Assembly: GCF_024704835.1 (NCBI RefSeq)
Contig: NZ_JAMXBE010000006.1
Location: forward strand, 124,514-188,513
DNA length: 64,000 bases
Direction: 5' to 3'
Source: Parapedobacter tibetensis
GTDB lineage: Bacteria > Bacteroidota > Bacteroidia > Sphingobacteriales > Sphingobacteriaceae
Part shown: positions 1 through 64,000 of the stretch, piece after piece
Layout: each line of letters begins with the position of its first letter
Position numbering within the stretch: position 1 is the stretch's first letter
The notes under the pieces: generated by a model
What the model saw: only the letters and a program-made list of their open reading frames with translations
Database searches by the model: none
What the model was told of the DNA's origin: nothing
Translations under genes and position numbers: made by a program

Positions 1-677
1 TAGATTTTATAGTGGCCTTCGGAGAGCAGTTGAGCCGCTTTTTTTAGGCGCGCCACATTGATGAGGTCATTCGGTGTGAGATCAGAGATCGCCTTGATTT
101 TACGATACAATGTGGGCCTACTCATGTTCATCAACTCCGCCAAATGTTCCACATCAAAATGGATATTCGCCATGTTGTTGTGTATGATTTCATTTAAGCG
201 TTCCAGAAAATGCTCGTCTGCCTTAGTATGGGCCATGGTTTTGATGTGGGCTAATGGCGAGCTGGCAAAGTATTCACGAACCTTATTCCGGTTGGTGAGC
301 AGGCTGTAAATCTGGGCATGCAAATGTTCGGGCGAAAACGGTTTTTCAATGTAAGCATCCGCCCCCTGCTCAAGCCCTTTTATCTTGGATTGCAGCGTGT
401 TTTTGGCTGTGAGTAGAATGATGGGAATATGGCTATGCTCGACGTCCGACTTGATTAGCTGACAAAGTTCATATCCGTCCATTTCGGGCATCATCACATC
501 ACTGACAATAAGTTGTATGGGATTAGCTGACAATGTTTCCATTGCGCATCGCCCGTTTTCAGCTTTCAACACGTCATAAGTTTCACTGAGGTCATCCGCA
601 ATGAAGTCGAGGATTTCCTCATGGTCGTCAACCACCAATATGGTTGGTTTTTCAATCGTCGCCAATTCCTTTTCCAT
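1..677 (-). CDS. Response regulator with receiver and AraC-type HTH (partial, runs off window start)
   Basis: I translated this by hand from the minus strand; its end lies outside the window, so 225 residues are visible. The N-terminus is a CheY-like receiver: acidic pair in ILVVDD (residues 13-18), phospho-acceptor Asp60 in VSDVMMPEMDG, Thr90 and Lys112 (EKPF). A linker is followed by an AraC-type HTH_18 domain from about residue 160 (LAELMNMSRPTLYRKIK), cut before its second helix-turn-helix. It should bind DNA and activate a PUL when phosphorylated. The start ATG at 677-675 overlaps the 3' end of the kinase gene by 26 bases in another frame. In classical Bacteroidota hybrid two-component systems these modules are C-terminal parts of the kinase polypeptide, so this is either a real split or a frameshift in one gene. 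Confidence 0.85.
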   Translation of the reverse strand, partial: MEKELATIEKPTILVVDDHEEILDFIADDLSETYDVLKAENGRCAMETLSANPIQLIVSDVMMPEMDGYELCQLIKSDVEHSHIPIILLTAKNTLQSKIKGLEQGADAYIEKPFSPEHLHAQIYSLLTNRNKVREYFASSPLAHIKTMAHTKADEHFLERLNEIIHNNMANIHFDVEHLAELMNMSRPTLYRKIKAISDLTPNDLINVARLKKAAQLLSEGHYKI

Positions 678-3600
678 TTCGAAATATGTTTTGTTGTTCG
701 ATGGGCAATATTAGCACAAATACGTTCATGCCGTTTTCTGGGGTTGCCAAATGAAGACTGCCATTGTGCAGCTGGGCGAGTGAGCGCGCCAAGGCAAGTC
801 CAAGACCGGTACCTTGCTGGCCATCAGTCGCTTTAAGCCTCACGAATGTTTCGAAAATCTTCTCCCGCATATCCATTGGAATCAAGTACCCATCGTTTTT
901 AACCAGGATGGTAAATGAGCGATCGGAAAGTGATGGGGTTTCTAGCGTAACATCGACGGTACGCTTCGCGTATTTAAGTCCATTGCTCAGCAAGTTGCCC
1001 ATGATTTGAGTTACGGCTTCCCGATCTACCGAAGCCACGCAGGTCGTAGCGGGCAGGTTCAGTTTCAAACGGATGGTTTTTTGTGCCGCCAATAGTTTGA
1101 ATCCGGAATGGATTTCGGTGAGCAGTTTGTTGATATCCGTATGGACGAAATTCAATCGGTATCCCATGACTTCCGTTTTGCGGAAATCAAGCAATTGATC
1201 TGTCAATTCCAATAAACGTTCGGTGTTGCGCGCCATGGTTTGCAAGTGCCGTTTTACCTTTGGCAATTCCTCTGCCTGCTTCATCACCTTCTCCAGTGGC
1301 GCCTTGATGAGCGTGAGTGGCGTCCGGATTTCGTGTGTCACATTGGTGAAAAAATTAATCTTTGCCCGGTAAAGCTCTTCCTCTTTCCGGTGCCGCATGC
1401 GTTCCAATTTCCGTTTGTTTTTCTCTCGGATGTTGCGATGGTAGCGCATGATGACATACCTGATTAAGCCGATGGTAAATAGGGTGTAACATAGATATGC
1501 TGGCCAACTTGCCCAAAATGGGGGTAATATCGTGATGTGCAATTTCGTTTCTTTACCACTGAACTCACCCTTGCTGTTTGCCACATTCACCCTAAACGTA
1601 TATTCCCCGGGAGGCAACTTGGTGAAGTAGGCCTTCCGGTTTGTGCGGATATGCGTCCATTCCTGATCCAAACCTTCCATTTTGTAAGCATATTCCGTCA
1701 TATCTGGCGATATAAAGCTCAGTGCGGCAAAATCAATGCTCAGCGATGATTGGTTATGCTTGAGGGCAATGTGGTTGGCAAAGGTGATGGATTGAGCAAG
1801 TGAGGATCCCGCTCCATTAATCTCCAGTTCGCGGTTATGCACCTGCAATCCCGTAATGTATACCGGCGGGAGGAATGTATTTTCACTGTACTGCGCGGGG
1901 TTAAATCGGATCATGCCCTGCACACTGCCAAAGTAAAGTGTGCCATCCGACGCCTTGTATGCCGAGTTATAGTTAAACTGGTCGCTCAATAGGCCATTTG
2001 CCTTGGTGAATACCTTGATATCCTCCGTGGCGGCGTTAAAGCGGACAAGGCCTTTTGAAGTAGTCACCCACAGCTGGCCCATATCGTCTTCGAGCATGGA
2101 TAGAATCAGGTTGCTTGGCAAACCATTGGCGATGCCGTATCGTTGAAAGGTACTGTCAGTTGGATTGAACTTACACAATCCCCCCTCGGTAGCGACCCAC
2201 AGTGTACCTTGGCGGTCTTCATATATCCGGTTTACGCGGTTACTGCCAATACTGTTGGCCTGTTTTGCATCATGTGTAAACGAACCATGTCGACCTGTTT
2301 GGGGATTAAAATAATACAACCCATCTCGCCAGGTGCCAGCCCATATGGTACCATGGCTGTCTTCAAATACGGTGGTATAGAAAATGTGTTGAGGAAATTC
2401 GGGTAGGATGCTGAAGCGTTGACCCCGTTTCTCAAATTCACACAATCCCCTTCCGGTAGCCAGCAATATCCGTGCATCATGCGTCTGGTAGATGTTGAAA
2501 ATAAAGTTGTTCGGTAGCGCCCCGACATGGTCTCCGGCATTGAAGTGACCGATTATCCGTCCAGTATTGACGTCCATCAGATCCAGCCCATGCTCAAACG
2601 TACCCACCCATAGCGTGTCACCCGTGACTAGCAAGCCATGGATATTCGCATACGAAATACTATTGGGGCGACCTGTGGGTTGGTAGGTGGTAATTCTTCC
2701 CGAGGAGATATTCAGGCAGTTCAGTCCAGCATCTTCCGTCCCGATCCACAAGTTGCCATGATTATCTGCGCAGATCTCTCTTACCGCATTGCCAGAAACG
2801 GTATTGGCTCCATCGATTGGAAAAAACTTTTCGAAAAAGATATTGCTCTCCGCGTAATGATTGATACCTCCGAAATACGTGCCGGCCCAAATACCCTGTT
2901 CCCGATCTTTGTAAAGCGTGTAAACCGCATTATCCGATAGCGCCCAAGGATTGCCACGCTGCTTTCGAAGGTTGGTGCTTTGCCCAGTGGTACCATCATA
3001 GATGAAAATGCCCAATTCCGTGGCAAACCAATATTCGTTTGGCGAATTTTCCAGAATATCCCTTACAAAGATATCAGTACCCTGTCCATCGTGTGTCAGC
3101 AAGTCCTCATACGTTTCTGTAGCGGTGTCAAACAGCTTCACGCCCTGCTTGGTGGTGCCTACGAATAGATGACCCCGTTTATCACTGTAAATCCGCTCTA
3201 TCCATTTCGAGACCACTGGGGGCGAGTGTTCAAAGAGGGAATAGGACCCGTCAATACCCCCGCCAGTATGAAAACGCTTTAGGTTGCCATCAGAAGTGCC
3301 TATCCAAACCGTCTCGGGCCCGGCGACAAACAACGCCGAGGCAGCGAATTGGGTATGTGTGGTGATCTGTAGGAGGCTGTCGTTCGCCGGGGAATAGCGG
3401 TATAATGACAAATTATCGATAAACCAAATGTTACCCTTCTCATCTCCCTGTATATCGAGAACCTCGTTGGTGATGTTTGGATGGAAAAGGGAAAATGTTT
3501 CGTATTTGGGATCGAAAAGGAATATACCTTGGTCAGTACCCACCCAGATACGCCCGACATGATCCGTGAATAGGGACCTGATGAAGTTGCTCCCCAGTCC

Positions 3601-3834
3601 ATTGGGATTATTTGGGTCGTTATGAAATACCTTAAAGGAGTAACCATCAAATCGGTTAAGGCCATCCTTTGTGCCAAACCACATAAACCCCATTTCATCT
3701 TGCGCGCTGCACAGCACCGCATTATTCGATAGTCCGCTTTCTACTTGGTAATGCGAGAAATAGTAGGGCTGTCCGAAGGCGGGGCACGACCACACGAGCA
3801 CGAAAAAAAAGGATATGGATAAAACCGATCTCAT
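652..3834 (-). CDS. Hybrid-two-component-type sensor histidine kinase (reg_prop/Y_Y_Y/HisKA/HATPase), receiver part in separate frame
   Basis: The 1060-residue protein has a signal peptide (about 1-21), a periplasmic two-component-regulator propeller with many WxGT.xGL-type blades (about 25-690), a Y_Y_Y domain (about 710-790), one membrane segment (WASWPAYLCYTLFTIGLI), a HisKA dimerisation domain with His834 in THEIRTPL, and an ATPase domain with NLLSNGLKYA and GTGLGLALA. It senses a glycan oligosaccharide in the periplasm and passes phosphate to a receiver. It ends 20 residues after the ATPase domain, and the receiver-HTH follows in another frame. Divergent transcription from the GH5/SusC/SusD block at 4204 suggests that block is its target. 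The missing fused C-terminus is the oddity; a one-base deletion in the A-run near 690 would give a typical full-length protein. Confidence 0.92.
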   Translation of the reverse strand: MRSVLSISFFFVLVWSCPAFGQPYYFSHYQVESGLSNNAVLCSAQDEMGFMWFGTKDGLNRFDGYSFKVFHNDPNNPNGLGSNFIRSLFTDHVGRIWVGTDQGIFLFDPKYETFSLFHPNITNEVLDIQGDEKGNIWFIDNLSLYRYSPANDSLLQITTHTQFAASALFVAGPETVWIGTSDGNLKRFHTGGGIDGSYSLFEHSPPVVSKWIERIYSDKRGHLFVGTTKQGVKLFDTATETYEDLLTHDGQGTDIFVRDILENSPNEYWFATELGIFIYDGTTGQSTNLRKQRGNPWALSDNAVYTLYKDREQGIWAGTYFGGINHYAESNIFFEKFFPIDGANTVSGNAVREICADNHGNLWIGTEDAGLNCLNISSGRITTYQPTGRPNSISYANIHGLLVTGDTLWVGTFEHGLDLMDVNTGRIIGHFNAGDHVGALPNNFIFNIYQTHDARILLATGRGLCEFEKRGQRFSILPEFPQHIFYTTVFEDSHGTIWAGTWRDGLYYFNPQTGRHGSFTHDAKQANSIGSNRVNRIYEDRQGTLWVATEGGLCKFNPTDSTFQRYGIANGLPSNLILSMLEDDMGQLWVTTSKGLVRFNAATEDIKVFTKANGLLSDQFNYNSAYKASDGTLYFGSVQGMIRFNPAQYSENTFLPPVYITGLQVHNRELEINGAGSSLAQSITFANHIALKHNQSSLSIDFAALSFISPDMTEYAYKMEGLDQEWTHIRTNRKAYFTKLPPGEYTFRVNVANSKGEFSGKETKLHITILPPFWASWPAYLCYTLFTIGLIRYVIMRYHRNIREKNKRKLERMRHRKEEELYRAKINFFTNVTHEIRTPLTLIKAPLEKVMKQAEELPKVKRHLQTMARNTERLLELTDQLLDFRKTEVMGYRLNFVHTDINKLLTEIHSGFKLLAAQKTIRLKLNLPATTCVASVDREAVTQIMGNLLSNGLKYAKRTVDVTLETPSLSDRSFTILVKNDGYLIPMDMREKIFETFVRLKATDGQQGTGLGLALARSLAQLHNGSLHLATPENGMNVFVLILPIEQQNIFRNGKGIGDD

Positions 3835-4203
3835 TACAAATAGGCCCTTTGGCTAGGCCAAAGATAACAGGAAAATTTGACGTACGAGCCGGAAGGCATT
3901 TATGTATCAGGGTAACAGCATTTAAACAAAACACGGTCTATCGTCTTTGCGAGCAAGCGCGTTAGCCTAAGAAATGGAGCTGCTTCGCGGTCAACTAGCT
4001 CAACCCAACACAGTTCGCAATGACGAAAAAGTTAAATGCGATTGCTCTGGGTTATGTATGGAGTAATCTCCGTGAGACAAAATAAGGAAAGATTGAAACA
4101 AAATGGTATCGTGCCCTGCCACGTTATTACCGTCCTTTGTACTTATGGGAAATTAATACTGCCCTATATAACCAATTTAGTAACCAACAATTAGATCACG
4201 ATT
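3835..4203. other. Divergent intergenic region between sensor kinase and GH5 gene
   Basis: This 369-bp gap has no ORF I would defend. It must hold the promoters of both divergent genes. I could not find a clean TAnnTTTG box with a TTG about 22-24 bp upstream for either one. The last 60 bp before 4204 are AT-rich (CTATATAACC around 4163). It also contains a REP-like imperfect inverted repeat at 3942-4025. The operator found upstream of 14484, 24045 and 41379 is absent here, which fits control by a different regulator, namely the adjacent sensor. Confidence 0.5.
3942..4025. repeat. REP-like imperfect inverted repeat
   Basis: The ends are CGTCTTTGCGAG at 3942 and TTCGCAATGACG ending at 4025, inverted copies of a CGTCATTGCGA type terminus. 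Elements with CGTCATTGCGAG ends are common dispersed intergenic palindromes in Bacteroidota (known from other genomes, not checked here). The inner arms are degenerate. No second copy was seen in the window. Confidence 0.5.
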
Positions 4204-5349
4204 ATGCGAATTCCCAATACATTTTTGGTTCTAGGCACCCTGTGTGTACACTTATTAATAGGTTGTGGATCTAATCCTGGAACAGATGAAACACGCCAAG
4301 TCAAGGAAGTTTGGACCGTCCGAGAAGCCAATGCATGGGTTTCACAACAAGGCTGGCTGATAGGCCCGAATTATATTCCAGCGACCGCCATCAACCAACT
4401 GGAAATGTGGCAGGAAGATACGTTTGATCGGCAAACCATTGATAAGGAACTCGGCTGGGCAGCTGATCTGGGTATGAATACGGCACGGGTTTACCTGCAT
4501 GACTTGCTTTACGAACAGGATTCACTCGGCTTTTTCAGCCGTATGGACGCTTTCTTGACCATTGCATCAAAACACGGTATCAGACCACTCTTTGTCATCT
4601 TTGACTCCTGCTGGGACCCGTTTCCCGCACTGGGCAAGCAACGCGCACCCAAGCCACATGTACATAATTCCGGTTGGGTGCAAAGTCCGGGACAAGCTGC
4701 ATTGAAAGACAGCACCCAATATCCACGGCTCGAACGGTATGTCAAAGCGCTGATGGGCCGGTTTGCCGAAGATGATCGTATCCTTGGTTGGGATATATGG
4801 AATGAACCGGATAACATGACGGGTGCTTCCTATGAGGCCGTGGAAATCAAAGATAAGGTCAATTACGTGTTACCCTTGTTGGAGCAAGCATTCGTATGGG
4901 CACGCTCGGCCAATCCCACACAACCACTCACTTCCGGTGTTTGGGCAGGCGATTGGTCCACGCATGAGGGATTGAAACCCATTGAAAAGCTGCAGATCGA
5001 AGAGTCTGATATCATTAGTTTCCACAACTACGATACGCCGGAAGATTTCGAGAAGCGGATACAACAACTTCAACGTTACGGCAAGCCGCTTTGGTGCACC
5101 GAATACATGGCGCGATCAAACGGCAGTACGTTCGCCGGTTTTCTGCCTATTGCCAAGAAATACAATGTGGCCATATTTAACTGGGGGTTTGTAGATGGTA
5201 AAACCCAAACCATCTACCCATGGGACAGCTGGACCAAAACCTACACTGACGAACCACCGCTTTGGTTCCACGATATATTCAGGGGAGATGGTACGCCGTA
5301 TAAGCAGGAAGAAACCGCTATCATCAAAGACCTTGCCGGGAAGAAATGA
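4204..5349 (+). CDS. GH5-like (cellulase/mannanase clan) glycoside hydrolase lipoprotein
   Basis: The protein has 381 residues with an SpII signal (LLIGC, Cys21), so it is probably surface- or periplasm-anchored. The body is a TIM-barrel of clan GH-A type. Glu201 in WDIWNEPDN sits where the acid/base is expected at the end of strand 4, and Glu300 in LWCTEYMAR where the nucleophile is expected at strand 7; GPNYIP and RVYLHDL are also family-like. Homologues are often labelled cellulase-family glycosylhydrolase or 1,4-beta-xylanase; the true substrate cannot be read from sequence. It is the first gene of a PUL, 22 bp before susC, and lies with three GH43-type genes, so attack on a xylan- or arabinan-type backbone is plausible. 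Confidence 0.82.
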   Translation: MRIPNTFLVLGTLCVHLLIGCGSNPGTDETRQVKEVWTVREANAWVSQQGWLIGPNYIPATAINQLEMWQEDTFDRQTIDKELGWAADLGMNTARVYLHDLLYEQDSLGFFSRMDAFLTIASKHGIRPLFVIFDSCWDPFPALGKQRAPKPHVHNSGWVQSPGQAALKDSTQYPRLERYVKALMGRFAEDDRILGWDIWNEPDNMTGASYEAVEIKDKVNYVLPLLEQAFVWARSANPTQPLTSGVWAGDWSTHEGLKPIEKLQIEESDIISFHNYDTPEDFEKRIQQLQRYGKPLWCTEYMARSNGSTFAGFLPIAKKYNVAIFNWGFVDGKTQTIYPWDSWTKTYTDEPPLWFHDIFRGDGTPYKQEETAIIKDLAGKK

Positions 5350-5371
5350 TTCATGATAAAGAATTATAGTT

Positions 5372-8300
5372 ATGGAAAAAAACAGAGCAAACACCGGAAT
5401 CTTTTTTTCAGCCGTGAAGCGTATGGTATCCCTCGCAGGCTGTTTGGGAGTACTTGCTTTTTCATGCGCATACGCAGCAACGAAAGCAAAACATTTGGCC
5501 GGTTATGTTGCGGGTGTTGCCGCCTTGCAGCAGTTAAAAGTAGGGGGTAGGGTGGTGGACTCCCTGAATAACCCCCTTGAAGGCATCAGCATCACCATAA
5601 AAGGAACCAGTGCGGGGTCCGTGACCAATGAAGAAGGGTATTACAGCATTGAAGTGCCGGGAGACGATGCTATCCTGGTATTCTCATACCTTGGCTACGA
5701 AAGCCGTGAAGAAGTCGTTGGCGCGCGGCGAACGATTAACGTGACGCTGCAAAGCGCTTTACAGGATCTGGAGGAGGTTGTGGTAATCGGATATGGATCG
5801 GTAAGAAAGAAGGATTTGACCGGTGCAGTATCCGTCATCGACCCCGCAGAAATGACCAAGACAGGCGCCAGCACAGTAGGGCAGTCCATCCAAGGGTTGG
5901 CAACAGGAGTGAGCGTACGCAACACCGGTAATGCCGGGGGCGATGCGAATATTGAGATAAGGGGGTTGGGCAACTTGACCAACAATAATCCGCTTTGGGT
6001 TATTGACGGGATGATTACCAGCGGCGGGGCCGACTTCAACCCGAATGACGTGGAATCCATCCAGATCCTGAAGGACGCATCGGCCGCAGCCATATATGGT
6101 TCGCGGGCAGCCAATGGGGTGATCATCGTCACCACGAAGAGTGGAGGCAAGGGACCGATGAAAGTCGATGTATCGGTGAGGGAATCGTTTGACTGGTCGC
6201 CGAAATATGACCTGATGGGTGCCGAAGAATACAAGAAATATAACGACATGGCTTACCAGGAAGGGATCGATGACGGTGTATGGAACCGCGGGTTGCAGGA
6301 CCACGCAGACTTCGATACGGACTGGCAGCAGGAAACCATGAAAACGGCGCTGGTTCAGGATTATAACATATCACTATCCGGCGGAGGTGAGTCGGGCAAC
6401 TACTTCATTTCCGGAGGATATTACAACAATGAGGGCATGATGTACGGTAACTCGTTTGACCGGTATACTTTCCGCGTCAATACCAGTGGGAAGCGCGGTA
6501 TTTTTTCGTTCGGGGAAACCTTTAATTTTGCTCAGACCGACCGTGATCCGCTGCAGACCGCACCTTATGTCGACGTTGTCCGTATGCTGCCCACCATCCC
6601 GGTCAGAGACTCCAACAATCCGGGCGGATACGGTTATGGCAATGAAGCCAATGCGCGGACATTCGGTACCAATCCCATCGCCCGTGAGGACCTTGAAGCC
6701 ACCAATACCAAGATTTACCGGTTGCGGGGCACGATGTGGGCTGAGGCAAAGCTCACCGATTTCCTGACCTATAAGATTAACGGCGGTATCGATTACATCT
6801 TTGACGACTACCGTTATTTCCGCGGCGAGGGCAACTGGACGATGAACCAAGAATTCAGGGACCCCACAGGGCAGAAAAACCGGATCAAGGAAACCAATGA
6901 GCTCATCGAAAATACACTGAATCTTAATAAAGATTTCGGAAAGCATCACATCGACGCCGTAGCGGGTCTGACGTATCAACACTTTTATTGGGAAGATGTC
7001 GGTGCGCAACGGCTCCGTTTCCCCTTGCTGGGCGGGGACTACCTCACCGTATTGAGCGCAGGGCAGGCCAACCAAACCAACTGGAATACCATCGGCGAAT
7101 ATGCGCTTATCTCCTATCTGGGAAGGGCTAACTACATATATGACGACAAGTATTTCCTGACGTTGACCTACCGGCGCGATGGTGATTCCAAGTTATCGAA
7201 ACAACATCGATGGGAGGATTATTACTCTGTCTCCGGCGCTTGGCGGATCAGTAACGAGCCGTTTTTCCAGTCGTCTTGGATCAATGATTTGAAACTGCGT
7301 GCGAACTATGGTCAGCTTGGTAATGCGGCGATCGGCGAACGGAATCTGAACCACTGGGCCTACATGAATACGATCAATTCCAATATCGTTACGGTGTTTG
7401 GCATAGACCAGCGGCTGGTCAACGGTGCTGCCCAAGTGGCCATTCGGAACGAAGACCTCCGGTGGGAGCGTACCGAACAGGTGAATATCGGGTTGGATGC
7501 GGCGTTCTTATCCAACAAGCTGGGCATAACCGCTGAATATTACCGTTCGACCACCTCGGATGTGCTCACTGCCATGCAGATATCGATGACCACCGGGCAT
7601 AGCGGCCCGAATCCGCTGGCCAATGCCGCGAGCATACGGAACAGCGGCTTTGAGCTGGCCGCGACTTGGCGGGATCAGTCGGGGGAACTGAATTATTCAA
7701 TAGGCGCTAATCTGACAACGCTAAACAATAAGATTATTGAGCTGGGCCATGGAACGCAGGTATTTTATACCGGGCAGACCCGTAGCGAAATAGGCCGATC
7801 GCTCGGCGAGTTTTACTTGCTGAAAACGGACGGACTATTCCGTACGCAAGCAGATATCGATAATTATATGAACTCACAGGGCCAGCCGATCACGATTGAA
7901 GGAAAGCGTCCGAAATTGGGCGACCTCCGGTATATTGATACGGACGATAATGGTGTGATTACGACCAATGACCGGCAGATCGTCGGAGATCCTTGGGCAG
8001 ATTTTCAGTTGGGTTTGAATGCCAATGTTTCCTGGAAAAATTTGGATTTCTCCATGCAATGGTATGGCCAATTCGGCAACGAAATTATCAACGGGGCTAT
8101 GCGTCAAGGAAGGTTTTTCTCCGATAACTCGAACTATATACGGTTTGAAGCGGGCAATGAGCCTTATCAGGAAAATCCCAACAGTAACTTTCCGAGAATT
8201 ATTTATGGAGATCTCCGCAACACACGCGGAGATACGGATCTATGGCTGGAGAGTGGCTCGTTTTTCCGAATGCGGAATGTACAACTCGGTTATACATTTC

Positions 8301-8494
8301 CGAAAAATTGGCTAACAAAAGCCGGCATGAATACCTTGCGCGCCTACATCAGCGGCAACAATTTGATCACGCTGACCAAATATACTGGGCTGGATCCCGA
8401 TTTCATCAATACAAGTGTATGGGACAGGGGAACGGATAACATGTCCTTTCCGAATGCCCGTACCATCATGTTAGGTTTACAGGTTAATTTTTAG
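5372..8494 (+). CDS. SusC-family TonB-dependent outer-membrane transporter
   Basis: The protein has 1040 residues: an N-terminal signal region (about 1-45), a CarboxypepD_reg-like domain (about 55-140, VGGRVVDSLNNPLEG to VTLQSAL), a TonB-box-like EEVVVIGYGS, a plug domain (about 150-260, including IQILKDASAAAIYGSRAANG) and a 22-strand-type barrel ending in LQVNF with a terminal Phe, as expected for BAM insertion. It imports oligosaccharides with the SusD protein encoded 3 bp downstream. There is no STN domain, so it is not expected to signal through an anti-sigma factor; control by the divergent sensor kinase is more likely. Confidence 0.96.
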   Translation: MEKNRANTGIFFSAVKRMVSLAGCLGVLAFSCAYAATKAKHLAGYVAGVAALQQLKVGGRVVDSLNNPLEGISITIKGTSAGSVTNEEGYYSIEVPGDDAILVFSYLGYESREEVVGARRTINVTLQSALQDLEEVVVIGYGSVRKKDLTGAVSVIDPAEMTKTGASTVGQSIQGLATGVSVRNTGNAGGDANIEIRGLGNLTNNNPLWVIDGMITSGGADFNPNDVESIQILKDASAAAIYGSRAANGVIIVTTKSGGKGPMKVDVSVRESFDWSPKYDLMGAEEYKKYNDMAYQEGIDDGVWNRGLQDHADFDTDWQQETMKTALVQDYNISLSGGGESGNYFISGGYYNNEGMMYGNSFDRYTFRVNTSGKRGIFSFGETFNFAQTDRDPLQTAPYVDVVRMLPTIPVRDSNNPGGYGYGNEANARTFGTNPIAREDLEATNTKIYRLRGTMWAEAKLTDFLTYKINGGIDYIFDDYRYFRGEGNWTMNQEFRDPTGQKNRIKETNELIENTLNLNKDFGKHHIDAVAGLTYQHFYWEDVGAQRLRFPLLGGDYLTVLSAGQANQTNWNTIGEYALISYLGRANYIYDDKYFLTLTYRRDGDSKLSKQHRWEDYYSVSGAWRISNEPFFQSSWINDLKLRANYGQLGNAAIGERNLNHWAYMNTINSNIVTVFGIDQRLVNGAAQVAIRNEDLRWERTEQVNIGLDAAFLSNKLGITAEYYRSTTSDVLTAMQISMTTGHSGPNPLANAASIRNSGFELAATWRDQSGELNYSIGANLTTLNNKIIELGHGTQVFYTGQTRSEIGRSLGEFYLLKTDGLFRTQADIDNYMNSQGQPITIEGKRPKLGDLRYIDTDDNGVITTNDRQIVGDPWADFQLGLNANVSWKNLDFSMQWYGQFGNEIINGAMRQGRFFSDNSNYIRFEAGNEPYQENPNSNFPRIIYGDLRNTRGDTDLWLESGSFFRMRNVQLGYTFPKNWLTKAGMNTLRAYISGNNLITLTKYTGLDPDFINTSVWDRGTDNMSFPNARTIMLGLQVNF

Positions 8495-8497
8495 ACG

Positions 8498-10084
8498 ATG
8501 GAACTTTTAAAAATGCAGACGAAGATGCAAACATATAAATTGATAACGCTGGGCGCGTTGGTCAGCCTTTTAACAGCCGCCTGCAGCAAAGACCTGCTGG
8601 ACATAGACAACCCCAATGAAGCGCCCATCCATACGTTCTGGCAAACCGAATCGGATGCACAGATGGGCGTAAATGCTGCCTACAGCAGCTTATATAAAGA
8701 AGGGACTTGGATGCGGTGGCTGTCTTTTCGTTACGATCTGTCGTCCGACGAGGGATGGAGTAGCAGCCCGTGGAACGAATTGGGAGATTGGACGCGATTT
8801 AACTACGTAAATTATAATTTTCTTGAAGGAAATAATGTGCATTGGTCTCATTTTTACACCGGGATCTTCCGTGCAAATCAGGTGCTGACGCATGTACCCA
8901 ATATAGAATTCACCGATCAGACGATTAAAGACCAAGTATTGGGGCAGGCATCCTTTCTGCGGGCGTTATGGTATTTTCAGGTCGCTACGCTGTGGGGAAA
9001 AGGTGCGCTCGTATTGGAGCCAAAAGACCCAAGCTATATTCCGGAGGAAGCTCCCGAAGAAGCGATCTGGGCTCAGGTAGAGACTGACCTTAAGGACGCG
9101 ATTGCTAAATTGCCGGAGACCTGGGATGATAACAACGTAGGCCGGGCTACCATAGGAGCTGCGAAAGCATTGCTGGCGAAGGCGTATATGCAGCAGCACC
9201 GGTACAATGAAGCGAAAACGGAGTTGCAATGGCTCATCGACCGGGAAGGTACATTATATGGTTTGGTGGATAACTACCCGGATAACTTTACGCATCTCAA
9301 CGAAAATAATATCGAAAGCGTATTTGAAATTCAGTTTGATGACGAAAATAAGGGGGGGACTGGCAACGATATTGCTATGGCGACAGGACTTCAACGCACA
9401 CAGTTTTACGCTCCGGGCGGTATCGGCTGGCAGGATGGGAAAGCCCGCGCCTGGCTGGTGGGGGAGTATAAGAAGGAAAAAAACCTCAATGGGACGAATG
9501 ATATCCGGTTGTACCATAACCTGTATTATAAGAGCAGCCCATCCGATTTTCCAGACGAAAACCCACTGATCTATGGAAGGCAATGGAACAATGCAGACTG
9601 GGGGGACCATCTCTTTATCCGGAAATATTCAACAGGATACTATCGGAATTTCGAGGATTATTTCGCGCCTAACAACTACCGCATCATCCGTTATGCCGAC
9701 ATCTTGCTCATGTATGCTGAATGTATTGTTGAAACGGGTGGATCTCCAGCGGAAGCTGCGTCCTATGTCAACAAAGTCAGGCAGCGGCCCTCCACGAATT
9801 TGCCGGCCTTGGAAAATAGTATCTATGCCAGCGCGCTGAGTTCACCAGCGCAGTTTTTGAAGCATCTTCAGATGGAGCGTACGCTTGAACTTTGTTTTGA
9901 GGGATGGCGATGGGCCGACCTCAAGCGCTGGGAGCTATTGGATTCCCAAGCTGGAATTGACGAATTAAAGTTAAGAGATGCCGATTTCAATAACTTTACG
10001 ATTGACAAACACAACAGGTTGCCTATCCCGCAAATAGAAGTGGATAATAGTGATGGTAAGTTGACACAGAATCCAAACTACTAA
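8498..10084 (+). CDS. SusD/RagB-family surface glycan-binding lipoprotein
   Basis: The protein has up to 528 residues with a lipobox (LLTAAC) followed by SKDLLDIDNPNEAP, typical of SusD N-termini, then TPR-like helices (AYSSLYKEGT, ASFLRALWYFQVATLWG) and the C-terminal RagB signature (RYADILLMYAECIVETGG, LQMERTLELCFEGWRWADLKRW). It caps the SusC barrel and binds the glycan. Met codons at 8513 and 8525 would also leave a full signal peptide, so the start is uncertain by 27 bp. The stop-to-start distance from susC is 3 bp. Confidence 0.95.
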   Translation: MELLKMQTKMQTYKLITLGALVSLLTAACSKDLLDIDNPNEAPIHTFWQTESDAQMGVNAAYSSLYKEGTWMRWLSFRYDLSSDEGWSSSPWNELGDWTRFNYVNYNFLEGNNVHWSHFYTGIFRANQVLTHVPNIEFTDQTIKDQVLGQASFLRALWYFQVATLWGKGALVLEPKDPSYIPEEAPEEAIWAQVETDLKDAIAKLPETWDDNNVGRATIGAAKALLAKAYMQQHRYNEAKTELQWLIDREGTLYGLVDNYPDNFTHLNENNIESVFEIQFDDENKGGTGNDIAMATGLQRTQFYAPGGIGWQDGKARAWLVGEYKKEKNLNGTNDIRLYHNLYYKSSPSDFPDENPLIYGRQWNNADWGDHLFIRKYSTGYYRNFEDYFAPNNYRIIRYADILLMYAECIVETGGSPAEAASYVNKVRQRPSTNLPALENSIYASALSSPAQFLKHLQMERTLELCFEGWRWADLKRWELLDSQAGIDELKLRDADFNNFTIDKHNRLPIPQIEVDNSDGKLTQNPNY

Positions 10085-10131
10085 AAGCCTTATTTGACAG
10101 AAGCCACTTAATAATACCGTATACTTGAAAA

Positions 10132-11181
10132 ATGTTGATATTTAGACAAACCCAAATTCGGATCGGACTGCTGTTGCTGCTATCGATCCCGGTACGGACC
10201 ATAACCCTAGGCCAGCAACCGAACCCTCCGGGGCAGGTGGGGCGTGCCGAGGATGCTGTGAACCAGGCTTACTTGTTTGCGCATATGCTACATGAAGATT
10301 ATGGTCGGCTATACTACTCGGTCAGTACGGATGGATTGCATTGGTATGCGCTGAACGGAAAGAAACGGGTATCCGATGATTACAAAGGTCATCCTGATAT
10401 TTGTAAAGGACACGATGGAAAATACTACCTGGCGGGGAATAACAATGATTCCTCGCCGGACATCAATATCTGGGTCTCCGAGGATCTGATTAGTTGGCAA
10501 AAATATAGCACATACACCCCCAATTTGGCCAGTACACCCGATTATGCGCATGCATTGCAGCGTATAGGTGCCCCGAAGTTGTATTTTGATGAGCCCTCCA
10601 AGCGATATATCCTGACGTGGCACACCCCCCATAAAGAGGGCACCAAGGAGGATCCTGAACGATATTGGGCAAGTCAGCGGACACTTTACGTCCTTTCGGA
10701 AGATCTCAAATCCTTTTCGGATCACCCCACTAAATTATTTGACTGGAATATGGGGACTATAGACGTGTTTATTCGTAAGGTGAACAATCAGTACTACGCG
10801 GTAATCAAAGACGAGACTTACCCGACGTTGTATTGGCCGACAGGCAAAACAATCCGGATTTCACGGGCGCCATACCTTACTGGCCCTTATTCGGAACCGT
10901 CAGCTCCAATAAGCCCAAATTTCAGGGAAGCACCAATGCTGATCCCATCGCCCGACAACCAGATTTGGTATATGTATTATGAACAGTATCCCGGTGTTTC
11001 GTACGGTTTGTCTATCACTGATAACCTGAATGGCCCTTGGTACCAGGCCTCGGGGTATACGTTTTTCTCGGACTGGGATAAATACAGCTTGCCAAAATCA
11101 GTACGACATGGGTGTATGATTGCGATTTCGAAAGATGAATTCAATGCGCTTGTGAAAAAATTCGGGATTGAAAATGAATAA
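10132..11181 (+). CDS. GH43-like five-bladed beta-propeller glycosidase, secreted
   Basis: The protein has 349 residues with a hydrophobic signal (about 10-27) and no clear lipobox. The fold pattern is that of GH43/GH117-type propellers: YYSVSTDGLHWY, KGHDGKYYLAGNN, NIWVSEDLISW, ISRAPYLTGPYSEP. Three acids sit in the expected order: Asp89 in HPDI (candidate base), Asp211 in TIDVFI (candidate pKa modulator) and Glu266 in REAPML (candidate acid). It is more divergent than the two GH43 proteins downstream, so an arabinosidase or xylosidase activity is only a family guess. It lies 47 bp after susD and 217 bp before the next gene, a gap that holds a large inverted repeat. Confidence 0.75.
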   Translation: MLIFRQTQIRIGLLLLLSIPVRTITLGQQPNPPGQVGRAEDAVNQAYLFAHMLHEDYGRLYYSVSTDGLHWYALNGKKRVSDDYKGHPDICKGHDGKYYLAGNNNDSSPDINIWVSEDLISWQKYSTYTPNLASTPDYAHALQRIGAPKLYFDEPSKRYILTWHTPHKEGTKEDPERYWASQRTLYVLSEDLKSFSDHPTKLFDWNMGTIDVFIRKVNNQYYAVIKDETYPTLYWPTGKTIRISRAPYLTGPYSEPSAPISPNFREAPMLIPSPDNQIWYMYYEQYPGVSYGLSITDNLNGPWYQASGYTFFSDWDKYSLPKSVRHGCMIAISKDEFNALVKKFGIENE

Positions 11182-11196
11182 ACAAATTATAGTTAA

Positions 11197-11317
11197 ATGA
11201 AACCGATATGATTAAAATAATCATTATTCACAAGTTTATCTGCTTTCAAAGGCGTTCATGAATGCTTCGCAGTTAAACCCACAGGGGAATGATTATTTTA
11301 ATCATCAAAGGTTCCAT
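11197..11317. repeat. Large nested intergenic inverted repeat (possible RNA hairpin)
   Basis: The perfect 18-bp arms ATGATTAAAATAATCATT (11208-11225) and its reverse complement (11288-11305) are flanked by outer arms ATGAAACC (11197-11204) and GGTTCCAT (11310-11317, one mismatch). The loop is 62 nt. Each 18-bp arm contains a near-palindrome of its own, ATGATTA/TAATCAT. It lies between two glycosidase genes of one presumed operon and has no poly-T tail, so it does not look like a simple terminator. Its ATGAAACC start is shared with the intergenic elements at 27265, 29211 (ATGAGACC) and 29978. A smaller hairpin, GAGCT/AGCTC, follows at 11332-11345. Confidence 0.65.
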
Positions 11318-11398
11318 CTGACCATTGAACCGAGCTTGCGAGCTCATTGATGCCTTGAAAAGTCAAATAATGACATCAATAAAATTAAATATAAACAG

Positions 11399-12370
11399 AT
11401 GAAACATTATCTTCTTTTATTCCTATCAGTAGGTTTCTGTATATTGGCATGCTCATCGAGCAGTACTGGTAAGCTCCCGGAATTACCCGAAGACCCGGTG
11501 GAAACGAACGTATTCTTTGGTGACCCTTTTATTCTGTTGCACGGTGACACCTATTATGCGTATGGCACGTCTGCAGATGATGGTATTGCGGTATATGTTT
11601 CGCGGGACCTACTTTCATGGGAAACAGTACAAGGCAATCGCTTGGCGCTCGATAAAAAGGACTCTTGGGGCGACCGCTGGTTTTGGGCCCCGGAAGTTTA
11701 CCATATGGATGGAAAATTCTATATGTATTATTCGGCGGATGAGCATATTTGCGTGGCCACGAGTGACAGTCCGTTGGGTCCATTCAAACAGGAAATCAAG
11801 CGGCCAATGATCGCCGATGAAAAGGGCATCGATAATTCGTTGTTCATAGACGATAATGGCAAACCATACCTTTTCTATGACCGATTCAACGATGGCCTGA
11901 ATATTTGGGTGGCGGAGCTTGAGGACAACCTGACGGAGATAAAGCCGAAAACGGCCGTAAAATGCATCCATGTATCGCAAGAATGGGAGGAAGTTTGGCC
12001 CCGCGTCAATGAAGGGCCTTTTGTGTTGAAGCACGAGGGGAAGTATTATATGACGTATTCCGCCAACAGCTATGAAAGCTCCTTCTATGGAATAGGTTTT
12101 GCTACTGCTGAGCAGATTATGGGTCCATGGACTAAGCATGCGGGAAATCCGATTTTGCAAAAACCAGGCAACTTGGTGGGTGTGGGTCATAGCGCCATGT
12201 TTCGGGATAAAGCGGGCGAGCTACGCATCGTGTTCCACGCGCATCATAGCCAAACCGAAATACATCCGCGCATCATGCACATCAGTAACGTCTCCTTTGA
12301 GGAAAAAGATGGCGAAACGGTAATGGTCATTAATGAAAAATTCATCACACCCAAACTGGTGATCAAATAG
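11399..12370 (+). CDS. GH43-family glycosidase lipoprotein
   Basis: The protein has 323 residues with an SpII signal (CILAC, Cys18). It is a five-bladed propeller with the GH43 catalytic triad by position: Asp42 in GDPFIL (base), Asp145 in IDNSLF (pKa modulator) and Glu205 in NEGPFVL (acid). FWAPEVYHMDGKFYMYYS is the usual family stretch. The likely role is release of alpha-L-arabinofuranose or beta-xylose from side chains, outside the cytoplasm. The next GH43 starts 8 bp downstream, so the two are co-transcribed. Confidence 0.9.
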   Translation: MKHYLLLFLSVGFCILACSSSSTGKLPELPEDPVETNVFFGDPFILLHGDTYYAYGTSADDGIAVYVSRDLLSWETVQGNRLALDKKDSWGDRWFWAPEVYHMDGKFYMYYSADEHICVATSDSPLGPFKQEIKRPMIADEKGIDNSLFIDDNGKPYLFYDRFNDGLNIWVAELEDNLTEIKPKTAVKCIHVSQEWEEVWPRVNEGPFVLKHEGKYYMTYSANSYESSFYGIGFATAEQIMGPWTKHAGNPILQKPGNLVGVGHSAMFRDKAGELRIVFHAHHSQTEIHPRIMHISNVSFEEKDGETVMVINEKFITPKLVIK

Positions 12371-12378
12371 ATAAAACT

Positions 12379-13449
12379 ATGGGAATTTACAGTTTAAGTG
12401 CATTATTAGTAATCATTGCCTCCTGCGGCAAATCTGCAGGCGACAACGTTCCGGAAGATAAAAAGCCATCCAATGGACACAAAACCACTTATGTTAATCC
12501 CGTTTTTGAACCGATATTGGCTGATCCATCGGTGATTCGCGATTCGGAGTCGGGCGACTTTTACGCCTATGGCACCCAAGACAATTGGGGCGATGGGCAG
12601 GGAAGTCGGCTCATGCCTATATTACGGTCTGTTGATTTGGCAAACTGGAAGGTGGTTGGACAGGCCTTTACCGAGAAACCCGCCTGGAAGGAAGCGGGTG
12701 GGCTGTGGGCGCCTGATGTCAACTATGTTGATGGAAAGTATCACCTTTACTATTCTTACTCCACATGGGGCGACCCTAATCCGGGAATTGGGGTGGCAGT
12801 GGCGGATAAGCCCAGTGGCCCCTTCATTGATCAAGGCAAACTGTTTACCAGTGAAGAGGTGGACGTACCCAACTCCATTGACCCCCATTTTTTCGAGGAT
12901 GATGGCAAGCGGTACCTGTTTTGGGGGAGTTTCAGCAACGCACCGACCCAAGGTACTTATGGTGTACGCTTGGCGGATAATGGTCTATCGGTACCGGATT
13001 TAGATGAAAAATTCAAGATTGCCGCTGGGGATTTCGAAGCGGTGATGATCCACAAAAGAGATGATTACTATTATTTTTTCGGCTCCAAGGGCAGCTGCTG
13101 TGATGGTGCGAATAGCCAGTACCATGTATTGGTTGCACGATCGAAGAACCTGACGGGACCTTATCTCGACAAAGTGGGAAAAGATATCGCTGAACGCGAC
13201 AATGGGACCTTGCTTTTACAGGGTAATGATCGCATTGTCGGCCCGGGACATAATTCGCGCATCATTACCGACAGCGAGGGGATAGATTGGCTCCTTTATC
13301 ATGGCATCGACCGCACGAAAGGTAAAGTGCCCAGCGGCGCAAGCCGACGAATGCTTATGCTGGATAAGTTGATCTGGACCGATGGCTGGTCGGAAATCGA
13401 AGGCCACTCACCAAGCACCACCTCCAAAAAAGGACCAGTATTTCAGTGA
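12379..13449 (+). CDS. GH43-family glycosidase lipoprotein (arabinanase-like)
   Basis: The protein has 356 residues with a short SpII signal (VIIASC, Cys16). Family residues: Asp49 in LADPSV, Asp168 in SIDPHFF and Glu220 in DFEAVMI; LWAPDVNYVDGKYHLYYS and VGPGHNS match arabinan endo-1,5-alpha-L-arabinosidase-type GH43 subfamilies. It probably cuts arabinan or arabino-oligosaccharides in the periplasm or at the cell surface. It follows the previous GH43 after 8 bp. Its 3' end overlaps the convergent AraC gene by 7 bp (13443-13449), so the two transcripts run into each other. Confidence 0.9.
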   Translation: MGIYSLSALLVIIASCGKSAGDNVPEDKKPSNGHKTTYVNPVFEPILADPSVIRDSESGDFYAYGTQDNWGDGQGSRLMPILRSVDLANWKVVGQAFTEKPAWKEAGGLWAPDVNYVDGKYHLYYSYSTWGDPNPGIGVAVADKPSGPFIDQGKLFTSEEVDVPNSIDPHFFEDDGKRYLFWGSFSNAPTQGTYGVRLADNGLSVPDLDEKFKIAAGDFEAVMIHKRDDYYYFFGSKGSCCDGANSQYHVLVARSKNLTGPYLDKVGKDIAERDNGTLLLQGNDRIVGPGHNSRIITDSEGIDWLLYHGIDRTKGKVPSGASRRMLMLDKLIWTDGWSEIEGHSPSTTSKKGPVFQ

Positions 13450-14345
13450 TACTGGTGGTAAGGCTCGATCACCATTTTTTGGTATTCATTTCGATATTGA
13501 TGCGGTTGCTTGCCGGTTACCTTCTTGAATTGCTTGTTGAAATTGGTGGGCGACAGGAACCCACATTCGTAGCCGATACGGTCGATATTCATCTTATCTT
13601 CCTTTAGCAGCTTGCAAGCGTATTCGATACGGATTTCCTTGAGGAAGTCCGAAAATGACTGATTTACCCTGGATTTAAAGTACCGGCTGAACGATGTACA
13701 CGTCATACTGGCAATCGAGGCAACATCTTCCAGGTTGATCTTACGCTGGAAATTTTTCATGATAAATTCGTATACCTTGTTCATCCGATCCGTCTCAGCT
13801 TCGGTATTGTACGATTTCGAATGTGTATCGGTAATCAGCTGGCATTCGTCCGAAAGCGCAATGGTATTCAGGATACGGAGGAGTTGGATAATGCTTTCCG
13901 CGCCTTTCAGGAGTAACAAGTCGTTCATCAGCCGACTGACTTCCCGTTGTGTCCTGCCGGTGATTTCGATGCCGCATTGCGAGCGTTGGAAAAGATGCCT
14001 GATACGTTCAAACTCTTCCTTGTTCTCAATGGTTTCGCCCAGGAAATGATCGTGGAAGTAAATGACAACGACGGTGGTGCTGAGTGTGCTGTCTTTCTCG
14101 AAATACGGATTATGGCTGCGCCACACGTGCGGAAGGTTGGGGCCGATCAGCACCAGGTCATTCGCTTTGAAAGGCTTGATGCTGTCGCCCACAAAACGAT
14201 TACCCTCCCCCTCTACCACGTATGATAATTGGAATTCCGGATGCAAATGAAAAGTTGGATCGAAATACGGTTCTACCTGTTTTCGGATGACGAACGATTT
14301 CGATTCGGGAATGAGTGATTTGGGTATAATATGGCTCTTCTTCAT
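13443..14345 (-). CDS. AraC-family transcriptional regulator with N-terminal cupin
   Basis: The 300-residue cytoplasmic protein has an N-terminal cupin sensor fold (HLHPEFQLSYVVEGEGNRFV, about 30-110, with the metal- or ligand-type His pattern) and a C-terminal double HTH_18 (about 195-295: LEDVASIASMTCTSFSRYFK and RIGYECGFLSPTNFNKQFKKVTG). Such proteins bind a sugar or metabolite directly and activate transcription. It is divergent from the 14484 operon, and the shared gap holds a copy of an operator that recurs before 24045 and 41379, so it is the best candidate activator of all three operons (inference). Confidence 0.9.
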   Translation of the reverse strand: MKKSHIIPKSLIPESKSFVIRKQVEPYFDPTFHLHPEFQLSYVVEGEGNRFVGDSIKPFKANDLVLIGPNLPHVWRSHNPYFEKDSTLSTTVVVIYFHDHFLGETIENKEEFERIRHLFQRSQCGIEITGRTQREVSRLMNDLLLLKGAESIIQLLRILNTIALSDECQLITDTHSKSYNTEAETDRMNKVYEFIMKNFQRKINLEDVASIASMTCTSFSRYFKSRVNQSFSDFLKEIRIEYACKLLKEDKMNIDRIGYECGFLSPTNFNKQFKKVTGKQPHQYRNEYQKMVIEPYHQYH

Positions 14346-14384
14346 GATTTATCGTATTTGGTGTGCTAAATTAGTTAATTATGA

Positions 14385-14447
14385 TATAATTTGACTATAA
14401 AGAGATAACATATCGCGGTTTTCGGGGTTCTTTCATCTATACCTTTG
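14385..14447 (+). promoter_or_regulatory. Shared operator copy A with promoter -7 box, for the 14484 operon
   Basis: Two 11-bp direct repeats, TATAATTTGAC (14385-14395) and TATAAAGAGAT (14396-14406), run into AACATATCGC. A Bacteroidota -7 box TACCTTTG lies at 14440-14447, starting 55 bp after the operator start. The same arrangement with the same 55-bp offset occurs at 23810 and 41226. Two subsites one helical turn apart suit a dimeric AraC-type activator placed just upstream of, or over, the -33 position. No standard -33 TTG at normal spacing is seen, consistent with activator dependence. Confidence 0.8.
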
Positions 14448-14483
14448 CTTATGTAATACGGATTATAAACTTTAATAAACCAA

Positions 14484-17400
14484 ATGAGAGGGATTATCTA
14501 CTTTGCTGTTACTTGTTGCTTATTGGTGTGGAATTGTACCAACGAACGCCCAAGACGTGCCGAGGTGCTGTTTTTGAGTGGTGGTGCGCTTGAAGCTGGG
14601 CAGACGGGAAAGTACGCTACCTGGCTTGCTGTAGAACTGTTTAAGGCAGGCATCAATCTGACCTATACCGAGGACGTCAACGATTTACATGAAGATAAGC
14701 TTAACCGTTATGACGGGCTTATCATTTATGGTAGTCACGATTCGCTATCGTCATCGCAGGAAAGTGCTATGAAAGCGTTCCTGGAAAAAGGTAAGGGCAT
14801 CATTCCGATCAGTTTGGGCTCAATAGCATTCGGCAGTTCCCAGTGGTACAGCGACATTGTAGGAGGTAAGCTTACGACGCAGCAACAAGGAGCGCTGACC
14901 ATCGAGGTTATGGATACATCGTATCAGGTCACGGAGGGGGTGGCAGCTTTTGACGTGGATGAACGCTATACCTTCGAATGGGTAAACCCAGAAAATACCG
15001 TATTGTTGGAAGCTGTAGAAAATGAAACGCGCGAACCTTATGCTTGGGTGCGAACGGCAGGGCGCGGTCGTGTTTTCTTTACCCCGTTGGGAAATTCGGA
15101 GGCAACATGGAAGAATCGCAGTTTTTTGCGGTTGCTGAGAAACGGAACATTGTGGGCCGTTGGCGACAAGGTTCGCGAGTTGATCAAGCAACTAGACATC
15201 CCTGATGTAAGCATTTACCCCGATTCGATTGCCGACTTTACAGCCCGCCATGATGTGCCCAAAATGCAGGATCCATTGTCGCCCGAGGAATCTATGAAGC
15301 TCATGCAGGTACCCGTCGACTTTGAAATAAAGCTATTTGCTGCTGAGCCCGATATCGTCAATCCCATGGCTATGAGTTGGGATGAGCGAGGTCGTTTATG
15401 GATCATCGAAGCAGTAGATTACCCAAATAATTTCGTAGAGATCAAGGGGGAGAATAATGATCGGATTAAAATCTGTGAAGATACCAATGGAGATGGTGTG
15501 GCTGATAAATTCACCGTTTTTGCAGAAGGACTGAACATCGCCTCAAGCCTTACGTTTATAAATGACGGCGTGCTCGTCGCCATGGCTCCGCATTTTATCT
15601 TCCTGAAAGATACCGATGGGGATGACGTTGCGGACGTGAAGGAGACGGTGATGACCGGATGGAATAAAAATGACACCCATGCAGGCCCATCGAACCTGCA
15701 ATATGGTTTCGATAATAAAATTTGGGGAGTTACGGGATATGCTGGTTTCAATGGCGATATTAATGGCAAACGGCATACCTTTGGTCAGGGCCTGTACCAT
15801 TTTAATCCAGATGGCACTGATTTCGAGTTTCTAGCCACCACGAGCAACAATACTTGGGGACTAGGCATGACCGAAGACAACAACGTGTTTATCTCTACCG
15901 CAAACAACACGCATAGCGCGTTTTATTCGATGCCCGAAAAGCTGTTCCAACGCAAGGTAAAGGAAGGCCATCGCAGGCAACAGGTCAATGCCATACAAAA
16001 AATCGATGGGCATTATGATGTACATGCCTTAACCCCAAATCTAAGGCAGGTTGACGTGGTTGGCGGCTTTACTTCGGCAGCAGGCCATCAGCTGTACACC
16101 GCCAGGGATTATCCAGAAAGCTATTGGAATAAGGTGGCCTTTGTGACCGAGCCCACAGTGCGCTTGGTACACAATGCCCTCATAAAACCGGATGGAGCAG
16201 GTTTCAAGGAAGAAGATGGGTGGAATTTGGTGACCAGTTCAGACGAATGGTACGGGCCTATACATGCGGAGGTGGGACCTGACGGTGCCGTTTGGGTGTT
16301 AGATTGGTATAACTTCATCATCCAACATAATGTATTTGTACCTGCCCAGGCTCCATCCGAAAAGGTACTGCCCTTTACCGATCAACCTCATGGTCCCGGC
16401 AACGCATTCGAAAGTGATTTACGGGATAAAAAACATGGCCGGGTATACCGGATTGTCCATAAAAAAGGAAAGCACAAGGAACAGCATCAGCTCTCAAAAG
16501 ATAATTCAGCCGGATTGTTGAAGGCATTGAAAAGCGACAATAAATTCTGGCGCATGCATGCCCAACGGCTGCTGGTAGAGCGGCAGAAAGAAGATGTGGT
16601 GAACGACTTGGTCAACATCGCCTTGGATAAAAAAGTAGATAAGATCGGCCTGAACGCCCCAGCCATCCACGCGTTATGGACACTTCAAGGCCTCCATGTA
16701 ATCGAAACCAACAAAAAGGTATTTGATGCAGCCGTAACCTGTCTGAAACACCCTTCAGCAGGCGTGAGGAAAGCCGCTATACAGGTGTTGCCAATAAACA
16801 GTCAATCGCTTGAAGCGATTTTGGCCAGCGAGGTGTTGAAAGATGACCAATTAAACACACGTTTGGCCGCTTTTGTGCGGATGGCTGAATACCCGGCTTC
16901 CGGTACATTGGCCGGTGCGTTGTTGGCGGCTACAAACGATGCGGTCAATGAAAGTGACAGATGGTTGTCGCAGGCATTGTTCGGCGCCATCACCCAGCAC
17001 GAAGGTGCATTTCACCAAGTGACAGCACAAGGATCGCGCAATGCCTTTGCCGACCGTATTTTGGAAGCGCTAGCCGATGAGCGATATGTGCTGGGAAGGA
17101 GAACGCGGTTGCAGTTTTCTCCGGACGTGTCGAATAAGGAAATCCACATTGAAACGGAAGTCAGCAGGCGCGACAACCAACGCTACAATGGCCTTATCGT
17201 CGGCCAAGGCGATCAGAACGATGGCTATGCACTCTACCTGAAAGACGACAGGTTGTTTTTCGAAGTTTACCAGCATGGGCAGGGAACCACCGTTTCAAGC
17301 AAAGGCAGGGTGCCGAACAGCTTCACCGTCAAAGCCCAGATAACGGCAGATGCCACAGCCAAGCTGCTGGTCAACAATGTCAGCCAAGGTGAAGCAAAAA

Positions 17401-17981
17401 TCATGCATCTGTTCACCGCTCCTTTGAAGCTCTACCTGCGTAGTGGGCAGGATTTTGACGACAAATATGCGTTCACGGATTACGGAGGCTCATCGGAGTT
17501 TACCGGTAATGTAAACAACATTACGGTGAGGCTTTCAAAGGCCCATGGCGGGCACCAGCAAAGGGTAACATCCGAAGCGGATGAGACCGAGAGCACCACA
17601 CCCTCCGAGCGCATCGAGCTGAAAGCCGTGAAGGATATCATGCAATACGACAAGAAGTTGATTACCGTACAAGCCGGTAAGCGGATAACCTTGATTTTCG
17701 AAAATCCAGACGGGATGCAGCATAACTTATTGATTATCCAGCCCGGTACATTGGAGATTGTGGGTAAGGCAGCGGATGATATGTTGCGCTCCTCGGAGGC
17801 TTTTGACAAGCAATATATACCCGATATCCCAGAAGTATTGCACCACACACCGTTGGTAGACCCCGGCGAAAGCTTTACGTTGGAGTTTACAGCGCCGAAA
17901 GAGGCAGGTGATTACCCCTATGTCTGTACGTTTCCAGGGCATTGGCGAGGAATGAATGGTATTATGAGCGTTGTAAAATAA
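14484..17981 (+). CDS. Multidomain lipoprotein: ThuA, beta-propeller dehydrogenase-like, HEAT, LamG-like, cupredoxin
   Basis: The protein has 1165 residues with an N-terminal SpII-like signal (LLVWNC, Cys18). Visible order: ThuA/class-I-amidotransferase-like domain (about 25-240), PVC-type membrane-bound dehydrogenase propeller (about 270-660, with calcium-like DTNGDGVADK and DTDGDDVADV), HEAT-like helices (about 690-860), concanavalin-like DUF1080/LamG region (about 890-1030) and a type-1 copper domain (1066-1165) with all four ligands: His1080, Cys1148, His1153, Met1157. Relatives often end in a CxxCH cytochrome c; I find no CxxCH here, so the cupredoxin probably takes the electron-carrier role. 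It is likely a periplasmic sugar oxidoreductase passing electrons to a copper site. It heads an operon with ThuA, Gfo/Idh and isomerase genes. Confidence 0.82.
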   Translation: MRGIIYFAVTCCLLVWNCTNERPRRAEVLFLSGGALEAGQTGKYATWLAVELFKAGINLTYTEDVNDLHEDKLNRYDGLIIYGSHDSLSSSQESAMKAFLEKGKGIIPISLGSIAFGSSQWYSDIVGGKLTTQQQGALTIEVMDTSYQVTEGVAAFDVDERYTFEWVNPENTVLLEAVENETREPYAWVRTAGRGRVFFTPLGNSEATWKNRSFLRLLRNGTLWAVGDKVRELIKQLDIPDVSIYPDSIADFTARHDVPKMQDPLSPEESMKLMQVPVDFEIKLFAAEPDIVNPMAMSWDERGRLWIIEAVDYPNNFVEIKGENNDRIKICEDTNGDGVADKFTVFAEGLNIASSLTFINDGVLVAMAPHFIFLKDTDGDDVADVKETVMTGWNKNDTHAGPSNLQYGFDNKIWGVTGYAGFNGDINGKRHTFGQGLYHFNPDGTDFEFLATTSNNTWGLGMTEDNNVFISTANNTHSAFYSMPEKLFQRKVKEGHRRQQVNAIQKIDGHYDVHALTPNLRQVDVVGGFTSAAGHQLYTARDYPESYWNKVAFVTEPTVRLVHNALIKPDGAGFKEEDGWNLVTSSDEWYGPIHAEVGPDGAVWVLDWYNFIIQHNVFVPAQAPSEKVLPFTDQPHGPGNAFESDLRDKKHGRVYRIVHKKGKHKEQHQLSKDNSAGLLKALKSDNKFWRMHAQRLLVERQKEDVVNDLVNIALDKKVDKIGLNAPAIHALWTLQGLHVIETNKKVFDAAVTCLKHPSAGVRKAAIQVLPINSQSLEAILASEVLKDDQLNTRLAAFVRMAEYPASGTLAGALLAATNDAVNESDRWLSQALFGAITQHEGAFHQVTAQGSRNAFADRILEALADERYVLGRRTRLQFSPDVSNKEIHIETEVSRRDNQRYNGLIVGQGDQNDGYALYLKDDRLFFEVYQHGQGTTVSSKGRVPNSFTVKAQITADATAKLLVNNVSQGEAKIMHLFTAPLKLYLRSGQDFDDKYAFTDYGGSSEFTGNVNNITVRLSKAHGGHQQRVTSEADETESTTPSERIELKAVKDIMQYDKKLITVQAGKRITLIFENPDGMQHNLLIIQPGTLEIVGKAADDMLRSSEAFDKQYIPDIPEVLHHTPLVDPGESFTLEFTAPKEAGDYPYVCTFPGHWRGMNGIMSVVK

Positions 17982-18000
17982 GCATTAAAATAATTGACGA

Positions 18001-18711
18001 ATGAAGAAGGTAGCAAAATTACTAACAGGACTTGCATTAGTGTTGTCTATTGTAGGTATAGCGCTTGGTCAAACAAAGCCCATTCAAGTATTGATGGTGG
18101 GTGGGGGAGGGTCCCATGATTTTGACCGTTGGTACCGCCAGGAGGATACCAAAACACTTGAATCTACCGGTGATTTTCAGGTGCAATACACCGACCGCCC
18201 CGACTCTATCGCGATTTATTTAAAACAAGCGGATATCCTGATTCTTTCCAACAACCAGCCCATAGACGAAAAGGGTCAGGCCGCAATCACCAAATTTGTC
18301 GAAAAAGGGAACGGACTGCTGCTGTTGCATGCTGCGGTTTGGTACAACTGGGAGGACTGGCCAGCGTATAATCTAAACTACGTAGGAGGTGGCAGCAAGA
18401 GCCACGAGAAATTCCAGGCGTTCAAGAACTATGTAGTCAATCCGTCCCATCCCATCACGCAAGGTGTTCCCCAGAAATTCGAGTTTCAGGATGAGTTGTA
18501 TCGTCATGTGCCTGATTCGCAGGCAAAAGGGATAGAGGTGCTGGCCATTGGCCAATCGAAAGAAACTGATGCGGTTTATCCTGTAGTGTTTACCGTTAAA
18601 CATCGGAAGGCTAGGATCGTGGGTATCACATTGGGCCATGATGAGCATAGCCATCAGCATGAAGCGTATAAGGCATTATTAATCAACGCTGCCAAATGGG
18701 TTGCAAACTAA
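18001..18711 (+). CDS. ThuA domain-containing secreted protein
   Basis: The protein has 236 residues with a signal peptide (about 1-23, cleavage near ALGQ). It is a single ThuA-like domain: VLMVGGGGSHDF, ILILSNNQPIDEKGQAAITKFVEKGNGLLLLHAAVWYNW and GHDEHSHQHEAYKALLINAAKWV. In other bacteria ThuA proteins work in trehalose/disaccharide oxidation and occur with 3-keto-sugar genes; the exact reaction in this subgroup is not settled to my knowledge. It sits 19 bp after the large lipoprotein that carries its own ThuA domain, so the operon has two. Confidence 0.88.
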   Translation: MKKVAKLLTGLALVLSIVGIALGQTKPIQVLMVGGGGSHDFDRWYRQEDTKTLESTGDFQVQYTDRPDSIAIYLKQADILILSNNQPIDEKGQAAITKFVEKGNGLLLLHAAVWYNWEDWPAYNLNYVGGGSKSHEKFQAFKNYVVNPSHPITQGVPQKFEFQDELYRHVPDSQAKGIEVLAIGQSKETDAVYPVVFTVKHRKARIVGITLGHDEHSHQHEAYKALLINAAKWVAN

Positions 18712-18744
18712 TCAAATGGTATAATTAAGTAATAGATCAAACAC

Positions 18745-19860
18745 ATGTCAAAAATTACAGTCGTTATCGTCGGTATGGGATTTGGAAAAGAATTTATCCC
18801 AATTTATCAGAAACATCCCAACATCAAAGCAGTAGGTATTTGTACCCGTAATCAAGACACGCTCAATGACCTTAAGGCCAAGTTCAACTTAGACGAAGAC
18901 TTGCTGTTTACAGACTTCGATGAGGTGGTAAAGCGGAACGATGTCGATGCCATCCATGTCGTTACGCCCGTACCCGAACATGCGCGCATGACGTTGGCGT
19001 CATTGAACGCCAATAAGCATACAGCTTGCACGATACCCATGGCGATGACCGTAGAAGATTGCCAAGCAATCGTAGCCGCAAAACGCAAATCCGGTAAGGT
19101 ATACATGATGATGGAAACCGCATTATATACAAGGGAATTTCTGTACGGACTGAAGCTGGCCGAAACGGGGCAGTTGGGAAAAATCCAGTTTGTAAGGGGC
19201 TCACATATCCAAGATATGAGTATGGAGGGTTGGGCTGAATATTGGAAAGGTTATCCGCCCATGTTAAACGGAACACACGCCATATCACCTTTGTTGCGTA
19301 TCAACAATACGATCGCCGAGTCGGTGGTTTGCCACGGTTCAGGCAAGTTATCGGATGATTTGGCTAGCCGCTATAATGCCCCATATGCGGTGGAAACCGC
19401 TACATTCAAGCTCCGAGGCACGGATGTGGTAGCCGAGGCTACTCGTTCACTTTTCGATGTGGTGCGGCAGTACCGCGAAAGCTATGATGTCTACGGTACA
19501 AAAATGTCATTCGAATGGGAACAACTGCAAGACGAAGAGCATGTAGTCTTTGACGGCGGTGAAAATGCAAGAAGAATCAATGTGCCCGATACCGATGAGT
19601 TATTGATTCCTGAAATTGCTGATTTTACTAAGCGCGAAAAGATAGATGACCCTAACCACGTTTCGTTCCTCCAGGGAGCTGGCCACGGGGGATCGCATCC
19701 CCACTTGGTGCAGGAGTTTATCGCCGCGATTGTGGAAGGCAGGCATTCGGCTGTAGATGCCGCACTGGCGGCCAATTATACTTGCGCAGGTATATGTGCA
19801 CATGAATCGGCGATGAAAGGTGGCATCAGGGTCGATGTACCGAGTTTCGAACAACAATAA
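18745..19860 (+). CDS. Gfo/Idh/MocA-family oxidoreductase with atypical EKP motif
   Basis: The 371-residue protein has no signal peptide, so it is cytoplasmic. It has an N-terminal Rossmann fold (VIVGMGFGKEF, about 1-120) and a C-terminal Gfo/Idh/MocA sheet domain (about 130-340) with a His in NGTHAISPLL in the usual place. The canonical E-K-P, whose Lys assists hydride transfer, reads T96-I97-P98 (HTACTIPMAMT), so the usual catalytic Lys is missing. Some family branches naturally have an xxPMA version, so a different chemistry, or a redox-neutral lyase or isomerase role on 3-keto sugars, is possible. It lies between thuA and an isomerase gene (19 bp downstream). Confidence 0.88.
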   Translation: MSKITVVIVGMGFGKEFIPIYQKHPNIKAVGICTRNQDTLNDLKAKFNLDEDLLFTDFDEVVKRNDVDAIHVVTPVPEHARMTLASLNANKHTACTIPMAMTVEDCQAIVAAKRKSGKVYMMMETALYTREFLYGLKLAETGQLGKIQFVRGSHIQDMSMEGWAEYWKGYPPMLNGTHAISPLLRINNTIAESVVCHGSGKLSDDLASRYNAPYAVETATFKLRGTDVVAEATRSLFDVVRQYRESYDVYGTKMSFEWEQLQDEEHVVFDGGENARRINVPDTDELLIPEIADFTKREKIDDPNHVSFLQGAGHGGSHPHLVQEFIAAIVEGRHSAVDAALAANYTCAGICAHESAMKGGIRVDVPSFEQQ

Positions 19861-19879
19861 ATAATTTGGTTTGTCAGCG

Positions 19880-20725
19880 ATGGATATAGGAATAAGCACG
19901 TTTGTTTGGGTTTCGCCGTTTTCAAGTAAGTCCTTTGATATCTTGCATAAAGCCAAAGCGATCGGTTATGATGTGGTAGAGGTTGCAGTAGAAGACCGCG
20001 ATTTGATTGATTGGGCTGCTTTAAAGGAAATTGCGCGGGAGTTGGGATTGAAAATCACGATAAGTGGGGCGTTTGGTGTGGATCGGGATATTTCGAGCAA
20101 TCGGGCCGAAATTCGGGCAAACGGGCTTTCCTATATCGTCGACTGCTTGAACATAGCAAGCGACATGGAGAGTCCAGTTTTTGGAGGGCCACTCTATTCG
20201 GCGGTCGGTAAAACCCGGTTGGTCTCTAAAGCTGAGAAAGAACAAGAACGCCAATGGTGTTTGGAAAACTTATTTCAAGCCACCAAGCATGCAGAAGCCC
20301 TAGGGGTAATCTTGGCGTTGGAGCCGCTAAATCGATTTGAAACCGATATGGTCAATACGGTTGACCAAGCCATATCGCTGGTGGATGAGGTGGATAGTAG
20401 CCATTTGAAAATATTGCTAGATACCTTCCACAGCAATATTGAGGAGAAAAACATCCCTGCATGTATTGAGAAACTGGGGGATAGGCTGATCCACATCCAA
20501 GCCAATGAAAACGACCGTGGCACACCGGGTACGGGCCACCTGGATTGGATGGGCATCCGCAATGCACTCGATACCATCGGTTATGATGGAAGCTTAGTGA
20601 TTGAAACCTTCGGAGCCCCCTCCAAGGAGTTGGCAAGGGCAGCGAGCGTATGGAGGCCATTGGCCAATAGCGCGGATGAACTTGCCGAGGAGGGATTTGC
20701 ATTTTTGAAGGGGACATTTTGCTGA
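19880..20725 (+). CDS. Sugar phosphate isomerase/epimerase (AP-endonuclease 2-like TIM barrel)
   Basis: The protein has 281 residues from ATG 19880; a TTG nine bases earlier is open but less likely. It is a xylose-isomerase-like TIM barrel related to D-psicose/D-tagatose 3-epimerases and inosose isomerases. The metal-site residues are in place: Glu148 (ALEPLNRFE), Asp181 (LLDTFHSNIEE), His205 (HIQANENDRGTPG) and Glu242 (VIETFG). It has no signal peptide, so it is cytoplasmic. It follows the oxidoreductase by 19 bp, suggesting that the two act in sequence on an imported keto-sugar. Confidence 0.9.
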   Translation: MDIGISTFVWVSPFSSKSFDILHKAKAIGYDVVEVAVEDRDLIDWAALKEIARELGLKITISGAFGVDRDISSNRAEIRANGLSYIVDCLNIASDMESPVFGGPLYSAVGKTRLVSKAEKEQERQWCLENLFQATKHAEALGVILALEPLNRFETDMVNTVDQAISLVDEVDSSHLKILLDTFHSNIEEKNIPACIEKLGDRLIHIQANENDRGTPGTGHLDWMGIRNALDTIGYDGSLVIETFGAPSKELARAASVWRPLANSADELAEEGFAFLKGTFC

Positions 20726-20731
20726 TGAATT

Positions 20732-20820
20732 GAACACAGATGACGCTGATTATGCGGATTGATACAGATAACAATTAAACACATCCGCGAACGTCAGTAC
20801 GATCCGTGTTATCTGTGTTC
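20732..20820. repeat. Intergenic inverted repeat
   Basis: The perfect outer arms GAACACAGAT (20732-20741) and ATCTGTGTTC (20811-20820) enclose weaker inner arms (GCGGAT / ATCCGC and ATAAC). It fills most of the 132-bp gap between the isomerase and the MFS gene. Elements with ACACAGAT/ATCTGTGT ends are a familiar dispersed intergenic type in Bacteroidota; no second copy is seen here. Confidence 0.6.
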
Positions 20821-20857
20821 TATAATATTTTAACAATAAATCGTTATCGCTCAAATT

Positions 20858-22402
20858 ATGAACTCCACCACGTTACAAACCGCCAATCCTTCATCACCTA
20901 GTAAGCGACTTTTCTGGGGATGTTTCATTGTGTTGGTTGCATCCGCATTCGGATTTGTTTTCCGTGCATACCTTATGCCCGAGTGGGGCGTCCGGTTCGA
21001 TTTGAGCAAAACCCAGCAAGGGCAAATCTTTGGTGTAAGTTTCTGGCCATTTGCATTGAGTATTGTGCTGTTTAGCTTGGTAATTGACAAGATAGGCTAT
21101 AAGAAGTCCATGATTTTTGCTTTTCTGTGCCATGGGGCCTCCGTTATATTGACGGTATTCGCTACGGGATATTGGATGCTCTATTTTGGCACGTTCCTAT
21201 TTGCCCTGGGAAACGGGGCTGCCGAAGCGGTGATCAATCCCGTGGTTGCTTCCATGTATCCAAAAGAGAAAACAAAATGGCTCAATATTCTCCATGCAGG
21301 TTGGCCGCTGGGGATTGCGTTGGCCGGTCTTTTGGGAATTACCTTATTGCATTTCCAGATCGATTGGAAAATAATGATGCTTTTTATCCTCCTGCCGACT
21401 ATCGCCTATGGGGTACTTATTGTGAAAGAAAAATTTCCATTAAATGAGCGTGTTAAGGCCGGCGTGGGTTATTTGGATATGCTCAAGGAAGTTGGCGTGT
21501 TGGGCTTTCTGATTGTCATCAGTTTGTGTGCTTTTGAGTTAGGCAATCTTTTTGGTTGGTCGGCAATGGTGAGCGTGGCATTGATCGTGGTGATCATTGG
21601 TTTCATCGGCTTTTACCTCCGTACACTTGGCAGGCCATTGCTTGTGCTCCTGCTGCTCATTATGGTTCCGCTGGCAACAATGGAGCTTGGTACGGACAGT
21701 TGGATTACCGATCTCATGACACCCGAAATGAAGAAATTGGGTTTCCAAGGCGGATGGGTGTTGGTATTCACGGCCGTTATCATGGGTATACTGCGGTTGT
21801 ATACCGGAGTGGTCACCAAGCGGATTTCGCCACTGGGAATCTTAGCGATAAGTGCGCTTATTTCCGCCGTTGGCTTGCAGTGGTTGTCCATATCGACCGG
21901 ATATGCTATCCTGCTAGCCGCATTATGTTATGCACTGGGAAAAACCTACCTATGGGGTACCATGTTGGGCGTGGTATCCGAGCAATTTCCTAAAGGTGGG
22001 GCATTGGCATTGAATTTTACCAGTGCAGTAGGGCAGTTGGGTGTAGGTATCATAGGTGCTGTATTTTTAGGGTCTATCCAAGATAGCGAAATCGATTCAA
22101 AACTACACGTCTACGATATGGAAAATAGCACCGCTTATCATAAGAACTATGTGACGGAGACCAAACGGAGTATTTTCGGAGAATATAAGGCATTGGATCA
22201 GGAGAAATTGGCTGTTGCCGATGAGGAAACGCTAGCGGTAATCACCGAAGTGGAAAACCAATCCAAGAAATCCGCATTGTCCACGGTTTCCATATTACCG
22301 GTCTTTATGTTTTTATTTTTCGTCGCATTAATCATCTACTTCAGGTTAAAGGGAGGGTATAAGCCGGTTGTTCTTGAAGATGCGCCAAGCAGCACGCATT
22401 AG
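20858..22402 (+). CDS. MFS transporter
   Basis: The 514-residue inner-membrane protein has about 12 hydrophobic segments (for example LFWGCFIVLVASAFGFVF, IVLFSLVIDKIGYKKSMIF with the MFS loop, YFGTFLFALGNGAAEAVI, LGVGIIGAVFLGSI, VSILPVFMFLFFVALIIY). A soluble acidic stretch (about 410-470) lies before the last segment. It presumably imports the sugar or sugar acid released in the periplasm for the Gfo/Idh and isomerase enzymes encoded just upstream. It sits after a 132-bp gap holding an inverted repeat, so part of its expression may differ from the upstream genes. Confidence 0.92.
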   Translation: MNSTTLQTANPSSPSKRLFWGCFIVLVASAFGFVFRAYLMPEWGVRFDLSKTQQGQIFGVSFWPFALSIVLFSLVIDKIGYKKSMIFAFLCHGASVILTVFATGYWMLYFGTFLFALGNGAAEAVINPVVASMYPKEKTKWLNILHAGWPLGIALAGLLGITLLHFQIDWKIMMLFILLPTIAYGVLIVKEKFPLNERVKAGVGYLDMLKEVGVLGFLIVISLCAFELGNLFGWSAMVSVALIVVIIGFIGFYLRTLGRPLLVLLLLIMVPLATMELGTDSWITDLMTPEMKKLGFQGGWVLVFTAVIMGILRLYTGVVTKRISPLGILAISALISAVGLQWLSISTGYAILLAALCYALGKTYLWGTMLGVVSEQFPKGGALALNFTSAVGQLGVGIIGAVFLGSIQDSEIDSKLHVYDMENSTAYHKNYVTETKRSIFGEYKALDQEKLAVADEETLAVITEVENQSKKSALSTVSILPVFMFLFFVALIIYFRLKGGYKPVVLEDAPSSTH

Positions 22403-22450
22403 CATAAGCGGCCAATAAATACGATTATAACTAATTAAAGCCACCGAATT

Positions 22451-23662
22451 ATGAAGAGGAGAAAATTCATCCACACACTAAATGCGGGCATGGCAGCAAC
22501 GCTTGTCTCAAAATCCGCAATTGCTAACACGTTGTTTAGCTCATCTAACAACAGGAGCTTGCAGGAAGAGCTTGCCTATCACACCATCAAATCAATCACA
22601 TTCGATGATGTGCGTATGCAATATCCGCGGTTAGTCGGGAAAAATGCCCGATTGGATATCCATGGTTATGGGCCACGTTTAGCTATTTGTATCCTTACTA
22701 CAGATCAGGGAGCCAGAGGGTGGGCTTCCCTGCGGGGAGGCCGTAGAGAAGCAAGTCGTATTGTGCCTGATTTGATCGGAAAGAAACTATCCGATGTATT
22801 TGATGTCACGATCGGGATTACGGATGATCGGTATCTCCCTTTCGATATTGCCCTGCACGACTTGGCAGGAGTAGCACTCAATAAGCCCGTTTATGCCATA
22901 TTAGGGCGCAGCACACCGTATCTTACAAAGTATTATAGCGGCATGATTTACTTTGACGATTTGGAACCTTCCCATGCACCTGGCGGAATTGACAAAATTC
23001 TGGAGGAATGCCGGTATGACTACGAATACGGTTACCGTCAATTTAAACTGAAAATCGGCCGGGGTCACCGTTGGATGCCCTACAAAGAAGGGCTAACCCG
23101 TGATATCGAAGTAACCAAGGCTGTAGCCGCGGCATTTCCCGATTGCGATATTTTGGTGGATGGCAACAACGGATTCACGGTCAACGAATTTATTGCTTAT
23201 TTGAAGGGCATCGGTGATATTCCATTATTTTGGATTGAAGAACCCTTCCATGAGACTGTAAAAGACTACCGTATACTTAAGGACTGGATGCAAAGTGCGG
23301 GTGTAAGCAGTCTACTTGCAGACGGCGAAGCCGATCCGGATCCCGCATTATTAGATGAACTCATGCAGCAAAAGCTCATGGATGTACATCTCAGTGATAT
23401 CGAAGGCCTTGGCTTTACGAATTGGAGGAAGCTCATGCCGCAGCTAGTGCAATACGGTGTGCAAGCATCGCCCCATGCATGGGGGTCGCTCCTGAAAACC
23501 TATTATACGGCCCATTTGGCGGGAGGGTTGGGAAACACGGTTACCGTTGAAGGTGTTACCAGTACTTCTGAAGATGTGGATCTCAGTAAATACACGATTA
23601 AAGACGGGAAGCTGATTCCTCCTGATGCGCCGGGATTTGGAATAGATCTATTGAGCATGTAA
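22451..23662 (+). CDS. Enolase-superfamily (mandelate racemase-like) enzyme with Tat-type signal
   Basis: The protein has 403 residues. The N-terminus MKRRKFIHTLNAGMAATL is a twin-arginine-type leader, so the enzyme is probably exported folded to the periplasm. The barrel carries enolase-superfamily residues: K199/K201 in FKLKIGRG, metal ligands Asp237 (VDGNN), Glu263 (WIEEPF) and Glu293 (ADGEAD), and His342 (ASPHAWGS). The family abstracts the alpha-proton of a carboxylate, as in sugar-acid dehydratases or racemases, so the substrate may be an aldonate or uronate produced by the oxidative enzymes of this operon (inference). It follows the MFS gene by 48 bp and ends the operon. Confidence 0.85.
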   Translation: MKRRKFIHTLNAGMAATLVSKSAIANTLFSSSNNRSLQEELAYHTIKSITFDDVRMQYPRLVGKNARLDIHGYGPRLAICILTTDQGARGWASLRGGRREASRIVPDLIGKKLSDVFDVTIGITDDRYLPFDIALHDLAGVALNKPVYAILGRSTPYLTKYYSGMIYFDDLEPSHAPGGIDKILEECRYDYEYGYRQFKLKIGRGHRWMPYKEGLTRDIEVTKAVAAAFPDCDILVDGNNGFTVNEFIAYLKGIGDIPLFWIEEPFHETVKDYRILKDWMQSAGVSSLLADGEADPDPALLDELMQQKLMDVHLSDIEGLGFTNWRKLMPQLVQYGVQASPHAWGSLLKTYYTAHLAGGLGNTVTVEGVTSTSEDVDLSKYTIKDGKLIPPDAPGFGIDLLSM

Positions 23663-23719
23663 GGTTAATACGACATATCAGGACAGTTTTATTTGCGAAT
23701 TTTCAGATAAATCGCTGAA

Positions 23720-23761
23720 CCGAGAAATGATTCCATGGATTATGCACAGGAATCAGCTCGG
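23720..23761 (+). terminator. Hairpin, possible terminator of the 14484-23662 operon
   Basis: Arms CCGAG (23720-23724) and TGATTCC (23728-23734) pair with GGAATCA (23749-23755) and CTCGG (23757-23761), about 12 bp of stem with a small internal loop, 57 bp after the enolase-family stop codon. It has no strong T-run, so termination is plausible but not proven. The rest of the 382-bp gap (23663-24044) holds operator copy B and an AT-rich leader, and no ORF. Confidence 0.5.
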
Positions 23762-23809
23762 ACAGGAATTATTATGCCTTAAATTATATTTGTTTTTATA
23801 TTATTATGG

Positions 23810-23872
23810 TATAATTTGACTATAACCAGATAAGATAGCACCTATTTTGCCTTGAATTATGCCCTAGCTTTG
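23810..23872 (+). promoter_or_regulatory. Shared operator copy B with promoter -7 box, for the 24045 PUL
   Basis: Direct repeats TATAATTTGAC (23810-23820) and TATAACCAGAT (23821-23831) are followed by AAGATAGC. The -7 box TAGCTTTG is at 23865-23872, 55 bp from the operator start, exactly as in copies A and C. B and C also share TTTGCCTT between operator and -7 box. The leader from here to the susC start is about 170 nt. Confidence 0.8.
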
Positions 23873-24044
23873 AAATGGGGATAATGATAACTAATAGTTA
23901 ACCAGTATTAATTTTCAACGGGGAAAGGAGGGACAAGGAAGCTAACCCATCAGTTTGGTATAGGTGCGTTGCACCAACCATTGAGAGATCAGATATACCC
24001 TAAACCCACGAAAAAAAGTAATAACCAACTAAAAAAACAAGGCT

Positions 24045-27000
24045 ATGCAAAAAGATTTTCATGAACGCAGGTTACGGCCGATTTGGCTGTATGCCCTTGC
24101 CTTTTTATCCATCTATTGCTGTTTAATTCTACAAGTTGTCACAGCGAACGCAGCGGCGTTGCCAGTATCGGGTGTCGCAGTAGGACAACGTCAGGTAAGC
24201 GGTACAGTTGTGGGTAGCGACAATACCCCGTTAGGGGGTGTTACCGTTACCGAAAAAGGAACAACCAACAGTACGAGTACCAATGACGAAGGAGCGTATT
24301 CCCTTACCTTGCAGCATGCAGATGATGCGGTGCTTGTATTTCGCTATGTGGGCTATTTGGCCCAAGAACTGCCCGTTTCTGGTGCAACGGTCAACGTCGT
24401 ATTGGAGCGTGATGAAACCGCACTGGAGGAGGTGGTAGTCACCGGTTTTGGTATGACGCAGAAGAAAGAGACATTAACCGGTGCCATTTCATCCATCGGT
24501 GCTGATGACATTAGTCGGTCATTGTCTTCGACTACTTCCGGTGCCTTGGTCGGAAAAATGCCGGGGTTGAACTTCCGGCAGACCGACGGCCGGCCAGGGT
24601 CGTCAACCAACATCCAAATCCGTAACATGGGTAGTCCCCTGTACGTCATCGACGGGGTGCAGAAGGATGCCGGTCAGTTTAATAACTTGGATTTCAATGA
24701 CATTGAATCCATCGCCATTCTGAAGGATGCATCTGCGGCCATCTATGGGGTACGGGCCGCAAATGGCGTTGTTGTTGTTACTACCAAACGGGGTAAGCGG
24801 AATACCAAGAACACCATCAGTTTGACGTCCAACTACGGTTTCCAGAATTTATCCACGTTTCCGAAGCCTGCGGATGCGGTGACCTATGTGGAGAGTTACA
24901 TCCAATCCGAAACTGTACAGGGAGCGAATAACTACCGGTATGATGCCGACGATCTGGCGAAATGGCGTCAGGGTACGGAGAAGGGCTATGTGCCGTTTGA
25001 TTGGTACGACTACATTTGGGAAACCTCTCCCCAGGTTTATCTCAATGCAAACGTCTCGGGCGGATCCGACAAAATAAACTACTATTTCAGCTTGGGTCAC
25101 CTCAACCAGAATGACGTCATTGTAAACTACGGCGGTTTCAAACGGACCAACGTGCAGATGAACGTTACTTCCCAAATCTCTGATCGGTTTAAGGTTGGGG
25201 CAAGCTACAACGCCCGGCATGAGTATCGTAGAAACCCCGGTGTACCGGGCGGTGATGACTTGTGGTTGCCACGCTTCGGTACATTCCGTAACCTCCCCAC
25301 GGTGCGTCCATTTGCCAATGATAATCCGGATTACCCGACACTAACGTCAAATGATCCGGGTACGAATTTTGGATGGTTGACCTACGATTTGTCCGGTGAG
25401 CGGACGGAGACTTGGCGGGTCAGCCAGCTCAATTTTGATGCAGAATACAACATTGTAGATGGGTTGACGGCCAAGGCCTTGGTAGGATATTATTACGCGT
25501 CCCAACGGATGGACAATCATGAATATACTTACAAGTTGTATGAGTACGATGCGGCAACCGATACGTATCCTGTCATGTTCGAAAATAATAACCCATGGCG
25601 TGAACGCCGTATGGGGCATGTTGAGGAAATGACTTCTAATGTGCAACTGAATTATGTCAAGTCGTTCAGTAACCATAATCTTGCCGTGATTGGTGGTGTG
25701 GAGAGTATTCTTAGAAAGGATCCTTCGACATGGGTACACTCGATTCCCACAGCTAATGCGTTGAAGCTCATTGATTATGAAACCATGGATACCTATACTG
25801 ATAGGGGGGATAATCCGCAAGCTCGGTTAGGGTATATTGGTAAAATCAATTATGATTATGCAGGAAAGTATCTGGTCGAACTTCTGGGCCGGTACGATGG
25901 TTCCTGGAAATTCCCACCGAACGACCGTTGGGGATTCTTCCCTGCGGCGTCCGCCGGATGGCGTATTTCCCAAGAGTCGTTTTGGCAAGATAGTAAGTTA
26001 GGTCAAGTGGTGAACGACTTGAAGATCAGGGGTTCTTTTGGTATGGTAGGTGATGATGACTTGAACGACCTTGGTTATGCAGCGTTTGATTACATGGCGG
26101 GCTATAATTACAAGCAAGGGGGAGCAGTAATTGACGGTGCTTATGTACTGGGTTCTCAACCCCGTGGTTTACCGGTAACTACGCTTTCGTGGTTGCGTGC
26201 CGAGATGGTGAATGTTGGTTTCGATGCGGCGTTCTTGAGAAATAGACTGACCACCACCGTCGAATTTTTCCAACGAAAGCGGATGGGATTGCCGGCTGCG
26301 CGTTATGACATTTTGTTGCCCACTGAAGTCGGTTTTGGTTTACCCAATGAGAACCTGAATTCCGACATGCTCCGTGGTTATGAAGCAATGGTACGGTGGA
26401 GCGATCGGGTGAACGAATTTACCTATTCGCTAGGCGGTAACATTACCTATTCTCGCTTTTACGACTGGGATCGCTACAAACCCCGTTTTAGCAATTCATG
26501 GGATGAGTATAGAGGATCGCTTGTCCAACGGTACGGTTACCTGAACTGGGGTCTCGAATCGGATGGACAATTCAAAAGCTGGGACGAAATCACCAACTGG
26601 CCGGTTGATAATGACCGCCAAGGCAACCGCACCCTGCGCCCCGGCGATGTGAAATATGTGGATCAAAATGGGGATGGGGTAATCAATGGAATGGATGAAC
26701 GCCCAATTGGATACCGCCAAGGTTCTACACCTGTGCTTAATTTCGGGTTGAACTTTTCCTTTGCCTATAAAAGATTTGATTTAGCAATGGATTTTTCAGG
26801 TGGTGGGATGTATACATTTTATAAGCAATGGGAAATGCGTAATCCATTCCACGATGGGGGCAACAACCCGCAATATTACTTTGACGATGCTTGGAAGCTT
26901 TCGGATATCTGGGATGCCAATAGCGAGTTGATTCCCGGCAAATACCCCATGTTGTTGATTGGTAACAGTTCGCATAGCAATTACTGGAACAGCACATTCT

Positions 27001-27230
27001 GGAAACAAAACATCCGGTATATCAAACTCCGCAACGTGGACTTCGGTTATTCGTTGCCCAAACGGATTCTTGAACCGCTGTCCATTACCGGAGTTCGGGT
27101 ATATTTTTCAGGACAAAACCTCCTTACACTCACCAATCTCATCGGGGTAGATCCGGAAGCGGATCAGGATAACGGTTTGGGATATCCGACGATGCGGATA
27201 TTCAATTTCGGCCTGAATGTGAGATTCTAA
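24045..27230 (+). CDS. SusC-family TonB-dependent outer-membrane transporter
   Basis: The protein has 1061 residues: a signal region (about 1-36), a CarboxypepD_reg-like domain (about 48-130, VSGTVVGSDNTPLGG to NVVLER), TonB-box-like EEVVVTGFGM, a plug (about 140-250, IAILKDASAAIYGVRAANGVVVVTTKRG) and a barrel ending FNFGLNVRF. There is no STN domain. It is the first gene after operator copy B. The partner SusD gene follows after 118 bp, an unusually long gap for such a pair, filled by a hairpin element. Confidence 0.95.
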   Translation: MQKDFHERRLRPIWLYALAFLSIYCCLILQVVTANAAALPVSGVAVGQRQVSGTVVGSDNTPLGGVTVTEKGTTNSTSTNDEGAYSLTLQHADDAVLVFRYVGYLAQELPVSGATVNVVLERDETALEEVVVTGFGMTQKKETLTGAISSIGADDISRSLSSTTSGALVGKMPGLNFRQTDGRPGSSTNIQIRNMGSPLYVIDGVQKDAGQFNNLDFNDIESIAILKDASAAIYGVRAANGVVVVTTKRGKRNTKNTISLTSNYGFQNLSTFPKPADAVTYVESYIQSETVQGANNYRYDADDLAKWRQGTEKGYVPFDWYDYIWETSPQVYLNANVSGGSDKINYYFSLGHLNQNDVIVNYGGFKRTNVQMNVTSQISDRFKVGASYNARHEYRRNPGVPGGDDLWLPRFGTFRNLPTVRPFANDNPDYPTLTSNDPGTNFGWLTYDLSGERTETWRVSQLNFDAEYNIVDGLTAKALVGYYYASQRMDNHEYTYKLYEYDAATDTYPVMFENNNPWRERRMGHVEEMTSNVQLNYVKSFSNHNLAVIGGVESILRKDPSTWVHSIPTANALKLIDYETMDTYTDRGDNPQARLGYIGKINYDYAGKYLVELLGRYDGSWKFPPNDRWGFFPAASAGWRISQESFWQDSKLGQVVNDLKIRGSFGMVGDDDLNDLGYAAFDYMAGYNYKQGGAVIDGAYVLGSQPRGLPVTTLSWLRAEMVNVGFDAAFLRNRLTTTVEFFQRKRMGLPAARYDILLPTEVGFGLPNENLNSDMLRGYEAMVRWSDRVNEFTYSLGGNITYSRFYDWDRYKPRFSNSWDEYRGSLVQRYGYLNWGLESDGQFKSWDEITNWPVDNDRQGNRTLRPGDVKYVDQNGDGVINGMDERPIGYRQGSTPVLNFGLNFSFAYKRFDLAMDFSGGGMYTFYKQWEMRNPFHDGGNNPQYYFDDAWKLSDIWDANSELIPGKYPMLLIGNSSHSNYWNSTFWKQNIRYIKLRNVDFGYSLPKRILEPLSITGVRVYFSGQNLLTLTNLIGVDPEADQDNGLGYPTMRIFNFGLNVRF

Positions 27231-27264
27231 TCTATTGGGATTAATTAAAAAAAAGGAAAGTATT

Positions 27265-27330
27265 ATGAAACCTGCATGAGTTGCCACTCGCAAAAAGATA
27301 TGAATAACTCATGCAAGCTTCATTGCCATT
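27265..27330 (+). repeat. Intergenic hairpin element R1 (between susC and susD)
   Basis: This 66-bp element matches that at 29211-29276. The stem GCATGAGTT (27274-27282) pairs with AACTCATGC (27306-27314), and outer arms ATGAA and TTCAT also pair. It begins ATGAAACCTGCATGA, a possible four-codon ORF preceded by an AAGGAAAG-like sequence. It ends in AAGCTTCATTGCC, identical to the second copy. Conserved pairing suggests an RNA structure acting on susC/susD mRNA stability or differential expression. Confidence 0.7.
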
Positions 27331-27348
27331 AAATAAAAAAATATTCAA

Positions 27349-29193
27349 ATGAAAAAGTCAAGCATATCAATATTCAAGGTGTTGGTGTTGGCGGGCGGAC
27401 TATCCTGCTTCAGCAGTTGTTCCGACTTCCTTGAACGCCAGCCCGACCAAATCATGACCGATGACCAAATTTTCGGTGATGCGGTCATGATCCGTTCGGT
27501 GTTAGCCAACTATTACGGGCGGGTGAGCTGGGGCCAACATATCGGCGATGATTACCAGTATACGATACTGGACGAAGCCGGAAAATCTGATGGTGGACCG
27601 GATAATATCCAGAATTATGGAAACGCATTGTGGCGTGTCTATGATTACACTTTGATACGTAATATTAATCAGTTTTTAAAAGGCCTGCGTGAGACCACGG
27701 CGCTTGTTGACGATGAAAAGCAGACATACGAAGGAGAGGCCAGATTCCTTCGTGCCTGGACGTATTTCAATATGGCTAGGGGACTGGGCGGGATGCCGAT
27801 TGTAGGCGATGAGGTGTTTGAATACGAACCTGGTACGGATATTACCGCCCTGCAATACCCACGTTCTACGGAAGCCGGTTTATATGATTACATCATCGCC
27901 GAGTGCGAGGCGATTTCCACGCTGTTATCTGACGAAACGAACACCCACGCCGCTCGTGCTAACAAGTGGGTGTCCCTCATGCTGAAAGCACGTGCAGCGA
28001 TTTATGCGGGGTCGCTGGCGAATTACAACAACAAGATGCCAAGCCCCATCCGCACTGCCGGCGGAGAAGTAGGGATTCCTGCTGATCGTGCGGAGGGATA
28101 TTACGAACAGGCCTTGGCTGCAGCGCAAGAAGTAATCGATAACAGCCCGTATGAGTTGCAGCTGAATAAACCGGATGATCTGGAACGTAATTTCTATGAA
28201 GTACTAAGTGTAAAAGACAACAACACCGAGGTCATATGGGCTCGGGATCGTATCTATCCGGGTACCGGCCAACAGACGGCTTTTACAACGAGAAATATCC
28301 CCGGTTCGCACGCCGAGGATATCGACCGCGCATATGCAGGCCCGATTCTCAATTTGGTGGAAGATTTCGAATATACGGACAACCGGAATGGGGATATTCA
28401 TATCCGGGATAATCAGGGTAACTATATCTTTTACGACAATCCGTTAGATGCCTTCGCGAACAAGGATGCTCGGCTAGGCGGTACCGTAATCCTACCAAAC
28501 GCGTTGTTCAAAGGAACACCAGTGGAGCTGCAAGCAGGTCAAAAGATATGGAACAATGGTTCTTGGCAGACAATTACCGGCCAGCCCGGCGAAAGGGATG
28601 ATGCCGGTCGGCTAATTACCGCCGCAAATGGGCCAAACCGTTCCAATGAGCAGTACATCAATAAGACCGGTTTCTTCTTCCGTAAGTTTTTGGATGAAGC
28701 CTCAGGAGCTTCTACCCGTGGTCGTAATAGCGAGATGTGGTTCCCCCGTTTCCGGTTTGCCGAAGCGGTGCTGATTGCTGCGGAGGCTGCCATGGAGCTC
28801 GGCCAAGGTCCCGTGGCCGTTGGCTACATCAACCAAGTCCGTGAACGTGCGGGTGTGCAACCATTGACGAGCGTAACCTTGAATGATATCGTGCAGGAAC
28901 GTCGGGTAGAGTTTACATTCGAAAATCACCGGTATTGGGATTTGAAGCGTTGGCGATTGGCGCATATCGTGTGGAATGGGGTGGTGAATAGTCCAACAGC
29001 TCAGCAGTATGCCTTGTTTCCTTATCTGGTGGTGGCTCCGAGTACATCTAATGATGGTAAGTATGTGTTCGATAGACTGGTATTCAGCAATTCGTTGCAC
29101 CCCCGGTTCTTTGAGTTGAGGAATTACTATAATTTTATTGATTTAGGCTGGCAGAATGCTAACCCGAAGATTGTATTGAACCCGTTTCAATAA
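27349..29193 (+). CDS. SusD/RagB-family surface glycan-binding lipoprotein
   Basis: The protein has 614 residues with an SpII signal (LSCFSSC, then SDFLERQPDQIMTDDQIF), a SusD-type N-terminus (EARFLRAWTYFNMARGLGGMPIV) and a C-terminal RagB motif (RFAEAVLIAAEAAMELG, YINQVRERAGV, ERRVEFTFENHRYWDLKRWR). It pairs with the SusC encoded upstream. Both neighbouring gaps carry copies of the same hairpin element (27265 and 29211). Confidence 0.95.
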   Translation: MKKSSISIFKVLVLAGGLSCFSSCSDFLERQPDQIMTDDQIFGDAVMIRSVLANYYGRVSWGQHIGDDYQYTILDEAGKSDGGPDNIQNYGNALWRVYDYTLIRNINQFLKGLRETTALVDDEKQTYEGEARFLRAWTYFNMARGLGGMPIVGDEVFEYEPGTDITALQYPRSTEAGLYDYIIAECEAISTLLSDETNTHAARANKWVSLMLKARAAIYAGSLANYNNKMPSPIRTAGGEVGIPADRAEGYYEQALAAAQEVIDNSPYELQLNKPDDLERNFYEVLSVKDNNTEVIWARDRIYPGTGQQTAFTTRNIPGSHAEDIDRAYAGPILNLVEDFEYTDNRNGDIHIRDNQGNYIFYDNPLDAFANKDARLGGTVILPNALFKGTPVELQAGQKIWNNGSWQTITGQPGERDDAGRLITAANGPNRSNEQYINKTGFFFRKFLDEASGASTRGRNSEMWFPRFRFAEAVLIAAEAAMELGQGPVAVGYINQVRERAGVQPLTSVTLNDIVQERRVEFTFENHRYWDLKRWRLAHIVWNGVVNSPTAQQYALFPYLVVAPSTSNDGKYVFDRLVFSNSLHPRFFELRNYYNFIDLGWQNANPKIVLNPFQ

Positions 29194-29210
29194 CCTTTAT
29201 AATTACGACA

Positions 29211-29276
29211 ATGAGACCTGCATGAATTGCCATTCGCGAAAGAATATGATTAATTCATACAAGCTTCATTGCCATA
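29211..29276 (+). repeat. Intergenic hairpin element R2 (between susD and DUF3823 gene)
   Basis: This second copy of the 66-bp element has arms GCATGAATT (29220-29228) and AATTCATAC (29252-29260). Against R1, the G-to-A change in the left arm is matched by C-to-T in the right arm, which keeps a base pair; one other pair is lost. The outer stem is also kept through a G-U wobble (ATGAG/TTCAT). This change pattern is expected of a functional RNA hairpin rather than a simple DNA repeat. Confidence 0.7.
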
Positions 29277-29293
29277 AAAAACAAATTACGCTG

Positions 29294-29968
29294 ATGAAAA
29301 AATATTTGAATATGTTGTTGCTTCCCGCTATAGTTGCGGTAAGCAGTTGCGGACTGGATAATTACGACGCACCAGAATCGAAATTGCACGGGCGGGTGGT
29401 CTATAATGGCGAACCGGTCGGCGTGCGTGGTACGGGTGAAGCAGTACAGCTTCAATTTTACCAAGATGGGTATGAATTGCGAAATCCCATTCCCGTGTAT
29501 GTTGGGCAGGATGGTACCTTTGAAGCCAAATTATTCGACGGTGAATATAAATTGGTCACCAGGGACAACAACGGCCCCTGGGTAAACGACCGAGATACAA
29601 CGGTGATTAACGTGAACAGCACGGCGAATGTAGATATAGAGGTTACGCCATTCTATACGTTGTCAAACGTGCAGCTTTCACTAAGTGGGAGCAGCGTTAA
29701 TGCCTCCTTCCAGATCAATGACATCACTGGCGACCGGGACATCGATTACGTAATGATCTTAGTTAGCAAGACGTCTTTTGTTGACGACGTTTCTTATACC
29801 GCGCGGCGCGACATTAGGGATCTTACTGCGGGAACCACCGTAACCGAAGCACTTGATTTAGCAGATAATGCCGATTTCAACGCAGGCTCATCGTTGTTCG
29901 CACGGGTAGGCGTTCGCGCTATCGGCAAAGACCAGGCCATCTACTCACAGGTGGTGAAATTGCGTTAG
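29294..29968 (+). CDS. DUF3823-type SusD-associated lipoprotein
   Basis: The protein has 224 residues from ATG 29294, chosen because it gives a clean SpII signal (MKKYLNMLLLPAIVAVSSCG, Cys19); the open frame extends 72 bp further upstream, through the hairpin element. An N-terminal beta domain with SKLHGRVVYNGEPV, GEAVQLQFYQDGYEL and FDGEYKLVTRDNNGPW resembles DUF3823, a family found next to SusD genes, followed by a second beta-sandwich-like region. It is probably a surface accessory glycan-binding protein. Confidence 0.8.
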   Translation: MKKYLNMLLLPAIVAVSSCGLDNYDAPESKLHGRVVYNGEPVGVRGTGEAVQLQFYQDGYELRNPIPVYVGQDGTFEAKLFDGEYKLVTRDNNGPWVNDRDTTVINVNSTANVDIEVTPFYTLSNVQLSLSGSSVNASFQINDITGDRDIDYVMILVSKTSFVDDVSYTARRDIRDLTAGTTVTEALDLADNADFNAGSSLFARVGVRAIGKDQAIYSQVVKLR

Positions 29969-29977
29969 TTGTATGCT

Positions 29978-30010
29978 ATGAAACCCGCAAGAGCTACTGC
30001 TCTTTCGCCA
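29978..30010 (+). repeat. Degenerate hairpin element R3
   Basis: It starts ATGAAACCCGCAAGAG, matching the beginning of R1 (ATGAAACCTGCATGAG), just after the DUF3823 gene. A perfect local hairpin AAGAGC-TACT-GCTCTT (29989-30004) takes the place of the longer stem. The similarity then stops, and the sequence runs into the sulfatase remnant. Confidence 0.45.
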
Positions 30011-30084
30011 AGGTGCTGAAAAGTGCCGGGTATGCGATAGGGCATTTCGGAAAGTCTCCACTAAGAGGGGAGCCAATTAAATGA
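30001..30084 (+). pseudogene. Sulfatase gene remnant
   Basis: The open frame reads SFAKVLKSAGYAIGHFGKS and then SPLRGEPIK before a stop at 30082-30084. Bases 30007-30055 match 38494-38542 inside the intact sulfatase gene with 46 of 49 positions identical, where the protein reads IAKVLKSAGYATGHFGKWH. There is no start and no catalytic Cys segment, so it is a fragment. It forms a direct repeat with the intact gene on either side of the 30242-37925 block. Confidence 0.75.
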
Positions 30085-30241
30085 GTTCATAGTTAAATAC
30101 CATGTCAAGGGTATCATGAAGCTCATGTCCGATTGGATCTTCACGGATATGCCAAATTATCGTGGCGTCAAGGCCCGCTCTGTAGTTGGCGGCTACATTA
30201 AAAAATGTTAGCGGACAAACTTTAACCAATAATCATATTAT
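30085..30241. other. Unassigned sequence after sulfatase remnant, possibly decayed coding
   Basis: Both strands hold about 40 codons without a stop. The plus strand, ending in a stop near 30210, reads through KGIMKLMSDWIFTDMPNYRG. The minus strand reads through AGLDATIIWHIREDPIGHEL and ends NYELI-stop near 30086. Neither has a credible start or a family I recognise. It may be the 3' end of a lost gene. The last 30 bp before 30242 are an AT-rich leader of the IPT/NHL gene. Confidence 0.35.
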
Positions 30242-31714
30242 ATGAGAACTAAACATATCAGAAAAAGTGATAGTCAGCTCCCATGCTGGATGCTATCGGC
30301 TTTTATCGCACTTAGTTTTGCGATGGGGGGCTGTAAGGATGACAACCCGAGCGTCGCAGAGGCGTTACCCTTCGACCCATCCAAGCCAGTCGTCGTATCC
30401 GATTTCAACCCCAAATCGGGAGGCGCGGGACAACGCCTTGTCATTTACGGGCAGAACTTCGGAAATGATCCCGAAAGCGTATCGGTGTTTATCGGAGGAA
30501 AGCAGGCAAAAGTAATTAATGCACAGGGCGAATCACTCTACTGCCTGGTTCCAAGACAGGCATTTCAAGGCGACATTGAAGTGCATGTCGGGAATAAGGA
30601 CCAGCAGCTTATGGGCAAGGCAGAAAGGCCTTTTGATTATCAGCGCAAGATGGTGGTATCAACCATAATCGGGTACAGAAATGACAGAGGTGACGAACCA
30701 TGGAAAGATGGAAAATTCAAGGATAAAGACCAGAATAAAATGGCGAGTGGGTTTTGGGAACCCTCCTTTATGAAATTTGATCCGATCAATCCAAAGCACC
30801 TATGGATGACATTTGACGGTAACAACGGACTTTACCTAATCAACTTCGAGGACAGCACCGTGACTAAAAAACGCTCGGATTTTGACCGCCCCCGCAGTAT
30901 TGATTTCACGCTTGATAACCAATACATGATCATCGCCGAAGATCGCGGTGGAGAAAATGATCGGGCAACCTACAGATTATCGCGCGATAGAAATTGGCAG
31001 GACAGAGAAATTCTGACACGATACAGGCAGTGTAATGGCGCATCCGTTCATCCGGTTAATGTTGAATTATATTTCAATAGCTATGAAAAAGGACAGTTTT
31101 TCCGCTTTGATCTGGATAAGTATTTTAACGGGGAACTTGGAGACAAGGATTTTGAAACCCTGTTTGTGGTTCACGATCCGCAATGGGAATACAAGGTCTT
31201 TATACATCCAACTGGAAATTATGCCTACATCAATGTAATTAACCAGCACTATATCCTTCGTGTCGATTACAACTGGGAAAAGAAACAGTTCAATCAACCC
31301 TATCTGGTATGTGGCCAGCTCAGAAGTGCGGGCTATGAAGATGGTGTTGGCTCGGCTGTCCGTCTTAGAAATCCCTATCAGGGAGTGTTCGTGAAAAATC
31401 CGGACTACGTTGCAGCTGGTAAGCCTGATGAATATGATTACTATTTCACAGACCAGCACAACCATGCTATCCGTATGCTGACACCCGAAGGGAGTGTGAC
31501 GACCTTTGCCGGTAGAGGTAGTTCCAGTATCAACAATGATCCATGGGGCTACGTAGATGGTGACCTGAGACAGGAAGCAAGGTTCGAAAGGCCATCTGGA
31601 ATTGCCTACAATGAGGAAGAAGCTGCCTTTTACATCGGTGACCAGATGAATCGTCGCATACGTAAAATAGCCCTCGAAGAAATGGATGAAAACGAATTAG
31701 CGAATAATCAGTGA
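30242..31714 (+). CDS. IPT/TIG domain and NHL-repeat lipoprotein (SusE-position protein)
   Basis: The protein has 490 residues with an SpII signal (SFAMGGC, then KDDNPSVAEA), an IPT/TIG immunoglobulin-like domain (about 40-125, VVSDFNPKSGGAGQRLVIYG and GGKQAKVINAQGESLYCLVP) and an NHL-type propeller (about 150-480, with LYLINFEDSTV, GRGSSSINNDPWGYVDGD and FERPSGIAYNEEEAAFYIGD). Such proteins sit beside SusC/SusD and bind glycan at the surface. The stop overlaps the frame upstream of the next gene, susC, so the two are translationally close. Confidence 0.88.
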   Translation: MRTKHIRKSDSQLPCWMLSAFIALSFAMGGCKDDNPSVAEALPFDPSKPVVVSDFNPKSGGAGQRLVIYGQNFGNDPESVSVFIGGKQAKVINAQGESLYCLVPRQAFQGDIEVHVGNKDQQLMGKAERPFDYQRKMVVSTIIGYRNDRGDEPWKDGKFKDKDQNKMASGFWEPSFMKFDPINPKHLWMTFDGNNGLYLINFEDSTVTKKRSDFDRPRSIDFTLDNQYMIIAEDRGGENDRATYRLSRDRNWQDREILTRYRQCNGASVHPVNVELYFNSYEKGQFFRFDLDKYFNGELGDKDFETLFVVHDPQWEYKVFIHPTGNYAYINVINQHYILRVDYNWEKKQFNQPYLVCGQLRSAGYEDGVGSAVRLRNPYQGVFVKNPDYVAAGKPDEYDYYFTDQHNHAIRMLTPEGSVTTFAGRGSSSINNDPWGYVDGDLRQEARFERPSGIAYNEEEAAFYIGDQMNRRIRKIALEEMDENELANNQ

Positions 31715-31719
31715 AGGAC

Positions 31720-34700
31720 ATGATGAATAGATTCTTACTAACATGTATGTTGCTCCTCCGTATCACTTTTAGTGCGCTGGCCCAGGAAATAGTTGAAGTA
31801 ACCGGGGTCGTGGTCGATGCAAACAAAGCACCTTTAATTGGTGTAAATATCGCTGTAACCGATGCTCCTGGCTTAGGTACAGTGACCGATAACAAGGGTA
31901 ACTATAAAATCAACGTAGAACGATATAAGAAGCTCACCTTCTCATACGTCGGCTTTCAAAAACAGGAAGTACTTGTAAAAGATAACCTGGTTATTGATGT
32001 AACGCTACAGGAATCAGAGACGAGTGTACTGGATGAAGTCGTCGTCACAGGAACCGGTACTCAGAAAAGATTAACGCTTACCGGCGCCGTGACCACCGTC
32101 AATGTAGACGACCTGAAATCAAATCCGACTTCGAGTCTGTCAAACGCTTTGGCCGGAAATGTGCCGGGAGTTTTGGCCATGATGCAATCGGGTCAGCCTG
32201 GAAGAAACATCTCTGAATTCTGGATTCGAGGTATATCGACCTTCGGAGGTGGAACAGGAGCTTTGGTATTGGTAGATAATATTGAACGTGACCTGAATGA
32301 AATTAATATTGAAGATATCGAATCCTTCTCTGTACTGAAAGATGCTGCGGTTACCGCTATTTATGGCTCAAGAGGAGCAAATGGAGTCATACTGATCACC
32401 ACCAAACGGGGTAAAGAAGGCAAGATTAATATTAACTTCAAGGATGAAACCATTTACAATACGCGAACTATCACGCCGGAGTTTGAAGATGGCGTGACTT
32501 ACGCTAACCTATTAAATGAATCGCGCATTACCCGCAACCGCGAGCCTATTTATCAGCCCGAAGAATTAGAAATCCTACGTTTAGGCTTGGATCCCGATTT
32601 ATATCCGAATGTCGATTGGCAAGATTTATTGCTAAAAGATGGGGCCATGACCTACCGCGCCAACCTGAATCTGAGCGGCGGTGGAGCTACAGCCCGCTAT
32701 TTTGCGTCGGGCAGCTATGTGGACGAAGGCGGCATGTACAAAACCGATGAAACGCTGAGGAATGATTACAACACCAATGCCAATTACAGACGCTGGAACT
32801 ACCGTTTGAATACGGATATTAACATAACCAAAACAACGGTAGCTAAAGTTGGTGTTGCAGGTTCACTCAGCAAGCGTAACAGTCCGGGATTGGGTGACAC
32901 TGATTTCTGGGGCGTACTTTTTGGATATTCTCCGATACGCACACCTGTCGTGTACTCCAACGGTTATGTGCCGGCGGTTGGTACCGGAAATCAGACGAAT
33001 CCCTGGGTGGTAGCTACGCAAACTGGGTTCAACGAGAATTGGACGAACAACATACAGACCAATATTTCGGTAGAGCAGAATTTCGACTTCATTACAAAAG
33101 GCCTCCGCGGCAGGGGAATCTTTGGCTTTGACACAAACAATAGTAGTAATATACAACGCCGTAAATGGCCCGAACAGTGGCGTGCCGAACGTGCCCGCGA
33201 TGAGAACGGAGAGCTTGTGTTTAGTCATGTTGCCGCTCCTAGCGAAATGCATCAGGCCAGTAGTTCCGGCGGAGACAGGCGCGAGTTCCTGGATATGATG
33301 TTCAATTACGACCGGAGCGTCGGAGACCATAATCTCGGAGGGGTGGCCAGATTTACCCGTGACGCCTTCGTAAGAACGGTAGCCATCGGCGACGATATCA
33401 AGAACGGAATATCCAGACGAAATCAGGCCCTGGCCGGGCGTGCGACCTATAGCTGGAAATACCGCTATTTTGCCGACTTCAACTTCGGTTACACCGGCTC
33501 GGAGAACTTTGCCCGCGGGCAACAATACGGCTTTTTCCCTGCGTTCTCATTTGCTTGGAATGTATCGGAGGAGCAGTTTATCAAGGATCGTGTACAATGG
33601 ATAAATATGTTCAAGATACGTTATTCCTGGGGAAGAGTGGGGAACGATCAGTTAGGAGGAGGAGAACGCTTCCCCTATTTGTACACTATTGAAGAGATCT
33701 GGCGTAGGGATGGAGATGGAAATCTGGTACTTGACGATGGCGGAAACCGGATACCCGAAGGCGGATATCAGTGGGCGGATTACGGTTATAACAGATACTT
33801 TGGAGGCATGCGGTACGCCCAGGTCGCTTCTCCTTACGTGACCTGGGAAATCGCTACTAAACAAAATCTGGGCTTCGACATCGCACTTTTCCGCGATCAG
33901 ATCATCGCCAACCTTGATTTCTTCAACGAAGAACGCACAGGCATCTATATGGAACGACAATTTCTGCCAGCAATCGTTGGTTTGGAAAGCACGCCGAGAG
34001 CCAACGTAGGAGCAGTAAGATCCCGCGGTTTCGACGGACGTTTCGAATACAAACAGCAACTTGGAGCGGTAAACCTTACAGCCAGAAGTAACATCACATA
34101 TAGCAAGAACGTTATTCTCGAAAAAGATGAAGAAAACAACGTCTATGCTTATCAGAATGAGGAAGGTTTCCGCGTAGATCAGGCCAAAGGACTGGTGGCA
34201 TTAGGGTTGTTCAAGGATTATGATGACATTCGTAATAGCCCGACGCAAACTTTCGGGCCCTACCAGCCGGGGGATATCAAATATAAAGACATCAATGGCG
34301 ATGGCGTGATCAACGACGGCGACCGCGTGCCGATTGGTGCTACCAGACGGCCGAACCTGATTTACGGAATAGGTGCTTCCGCCAGTTGGAAGGGGTTGGA
34401 TATCAATATACACTTCCAGGGTGCTGGTAAATCCACCTTCTCCATCTATGGAAAAACCGTATATGCATTCAGCGAAGGAGAGTGGGGACAGGTAATGAAA
34501 GGTATGATGGGAGAAAACCGCTGGATCGCTGCCGATATTTCGGGAGATCCGGCCACCGAAAATCCCAATGCCTCCTATCCCCGCTTAAGTTTCGGTGAAA
34601 ACCCAAACAACTTCAGGGAGTCAACTTACTGGCTACGTAACGGCCAGTATCTCCGTCTCAAAACGGTAGACATTGGCTATACACTTCCAAAATATCTGGC

Positions 34701-34860
34701 GAACAGGATAAAGACCAATAACATTCGTGTTTTTCTGGTCGGCAGCAATCTGCTTACCTGGTCAAAATTCAAGCTTTGGGATCCAGAATTGGCCAGTCCG
34801 AGAGGAGAAGACTACCCCCTACCTAAATCAGTCACATTAGGCATCAGTGTTAACCTATAA
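31720..34860 (+). CDS. SusC-family TonB-dependent outer-membrane transporter
   Basis: The protein has about 1046 residues. The start is ATG 31720 or 31723, not the GTG at 31711 that overlaps the previous stop; an AAGGA at 31714-31718 supports 31723. It has a signal peptide (about 1-20), a CarboxypepD_reg-like domain (VTGVVVDANKAPLIGVNIAV onward), TonB-box-like DEVVVTGTGT, a plug (FSVLKDAAVTAIYGSRGANGV) and a barrel ending VTLGISVNL, where a terminal Leu replaces the more usual Phe. The SusD partner follows after 11 bp. Confidence 0.94.
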   Translation: MMNRFLLTCMLLLRITFSALAQEIVEVTGVVVDANKAPLIGVNIAVTDAPGLGTVTDNKGNYKINVERYKKLTFSYVGFQKQEVLVKDNLVIDVTLQESETSVLDEVVVTGTGTQKRLTLTGAVTTVNVDDLKSNPTSSLSNALAGNVPGVLAMMQSGQPGRNISEFWIRGISTFGGGTGALVLVDNIERDLNEINIEDIESFSVLKDAAVTAIYGSRGANGVILITTKRGKEGKININFKDETIYNTRTITPEFEDGVTYANLLNESRITRNREPIYQPEELEILRLGLDPDLYPNVDWQDLLLKDGAMTYRANLNLSGGGATARYFASGSYVDEGGMYKTDETLRNDYNTNANYRRWNYRLNTDINITKTTVAKVGVAGSLSKRNSPGLGDTDFWGVLFGYSPIRTPVVYSNGYVPAVGTGNQTNPWVVATQTGFNENWTNNIQTNISVEQNFDFITKGLRGRGIFGFDTNNSSNIQRRKWPEQWRAERARDENGELVFSHVAAPSEMHQASSSGGDRREFLDMMFNYDRSVGDHNLGGVARFTRDAFVRTVAIGDDIKNGISRRNQALAGRATYSWKYRYFADFNFGYTGSENFARGQQYGFFPAFSFAWNVSEEQFIKDRVQWINMFKIRYSWGRVGNDQLGGGERFPYLYTIEEIWRRDGDGNLVLDDGGNRIPEGGYQWADYGYNRYFGGMRYAQVASPYVTWEIATKQNLGFDIALFRDQIIANLDFFNEERTGIYMERQFLPAIVGLESTPRANVGAVRSRGFDGRFEYKQQLGAVNLTARSNITYSKNVILEKDEENNVYAYQNEEGFRVDQAKGLVALGLFKDYDDIRNSPTQTFGPYQPGDIKYKDINGDGVINDGDRVPIGATRRPNLIYGIGASASWKGLDINIHFQGAGKSTFSIYGKTVYAFSEGEWGQVMKGMMGENRWIAADISGDPATENPNASYPRLSFGENPNNFRESTYWLRNGQYLRLKTVDIGYTLPKYLANRIKTNNIRVFLVGSNLLTWSKFKLWDPELASPRGEDYPLPKSVTLGISVNL

Positions 34861-34871
34861 ATTGAAAAGCG

Positions 34872-36926
34872 ATGCAAAAGAAGATATATTTTGTGCTATT
34901 GCTTGTGCTCGGCACAGGCATCCTTTCTTCCTGTAAAAAAAATTACCTGGAATCCGACCAATATTTCAAAGACCGGCTCACTATTGAGAAAGTATTTAAA
35001 AGCAAGGTCTATACAGAACAGTGGCTGGCTCACGTATACGAGGAATTCAAAGGCATCAATGCTGATGTGGCAAGCAAGGGCCTTACGCCGCATAATTTTG
35101 CTGACGATATGTATTACGGCGACAGGGACAGGGATTATGATCCATCGAAGAACGAGCTTTCATACAACATGTTCAAAATGGGCCAATATACCGAGAACGA
35201 CAAACAAGGCACTTGGACACAGTGCTACCGGGGAATACGCAATGCGACGACTTTCATTCATAACGTATATATGAACACTGAAATGACGCCTGTCGAAATA
35301 GAAGACTACAGGGGGCAGGCTCGTTTTGCGAGGGCTTACCTATACTGGCTACTACTGCGTAAATACGGCCCGATCCCGCTACTGCCCGATGAGGGATTAG
35401 ACTATACGGAAAGTTATGACGATCTAGCCACGGCACGCAGTACCTACGAAGAATGTGCAGCATATATAGGCAACGAGATGTTGCTTGCCGCGCAAGAAAT
35501 GGAAACACTGGGGATGACGCGTGGTCAGGATGGTTCTGCCCGCCCTACTTGCGGGGCCGCACTGGCTACCCGCGCCAAGGCGTTGCTCTATGCAGCAAGT
35601 CCGCTGGCCAATGGAAATACATCGAGCTTTGCCGCAAGGCTGACCGACGATGCGGGGAAACACCTGCTTTCTGCCGACTATCAGGAGGAGAAATGGGCTA
35701 AAGCCGCCGCCGCCGCCAGGGATGTAATCGAACTCGGCGTATACCAACTTTATTGGGTGCCTCTTCAGGAAACCGGTGAGGATGCTACGGTTATACCACC
35801 GAAAGACAACAATTTTTCAGAAAAAAGTTGGCCAGAAGGTTGGGCAAATATTGACCCCGCCAGATCATATGCCCAGGTATTTGATGGCACGCTGCAACCC
35901 TCCGGAAACCCGGAACTGATATTTACCAGGAGCAACAATCAAGGTGGAGAAAGCATCAGCGCTATGGTTGCCCACCAGTTGCCACGTTCGGCCACCGGCT
36001 GGAATACCCATGGATTGACTCAAAAATTGATTGACGCATACTACTTAAACGACGGGAAAGATGCGCCTGGTAAAGATAAAGAAATCGGACGGGGAGATGG
36101 TTCAGAACGCGTAAGCGGTTATGTAACCCAAGCGGATCATGACGCCAGCAAATACAGGCCCTTGAGAGCAGGTGTTTCGTTGCAATATGCAAACCGCGAA
36201 CCCCGCTTCTATGCCTCTGTAGCTTACAACGGTAGTTTTTGGACCTTGCTAAATGAGACCCAGGAACGTAATCGTAACCAACAGGTATTCTATTACCGCG
36301 ATGACAACAAGGGCAACGGATTCAACTCTTCCAATGCTTACTGGTTACGTACAGGTTTCGGCGTGAAGAAATTTGTTCATCCGAGTGATACCTACGAGGG
36401 GGGAAGTATGTCCCGTATCGTACCAAAAGCTGAACCGGCAATCCGCTATGCCGATATCCTGCTTGCCTATGCAGAGGCGCTGAATGAACTTGACGGCTCC
36501 TACAGCATCCCATCATGGCGTGGTGAAAATTATTCCATCAATCGCGACATAACCCAAATGCAACGAGGCATCCACCCTGTCCGTATCCGCGCTGGAGTGC
36601 CCGACTATCCAGCTAACGTGTACAGCAACAAGGACGAGTTAAGAAAAACATTGAAGCGAGAACGTTTCATAGAGCTTATGGGTGAAGGGCAGCGCTATTA
36701 CGACTTACGCCGTTGGATGGATGCGCCTGTAGAAGAGGCATTGCCGGTCTATGGTTGTAATGTGCTAATGAATGGAAATGAGCGGGACCTTTTCCATCAG
36801 CCTATAGCCGTGTGGGCGCTCAAATCCACCTTTGCTGATAAGATGTGGTTTTGGCCCATCAGTCATAGCGAGCTTAAACGCAACAAACGCCTTACCCAAA
36901 ACCCCGGATGGACTTATAACGATTAA
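34872..36926 (+). CDS. SusD/RagB-family surface glycan-binding lipoprotein
   Basis: At 684 residues it is long for the family because of insertions in the middle (about 290-470). It has an SpII signal (GILSSC, then KKNYLESDQYF), GQARFARAYLYWLLLRKYGP as the SusD helical signature, and C-terminal RYADILLAYAEALNELDG and RERFIELMGEGQRYYDLRRW. It binds the ligand imported by the SusC encoded just before it and precedes a DUF4973-like lipoprotein gene by 15 bp. Confidence 0.94.
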   Translation: MQKKIYFVLLLVLGTGILSSCKKNYLESDQYFKDRLTIEKVFKSKVYTEQWLAHVYEEFKGINADVASKGLTPHNFADDMYYGDRDRDYDPSKNELSYNMFKMGQYTENDKQGTWTQCYRGIRNATTFIHNVYMNTEMTPVEIEDYRGQARFARAYLYWLLLRKYGPIPLLPDEGLDYTESYDDLATARSTYEECAAYIGNEMLLAAQEMETLGMTRGQDGSARPTCGAALATRAKALLYAASPLANGNTSSFAARLTDDAGKHLLSADYQEEKWAKAAAAARDVIELGVYQLYWVPLQETGEDATVIPPKDNNFSEKSWPEGWANIDPARSYAQVFDGTLQPSGNPELIFTRSNNQGGESISAMVAHQLPRSATGWNTHGLTQKLIDAYYLNDGKDAPGKDKEIGRGDGSERVSGYVTQADHDASKYRPLRAGVSLQYANREPRFYASVAYNGSFWTLLNETQERNRNQQVFYYRDDNKGNGFNSSNAYWLRTGFGVKKFVHPSDTYEGGSMSRIVPKAEPAIRYADILLAYAEALNELDGSYSIPSWRGENYSINRDITQMQRGIHPVRIRAGVPDYPANVYSNKDELRKTLKRERFIELMGEGQRYYDLRRWMDAPVEEALPVYGCNVLMNGNERDLFHQPIAVWALKSTFADKMWFWPISHSELKRNKRLTQNPGWTYND

Positions 36927-36941
36927 TAAAATATGCATCAT

Positions 36942-37925
36942 ATGAACAAGTCATATATACAGTTATTTCTGCTCTCGCTGCTAATCATCTGCGGCTCGTG
37001 CAATGACGAATGGAAAGATGAACAGTTTGAAAATTTTGTTTCATTTAAAGCGCCTTTAGCAAACGAAGGGGTATCTGATATCTATATTCGTTACAAGGGT
37101 GATGAGAAGACCACTTTCCAACAGCCTTTAATAGTTAGTGGATCTACCACAATTGATAAAAACATGATGGTACATGTTGCCGTAGATTCCGATACCTTGA
37201 ATGTGCTGAACTACGAACGCTTCCAGAACCGCGAAGACTTTTATTACAGGGAGTTGAACAGTGCGTATTTCGCTATCCCCGCTATTATAGATATTAAGGC
37301 TGGGGAAAGCACCGCATTAATGGCAATCGATTTTACACTTAAAAATATCGACATGACAGATAAGTGGGTGCTTCCTTTAACCATTCTGGATGACCCCTCC
37401 TATAATTACAAGGCGAATCCCCGGAAACACTACCGGAAAGCGCTCTTACGTATTAACCCCTTCAATGACTACTCGGGCACTTACAGCGGCACCGCATTGA
37501 AAATAAGTATGGAAGGCTACGAAAATGAAACCCCTATTGTTAAAAGTGAGATCCGGAGCTATGTCGTAGATGAAAATACCATTTTCTTCTATGCAGGAAA
37601 TATAGATGAAGAGCGGCAAGATCGCCGCAACTATAAAATCTATGCGACCTTCAACGAAACCGGTGGGGTAAGCTTCCGGGCCGATAATCCTGACATGAAG
37701 TTTACGGTTAACAGAGATGCCAGTTATACGGTCACCGAGCAGATGGACGCCGTCCGCCCCTATCTACTACACCGCTATATAACCATCAATAACATTGATT
37801 ACCAATTTACGGACTATACCATGGTTCCCAATGTTGATATTAACTATAAGGTTTCAGGATCGTTGATTTTAGAACGTCAATTAAATACCCAGATTCCTGA
37901 CGAAGACCAGGCCATAGAATGGTAG
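36942..37925 (+). CDS. DUF4973/DUF1735-like surface lipoprotein
   Basis: The protein has 327 residues from ATG 36942, which gives an immediate SpII signal (LLIICGSC, then NDEWKDEQFENFVSFKAP); an ATG nine bases earlier is also in frame. The N-terminal beta-sandwich (VSFKAPLANEGVSDIYIRY to LPLTILDDPSYNYKANPRKHYRKALL) resembles DUF1735, and the C-terminal half resembles a lipocalin-like DUF4973 part. It stands where SusE-type proteins stand in a PUL, so surface glycan binding is likely. A strong hairpin follows at 37932. Confidence 0.75.
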   Translation: MNKSYIQLFLLSLLIICGSCNDEWKDEQFENFVSFKAPLANEGVSDIYIRYKGDEKTTFQQPLIVSGSTTIDKNMMVHVAVDSDTLNVLNYERFQNREDFYYRELNSAYFAIPAIIDIKAGESTALMAIDFTLKNIDMTDKWVLPLTILDDPSYNYKANPRKHYRKALLRINPFNDYSGTYSGTALKISMEGYENETPIVKSEIRSYVVDENTIFFYAGNIDEERQDRRNYKIYATFNETGGVSFRADNPDMKFTVNRDASYTVTEQMDAVRPYLLHRYITINNIDYQFTDYTMVPNVDINYKVSGSLILERQLNTQIPDEDQAIEW

Positions 37926-37931
37926 GTCGCT

Positions 37932-37980
37932 CCTTTTGCCAATGCCTACACTCCCACCTGAGTTGGGCTTTGGCAGAAGG
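37932..37980 (+). terminator. Hairpin after DUF4973-like gene, possible terminator or attenuator
   Basis: CCTTTTGCCAA (37932-37942) pairs with TTGGCAGAAGG (37970-37980) over 11 positions with one G-U pair, and an inner CCCA/TGGG pair can form. It starts 6 bp after the stop codon. No T-run follows. It separates the SusCD block from the two sulfatase genes, so sulfatase expression may be reduced relative to the transporter. Confidence 0.55.
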
Positions 37981-38100
37981 GCTGCCTTATTCAACGCTAA
38001 CGGCAGGTGTTGAGTGAAATTGCTACATTTGATTGGAGGCAGAAACGAGCAGATTTGGTAATTGGATAAAATTTGACTGAGAAGAAGCGACGAGTATTTG

Positions 38101-39525
38101 ATGAATAATTTAAAAAGATGGAATAGAACTATGAAGATTGTGAAAACCATTGTGAAAGGTCTGTTCTTGATCGGATTACTGATACGAAGTCCCGTTTCTT
38201 GGGGCCAGGAGCAGCCCAATATTATTGTGATCCTGACCGACGATATGGGTTTCAGCGATATTGGGACATTCGGCGGGGATTTTGTGCCCACACCGCGAAT
38301 CGACAGCTTTGCAACCGAAGGTACCCGGTTTACCCAATACTACAGCGCTTCCCCCATTTGCAGCCCGTCCCGCGCAAGTATCCTGACCGGCATGTTCCCG
38401 GCCGAATGGAATTTTACCACTTTCCTTAACAATAGGCGGAGCAACGAGCTGGCTGAACAAGCCAATTACCTTAATGTACATGCACCGTCCATCGCCAAGG
38501 TGCTGAAAAGTGCCGGCTATGCGACGGGGCATTTCGGAAAGTGGCATATGGGAGGCGGACGGGATATTAAAAATGCGCCAAAGTTTGAAAAATACGGGTT
38601 TGACGAACACGCCGGTACGTACGAGAGTCCTGAGCCGGATCCGTTGCTGACCGCTACGGATTGGATATGGTCCGATCAGGACAGCGTAAAGCGCTGGGAT
38701 AGGACCGCCTATTTTGTGGATAAGACGCTGGACTTTTTGCGACGGCATCGGGGTACACCCTGTTTTGTGAACCTATGGCCGGATGATATGCATACTCCGT
38801 GGGTGCCGGAGGTAAACCAGCGGCAGCAAGGGAAGTTTCCTATGAATCCCGAGGAAGAGGTCGCTTTCAAGCTTGTTCTGGCTGAATTAGATAAACAGTT
38901 AGGGCGCTTGTTTGACGGATTGGTCGAGCTGGGTATTGCCGAAAATACCCTCGTGATTTTTACCAGCGACAATGGCCCGTTGCCCAGTTTCCGTGGCAGC
39001 CGAGCGGGAGGGTTGCGGGGCACCAAACTCTCCCTGTACGAAGGGGGAATACGGATGCCATTCATCGTCCGCTGGCCCGGCCGGGTGCGTGCAGGTGCGA
39101 CGGATAGTGTCTCTGTGCTGAACTCGACCGATCTCTTTCCTACGTTGGCCGGCATCGCATCAGCGTCGCTACCTGCCAACTATAAAGGTGATGGCGAAGA
39201 TCGGGCAGCTGTATGGTTGGGTACGCCCGCTTCACGGGCCAAAGACATGTACTGGGAGTATGGCAGAAATGACCATGCCTTTAATTATCCGCGGGGGAAA
39301 GACCGAAGCCCCAATCTGGCCATCCGGTCGGGAAAGTGGAAGTTGCTTATCGACTATCACAAGAATAACCCCGAGTTGTATGACATGGAACGGGATCGCT
39401 ATGAAAGGATTAATTTGGCCGACGCGCATCCGGATATTGTCAAGGATCTACGGACAAGGCTCATCACATGGCGCACTTACCTGCCGGAGCTGACCACTGG
39501 CCGGGCAAATCCGGCGGTCGATTGA
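38101..39525 (+). CDS. Cys-type sulfatase (S1 family), secreted
   Basis: The protein has 474 residues from ATG 38101. A later ATG at 38131 gives a cleaner signal peptide (MKIVKTIVKGLFLIGLLI, cleavage near SWGQ) and may be the true start. Family features: metal ligands NIIVILTDDMG, the formylglycine signature CSPSR within ICSPSRASILTG (Cys87 in the longer form), GHFGKWHMGG and FTSDNGP. The Cys needs conversion to formylglycine by a maturase that is not in this window. It probably desulfates a glycan in the periplasm. A 49-bp internal segment is also found at 30007. Confidence 0.93.
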   Translation: MNNLKRWNRTMKIVKTIVKGLFLIGLLIRSPVSWGQEQPNIIVILTDDMGFSDIGTFGGDFVPTPRIDSFATEGTRFTQYYSASPICSPSRASILTGMFPAEWNFTTFLNNRRSNELAEQANYLNVHAPSIAKVLKSAGYATGHFGKWHMGGGRDIKNAPKFEKYGFDEHAGTYESPEPDPLLTATDWIWSDQDSVKRWDRTAYFVDKTLDFLRRHRGTPCFVNLWPDDMHTPWVPEVNQRQQGKFPMNPEEEVAFKLVLAELDKQLGRLFDGLVELGIAENTLVIFTSDNGPLPSFRGSRAGGLRGTKLSLYEGGIRMPFIVRWPGRVRAGATDSVSVLNSTDLFPTLAGIASASLPANYKGDGEDRAAVWLGTPASRAKDMYWEYGRNDHAFNYPRGKDRSPNLAIRSGKWKLLIDYHKNNPELYDMERDRYERINLADAHPDIVKDLRTRLITWRTYLPELTTGRANPAVD

Positions 39526-39650
39526 TGTTAAAGGACGTTATGAGAGGAAATTAAGAACATCATGAGAGTTGGCTTATAATAGATGATGATTTTACAGGCT
39601 AAGTGAAAGTCGGTTTGAATTGGAGTTACTTAAATATTTAGATTAGCATC

Positions 39651-41030
39651 ATGAAAAAGTATTTTTATCTTGTGTTAACGGTAACACCAATGCTTCTCAT
39701 TGGCACTGCCGCATCGGCCCAGTTGTCGGAGAAACCCAACATCATCCTCATCATGGCGGACGATTTGGATTCGCGTCAGCTGAGTTGCTATGGGGGCGAA
39801 AACCTGGAAACCACACATATCGATCAGCTGGCTTCCGAAGGGCTGAAATTCAATGCGATGATCGCTTCCGAAGCGATGTGTATACCTACAAGGGCATCGT
39901 TGCTCACGGGATTGTACCCAGTGAGACATGGTGCTTACCAGAACCATAAGCCCGTGTACAACGACTTAAAAAGTGTCGTACACTACCTTAATGATCTGGG
40001 CTACCGGGTTGGGCTTACAGGAAAGGATCACATGACGAAACCGAGGGCTGTTTTTCCCTTTGACCGGGTGGATGGCTTTGAACCGAACTGCGTGGCATCG
40101 ACGGATGAATATTTTTTGGATAGTGTGAGGAACTATGTTCAAGGTGAGGAGCCCTATTGCCTGTTTGTGATGAGCATCAACCCGCATACGCCGTGGAGCG
40201 TGGGCAACCCGGATGAGTTTGATCCAGACAAACTCAAGCTGCCGGCACACTGGGTGGATACCGAACTGACAAGAAGCGAATTTCGGAAATACCTCGCAGA
40301 AGTACGCCGGTTGGATGATCAGGTCGGCGATATCATGAACCTGCTCAAGGAGACCGGCGTGGAGGAAAACACGATGGTTATTTTTCTGGGTGAGCAGGGG
40401 CCGCAGTTCCCGGGCGGGAAGTGGACCCTGTATGACAACGGGCAGAAGAGCTCCATGATCGTCAAATGGCCGGGAATGGTGAAGCCAGCCACAGAAACCG
40501 ATGCCATCGTTCAGTATGAAGATATCACTCCCACCTTGATCGATATTGTGGGCGGAGATCCTATAGAGGGGTTGAATGGATATAGCTTTAAACAAGTGCT
40601 GGTGGGAAAAAGCGCGGAGCATCGGGATGTAGCCTATGGCATTCATAACAACATTCCCGAAGGCCCTGCTTATCCGATCCGCAGTATTCGGGATAATAAG
40701 TTTAAACTGGTCTGGAACCTCCTGCCTGATTCGGCTTATTACATCAAATACAGTATGAATACCGCAAATACGCGTCTGGCTTGGACCACGTGGGTGAACC
40801 AAGCATCGCATGACGATCATGCAAAAGCGCTAACGGAGCGGATCGTACACAAGCCGGAAATTGAGTTTTACGATATCACAAAGGATCCCGACGAACTTGA
40901 AAATTTAGCCAGCCAGCCCGAATACGACACGTTGATTCAAAACTACAAGAACCGATTGAAGGAATGGATGGAAGCACAGGGGGATGAAGGGGCTGCTTTG
41001 GATGTACCTATCAAACGCAATAAAACATAG
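39651..41030 (+). CDS. Cys-type sulfatase (heparan N-sulfatase-like subgroup), secreted
   Basis: The protein has 459 residues with a signal peptide (about 1-23, AASAQ). It has metal-site IILIMADDLD, signature CIPTRASLLTG with Cys77 for formylglycine, and TGKDHM. The usual SDNG metal motif is replaced by LGEQGPQFPGGKW, seen to my recollection in SGSH/heparan-N-sulfatase-like branches. It is probably a periplasmic exo-sulfatase on a sulfated sugar or amino sugar. It lies 125 bp after the previous sulfatase gene and ends block 5. Confidence 0.9.
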   Translation: MKKYFYLVLTVTPMLLIGTAASAQLSEKPNIILIMADDLDSRQLSCYGGENLETTHIDQLASEGLKFNAMIASEAMCIPTRASLLTGLYPVRHGAYQNHKPVYNDLKSVVHYLNDLGYRVGLTGKDHMTKPRAVFPFDRVDGFEPNCVASTDEYFLDSVRNYVQGEEPYCLFVMSINPHTPWSVGNPDEFDPDKLKLPAHWVDTELTRSEFRKYLAEVRRLDDQVGDIMNLLKETGVEENTMVIFLGEQGPQFPGGKWTLYDNGQKSSMIVKWPGMVKPATETDAIVQYEDITPTLIDIVGGDPIEGLNGYSFKQVLVGKSAEHRDVAYGIHNNIPEGPAYPIRSIRDNKFKLVWNLLPDSAYYIKYSMNTANTRLAWTTWVNQASHDDHAKALTERIVHKPEIEFYDITKDPDELENLASQPEYDTLIQNYKNRLKEWMEAQGDEGAALDVPIKRNKT

Positions 41031-41378
41031 CCATGTGATGTGTACGGTAAATTGGTAGCTGCGTGTGGCATTATGAGTGGTGGCGTAAGGGCTCGGCGTC
41101 TCCGTATGAACAGGGGACGCGAAAATTTCAAAGCACCGAAAGAATGGAAGATTCTGGAAGAAGAATAGCGAAATAGCTTTCTTCTGAATTTATCAGTTAT
41201 TGAAGGTTAATTGCATTATTAATGATATAATATACCTATAAAGGGATAATATATCGCCGCTTTGCCTTCGTTTTCTTACCTAGTTTTGTGGTAAGGACAA
41301 TTATTAACCGCTTATATTCTGTTTTCTTGTCAATTGTGCGGTAGCCATATTGGATCGTTAGCGATGTTATTCTTCTAG
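41031..41378. other. Intergenic region with hairpin and possible coding remnant
   Basis: No intact gene is seen in these 348 bp. A hairpin GCGTCTCC (41096-41103) / GGGGACGC (41113-41120) may end the sulfatase transcript. From 41070 to 41165 the plus strand reads protein-like in two frames: HYEWWRKGSASPYEQGTRKF, then, after a one-base shift, KAPKEWKILEEE and a stop at 41166-41168. This suggests the decayed C-terminus of an unrecognised protein. The right half holds operator copy C (41226-41288) and the leader of the sigma-factor gene. Confidence 0.45.
41226..41288 (+). promoter_or_regulatory. Shared operator copy C with promoter -7 box, for the ECF sigma operon
   Basis: Direct repeats TATAATATACC (41226-41236) and TATAAAGGGAT (41237-41247) are followed by AATATATCGCC. 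The -7 box TAGTTTTG is at 41281-41288, again 55 bp from the operator start. It shares GATAAnATATCGC with copy A and TTTGCCTT with copy B. It implies that the sigma/anti-sigma genes are themselves switched on by the regulator of the other two operons. Confidence 0.8.
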
Positions 41379-41981
41379 ATGACTTGGGATAATGGATTTG
41401 GAATGATTGATTATAGCAAAAATACAGACAACACGTTGTTGAAATTGCTTCGCGACGGCGATCAGCGGGCGTTTAAGGCATTATACGAACGGCACTGGCA
41501 TTCGCTATGGAGCTATGCCCGTAATGCCATGGCCGATCCCGACGATGCGGAGGATATTGTACAGGAATTATTTATGACGCTTTGGGAGAAGCGGAAGGCG
41601 CTGGATATCAGTACCTCACTGAAATCCTATTTGTATCGGGCGACGTTAAACAAAGTGATCGATCGTAGCGATCGTGCCAAATACCGGTTTTCGTACCTTA
41701 AAGAACTAAAGCGTACTTATGAGCAAGGAAACTATACCATCGATGGTAAGTTGTTTGAGAAAGAATTGATGGGGCGTTTCGAAGCATGTGTCGGCAAAAT
41801 GCCACCCAAAATGCGTACAATCTTTACGCTTAGCCGGACCCACATGTTGACCCATCAGCAGATCGGTAATTATCTGAATATCTCGCGTGACAACGTAAAC
41901 CGGCAAATAAAGAATGCCTTGATTCTCCTGAAAAAGAGTTTGCTGGTCGCGACAATAATTTTAAAATATTTTTTACCCTAG
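41379..41981 (+). CDS. ECF sigma factor (FecI-like, sigma-70 family)
   Basis: The protein has 200 residues, or 192 from ATG 41403. Region 2: ALYERHWHSLWSYARNAM, DPDDAEDIVQELFMTLWEKR and SYLYRATLNKVID. Region 4: LSRTHMLTHQQIGNYLNISRDNVNRQIKNAL. It directs RNA polymerase to the PUL promoter when released from the FecR protein encoded 42 bp downstream. Together with the STN-type SusC at 43307 it forms a trans-envelope signalling set. The gene has operator copy C upstream, so it is not only self-regulated. Confidence 0.93.
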   Translation: MTWDNGFGMIDYSKNTDNTLLKLLRDGDQRAFKALYERHWHSLWSYARNAMADPDDAEDIVQELFMTLWEKRKALDISTSLKSYLYRATLNKVIDRSDRAKYRFSYLKELKRTYEQGNYTIDGKLFEKELMGRFEACVGKMPPKMRTIFTLSRTHMLTHQQIGNYLNISRDNVNRQIKNALILLKKSLLVATIILKYFLP

Positions 41982-42023
41982 CCGCGCATCCAACCGTCTT
42001 CATAACATAAACCCGTGTTATTG

Positions 42024-43112
42024 ATGGATGAATACGAACTAGCAAAGTTATTGGAGCGCTATAAGCAGGGCAACTGTACAGAGGACGAACGCTTGTTGAT
42101 CGAGAGTTTACATCTACATGCCTACCCCGACGAGCCCGCAGCTGAAGATCCGGCTGCCAAAAGGCGCGTTTGGCAGCTACTGCGGAAAGAGCTGCCGTCC
42201 GGTAATATCGGAACACAGCGAATCCAGTGGTTTGCCGCGACTGCCTCCCTACTGCTTATCGCCACGATTGCATCGCTGTATCGTTCGGAAAGCAAAAATA
42301 CCCCTGTCCCTCAATTGGTTGATATCGCTGCCGGAGGCAATAAAGCGATGTTGAAGCTGGCTGATGGCCAAACCGTAAATTTGGATAGCAGCCAGCATGG
42401 GGTGATGATCTTGTCGGACCGGCTGCTCTATAGGGATAGTACCCTGGCTGGGAACATCCATGACGACTACGAAACGCGCGAAGATGTCTACAACGAAATT
42501 GTCACCCCACGGGGTGGTACTTATCAAGTGGTTCTTGCCGATGGTACCCGGGTTTGGCTCAATGCGGACTCCAGGTTAAAATTTCCGCAACGATTCGGCC
42601 AAAAACGTGAAGTGACTTTGGTGGGCGAGGCCTATTTCGAGGTGACCAAAAGTCAAAACCGCCCGTTTGTCGTGAAAACCGTGGGACAGGAGATTGTTGT
42701 GTTAGGCACGTCGTTTAATGTGGCAGCGTATGCTGATGAGCCTTCCGAGCAAACAACGCTGGTGGAAGGCGAAATCGTGGTCGCAACAGCGCAGAGCACC
42801 CGTCAATTGACACCGGGCGACCAAGCCGTCGTCCGCGGAAATGGAATAGCGGTTGGGCAAGTCGATACATCGCCTTTTGTCGCCTGGAAATCAGGTTTTA
42901 TCGCATTTAATGAGGAAACACTGGAGCGCATCATGCGCGATATCAGCCGTTGGTATGACGTCGATATCCATTTCGAGGAGGTAGACAATCAACTTCGTTT
43001 CGGTGGGACGGTTTCGCGGTATGCGAATGTATCGGAAGTATTGCGTCGGCTTGAGCTGACCGGACAGGTTCATTTTAAAATCGAAGAAAGGGGGATTGTG
43101 GTTACACCGTAA
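42024..43112 (+). CDS. FecR-family anti-sigma factor
   Basis: The protein has 362 residues from ATG 42024; an in-frame GTG nine bases earlier is less likely. It has a cytoplasmic N-terminal sigma-binding region (about 1-75), one membrane segment (WFAATASLLLIATIASLY, about 77-94), a periplasmic FecR domain (about 165-265, TPRGGTYQVVLADGTRVWLNADS and GEAYFEVTKSQNRPFVV) and a C-terminal DUF4974/STN-like part (FIAFNEETLERIMRDISRWYDVDIHF). It holds the sigma factor inactive until the SusC N-terminal domain signals ligand binding. Confidence 0.93.
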   Translation: MDEYELAKLLERYKQGNCTEDERLLIESLHLHAYPDEPAAEDPAAKRRVWQLLRKELPSGNIGTQRIQWFAATASLLLIATIASLYRSESKNTPVPQLVDIAAGGNKAMLKLADGQTVNLDSSQHGVMILSDRLLYRDSTLAGNIHDDYETREDVYNEIVTPRGGTYQVVLADGTRVWLNADSRLKFPQRFGQKREVTLVGEAYFEVTKSQNRPFVVKTVGQEIVVLGTSFNVAAYADEPSEQTTLVEGEIVVATAQSTRQLTPGDQAVVRGNGIAVGQVDTSPFVAWKSGFIAFNEETLERIMRDISRWYDVDIHFEEVDNQLRFGGTVSRYANVSEVLRRLELTGQVHFKIEERGIVVTP

Positions 43113-43133
43113 TACTGACTAATAAACTTAAAA

Positions 43134-43157
43134 CCGGAGATGCCTCACCACCTCCGG
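43134..43157 (+). terminator. Hairpin after fecR, candidate terminator
   Basis: CCGGAG (43134-43139) and CTCCGG (43152-43157) form a perfect 6-bp GC-rich stem with a 12-nt loop, starting 21 bp after the fecR stop and followed by CTTATTGTG. It would separate sigma/anti-sigma transcription from the susC gene, whose own ECF-dependent promoter should lie in 43160-43306; I could not define that promoter. Confidence 0.5.
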
Positions 43158-43306
43158 CTTATTGTGATGATAAATTAACGTTCGGACAACCTGTCGTTTT
43201 GTGACTAACCGGTCTGTTCGAATATCAAAACACCAGACAAACATAACCAACAATATTCGGCTTTCAAAGGCGGATTGAGGACGTTTGTCATAGCGTTACC
43301 CATTTT

Positions 43307-44428
43307 ATGGACAATTATTCGTTAAAACGCAATCGTTATGCGATTGCCATCCCGACAACATTGTTACTGAGGGTTATGAAGATTACACATTTTCTATTGA
43401 CCGTCTGTCTGATTCAAGTATTTGCCGAAACTTCGGCACAGAAGCTGACCATTCAACGGGAACGCGTTGGGCTTCGCACTATTTTTTCGGAAATCCATGA
43501 CCAAACCGGCTACTCCGTGGTTTATAGCGTGAAGCATATCGAAGGGATGCCTGCTGTAACGGTGTCCTTAACTGATATGGATATCCAAGCGGCCATGGCA
43601 CATATCCTGAGAGGCCTCCCATTGGATTACGTGATCACCGGCAAGGAGATCGTGATCAAAAAGAAGCCCGAGGCGCGCCGGCCTTCGTATACGGGGCGAG
43701 ACAACCAACCGCAATTGCAACAGCAATCCCTAACCGGTCGGGTGATCGATGAGCAGGGTAACCCATTACAAGGCGCTGCCGTACGGGTCAAGGGGTCGCA
43801 ACTGGAAACCAGTACAGCTGCCGACGGCCGATTTACGTTCAGCAATGTGGAACGGAATGCCGTAATCGTCATTTCCTTCGTGGGCTATGAGACCCGAGAG
43901 TTAGCGGCTTCGGCTGATTTGGCTTCCATAGCGATGAAGCCAGCAGTTGCCGACCTGAGTGAGGTGGTGGTAGTGGGGTATGGTACCCAGCGGAAGAGTG
44001 ACATTACCGGCGCGGTAAGCTCCATCCGTGCGGAAGATTTCACCAAAGGAACAAACGCGACGTTTGACCAACTGATTGCTGGTAAAGCGGCGGGTGTACA
44101 GTTCGTCCAGAACAGCGGTGAACCCGGTGGTGGTGTAGCGGTACGTATCCGGGGAGCGAGTTCCGTCAATGCCGGAACGAGCCCCTTGTATGTCATCGAC
44201 GGTTTACCGATCGATAACTCGCCGGTAGCAGGAGGAGGAGGGGCGAACTTCGATGCGCCACCTTCGCCACGGAATCCGCTGGCAGGTATCAACCCCGAGG
44301 ATATCGAGTCAATCGAAATTCTTAAGGATGCGTCCGCTACGGCGATCTATGGGTCCAGGGGCGCCAACGGTGTGATCATGGTAACCACCAAGAATAGGAA
44401 AGGCGGGCCGGAACACCGTGTCGTATAG
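43307..44428 (+). CDS. SusC-family transporter with STN domain, N-terminal part (frameshifted gene)
   Basis: The 373 residues hold a cytoplasmic-type extension and signal (MDNYSLKRNRYAIAIP, then LLLRVMKITHFLLTVCLIQVFAETSAQ region), an STN signalling domain (about 46-115), a CarboxypepD_reg domain (about 140-225), TonB-box-like SEVVVVGYGTQ and a plug up to IEILKDASATAIYGSRGANGVIMVTTK. The frame then reads KNRKGGPEHRVV and stops. The +1 frame continues with KAGRNTVSYSGSYG, the normal SusC continuation. Removing one A at 44393-44394 would give TTKIGKAGRNTVSY and a 1132-residue protein. The STN domain should contact the FecR encoded upstream. As written the gene is broken: a real mutation or a sequencing error. 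Confidence 0.88.
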   Translation: MDNYSLKRNRYAIAIPTTLLLRVMKITHFLLTVCLIQVFAETSAQKLTIQRERVGLRTIFSEIHDQTGYSVVYSVKHIEGMPAVTVSLTDMDIQAAMAHILRGLPLDYVITGKEIVIKKKPEARRPSYTGRDNQPQLQQQSLTGRVIDEQGNPLQGAAVRVKGSQLETSTAADGRFTFSNVERNAVIVISFVGYETRELAASADLASIAMKPAVADLSEVVVVGYGTQRKSDITGAVSSIRAEDFTKGTNATFDQLIAGKAAGVQFVQNSGEPGGGVAVRIRGASSVNAGTSPLYVIDGLPIDNSPVAGGGGANFDAPPSPRNPLAGINPEDIESIEILKDASATAIYGSRGANGVIMVTTKNRKGGPEHRVV

Positions 44429-46706
44429 CGGATCGTATGGGCAACAGCGGGTAGCGAACACCATTGATCTCCTGACCACGGCGGAATATGTTCAGGTCAT
44501 CAACGGATTGATTGATGTCGGCGGCGGCCCCGAGTCCAACCGTATTGCGGACGCAGATGTGGTGGGTACGGATTGGCAGGCGGAGGTATTTGATAACGGG
44601 GCACCTATCCAAAACCACAGCCTCGCATTTAGCGGCGGAAACGAGCAAACCCGGTATTACTTGGCACTCAACGCATTTGACCAAGGGGGAATTCTGAGGA
44701 ACACCGCATTTAGCCGCTATGCCGCGAAGCTCAACATCAGTTCTCAGATCACCGACCGGCTGGAAGTGGGCACTGCTATTAATGTGAGTTATTCTCATGA
44801 CAAACAAGTACCGTCTGGTTTTGGGATCAACGCACAATCCGGCACGATGTACACGGCACTTAATTTCGATCCCACCTTACCCATCTATGACAGTGACGGA
44901 AACTACCAGCTATCATCGTTTCTGGATATGGATAATCCGATGTCGTTGGTCAACGAGGTGCTGGCTGCGTCCAATGCCTACCGTACGTTTGGCACGGCCT
45001 ACGCACAGTATAAAATCACCCCTTACCTTACCGCAAAGGTTAATGCCGGCGGTGACATCAACATGCGGCGACGGGATGTGTATGTGGGCCAGAAAACCCG
45101 GCGTGCTATGGCAGCAGGGGGTAGCGGATCCGTAATAAACGGCATGCAGGGCAACTACTTGCTGGAAGGGACGCTGACCTACGACCGTCGGTGGGATAGT
45201 CACTACCTTAATGTGATGGGCGGTGCCACCACACAACGTTTTGTATATTCATCATCCTTCCAAGACGCCGCCGGCTTTCCATCGGACGTCACCGGCTCGG
45301 ATAACCTGGGCCTGGGCGACCAAGAGACGTTTCGCATGGGAACCGGCCGGGCGGCCAATCGCCTCCTCTCGTATTTGGGGCGGGTAAACTACGAATTGAA
45401 CAATAAGTACCTAGTTACCGCGTCGTTAAGGGCCGATGGATCGTCGCGGTTTGGCATCAACAACCGATTCGGTTATTTTCCGTCTTTCGCGCTCGGCTGG
45501 AAGCTGATGGAAGAGGAGTTTATGCAGGAAATATCGGTATTTTCTGAGCTCAAACCGCGGCTCAGTTGGGGACAGACAGGCAATCAGGAAATCGGCAACT
45601 ATAGTGCGCTTACGACGTTTAGCGGCGGGCCGTCCGCGATTCTGGACGATCGGCTTAACGTAGGCACCCAGCCGGCGCGCTACTCCAATCCGGACCTGAA
45701 GTGGGAAACCACCGAACAACTGAACGCGGGGCTGGACTTTGGTCTCTTCAACGGGCGGCTATCGGGCAGTGTCGACTATTTTTCGAAGACGACGTTCGAT
45801 ATGCTGTTTGCGCTTCCCATACCCTCATCCACGGGTTATTCAACTCGGCTTTCCAATGTCGGAAGCATACGCAACCGAGGGTGGGAGTTTAGCCTGAACA
45901 GCAATAACCTGACCGGCAACCTGAAATGGAATACCCAGCTAAACCTGGCCACGCTGGCAAATGAGGTGCTTAATATCGGTCAGGACAACCCGATTATTTC
46001 CGGAAATGTGGGGCAGACGAGCGGTGTGTTTATCCTACGGCCGGGTAGTCCGCTATTTTCGTTTTATGGCTGGGAAATCGACGGAATCTGGCAGCAGGAT
46101 GATGATTTCTCCATAACGCGCGATGCAGTGGAACCTGGTGATATCAAATACCGAGATGTCAATGGCGATGGGACTGTGAATGGAGAGGACCGGGTCTTGT
46201 TGGGCAATGCGTTCCCGAAACTGACCTGGTCTGTGGGTAACCAGCTCTCCTACAAAGGGTTCAACCTGTCGATTTTTATAGACGGTGTGTCGGGTGTCAA
46301 AATGCTAAATAATAACCTGGTGGAATCGTATTTTCCCGTTAGTTTCCGGAGAAACCGATACGCCGAGCTTTACCTGAACCGATGGACGCCGGAAAACCCG
46401 TCAGATCGCTACCCATCGTTCGTCAATCCAGGTGGCCAAGGGGACAAGCGGGTGAATAGCTTTACCGTGGAGGATGCCTCTTACGTGCGAATCCGTAACG
46501 TTTCGCTGTCCTACCAGTTTTCGCCGAGGTGGAATTATCTGAAGAATCTTGGAGTAAGCTTGTCGGTCGAGAACCTGGCTACCTTTACGGATTATACCGG
46601 GTTTGACCCCTCGATCAATCCGAATGGCGGTGCCTTCAACCGCATCGATTACAATGCCTATCCGCTTGCACGGACATGGATGATCGGACTGACGGCTGAT
46701 TTTTAA
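44418..46706 (+). CDS. SusC-family transporter, C-terminal barrel part (frameshifted gene)
   Basis: The 762 residues in the second frame begin inside the plug/barrel junction (VSYSGSYGQQRVANTIDLLTTAEY) and run through the beta-barrel (FSRYAAKLNISSQI, YLGRVNYELNNKYLVTASLRADGSSRFG, PGDIKYRDVNGDGTVNGEDRVLLGN) to the terminal WMIGLTADF with a C-terminal Phe. It has no signal peptide, so it cannot act alone; it is the rest of the 43307 gene. The GTG at 44418 is only the first possible start in frame, not a believable one. No further stops or shifts were seen, so the break is recent or artificial. Confidence 0.88.
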   Translation: MSYSGSYGQQRVANTIDLLTTAEYVQVINGLIDVGGGPESNRIADADVVGTDWQAEVFDNGAPIQNHSLAFSGGNEQTRYYLALNAFDQGGILRNTAFSRYAAKLNISSQITDRLEVGTAINVSYSHDKQVPSGFGINAQSGTMYTALNFDPTLPIYDSDGNYQLSSFLDMDNPMSLVNEVLAASNAYRTFGTAYAQYKITPYLTAKVNAGGDINMRRRDVYVGQKTRRAMAAGGSGSVINGMQGNYLLEGTLTYDRRWDSHYLNVMGGATTQRFVYSSSFQDAAGFPSDVTGSDNLGLGDQETFRMGTGRAANRLLSYLGRVNYELNNKYLVTASLRADGSSRFGINNRFGYFPSFALGWKLMEEEFMQEISVFSELKPRLSWGQTGNQEIGNYSALTTFSGGPSAILDDRLNVGTQPARYSNPDLKWETTEQLNAGLDFGLFNGRLSGSVDYFSKTTFDMLFALPIPSSTGYSTRLSNVGSIRNRGWEFSLNSNNLTGNLKWNTQLNLATLANEVLNIGQDNPIISGNVGQTSGVFILRPGSPLFSFYGWEIDGIWQQDDDFSITRDAVEPGDIKYRDVNGDGTVNGEDRVLLGNAFPKLTWSVGNQLSYKGFNLSIFIDGVSGVKMLNNNLVESYFPVSFRRNRYAELYLNRWTPENPSDRYPSFVNPGGQGDKRVNSFTVEDASYVRIRNVSLSYQFSPRWNYLKNLGVSLSVENLATFTDYTGFDPSINPNGGAFNRIDYNAYPLARTWMIGLTADF

Positions 46707-46725
46707 CCCTTTTATCTGAAAAGTC

Positions 46726-48219
46726 ATGAATATAAATGATAACTTATTGACACACCGGTTTCGCTACCTGATGGGCATGCTGGCCTTGGTCTTCGGCATC
46801 GTTGGCTGTGAGAAATACTTGGATGAGCCGGTGTATTCCGAAATGGATCCGGAAACGTTGCTCGCTACCGAGGCCGGCGTGAACTCACTGCTCAATTCGA
46901 CATTCGCAGAGCTGTTTTTGAGCGGATGGGACGGGAAATCCCGGATGAATCTGGAAAATTGGTGTACAGACATCGAATGGGAAACGGGTGGAGGTGAAAA
47001 CCTGATTGCAACGCAGATGATCAATTTCACGTGGGACGCCTCGTTGCCCTGGTTCAATAATATCCTTTGGCTAAGACCTTATCGCGCCATCCGGAATGCC
47101 AACCTATTGTTGGAAAATATCGATCGGGGTGAGTACGATGCATCCAGAAAGGCAACTTATATGGCGGAAGCACGTTTTATGCGGGCTTTGGCCTATGCTA
47201 AATTGTATGGTTGGTTCGGCCCGGTGCCACTACGGACATCGAGCGATGATCCGCTGGAATTGGGTAAAGCTTCCGATGAAGAAATGCAAGCCTTTATCGA
47301 AAGTGAGTTACAGTCAGTGTCTGCCGGCTTGCCCTTGCCGGGCGAGGAAGCGAATTATGGCCGGCCAAATAGGGGAGCGGCATTGGCGACGCTATGCAAG
47401 TTTTACCTGAATACCAAACAATGGGAAAAAGTGGTGACAACGGCCGATGATATTATCGCGCTTGATAATTACCGGTTGTATTCCGAATACGAAAAGTTGT
47501 TCAGGGTCGAGAACGAACGGAATAGTGAGTTTATTCTTGTATTTCCCCAGTCGCCACAGGGCAACGGTAACGGCTACATCAATGGCGCTTTTCCTCCCGG
47601 TTTTCAACGGGATCCTGTGCTGGGTCTAGAATTTCGGAGTGGGTGGCAGAATTGGGCTGCGCAATACCGGTTATACGATAGCTTCTACAATTCGTTCAAA
47701 GCATCGGATGAGCGTAGAAAACTGATTATGACGGGCTACATTAATGGCGCAGGGCGGGAGATATCATTGCTAAACAACAACGATACCCGTTCCATCAAGT
47801 ACTGGCCGGATCCGGATGCCATCGTGAACGAACATGGTAACGATCTTCCGGAAATCCGTTTCGCAGATATCCTGTTGGCCAAGTCGGAAGCACTTGCTGA
47901 GCTGAATTGGCCGAGCCAGGAAGCAGTCGATTTGGTAAACCAGGTAAGAGAACGCGCGGGCCTTGTAGGGGATGATGCCGTTTCGCTGGCTGATTTTTCC
48001 AGTTTACAAGCATTCCGCGACCACATGCTCAACGAGCGAGCGTGGGAGTTTTACAACGAGGTAGGCATACGCCGAGAGGACCTTATCCGATTTGGTAAAT
48101 TTGTGTCGTCGGCCCATGGACGTGGAAAAACCAACGCACGCGAAACGCATGTGCTATTTCCTATACCGCAGGCGGCCATGGATGCTGATCCATCGCTGGA
48201 ACAAAATGACGGGTATTGA
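46726..48219 (+). CDS. SusD/RagB-family surface glycan-binding lipoprotein
   Basis: The protein has 497 residues with an SpII signal (LALVFGIVGC, then EKYLDEPVYSEMDPETLLATEAG), a SusD helical core (AEARFMRALAYAKLYGWFGPVPL) and C-terminal RFADILLAKSEALAELN, LVNQVRERAGL and NERAWEFYNEVGIRREDLIRFG. It partners the frameshifted SusC encoded 19 bp upstream. A small ATAGCG/CGCTAT hairpin follows at 48227-48250. Confidence 0.94.
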   Translation: MNINDNLLTHRFRYLMGMLALVFGIVGCEKYLDEPVYSEMDPETLLATEAGVNSLLNSTFAELFLSGWDGKSRMNLENWCTDIEWETGGGENLIATQMINFTWDASLPWFNNILWLRPYRAIRNANLLLENIDRGEYDASRKATYMAEARFMRALAYAKLYGWFGPVPLRTSSDDPLELGKASDEEMQAFIESELQSVSAGLPLPGEEANYGRPNRGAALATLCKFYLNTKQWEKVVTTADDIIALDNYRLYSEYEKLFRVENERNSEFILVFPQSPQGNGNGYINGAFPPGFQRDPVLGLEFRSGWQNWAAQYRLYDSFYNSFKASDERRKLIMTGYINGAGREISLLNNNDTRSIKYWPDPDAIVNEHGNDLPEIRFADILLAKSEALAELNWPSQEAVDLVNQVRERAGLVGDDAVSLADFSSLQAFRDHMLNERAWEFYNEVGIRREDLIRFGKFVSSAHGRGKTNARETHVLFPIPQAAMDADPSLEQNDGY

Positions 48220-48300
48220 ATGTTAAATAGCGTTGAAATATTTCCGCTATAAATAAATCTCAATGGCAGAGGAGATATCTAAGTTTGGATACGAAATACA

Positions 48301-49857
48301 ATGAGCATGAACGTAATGAACATTAAAATGATGAATGCAGGGTATGCGAAGCTGACCGCATTATGTGTGGTTGGTGCGCTATTGGCGAATGCTTCCTGCA
48401 CCACGGCGAACAAGCCGGATAAGCCCAACGTGTTGTTAATCCTTGTGGACGACCTGCGCCCCGCGATCGGTGCCTACGGAGACTCTGTGGCTATTACCCC
48501 AAATATCGATAAGCTGGCCGCAAACGGATTCCGGTTTGAGCAGGCCTATTCCAATCAAGCGGTGTGTGGCCCGTCTCGATACAATCTGTTACTGGGTAGC
48601 CGTTCCACATCTTCGGGAATCTATAATTTTGGAAGCGATTTCCGCGATCCTTATCCCGATGCCGTGACCCTGCCCCAATATTTCAAACAGCATGGCTACC
48701 ACACAGAGTCCATGGGTAAGGTGTTCCACATCGGGCATAATACGTATAACGATACGGCATCGTGGAGCGTGCCGCACCACAAGGAACTGGTGATTGAGTA
48801 CGTCGATTCTACCAGTAAAAAAGAGGGTTTTACGCGCGAAGAGGCGCTGTTTTCCAATATGGAGTGGGGATATGCCCGGTCGCTTCCGAGGGGATTGGCT
48901 TGGGAAGCGCCAGACGTCGCGGACGATGCGTACGCGGATGGCCGTGTCGCGCAACGGGCAGTCGACCGGCTGCGTGACTTAAAATCGCAACCCGACCAGC
49001 CGTTTTTCCTCGCCGTGGGATTCGCCCGGCCGCACCTTCCGTTTTCGGTGCCCAAAAAGTACTGGGACATGTATGACGAAGACGCACTTCCGTTGCCGCA
49101 GCACACCATGCGGCCAGCAGGTGCCCCGGCATATGCGGTGAAATATGGCGATGAAATCGACCAGTATGTTCCGATTCCTACAAAGGTTACCGAGGAACCT
49201 TTTCCGGATAGCCTCACCCGCAAATTGACACATGGGTACTACGCAGGGGTGAGCTACGTGGATGTGCAGATTGGCAAGGTATTGGACGAGCTGACAGCGC
49301 TTGGCCTCGATGAGAACACGATCGTGGTGCTTTGGGGCGACCATGGCTACTTGCTTGGCGATATGGGCATGTGGACCAAACACGTCAACTATGAACTGGC
49401 AAACTGCATACCGTTGATCATCTCGGCACCCGGTGTCGGCAAGGTTGGTTCCCATTCCTCCCAACTTGCCGAAACGGTTGATGTTTTCCCCACATTGGTG
49501 GAGCTGGCCGGCTTACCCAGTCCGGATGTGCAGCAGCCGTTTGATGGCCTAAGCATGGTGCCGGTACTCCGAAACCCGGAAAGGCATATTCGTGACTATG
49601 CATACCACAGTTTTCCGCGCGGAGGTCGGTTGGGACGAGCCATCCGCACCGACCGCTATCGGTTAGTGGAGTGGAAAAAAATCGGCGAACCAGCCGAGGC
49701 CGCTGAATTTGAGTTGTACGATTATCAGCATGGGTCAGCCGAGATGAAAAATATCGCCAATGAAAAGCCGGAGATATTAGCGGAGCTTAGGGCTATTTTG
49801 GCCCAGCACCCTGACCCTATGCCTTCGCGTCCACCAAGTAAACAACGCAATAATTAA
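48301..49857 (+). CDS. Cys-type sulfatase (iduronate-2-sulfatase-like), lipoprotein
   Basis: The protein has 518 residues with an N-terminal SpII-like signal (LLANASC, Cys33). Features: VLLILVDDLRP metal ligands, the formylglycine signature CGPSR within QAVCGPSRYNLLLGSRS (Cys89), GKVFHIGHN, FARPHLPF and WGDHGYLLGDMGMWTKH. These motifs match the iduronate-2-sulfatase-like branch. It needs an external maturase. It is probably membrane-anchored and desulfates the glycan handled by this PUL. A TAAGTTTG sequence at 48280-48287 could be a weak -7 box of its own promoter. Confidence 0.93.
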   Translation: MSMNVMNIKMMNAGYAKLTALCVVGALLANASCTTANKPDKPNVLLILVDDLRPAIGAYGDSVAITPNIDKLAANGFRFEQAYSNQAVCGPSRYNLLLGSRSTSSGIYNFGSDFRDPYPDAVTLPQYFKQHGYHTESMGKVFHIGHNTYNDTASWSVPHHKELVIEYVDSTSKKEGFTREEALFSNMEWGYARSLPRGLAWEAPDVADDAYADGRVAQRAVDRLRDLKSQPDQPFFLAVGFARPHLPFSVPKKYWDMYDEDALPLPQHTMRPAGAPAYAVKYGDEIDQYVPIPTKVTEEPFPDSLTRKLTHGYYAGVSYVDVQIGKVLDELTALGLDENTIVVLWGDHGYLLGDMGMWTKHVNYELANCIPLIISAPGVGKVGSHSSQLAETVDVFPTLVELAGLPSPDVQQPFDGLSMVPVLRNPERHIRDYAYHSFPRGGRLGRAIRTDRYRLVEWKKIGEPAEAAEFELYDYQHGSAEMKNIANEKPEILAELRAILAQHPDPMPSRPPSKQRNN

Positions 49858-49896
49858 TAATAAATCGTATATAGCATACCAGATAAATTTTAAAGA

Positions 49897-52050
49897 ATGA
49901 GGACAAAACACGTTATCGGTTTTACATGCTTAATGATTGCAGCAGGGTCGCTACAAGCGCAAAAACCACTCACCCAATATGTAAATCCTTTTTTGGGTAC
50001 AGCCCCATTAACGGATAGCGTTGATGTCGGTTATCGACCGCCCGAAGGTTGGCGGGTTTGGGCCGGACTTACCTTTCCGGGCGCGGCATTGCCCAATGCC
50101 ATGGTGCAACTCAGCCCCATCACCGAATGGCGCAGCGGTGCCGGATATGAATATGAAGATGAAGCAATCTTGGCTTTTACCCACACGAACAAAGGACATT
50201 GGAACCTGTGCCATATTCCGTTTCTACCGGTTACGGGTACGATTGCCGCTGATGATTTCGCCTCGCGTTTTAGTCATGAAAACGAGTCGGCCCAGCCGGG
50301 CTATTATCAAGTATTTTTAGAACGGTATGGAATCAACGCTGAGCTAACGACCACGCTGCGCTGCGGTTACCACAAGTACACGTTCCCCGAAGGCCAGGAG
50401 AAAAAGCTGGTGGTCAACCTTGCCGTTTCCAACGAAAGGGTGACCGACTGGGAAATTAACCGGGATGGGTCATATGGATTCAGTGGTCGACAGCAAACCG
50501 GTGGTAATGTCTATTTCTATGCAGAAGCTAACCACCAGGTTGAGCGTATCGATTCCCTGAAAGCTGGGCGCCGGGAAATTTCGGTAGTCCACTTCGCCGA
50601 TGGCCCACAGCCCCTTGAAATCAAGGTGGGTCTGTCCTTTGTGAGCATCGAGAACGCCAAGGAGAACTTGCAGGCGGAACTTGGGCGGAAACAGTTTGAA
50701 CAGGTCAAAGGCGAGGCTTCGGGCATCTGGGAAGGGTTGTTGTCAAAAATCGAGGTTGCTGGCGGCACCGACAAACAGCAGATGCTGTTCTATTCGTCGT
50801 TGTACCGTTCGTTCCTGTGGCCGGCACTGCGTAGCGATGTCAACGGTGAATTCACAGATGGGCGCGGAGAGGTCGTAAACAAGGGTTTTCGTTATTATAC
50901 CGATCCATCCTTGTGGGATACCTACCGGGATAAACTGGTGCTGCTCGGGTTATTGTCGCCGGATGTGACCAATGATGTCATCCAATCGATGATCGACCGG
51001 GGCGAAAAGAAGGGTTTCATGCCCACGTTCTTTCATGGCGATCATGCAGCGCCTTTTATCACTGGGTCTTACCTGCGGGGTATCCGGGGGTACGATGTGC
51101 AACGGGCCTACCAATTGCTCATGAACAACGCGACCAAGGAAGGTGGAATACGCCCGTACATCACGGAGTATATAGAAAAGGGCTACATCTCTACCCCGAC
51201 TGTTGAAACACCACATGTGGAAACCAAGGCCAAGGCTGGAGTAACGAAGACGCTTGAATATGCATACGATGATTATTCGCTTGCCTTACTGGCCAAAGCC
51301 CTGAACAAGGAGGATGATTACCAAATGCTCATGCAGCGCACAAGCAATTACAAAAATATGTTCGATAAATCGACCGGCTTGATGCGGGGACGTCTGGAAA
51401 ACGGGGACTGGGTGGCAAATTTCAACCCGCAATATCCCTACTACGAATACATGTACCGTGAGGCCAATGCATGGCAATCGTCTTTTTTTGCACCGCATGA
51501 TACGGAAGGGTTAATCGGTTTATATGAAAGCGAAGCTGCCTTCGAGGCCAAGCTTGATTCGCTGTTTTCCATCCCATGGAATGGGAATCACATCGCCCGT
51601 AATGTTTCATCGTTTATCGGGCAGTATTGCCACGGCAACCAGCCCGACCACAGCTTCCCGTTTTTATATCATTTTGTAGGCAAGCAGGAGAAATCACAGG
51701 TATTACTAGACAGCATTATGAACCATTTCTACGGAATGGGCGAGCACGGCCTTGCCCTTTGCGGGATGGACGATGCCGGGGAAATGTCTTCGTGGTATGT
51801 TTTTGCCGCGATAGGATTTTATACCTATTCGCCTGCCGATCCGGAATACCTCATTTCTGTGCCACTTTTTGATCGGGTTAAACTCAAGTTGGACGAGCAT
51901 ACCACGGTTACGGTGCGCAAGGAAGGGGGCGGACAAAAGATCAATAAGGTGACGTATGGTAATAAGCCGATAGGAGGCTACGTTATTTCACATGACGAAT
52001 TGCAAAAAGGAAAGGAATTAGTCATCACAACGTTTTCCCATCGGGATTGA
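49897..52050 (+). CDS. GH92-family glycosidase (alpha-mannosidase-like), secreted
   Basis: The protein has 717 residues with a signal peptide (about 1-22, LQAQK). It has an N-terminal beta-sandwich (PFLGTAPLTDSVDVGYRP, LTFPGAALPNAMVQLSP, AGYEYEDEAILAFTHTNKGH) and a C-terminal alpha/alpha barrel with KGFMPTFFHGD, Glu522 in YREANAWQSSFF (the catalytic acid position of the family) and the Asp pair in GMDDAGEMSSWYVF. The common GNEPxH motif reads GNQPDH (581-585), so an acidic substrate-contact residue is replaced. GH92 enzymes are Ca-dependent inverting alpha-mannosidases; with the sulfatase upstream, the substrate here may be a modified mannoside or another sugar. Confidence 0.85.
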   Translation: MRTKHVIGFTCLMIAAGSLQAQKPLTQYVNPFLGTAPLTDSVDVGYRPPEGWRVWAGLTFPGAALPNAMVQLSPITEWRSGAGYEYEDEAILAFTHTNKGHWNLCHIPFLPVTGTIAADDFASRFSHENESAQPGYYQVFLERYGINAELTTTLRCGYHKYTFPEGQEKKLVVNLAVSNERVTDWEINRDGSYGFSGRQQTGGNVYFYAEANHQVERIDSLKAGRREISVVHFADGPQPLEIKVGLSFVSIENAKENLQAELGRKQFEQVKGEASGIWEGLLSKIEVAGGTDKQQMLFYSSLYRSFLWPALRSDVNGEFTDGRGEVVNKGFRYYTDPSLWDTYRDKLVLLGLLSPDVTNDVIQSMIDRGEKKGFMPTFFHGDHAAPFITGSYLRGIRGYDVQRAYQLLMNNATKEGGIRPYITEYIEKGYISTPTVETPHVETKAKAGVTKTLEYAYDDYSLALLAKALNKEDDYQMLMQRTSNYKNMFDKSTGLMRGRLENGDWVANFNPQYPYYEYMYREANAWQSSFFAPHDTEGLIGLYESEAAFEAKLDSLFSIPWNGNHIARNVSSFIGQYCHGNQPDHSFPFLYHFVGKQEKSQVLLDSIMNHFYGMGEHGLALCGMDDAGEMSSWYVFAAIGFYTYSPADPEYLISVPLFDRVKLKLDEHTTVTVRKEGGGQKINKVTYGNKPIGGYVISHDELQKGKELVITTFSHRD

Positions 52051-52087
52051 CTACCTTAGCATCACCGAATTAAAAGAAATATGACGC

Positions 52088-52936
52088 ATGATAAACGCGA
52101 ATATTAGCTACAAGTTTTTTTGTATGTTGCTGATGGGTTGCTGGCTTACCTGTTTTGTCCTCACGGCGGATGCGCAGCAAACGACAAATCCCATCACCTA
52201 CCAAACGGAGGAAAATATCAATTACAGGCCAGGAACCACAGGTGACCCCTATGTCATCGAACGCTGCGTATTGGATGTGTATCATCCTGAAAATGTAAAG
52301 GATTACCCTACGGTGGTCTGGTTTCATGGCGGAGGATTAACGGGGGGAGAGAAATCCATCCCGAACGAGTTGAAAGGTAAGGGAATTGCCGTTGTCGCCG
52401 TCAATTATCGGCTCAGTCCAAAAGCCAAAACACCGGCGTGTATCGATGATGCCGCTGCAGCCATTGCCTGGGTATTTAAGCATATCGGCAAATATGGCGG
52501 TGATCCCAGTAAAATATATGCTGCGGGCCATTCCGCTGGCGGCTATTTGGTAGCCATGGTCGGCTTGGACAAATCGTGGCTCCAACAGTACGATGCAGAC
52601 GCAGATGCGTTGGCCGGCATCATTGACTTCAGTGGGCATGCCATCACACACATGACGGTCCGTGCCGAACGTGGGATTAAGGATACACAACCCATTGTGG
52701 ATGAATATGCACCATTGTATCATATACGACCCGATGCACCGTTATTGGTGCTCGTATCGGGCGATCGTGAATTGGAAATGCTTGGCAGGTATGAGGAAAA
52801 CGCCTATTTTTATCGGATGATGAAATTGGTGGGCCATCAGCATACATTCCTCTATGAACTGGACGGTTTTGACCACGGTGCCATGGCTAGCCCCGGATTC
52901 CATATCCTCCTGCATCACGTTACTGCATCAACATGA
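52088..52936 (+). CDS. Alpha/beta-hydrolase, HSL-type carbohydrate esterase candidate, secreted
   Basis: The protein has 282 residues with an N-terminal signal (about 8-29, ending near ADAQ). It has the oxyanion motif HGGG (80-83), nucleophile Ser149 in GHSAGG, Asp226 in LVSGDRE and His263 in GFDHG, so a complete catalytic triad. It probably removes acetyl or other ester groups from the glycan or its oligosaccharides in the periplasm. It lies 37 bp after the GH92 gene and is the last gene of the sigma-controlled PUL. Confidence 0.88.
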   Translation: MINANISYKFFCMLLMGCWLTCFVLTADAQQTTNPITYQTEENINYRPGTTGDPYVIERCVLDVYHPENVKDYPTVVWFHGGGLTGGEKSIPNELKGKGIAVVAVNYRLSPKAKTPACIDDAAAAIAWVFKHIGKYGGDPSKIYAAGHSAGGYLVAMVGLDKSWLQQYDADADALAGIIDFSGHAITHMTVRAERGIKDTQPIVDEYAPLYHIRPDAPLLVLVSGDRELEMLGRYEENAYFYRMMKLVGHQHTFLYELDGFDHGAMASPGFHILLHHVTAST

Positions 52937-53024
52937 TAAATCTCAATTCCATGAAGCTGAACTCCCCTTTTGCAATGCTCGTTATGTTTACGTAACATTA
53001 CGTGAAAGGCATTTGCTTTTTCAT

Positions 53025-53108
53025 AGATATGGTATACGTTTTCACAGACACGGCATGCTTCCTAGTAGACACGGTATGCTTCCTCATAGACACGGTATAC
53101 TTATTCGG
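53025..53108. repeat. Four-copy 21-bp tandem repeat
   Basis: Units start at 53025, 53046, 53067 and 53088. Each begins AGAyAyGGyATrC, for example AGACACGGTATGCTTCCTCAT minus its last bases. The core hexamers are GTATAC, GCATGC, GTATGC and GTATAC, so three of the four stay palindromic while differing in sequence. Copies diverge most in the last 8 bases. There are no spacers, so it is not a CRISPR. In one frame it would read as a 7-residue repeat (HRHGMLP), but no start codon supports translation. Confidence 0.8.
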
Positions 53109-53509
53109 CGGCACAACAAATCCACTACGCAAACCGATATGCAATCTGTTAAAACGCTTCTATTGATGCGTGGATGGCGTTTTATTATATACCGAAGAAG
53201 GATGAGTTCGGGAGAAGCCTAAACTGGTTCATGCGGAATTGGTCAACCGCAATGCGCTCCCGGCCTACAATGACGCGCGCCCAGCCTGCCGCGATGTACA
53301 CATAGCATGTCGTTGCACGTAGTTAATATGTTGCTGTACGCAGATGATTTTCTTAATATTGAAACTTATTATCTTTTTGATTAACTGTGTTTTGGCACCC
53401 ATTTACCCGGCTTACTGTTAAGTAGGAGTGAGGTGCTTTTCCGTGGCGATTATACCGTTTTGCTGTGGCCAGGGAGCTGTACGTACTCGAGTGTTATTCC
53501 GTCGGACCG

Positions 53510-53542
53510 ACAATATTATTGTTGTAAGAAATATAATATTGT
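53510..53542. repeat. 10-bp inverted repeat in AT-rich spacer
   Basis: ACAATATTAT (53510-53519) and ATAATATTGT (53533-53542) are perfect inverted arms around a 13-nt loop. It could be a terminator-like hairpin, a protein-binding site or the trace of a mobile element; nothing nearby decides. Confidence 0.45.
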
Positions 53543-53836
53543 TATCAGGTAACTTTATTTTGTTATTCGGCGTCTGCGGATTGTTTTGGGTCACACCATT
53601 AATGCTGTGAAGCGGCTAGATAAGGTTTTTCATCGCCATGGTACCATCTTCATCGGGAATTAGGTTGATTTTAATTGAAAGTGTGTCGCCTTAATAGGTA
53701 ATTATATTTCTTATAACAAATGTTACGTAGCATCCAGTCGGAACCATATGCTTTTGGCAAGAAAGTGGCCGGGTAGCCAGCCGGAGTATTTAGGGGCATG
53801 GATCCTTTGGATACGTTGGAAATCAACCGGAATGGG

Positions 53837-53869
53837 TTGCCCGAAAAACAATCCTGATCCCTATATTTG
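53837..53869 (+). promoter_or_regulatory. Candidate Bacteroidota promoter for the Fn3-like gene
   Basis: The -7 box TATATTTG (53862-53869) matches TAnnTTTG exactly; a TTG at 53837-53839 lies 25 bp upstream, slightly wide of the usual spacing. The start of translation at 53949 would leave a leader of about 75 nt. Confidence 0.5.
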
Positions 53870-53948
53870 TAGGACACCGGTATCGACCTACTGGATGGAA
53901 CCGATGGATTGGGAAATAGTCGATACGCCAAACCATAACAGTTAAGAC

Positions 53949-54578
53949 ATGAAGTATCAACGTGCGAAGGCAGGTTTTTTCCGCTACGCGGATGGCAAGT
54001 TGGTGATTGCGGCTGCCCGGATCATCAAGGCGCTGAAGGAGTCAACAGTATTCACCGACCCGAAACCTTCCCTGGAAGAGGTAGAGGTTGCGTATGCCGA
54101 CTATCAACGGAAGGTGGTTGACGCGGCTGGTGGCGGGCGTATCTATTCCACAGCCAAGCGGGAGAGTAAACGCAGGCTCGCGGATGTGTTGCAGGAGTTG
54201 GCGTTTTATGTCAGTGTGGAGAGCGATGGCAGTCTGGCGAAACTGCACAGTTCAGGATTCCCGGTGTTGGCAAAGAAGCGGAAGGGGAAATCGCCCGATA
54301 CGCCGGGATTGCCGTTCCTCAAGGATGGACGCATGAGCGGTGAGGTGGCATTCGGTTTCAAGCCCGTGGGGCGGGATATGCTGTATGATTATTGTTTTGC
54401 CAGTGAGGTAGACAAGAAGGGCAGACCCATTTGGGGCGAGTTGCACACTACCTCGCGTTCGTTTACAGATTACGTCGCGGGATTCACACGTGGTGATTGT
54501 GTCTATTTCCGTGTGCGGGCAAGGAACAAACATGGGATTAGCCACTGGACTGCACCGGTGATGTTGGTGGTGAGGTAA
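53949..54578 (+). CDS. Fibronectin type III-like domain protein of unknown function
   Basis: The 209-residue protein has no signal peptide and many Lys/Arg. The N-terminal half (about 1-110) is helical (KLVIAAARIIKALKEST, EEVEVAYADYQRKVVDAAGG, RRLADVLQELAFYVSV). The C-terminal half (about 110-209) looks like a fibronectin type III sandwich ending TRGDCVYFRVRARNKHGISH and APVMLVVR. Proteins of this shape are common paralogues in Sphingobacteriaceae-type genomes and have no known function that I can cite. It stands alone, with its own likely promoter, and is not obviously part of either neighbouring PUL. Confidence 0.7.
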   Translation: MKYQRAKAGFFRYADGKLVIAAARIIKALKESTVFTDPKPSLEEVEVAYADYQRKVVDAAGGGRIYSTAKRESKRRLADVLQELAFYVSVESDGSLAKLHSSGFPVLAKKRKGKSPDTPGLPFLKDGRMSGEVAFGFKPVGRDMLYDYCFASEVDKKGRPIWGELHTTSRSFTDYVAGFTRGDCVYFRVRARNKHGISHWTAPVMLVVR

Positions 54579-54668
54579 TCGGTAAAGCGGGGAATAAAAC
54601 GATCAGTATCTACGTCATTAGAAAAATTATGTGTTTTTTTGTAAAAGATAAAGCATATAAACCGAAAG

Positions 54669-55775
54669 ATGAAACTAAACATTGTTTTACTGTTGTTGTT
54701 GAGCCAATTCGTAATGGCCTGCTTGGATGCGCAGGAGCATAGAGGAAGTAGCCAAAACCCCCTTGATGTGGCCTTTGGTGATCCATATGTGTTATACGAC
54801 GATGAAACGGCCCGTTACTACATGTACGGCACGGGAGGCGGGGCGAAGGACGGATTTGCGGCTTATTCTTCCACTGACCTTGCCGACTGGCAATCCGAAG
54901 GGCAGGTTTATTATGGAAATACCGATAGCACGTGGGGCATCGATGCTTTCTGGGCGCCCGAGGTATACAAGCGAAATGGAAAATTCTATATGTTTTATAG
55001 TGCCCAATGGCGAGATAACCCTACCAACGAATTGGAGAATTTCAAAATCGGCATAGCGGTGTCTGATAATCCAACGGGTCCGTTTCGCGACCTGCACGAT
55101 GGGCCGCTATTCGACCCTGGTTATCCCATTATTGATGCAAATGTATATTTCGCGGAGGATGGCAGGGTTTACCTGTACTATTCCCGATGCTGCTATAAGC
55201 ATCCCGTGGAAAGTGAAGTGGCTGATTGGGCACGGAAGAAGGGATGGTTCGATGAAATTGAAGAAAGCTGGGTATATGGCGTTGAGCTCAAGTCCGACTT
55301 TTCCGGGATCATTGGAGAGCCAATGCTATTATTGCGTCCGCCAATTGAGATGGATGATGCCCAAGCCGAATGGGAAAGTCGTTCAGTAACCAGTAAGGAA
55401 GTCAATCGTCGGTGGACGGAAGGATCGTTTACCTTCAAGCATGGTGATACGTATTACATGATGTATTCAGCCAACCATTTCGCCGGTGAGAATTATGCCG
55501 TGGGATATGCCACCGCATCTGATCCGCTTGGCCCATTCGAAAAGGCAGCCAATAATCCTGTGTTAGAAAAAAATATCGAAAAAGGAGGAGTGGTTACCGG
55601 AACGGGACACAACAGTGTGGTATTCCTTCCAGATGGACGCATGCGATGTGTATACCATGGCCGAACGAAAAAGACGGGTGATGAACGGGTGGTATTCATT
55701 GATGAGATGAAAATCGATGGAAACGGGGTATTGACGGTGTTGGGTCCTACGACCACAGCACCAATCTCGTTATAG
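54669..55775 (+). CDS. GH43-family glycosidase lipoprotein
   Basis: The protein has 368 residues with an SpII-like signal (FVMAC, Cys18). The GH43 triad by position is Asp38 in AFGDPYVL (base), Asp156 in IIDANVYF (pKa modulator) and Glu251 in WTEGSFTF (acid). FWAPEVYKRNGKFYMFYSA and the late His in GTGHNSVV are also family marks. An extra loop (about 175-205, SRCCYKHPVESEVADWARKK region) is longer than in the two GH43s at 11399 and 12379. It is probably an arabinofuranosidase or xylosidase outside the cytoplasm. It is a single gene, convergent with the DeoR gene. Confidence 0.9.
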   Translation: MKLNIVLLLLLSQFVMACLDAQEHRGSSQNPLDVAFGDPYVLYDDETARYYMYGTGGGAKDGFAAYSSTDLADWQSEGQVYYGNTDSTWGIDAFWAPEVYKRNGKFYMFYSAQWRDNPTNELENFKIGIAVSDNPTGPFRDLHDGPLFDPGYPIIDANVYFAEDGRVYLYYSRCCYKHPVESEVADWARKKGWFDEIEESWVYGVELKSDFSGIIGEPMLLLRPPIEMDDAQAEWESRSVTSKEVNRRWTEGSFTFKHGDTYYMMYSANHFAGENYAVGYATASDPLGPFEKAANNPVLEKNIEKGGVVTGTGHNSVVFLPDGRMRCVYHGRTKKTGDERVVFIDEMKIDGNGVLTVLGPTTTAPISL

Positions 55776-55853
55776 AAAAAGCGAATCACGACATCCGTTC
55801 AGAAAGGAATCGCAGGAACGTATACGGCGGCGTGGGTTATACCGGAATATTGT

Positions 55854-56606
55854 TCAGATCAATTGGACATCAGCGTTGTGGTAAGCCAGTAGAAATGGAT
55901 CATTTGGCGCTAGTTCAGTGACGAGGTAGTCGATTTGGCCGATGTCGCATATTTTGATACGCTGTGTAGTATTGAGTTTTTCGGAGATGGCCAGTACGGC
56001 TACTTTTTTTGCTGCCCGTATCAATGCCTTCTTCACTTGCACCACATCCCAGTCATTGTCGGTGAGTCCTTCTTGTGGGGATAGCCCGTTGGCACCCAAT
56101 AGACAAAGATCAACCTTAATTTCAGAAATATCATTGATCACACTGGCTCCTGTATGGAGGTAAGCGTTTTTATGGAGCTTACCACCTATGGTAATCACTT
56201 CAAGGTTGTCATGCTCAGAAAGTGTAATAGCAGCCTGCGGGCTGATGGTAAAAAAAGTGGCCTTCAACGACGAGGGAATCATTTTTGCCAATTCCAGTAT
56301 AGTCGTTCCTCCTTCCGTTAGGATCACCATGTTGTTTTTTAATAGAGACAACGATTTGGATGCGATGGTCTGTTTTGCACTCAATGCGTAAACGTGACTA
56401 TCATTGGTCACCAAAGGCGCCGCAAGTGATTTGCTGATGGCTCCTCCATGTACCTTCAGTATCTGGCCGCTATCCACAAGTTCCTTGAGATCCCTCCGGA
56501 TCGTATCTTCTGAAACATTCAACAGGATGCTTAGATCAACAGACAGTACCTTGTTATGCAGGTTGATCTCCCGCATGATTAAACGTTGGCGCTCTTCTTT
56601 CAACAT
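55854..56606 (-). CDS. DeoR/GlpR-family transcriptional repressor
   Basis: The 250-residue cytoplasmic protein has an N-terminal DeoR HTH (about 1-57, LSILLNVSEDTIRRDLKELVDSGQI) followed by the DeoRC sugar-phosphate sensor domain (about 75-235, TEGGTTILELA, ITIGGKLHKNAYLHTGASV, CLLGANGLSPQEGLTDND, KKVAVLAISEKLN). It likely represses the divergent 56910-64000 operon and is relieved by a phosphorylated sugar, for instance MurNAc-6-phosphate or GlcNAc-6-phosphate given the MurQ gene (inference). The divergent gap holds repeated CGCAAAT/ATTTGCG-like half sites. Confidence 0.92.
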   Translation of the reverse strand: MLKEERQRLIMREINLHNKVLSVDLSILLNVSEDTIRRDLKELVDSGQILKVHGGAISKSLAAPLVTNDSHVYALSAKQTIASKSLSLLKNNMVILTEGGTTILELAKMIPSSLKATFFTISPQAAITLSEHDNLEVITIGGKLHKNAYLHTGASVINDISEIKVDLCLLGANGLSPQEGLTDNDWDVVQVKKALIRAAKKVAVLAISEKLNTTQRIKICDIGQIDYLVTELAPNDPFLLAYHNADVQLI

Positions 56607-56672
56607 AATCGATTAACGTTATTGGTTAGCGAAATTAAACAAATTAATGTTTGCTGCTGTCTGCAAAGATAA

Positions 56673-56895
56673 GTTTTTGTGCGCTTATTGATTTGATTAA
56701 AAATGCAAATATACGTTTATGTCTGTCTGTTTAATTACGGAAGTATGATGTAGTTTTAAATTTTATTATCTGTTAATTAGGTGTGTATTAATAATTTGTT
56801 GCTCGAATATTATTAAAAAAAATTAGTGCATTAAAATTTTGATTTGAGTTTTTGTGCGTTTATATTTGTCATTCAAAACGCAAATAAACGCAAAT
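56673..56895 (+). promoter_or_regulatory. DeoR operator cluster and promoter of the 56910 operon
   Basis: A Bacteroidota promoter is visible: TTG at 56839-56841 and -7 box TATATTTG at 56861-56868 (22 bp start to start). The near-identical sequences GTTTTTGTGCGCTTAT (56673-56688) and GTTTTTGTGCGTTTAT (56848-56863) share the motif, the second lying between and over the promoter boxes. Just after the expected transcription start are two perfect tandem copies of AAACGCAAAT (56876-56885, 56886-56895), which read as ATTTGCGTTT on the other strand, so they are inverted relatives of the same motif. Another copy-like stretch is at 56701-56720. Binding there would block transcription. Confidence 0.75.
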
Positions 56896-56909
56896 AAAAT
56901 TCAAGACTA

Positions 56910-57056
56910 ATGACAATACTAACTGTAATCAACCATCGTATCAATTACTTAATGATGTCGCTGCTGGTGTTGGCAGCCTGTGGAAAATCGATAGATGGAC
57001 CTAATCCTGAACCGCCTAACGAAGACGAGCCCACCGATTACCCAATTAAAGATTGA
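56910..57056 (+). CDS. Small lipoprotein of 48 residues (possibly truncated)
   Basis: I translated this by hand: ATG at 56910, stop TGA at 57054-57056. The protein starts MTILTVINHRINYLMMSL, then LLVLAACGKS is a good SpII lipobox (Cys24), followed by an acidic, proline-rich tail (GPNPEPPNEDEPTDYPIKD). It sits directly behind the operon promoter and 7 bp before the susC start, so it should be translated first. The tail is what usually links the lipid anchor to a folded domain, which is missing. It may be a remnant of a longer lipoprotein gene or a genuine small surface protein. The protein family is unknown to me. Confidence 0.65.
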   Translation: MTILTVINHRINYLMMSLLVLAACGKSIDGPNPEPPNEDEPTDYPIKD

Positions 57057-57063
57057 AGAAAAG

Positions 57064-60000
57064 ATGGTAAAAAAGAATTTAAAGCATGCTACCATGCAGA
57101 TTGGCTCCAAAATAAGGATGTTGCTCATCGCATCGGTATTTGCAGGTACGCCGGGAATATCATCGGCTTTGTCGACCTCCGGTGATGTTTTGGTATGGGC
57201 TGCACAACAGACGGTCACCGGTACCGTGAAAGATGTAACAACCGGTGAGCCCCTAAGCGGTGCCAGCATCCGTGTCAAGAACAGCAGCGTCGAGACTTCG
57301 TCGGGAAATGATGGGCAATACCGCTTGGATAGGGTTGCTGCAAATGACGTGTTGACGGTGAGTTATGTGGGATATAAATCGATCGAGATTCGCGTGGGTG
57401 GCCGCGATGTTATCGACATTACGTTGGAATCCAATGCAGCGATGTTGGAAGATGTCGTGGTAGTGGGTTATGGTACGCAATCCAGGAATAAGATAACCGG
57501 CGCCATCACCCAGGTCGGTGCAGAGGTTTTTCAGAATCGGCCGATCGTCAACATTGCGCAAGGGTTGCAAGGGGTAATTCCGAATCTGAACATCACGTTT
57601 GGTGATGGGCAGCTCAACCGCGGCGGGTCGTTCAACTTGCGTGGGTTTACTTCCATCAACGGGGGAGAGCCGCTGATTTTGATTGACGGAACGCCGGGAG
57701 ACATCAATCTGGTGAATCCGGAAGACGTGGAGCGTGTATCCGTGCTCAAAGATGCGGCGTCTGCTGCTATCTATGGTGCCCGGGCTGCCTTCGGTGTGGT
57801 GTTGGTGACTACTAAAAGCGGAAGGAAGGATCATACCCAAGTACGCTACACCAACAATTTCGGTATCGGAACTCCCATCCGCATACCCCAGGTCATCGGC
57901 GATCCATTGGAGGCTGCCATCGTTCAAAATGACGCTTACCGGGGTTATGCCGGAACAGATGCACCCGATATGCAAAATATCATCAACTATTTGCGGCAAC
58001 GGCAGGAGGATCCGTCTCTTCCAGAATTGGGAGTTACGAGTACGGGCAGTTTCATCCGTGGGGCAAACACCGATTGGTACGGCGAGTTCTACAACGACAA
58101 TGCGCCATTTTCCAAGAATTATCTCAGCATTTCTGGAGGCCAGGGAAATACCGGTTATTATTTATCCATGGGGCATGAAAAGCAGCACGGCCTATTCAGG
58201 ACGGCAACGGACGATTATACGCGGTACAGCCTGCGGTTGAAACTGGACAACCAATTGGCCGATTGGATTAAGGTGTACGACAACGTTGAATACAACCAAG
58301 GGGTATACGATTCGCCAAACAAATTTGTAAGTGAAGGAGGATATAATGTATACCGTTATCTTTCCCTCTACGCCAATCCATATGAAGCCATCCGAACCGC
58401 TAATGGGAATTATACGCTCGGGGGCATGTCTGTGTTCGGACAGCTCAATGACGCAGGAAGGACCAACGACAGGAGTACCCAATTGAAAAATACATTGGGC
58501 TTCCAGACCAATTTCTTCGGTAACCACTTGCGCATCAATGGTGATTACACGTATTTCCTGACGCAGGGTAGAGAAGATATCCAATACTTTAGGATGCAAT
58601 ATGAACAACGGCAAAATGTTGTTGTAGATTTCACCAATCCTGATTATTACCGTTCCGCGTTTTCAGAAAATCACCACCACATCGCCAACCTGTATACGGA
58701 ATATGAAGAGCAGTTAGGCGATCATCACTTCAAGGGACTGTTGGGATATAACCAAGAGTTTAATCGGTTCAATTCGTTTTATGCCCGTAGGGATGAAAAC
58801 ATTACCGAAAGCCTCGGGGCCATCAGCTTGACCAACGGCATCGCCACGTTGGGCGATAAAAAATATGAATGGGCCCTGCAAGGTGTATTTACCCGATTGA
58901 ACTACGACTATCGCAACAAATACCTGCTGGAGGTAAACGCGCGGTATGACGGTACTTCGCGGTTCGAACAGTCCCGCCGTTTCGGTTTTTTCCCTTCGGT
59001 CTCGTTGGGATGGGTAGTTTCTGAAGAAGATTTCTTCCAGTCGCTTTCTTCGAGCATCAATCTGTTCAAGTTTCGTGCTTCGTACGGTTCGCTCGGTAAC
59101 CAGCTCGTGGGACCGTATGCTTATATCAGCACCATGACACCCTACATTACCGCTGATCTTCTGGAGGTGGGTGGTTCATTACCGAGCGGTGTGCGGGCAC
59201 CGGCGCTGTTGCCAAACAGCCTGACCTGGGAAACGGCGAATACGGTCAATGCGGGGTTTGATTTGGCCATGCTCCACAACCGGTTCGAGCTGGGTTTCGA
59301 CTGGTATATCCGGCAAACGAAAAATATGCTCACCAAGGGGCGTACCATGCCCGCGGTACTGGGTACGGCGGAACCAAGGGAAAATGCCGCGGATCTGGAA
59401 ACTAAGGGATGGGAGTTTTCATTGAAATGGAACGACCAGGTCACTTTAGTTGATAAACCATTCTCTTATCACGCCTTATTGGTATTGTCGGATAACCGCT
59501 CCTTCATCACACGGTATGACAATCCTAACAAACTATTGAACGATTACTACGTCGGACAGGAAATCGGAGAAATATGGGGCTATACCACATTGGGGTTTTT
59601 CCAGACGGACGAAGAATCGGCAAGCCATGCCGATCAGTCCCGGTTGCATCTCTTTCCAGGTCTCCCCTTGGCGGGAGATATCAAATTTGAAGATCGCGAT
59701 AACAGTGGAGTTATCGATTTCGGCGCGAATACCGTTGATGACCCCGGAGATATGCACATCATCGGCAACACGACCCCACGATACGCCTATGGAGTAAATC
59801 TGGGATTCAATTGGTATAACTTCTCTGTCGATGCTTTCTTTCAAGGTATCGGGAAGCGCTATTTCTGGCCAGGTAGGGAAGCCGGGATATTCTGGGGATT
59901 TTACAACCGCTGGAATCAACCCGTATATGAACATATCTATGGCAACTACTGGACACCCGAAAATCCGGACGCCTACTTCCCCCGGTTGCGGGCTTATGAA

Positions 60001-60303
60001 GCATTGGCTACCGACCGTTCGTTGGGGGCTGTCCAAACCCGCTACCTGCAGGATGCGTCTTACCTGCGGTTGAAAAACCTGTCCCTTGGCTATACCCTAC
60101 CAAGTCGTTTGACCGAACGCGTGAAAATTGCATCGGCGAGGGTTTTCTTCGCCGGACAGAACCTGTACGAATGGACGAAACTGTCTAAGGCGTTCGACCC
60201 AGAGGGTATCAACGATGAGCAGGATGATAGCCGGGCCAACGGCGCAGGATTTGTTTACCCGATGATGCGCACGTATACATTTGGTATTGAAATTAACCTA
60301 TAA
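57064..60303 (+). CDS. SusC-family TonB-dependent outer-membrane transporter
   Basis: The protein has 1079 residues from ATG 57064, chosen because it gives a normal signal region (MVKKNLKHATMQIGSKIRML, then LIASVFAG); an ATG at 56995 is open but overlaps the small lipoprotein. It has a CarboxypepD_reg domain (VTGTVKDVTTGEPLSGASIR onward), TonB-box-like EDVVVVGYGTQ, a plug (VSVLKDAASAAIYGARAAFGVV) and a barrel ending TFGIEINL. There is no STN domain, in line with control by the DeoR repressor. With YdcF and MurQ genes downstream, the cargo may be muropeptides or amino-sugar oligosaccharides. Confidence 0.95.
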   Translation: MVKKNLKHATMQIGSKIRMLLIASVFAGTPGISSALSTSGDVLVWAAQQTVTGTVKDVTTGEPLSGASIRVKNSSVETSSGNDGQYRLDRVAANDVLTVSYVGYKSIEIRVGGRDVIDITLESNAAMLEDVVVVGYGTQSRNKITGAITQVGAEVFQNRPIVNIAQGLQGVIPNLNITFGDGQLNRGGSFNLRGFTSINGGEPLILIDGTPGDINLVNPEDVERVSVLKDAASAAIYGARAAFGVVLVTTKSGRKDHTQVRYTNNFGIGTPIRIPQVIGDPLEAAIVQNDAYRGYAGTDAPDMQNIINYLRQRQEDPSLPELGVTSTGSFIRGANTDWYGEFYNDNAPFSKNYLSISGGQGNTGYYLSMGHEKQHGLFRTATDDYTRYSLRLKLDNQLADWIKVYDNVEYNQGVYDSPNKFVSEGGYNVYRYLSLYANPYEAIRTANGNYTLGGMSVFGQLNDAGRTNDRSTQLKNTLGFQTNFFGNHLRINGDYTYFLTQGREDIQYFRMQYEQRQNVVVDFTNPDYYRSAFSENHHHIANLYTEYEEQLGDHHFKGLLGYNQEFNRFNSFYARRDENITESLGAISLTNGIATLGDKKYEWALQGVFTRLNYDYRNKYLLEVNARYDGTSRFEQSRRFGFFPSVSLGWVVSEEDFFQSLSSSINLFKFRASYGSLGNQLVGPYAYISTMTPYITADLLEVGGSLPSGVRAPALLPNSLTWETANTVNAGFDLAMLHNRFELGFDWYIRQTKNMLTKGRTMPAVLGTAEPRENAADLETKGWEFSLKWNDQVTLVDKPFSYHALLVLSDNRSFITRYDNPNKLLNDYYVGQEIGEIWGYTTLGFFQTDEESASHADQSRLHLFPGLPLAGDIKFEDRDNSGVIDFGANTVDDPGDMHIIGNTTPRYAYGVNLGFNWYNFSVDAFFQGIGKRYFWPGREAGIFWGFYNRWNQPVYEHIYGNYWTPENPDAYFPRLRAYEALATDRSLGAVQTRYLQDASYLRLKNLSLGYTLPSRLTERVKIASARVFFAGQNLYEWTKLSKAFDPEGINDEQDDSRANGAGFVYPMMRTYTFGIEINL

Positions 60304-60313
60304 CATTGAAGCG

Positions 60314-62068
60314 ATGAAAACAGCATATCAAACTTTTGTGATCGCATTTTTTTCCGTGAGTGCCTTTGTGGCCTGTGAAAGCGACTTTCTGGAACGCTAC
60401 CCGCAAAGCGAAATCAGTCCGCAATTGTACTTCAATACGGAGAAGGATCTGGAAACGTATACCAACAGCTTCTATGCATACCTGCCGGCGAACAACATTT
60501 ACATGGCCGACTTCTCCAGCGACAATGTCGACGTGTCCGCCATTGATGAGGTGGTAACGGGCCGGAGGAGGGTCCCCACAGACGCCGCTTCGGCAGGTTG
60601 GACGTGGAGTGAGTTGTATAACATCAACTATTTCCTTGCCCATTACAATAAATCCGAAATACCGGAAGAGGATAGGCGGCATTATGGGGGCGTGGCACGG
60701 TTCTTCCGTGCATATTTCTACTTTGAAAAATTGAAACGTTTCGGCGACGTGCCGTGGTATGGCGAACCTCTGGACGTAGACAGCGAGGGATTGTTTAAGG
60801 GGCGGGATCCGCGAACTTTGATCGTAGATTCCATCATTGCCGATCTGGATATCGCAATAGATGGTTTGCGTTTGGCAAAAACCGACGCAACCATCAACCG
60901 GTGGACCGCCTTGGCTCTGAAATCGCGCGTATGCCTTTTTGAGGGTACGTTCCGTAAATACCATACGGAACTGCAACTGCAGTCGTCGGCTACAGCCTTG
61001 CTTGAAGCATCTGCGGCAGCAGCCAATGAATTGATTAACAACGGCCCTTACCGGTTAGCTACCGGAGACCCAGAGACGGTTTACCTGCAATTGTTTGCGG
61101 TTCAGGCGCCCAATGCCAACGAGTTTATTCTATCGAGGTTATACAGCTTGGATGTTAATAAATCTCATCCACTGAACAACATCTTCACTTCCCCAACCCG
61201 GGGCAACCCGGGTATCACCAAAGGACTCATGGACTCCTATTTGCTGCGTGATGGCCGGCCATTTTCTGCACTTCCCAACCATGGGGAAATGCCCTTCTGG
61301 GAAGAAACAGAGGGACGTGACCCACGGCTGTCGCAAACCGTCCGTACACCGGGATACCGGCGGATCGGTGCCGACGAAAGCAGTGCATCACTCGTACCCG
61401 ATTATGCCAATGCATTTACAGGATACCAAAACATCAAATTCGTTTCAACACCTGATCAGGATGCCGCATCCTACACCCCGCTGCCCATTTTCCGTCTTGC
61501 CGAAGTGTTACTCAACTATGCGGAAGCATTGGCCGAATTGGGGAGGCTTAGCCAAGTGGATGCCGATCGTTCGATCAATTTGCTGCGTAGCCGAGTGGAA
61601 ATGCCATCGTTGAACGTAACAGCCATTGTACCTGACCCGATCCTGCAAAATCAATACGACCATACCGATGATCCATTGATTCTCGAAGTCCGGCGGGAAC
61701 GGCGTGTAGAATTAGCGCTTGAAGGATTCCGTTATTACGACTTGATGCGGTGGAAGGAAGGGCACTTGCTCGCAGAAACATTTTATGGAGCTTACTATCC
61801 CGGAAAAGGCACGTTCGATCTGGATAACGACGGAAATGACGATATTGCCGTGGTGGATACCCGTCCGAACAATCCGGTGGCCGGTCTCCAATATTTCACA
61901 TTGCCGCCCGACAAGGCGCTGAGTGAGGGCGATATGGGAAACATCATCGTGCACCCCACGATAGACAAGGTGTTTGACGAGGAAAAAGATTATTACTACC
62001 CATTGCCTATCAACGAGCTAATCCTCAATCCCACCCTAAGGCAGAATGAAGGTTGGCCAACACGATGA
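60314..62068 (+). CDS. SusD/RagB-family surface ligand-binding lipoprotein
   Basis: The protein has 584 residues from ATG 60314, which gives an SpII signal (SVSAFVAC, then ESDFLERYPQSEISPQLYF); the frame is open 33 bp further upstream into susC. It has a SusD core (GGVARFFRAYFYFEKLKRFGDVPWY) and C-terminal FRLAEVLLNYAEALAELG and RRERRVELALEGFRYYDLMRWKEG. It starts 10 bp after the susC stop. A late insertion DLDNDGNDDIAVVDTRPN (near residue 500) looks like a calcium-binding loop. Confidence 0.94.
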   Translation: MKTAYQTFVIAFFSVSAFVACESDFLERYPQSEISPQLYFNTEKDLETYTNSFYAYLPANNIYMADFSSDNVDVSAIDEVVTGRRRVPTDAASAGWTWSELYNINYFLAHYNKSEIPEEDRRHYGGVARFFRAYFYFEKLKRFGDVPWYGEPLDVDSEGLFKGRDPRTLIVDSIIADLDIAIDGLRLAKTDATINRWTALALKSRVCLFEGTFRKYHTELQLQSSATALLEASAAAANELINNGPYRLATGDPETVYLQLFAVQAPNANEFILSRLYSLDVNKSHPLNNIFTSPTRGNPGITKGLMDSYLLRDGRPFSALPNHGEMPFWEETEGRDPRLSQTVRTPGYRRIGADESSASLVPDYANAFTGYQNIKFVSTPDQDAASYTPLPIFRLAEVLLNYAEALAELGRLSQVDADRSINLLRSRVEMPSLNVTAIVPDPILQNQYDHTDDPLILEVRRERRVELALEGFRYYDLMRWKEGHLLAETFYGAYYPGKGTFDLDNDGNDDIAVVDTRPNNPVAGLQYFTLPPDKALSEGDMGNIIVHPTIDKVFDEEKDYYYPLPINELILNPTLRQNEGWPTR

Positions 62069-62084
62069 CAACTAGACAAAGAGA

Positions 62085-63350
62085 ATGAAGATATTGGATA
62101 AAAAGAGTTGGCTATGGGAAGGAGTAATCGGCGTTGGTCTGTTGGTAGCTTCCTGTGGCCATCTTGATAAACCCAAGGGAGCTGATGCCGCATCGGGTGG
62201 CAGCACCAAGGATTCGGTGCTGCAACGTAAGATATTCCCGCTATTGACAGTGATGGAAGCCGATACGGTTTTCTGCAAGCAGATAAAGACCGATAGTATA
62301 TTGATCGTGCTGGCCGATGGATACCGTAGCCGCATCACCACTGCAGATACTTGTCAAGATGCCGGATGTTATGCCCATGCCTTGCTGTGTACACCTGGAG
62401 AAATCGCGCAGGCCGGCGAACGTCTTAAAACCCTTATCCACCGACATACTGCATTGTGGACCACCGCCTTGAAAACTTCCGGACATTATGCTGTCCATGC
62501 CGGAGCGAATGATACATCCTTCGTGCGGCAGGCATGGGACGAAGTGGCAACGGGTATAAATCGTATTTTCTCCGTTTATATCGCAGGCGAACCACCGCAT
62601 TACGCGATTATTGATTCCATCAGCTTTTCCACTGCCGACCTGAACTTCGTTCGACAAATACAACATGGATTGGATTCCTTATTGGCAAACGAAGGGCAAT
62701 CCCCCTGCTTCTTCCGGCTGGCCGCACATGCGGCACTGATGACGCTGCGCATCAATGGTAGGGATGAAGCGGCCCGCTACGAGCCACTCACAGCTGGCCG
62801 CAATGAGGAAGCTGTCGCGGCCATCAACCATACGCGCTGGGCCGATTATCCCTACAATGTGCTGGTGGTTCCGGGATATGGTCCCGAGGCTCCCGGTATC
62901 CCATTGGATAGCAGGGCAGCAAGGAGGTGCCAACTGGCGGCGGAGTTGTACAAATCCGGTAAAGCACCTTTTATCATTGTGTCCGGCGGACACACTTACC
63001 CCCATTGCACACCCTATTGCGAAGCTGTGGAAATGAAAAAATACTTGATAAACCAGTTCGATGTGCCTGTAGCGGCTATCATCATCGAGCCCCATGCGCG
63101 ACACACCACAACCAACCTACGGAATGCCGGTCGGCTTATCTATCGACTGGGCATGCCGCATGACAAACCTGCATTGGTAGTGACCGACCGCAACCAAACC
63201 GCCATGATCATGGATATGGAACAACGCTGCATCCGGGAGTTGGGCTATGTGCCATACCGTGATCTCCATAACCTAAACGAAAACCAAACCGAGTTTTTTC
63301 CGGTTGAAATGGTGTCTCAAGTTAATACCTTGGACCCGCTTGATCCATAA
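62085..63350 (+). CDS. YdcF/ElyC/SanA-like (DUF218) lipoprotein
   Basis: The protein has 421 residues with an N-terminal SpII signal (LLVASCG, Cys24). The N-terminal half (about 30-240) is helical and unassigned. The DUF218 domain (about 258-400) shows VLVVPGYGPEAPG, RRCQLAAELYKSGKAPFIIV, SGGHTYPHCTPYCEAVEMKK, HARHTTTNLRNAGRL and VVTDRNQT. E. coli relatives (ElyC, SanA) act in envelope or peptidoglycan biology; the biochemical function is not settled. It lies 16 bp after susD and 39 bp before a murQ-like gene, so a role in handling imported muropeptides outside the cytoplasm is a reasonable guess. Confidence 0.85.
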   Translation: MKILDKKSWLWEGVIGVGLLVASCGHLDKPKGADAASGGSTKDSVLQRKIFPLLTVMEADTVFCKQIKTDSILIVLADGYRSRITTADTCQDAGCYAHALLCTPGEIAQAGERLKTLIHRHTALWTTALKTSGHYAVHAGANDTSFVRQAWDEVATGINRIFSVYIAGEPPHYAIIDSISFSTADLNFVRQIQHGLDSLLANEGQSPCFFRLAAHAALMTLRINGRDEAARYEPLTAGRNEEAVAAINHTRWADYPYNVLVVPGYGPEAPGIPLDSRAARRCQLAAELYKSGKAPFIIVSGGHTYPHCTPYCEAVEMKKYLINQFDVPVAAIIIEPHARHTTTNLRNAGRLIYRLGMPHDKPALVVTDRNQTAMIMDMEQRCIRELGYVPYRDLHNLNENQTEFFPVEMVSQVNTLDPLDP

Positions 63351-63389
63351 CCAGACTATATGCTTAACCATAATTAAATACGTAACAAA

Positions 63390-64000
63390 ATGAATAATAA
63401 CAAGATCACAGAACAACCATCGAGGTACAGATACTTGGAGAAGATGACGGTTGAAGAAATTACCCGATACATCAATGAGGAGGACGGCATCGTGTCCGGA
63501 GCGGTGAAAAAAGCGCTGCCCCAACTCAATGCATTGATTAAAAAAGCCGTAAGCCAACTGCAATCAGGAGGGCGACTGTTCTATGTAGGAGCTGGCAGCG
63601 GTGGGCGACTGGCCGTACTCGATGTGATTGAGCTACCCACCACCTACGGTGTGAGGTGTGGCCTGTTCAACGTCATCCTGGCCGGAGGAGTGGATCGATT
63701 AATAGACGCCCTTGAGGAGAAGGAAGACGATACCCAAGAAGGACCGCAGCAATTGAAGGCCAACGCAGTGGGACCGGGTGATATTGTGGTGGGCATATCG
63801 GCAAGCGGCACTACGCCTTTTGTATTGGCATCACTCGAATACTGCCGTAACCATCATATCCCTACGGCATGCATTGTGAGCAATCCGGGTGCTGAAATCG
63901 CCAAATACGCGGACTATCCCGTGGAGGTCATCACCGGGCCGGAGTTCGTTTCGGGCAGTACGCGGATGAAGTGCGGCACAGCCCAGAAGATGATTTTTGA
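63390..64000 (+). CDS. murQ: N-acetylmuramic acid 6-phosphate etherase (partial, runs off window end)
   Basis: The 203 visible residues start at ATG 63390. This is a SIS-domain etherase with GAGSGGRLAVLDVIELPTTYG (family usually GAGTSGRLG..D..E.PPTFG), an acidic stretch ALEEKEDDTQEG at the second catalytic-Glu position, GDIVVGISASGTTPFVL and FVSGSTRMKCGTAQKM (family FVxGSTRMKAGTAQK). It converts MurNAc-6-phosphate to GlcNAc-6-phosphate and lactate in the cytoplasm during peptidoglycan recycling. Changes such as SGG for TSG and LPTT for CPPT mark a divergent branch, so a related lactyl-ether or other sugar-phosphate substrate is possible. Confidence 0.88.
   Translation, partial: MNNNKITEQPSRYRYLEKMTVEEITRYINEEDGIVSGAVKKALPQLNALIKKAVSQLQSGGRLFYVGAGSGGRLAVLDVIELPTTYGVRCGLFNVILAGGVDRLIDALEEKEDDTQEGPQQLKANAVGPGDIVVGISASGTTPFVLASLEYCRNHHIPTACIVSNPGAEIAKYADYPVEVITGPEFVSGSTRMKCGTAQKMIF

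Follow-up and report, generated by a model that had tools for sequence, protein, structure and literature searches.

Class II AraC-type operators are direct repeats that have a period of about 21 bp and adjoin or overlap the upstream promoter element. The operator of E. coli AraC has 21-bp spacing and overlaps the -35 element, and its araC gene is divergent. To our knowledge, few PUL regulators have known sites in the Sphingobacteriaceae relatives of Parapedobacter. According to PMC3878776, the RhaR and FucR regulons each comprise a single target operon encoding transport and cytoplasmic enzymes. For the hybrid two-component systems (HTCS) of Bacteroides PULs, PMC3878776 and PMC11253607 describe 16-bp sites separated by 5 bp, 12-bp sites separated by 9 bp, and 14-bp sites separated by 6, which by arithmetic correspond to periods of 21 (16+5 and 12+9) and 20 (14+6). 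Bacteroidota primary-sigma promoters carry the -7 consensus TAnnTTTG (PMC12632263).

We analyzed a 64,000-nucleotide stretch of Parapedobacter tibetensis DNA, referred to here as the window, in which one AraC protein is very likely a class II activator of three operons, controlling them as one regulon via a 21-bp repeat. The features concerned are as follows.

3 to 3834: histidine kinase, adjoined by a response regulator
13443 to 14345, minus strand: AraC/XylS-family regulator (300 aa) with a cupin-like N-terminus and an AraC-type helix-turn-helix (HTH) DNA-binding domain
14366 to 14373, minus strand: predicted -7 box of araC itself, TAnnTTTG-like with 1 mismatch, 11 bp from the operator core
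14383 to 14412, plus strand: operator 1, with GATATAATT (14383-14391) and GATAACATA (14404-14412) as a 21-bp direct repeat; conserved extension reaching 14422
14440 to 14447, plus strand: -7 box of operator 1, TACCTTTG, 55 bp after the first TATAAT
14484 to 23662, plus strand: target operon 1 (predicted limits), encoding a ThuA-DUF7133-cupredoxin protein, ThuA, a GFO/IDH/MocA oxidoreductase, a TIM-barrel epimerase/isomerase-like protein, an MFS transporter and an enolase-superfamily dehydratase-like protein
23808 to 23837, plus strand: operator 2, with GGTATAATT (23808-23816) and GATAAGATA (23829-23837)
23865 to 23872, plus strand: -7 box of operator 2, TAGCTTTG, offset 55
24045 to 41030, plus strand: target operon 2 (predicted limits), encoding SusC2, SusD2, DUF3823, a TIG protein, SusC3, SusD3, DUF4973 and two sulfatases
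41224 to 41253, plus strand: operator 3, with GATATAATA (41224-41232) and GATAATATA (41245-41253)
41281 to 41288, plus strand: -7 box of operator 3, TAGTTTTG, offset 55
41379 to 43112, plus strand: first part of target operon 3, an ECF sigma factor and a FecR-type anti-sigma
43307 to 55775, plus strand: rest of the ECF-linked PUL, encoding SusC4 with an STN domain (reading frame broken near 44391-44407), SusD4, a sulfatase, GH92, an esterase, a protein without a Pfam match and GH43

The three clusters serve the breakdown of complex, probably sulfated sugars.

The original prediction had placed related sites at 14385, 23810 and 41226, and all three are present there, on one contig. Their common pattern, TATAATNTRMCTATAANNRGATAANATA, matched three times in the window at up to 3 mismatches and in none of 100 shuffles. 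At the same threshold it matched three times in the whole genome, compared to 0 matches for the reversed-pattern control. Genome-wide scans, in which this pattern search was accompanied by a sequence-only model, returned these as the sole three sites in 5.98 Mb, with scores of 51.7, 46.5 and 41.0 bits against 14.6 bits for the next best. The operator cores are 73 to 87% identical in pairwise comparison and the -7 boxes 75 to 88%, whereas the leaders are otherwise as dissimilar as predicted, at 28 to 51% for the flanks and 29 to 47% for the 17-bp spacer before the -7 box. A PWM match at 35163 (19.5), which lies inside susD3 and lacks a box at +55, was discarded.

Across genomes we collected 33 sites, which are not independent, as 23 of them adjoin araC and most of these are orthologous. 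Model R1 covers the -7 columns as well and was built from 24 of the 33; 12 of these came from the core pattern and the remainder from the core PWM or from their position beside araC. Some weak later sites were chosen by position and core score, and those of G338, G279 and G008 (L182) were found with R1. The set leaves out a near copy (L111, of L103), four loci carrying the same sites as others (L187, L188, L189 and L193, matching L107, L106, L110 and L108), two weak L192 matches, G358, four class-wide matches, and nine 3-mismatch matches from the 200-genome pattern search that do not adjoin this araC.

In this set the operator matches itself best at 21 bp, pairing GATAyAATw with GATAAnATA (similarity, 12.37), a value reached by 2 of 2,000 column permutations and the highest among the spacings of 9 to 29 that we tried. 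A 19-bp register scores 8.64, under the permutation 95% level of 9.41. The two 11-bp repeats originally described score lower still (7.66), and we rejected them as the main repeat. The layout is thus GATAyAATw-N12-GATAAnATA. Column -1, which played no part in site finding, is G in 33/33 sites, as is column 20, and a TTT is conserved at columns 36 to 38 (gap 17).

The position of the operator relative to the core promoter is likewise fixed. The predicted 55-bp offset is exact at all three window sites, whose boxes, beginning at 14440, 23865 and 41281, each match TAnnTTTG exactly. Among the 33 collected sites, 27 carry the box at offset 55 with no more than 1 mismatch (18 exactly), compared to a mean of 0.36 and a maximum of 5 at other offsets, and the same holds for 8 of the 10 sites that do not adjoin araC. 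The six sites without a good box at 55 comprise one shifted to 56 (G008, L182) and five with at least 2 mismatches. The direct repeat ends 27 bp ahead of the -7 box and the extension, ending in TTT, 17 bp ahead, so that bound AraC would cover the usual -33 position; together with the 21-bp period, this is the layout expected of a class II operator.

It had also been proposed that the activator replaces the -33 element. The absence of a canonical -33 element was borne out: TTTG occurs at gaps 17 to 25 in 0/33 sites, the usual gap in the genus being 19 to 20. The replacement itself is likely rather than certain, since TTTG occurs at gaps 14 to 16 in 8/33 sites (at 15 in window site 2 and at 16 in site 3), which, with the conserved TTT at columns 36 to 38, leaves room for a shifted -33-like contact.

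The protein encoded at 13443-14345 belongs to the AraC/XylS family by both its HTH and its N-terminal cupin-like matches (HTH_18, E = 1.1e-19; HTH_AraC, 2.2e-13; Cupin_2, 3.5e-06; AraC_binding, 8.2e-05). The C-terminal HTH (PF12833/PF00165) passes the curated cutoffs (70.9 versus 33.6 bits and 50.4 versus 26.6), AraC_binding lies above its own (22.8 versus 21.1 bits), and Cupin_2 falls just below (27.1 versus 27.2). Residues of the DNA-binding domain are more conserved than the N-terminus among 27 AraC orthologs (0.74 versus 0.65), although this is a weak argument because 18 paralogs tilt the same way (0.45 versus 0.33). Operator 1 also covers the place of the -33 element in the divergent araC promoter, suggesting that araC is autoregulated, probably by repression. 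A box with up to 1 mismatch lies at the araC-promoter distance in 10 of the 23 araC-adjacent sites, including 7/7 in Parapedobacter, and in 0/10 other sites.

Coupling between operator and AraC across genera supports the original proposal of one regulon with the adjacent protein as its probable regulator. Six Parapedobacter species carry the operator upstream of their araC ortholog, and the same arrangement recurs in Mucilaginibacter, Pedobacter, Sphingobacterium, Hufsiella and Membranihabitans. Among 301 genomes of the family (own included), a site is present in 15 and this AraC in 19, and the two occur together in 14 (Fisher p = 4e-19). The association holds without the 12 genomes that had supplied model sites, three of which were matched to named loci through identical sites: 3 have both, 1 a site only, 4 AraC only and 281 neither (p = 3.5e-5). 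When 200 genomes (199 relatives and our own) were searched with a pattern derived solely from the three window sites, 13 sites in 8 genomes matched at up to 2 mismatches, and all 8 genomes carry this AraC at E ≤ 1e-90. Within the genus the pattern gave 12 matches versus 0 for the reversed control, whereas outside it there was no enrichment at up to 3 mismatches (11 matches versus about 39); the comparative argument draws on the closer matches and on where the sites lie, not on these.

A clear operator stands within 300 bp upstream at 16 of the 22 AraC loci listed. Of the others, 3 have a degenerate operator, 2 have a distant one (4 to 8 kb from araC, before a target gene) and 1 has none that is convincing. 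Several AraC orthologs, of about 49 to 56% identity, have degenerate sites only, and one has none. In a comparison of 20 araC upstream regions the operator was visible in 16 and absent at L109 and at three relatives of 39 to 41% identity (L112 to L114). A weak 22-bit match in G358 lies beside a 31%-identical AraC. Weak class-wide matches (21.6 to 22.5 bits) in 4 of 394 other genomes were taken as chance, because no open reading frame in their 3-kb loci matches a window protein.

All 10 sites that do not adjoin araC are found in front of glycan-use genes or of the ECF sigma gene of such a PUL. The operator stands before SusC2 relatives in G032 and G068 and before the ECF sigma gene in G004 (Parapedobacter pyrenivorans, which has four sites), and the regulon in relatives also takes in GH43 and other sulfatase genes; the ECF gene of G007 has no operator of its own. 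In G005, a 28%-identical ECF homolog lies about 55 kb from araC. Upstream gaps, taken from the longest open reading frames, are longer where the operator is present, at 383 bp versus 47 to 149 bp in six species without it for SusC2, and 349 and 245 bp versus 115 bp for the ECF gene. This argument is soft, because holding an operator partly requires a longer gap.

The analysis showed that the sites exist, that the genome has no others, that their geometry is fixed and that site, araC and target genes are coupled over several genera; from this we infer binding, dimerization, activation, an inducer, transcription starts, operon limits and autoregulation. In the proposed mechanism, a dimer of the AraC protein would bind GATAyAATw-N12-GATAAnATA, and its N-terminal cupin-like domain would take up a breakdown sugar as ligand. 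Sugar-bound AraC would then recruit RNA polymerase to the three promoters, none of which has a -33 element at the normal spacing, and so turn on together the oxidative sugar-catabolism operon, the double SusCD/sulfatase PUL and the ECF-sigma/FecR/SusC sulfatase PUL. More tentatively, and with slightly less than even confidence, we suggest a two-layer gate in which the cytoplasmic AraC sugar sensor sits above the ECF-sigma/FecR/STN-SusC trans-envelope switch. An intracellular breakdown product would thereby license outer-membrane sensing of the polymer, through promoters without a normal -33 element whose 55-bp geometry is conserved between genera and set up afresh at new operons as the cluster breaks up.

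Members of the AraC family can also repress. The same protein might bind the operator and hold the three operons off until sugar relieves them, and the position of the operator in the divergent araC promoter, over its -33 region, could be read this way. We consider this unlikely, since the repeat and its extension end before the -7 box at class II-like distances, and the missing usual-gap TTTG and fixed -7 spacing are what class II activation expects. A different regulator on the operator is also improbable, and to a slightly greater degree. The C-terminal sequence of the response regulator beside the histidine kinase reads by eye as an AraC-type HTH, and relatives of both proteins lie near araC in G004 and G007, but no kinase homolog was found in the 5- to 40-kb loci of genera whose operator adjoins the araC ortholog. 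Were the ECF sigma factor responsible, the intact operators of G003, G005 and G006 would be hard to explain, as no close ECF homolog occurs in their 120-kb regions. Another AraC paralog is conceivable given that the genome has 6 AraC-like matches at E ≤ 1e-20, this protein among them; three other paralogs among the matches listed are, however, on other contigs, whereas the three sites share one.

Activation by this AraC protein also has to be set against the possibility that the blocks are simply AT-rich promoter DNA (an UP element) or a stretch of promoter duplicated from one operon to another. Although the operator core is indeed AT-rich, this explanation is very hard to credit: it accounts for neither the invariant G at columns -1 and 20 nor the 21-bp repeat, and 14 of 15 genomes with a model match carry this AraC. 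With spacer and flanks just 28 to 51% identical, the three sites do not look like a recently copied promoter.

The result is a testable regulon in Sphingobacteriaceae relatives of Parapedobacter, with regulator, operator, promoter geometry and targets. Its related promoters without a normally spaced -33 element offer material on how an activator works with the unusual Bacteroidota primary sigma, and it suggests that a one-component sugar sensor can govern a PUL that is itself ECF-controlled. Among the matches listed from the open-licence literature, we recognized no description of the operator or regulon. The mechanism is of a known kind; the operator, the regulon and the layering over an ECF sigma gene appear to be new. 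Like E. coli AraC at araI1-araI2 (PMC4760080), this is an AraC/XylS regulator with predicted sugar-catabolism targets. The two systems also share a direct repeat of 21-bp period just upstream of the promoter and a regulator gene divergent from a target operon. They differ in that the Parapedobacter system uses a Bacteroidota -7/-33 type promoter and its predicted targets number at least three operons, PULs and an ECF sigma gene among them. The Bacteroides rhamnose regulator RhaR (BT3768; PMC3878776) is likewise an AraC-family regulator of Bacteroidota sugar use with an operator predicted by comparative genomics, whereas the proposed Parapedobacter regulon extends over several operons that include SusCD, sulfatase and ECF sigma genes. 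The HTCS of Bacteroides PULs (PMC3878776; PMC11253607) share the AraC-type DNA-binding domain and direct-repeat operators before PULs. They are, however, membrane sensors fused to kinase and receiver, and the Parapedobacter protein falls outside this class, since its 300-aa chain has cupin-like and HTH domains only and lacks the periplasmic sensor, kinase and receiver that an HTCS joins to its HTH.

The operator lies exactly where the original prediction had placed it in the window, at 14385, 23810 and 41226, in front of three operons.

13443-14345, minus strand: AraC, a 300-aa AraC/XylS-family protein (domains: cupin-like, HTH)
14385: site 1, before operon 1, divergent from araC: ThuA-DUF7133-cupredoxin protein (NCBIfam PVC-type heme-binding family), second ThuA, GFO/IDH/MocA oxidoreductase, epimerase-like TIM barrel, MFS transporter, enolase-superfamily protein
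23810: site 2, before SusC2-SusD2-DUF3823-TIG-SusC3-SusD3-DUF4973 and two sulfatases
41226: site 3, before ECF sigma, FecR, SusC4 (STN domain), SusD4, sulfatase, GH92, esterase, GH43

The shared 28-base pattern, allowing up to 3 mismatches, matches three times in the window (0 expected) and three times in the entire genome. A genome-wide motif search, as originally proposed, gave the same picture: under a sequence-only covariance model built from 24 operator sites, only the three window sites score high (51.7, 46.5 and 41.0 bits, versus 14.6 for the next-best place). The operator is not the pair of 11-bp repeats first described; it is a 21-bp direct repeat of the form G.TA..AT, which is present as the first repeat in 30 and as the second in 25 of 33 sites collected from the window and its relatives.

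The TACCTTTG, TAGCTTTG and TAGTTTTG boxes all begin 55 bp past the first base of TATAAT, as predicted, and across the collected sites a TAnnTTTG box with at most one mismatch occurs at this offset in 27/33 (18 exact), compared to a mean of 0.36 and a maximum of 5 at other offsets from 28 to 109. Of the six remaining sites, one (genome G008, on another contig) has its box at 56 and five have at least two mismatches at 55. The -7 consensus is stated as TANNTTTGY in PMC12632263. In Parapedobacter, the usual gap from a -33-like TTTG to this box is 19 to 20 bp, found at 17 of 161 intergenic TAnnTTTG boxes versus 1 of 69 in the control (∼0.7 Mb). Replacement of the -33 element by the bound activator is likely: no TTTG occurs at gaps of 17 to 25 in any of the 33 sites, but 8 of them, window sites 2 and 3 included, carry one at 14 to 16. 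TTT at columns 36 to 38 is conserved.

The closest relatives of AraC come from six named Parapedobacter species (85 to 92% identity), which makes the genome of the window Parapedobacter-like. The operator travels with this protein. When the pattern derived from the window alone was run on 200 genomes (its own and 199 relatives), it gave 23 matches in 18 genomes when up to 3 mismatches were allowed. Of these, 13 have no more than 2 mismatches and fall in 8 genomes, all of which encode AraC (E≤1e-90); the 10 with exactly 3 all lie outside the genus, one adjoining araC (G029). Within the genus the true pattern matched 12 times and a reversed-pattern control never; outside it, the control matched about 39 times against 11, so loose matches there are meaningless on their own. 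G001 and G002, of the same genus and lacking an AraC match at E≤1e-90, have no operator site. Inspection of araC upstream regions at 20 of 53 loci revealed the operator in 16, down to 55% identity, in Parapedobacter, Mucilaginibacter, Membranihabitans, Pedobacter, Sphingobacterium and a Sphingobacteriaceae MAG; it was not seen at L109 or L112 to L114. In G032, two sites lie near the closer araC copy, one adjoining araC and one before SusC2.

The covariance model finds a match in 15 of 301 family genomes (E≤0.001); 19 of the 301 have AraC and 14 have both. Because the model was partly trained on these genomes, we repeated the test without the 12 contributors: 3 had both, 1 the site only, 4 AraC only and 281 neither (p=3.5e-5). 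Five AraC genomes lack a model match; by core score beside araC, the site is visible in G100 and G328, degenerate in G018 and G307, and not convincing in G362. The sole genome with a match and no AraC, G358, has a weak, partial one, adjoining an AraC protein of only 31% identity (L176), which may reflect deeper conservation of the operator type or chance. At L102, in Membranihabitans maritimus, which lies outside the Sphingobacteriaceae, an araC ortholog (73%), operator, SusC2, SusD2 and sulfatases occur together; this looks like horizontal transfer of regulator, operator and transporter as a set.

On its araC-facing side, the operator has a TAnnTTTG-like box (at most one mismatch) 11 bp away in 7/7 Parapedobacter araC sites, in 10/23 araC-adjacent sites overall and in 0/10 other sites. 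The operator therefore occupies the expected araC -33 position, where bound AraC would likely cause autorepression. At the target operons, judged from sequence, the operator is positioned as for class II activation, the mode in which AraC would act.

Ten operator sites lie away from araC.

Target genes preceded by an operator
SusC2: window, G032, G068
ECF gene: window, G004
Sulfatase genes: G004, G008
GH43 genes: G004, G008
DUF7133: G032

On a different G008 contig (L182), an extra operator precedes a sulfatase gene, with its -7 box at offset 56; from this locus, the regulon may reach beyond the cluster. In collinear clusters with short gaps, the genes lack operators of their own. With gene starts taken as longest ORFs, the upstream gap with an operator versus without is 383 versus 47 to 149 bp for SusC2, 349 and 245 versus 115 bp for the ECF gene, and 191 and 89 versus 7 to 24 bp for the second GH43, a contrast partly confounded in that holding an operator itself needs a longer gap. 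The Sulf1 sulfatase has ∼4.3 kb of other sequence ahead of it where it bears an operator (G004), and gaps of 8, 73 and 173 bp where it does not (G006, G007 and the window). Short-gap genes would be served by read-through. Judging by the neighboring sulfatases, GH43, GH92 and a GH5-like gene, the substrate may be a sulfated glycan that contains arabinose or mannose; from the gene content of operon 1, the sugar released would be catabolized oxidatively.

Several features of the window stand apart. The susC4 gene, which encodes the STN-type TonB receptor adjoining ECF and FecR, reads as two overlapping frames, 43307-44428 and 44418-46706 (break near 44391-44407), through pseudogene formation or sequencing error; its G007 counterpart is a single 1130-aa frame. 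An inverted repeat, CCGGAG...CTCCGG, at 43134-43157 between fecR and susC4, also seen by eye in G004 and G007, is a possible attenuator or terminator. At 3-3834, a sensor histidine kinase gene overlaps that of a response regulator, whose C terminus reads by eye as an AraC-type HTH; they are separate genes rather than a fused HTCS, and G004 and G007 also have them in separate frames.

The AraC operator and regulon belong to an already known type of system. The most unusual part is the proposed placing of an ECF/FecR/SusC switch beneath an AraC sensor, based on one window operator and its counterpart in G004; the G007 ECF gene lacks its own operator. The E. coli araI1-araI2 repeats likewise have a 21-bp spacing. 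In PMC3878776, the same type of analysis was used to predict operators for Bacteroides HTCS and RhaR regulators; for two HTCS repeats the period works out, by arithmetic, at 21 bp, equal to that of our operator. The closest working model is E. coli AraC at araI1-araI2 (PMC4760080).
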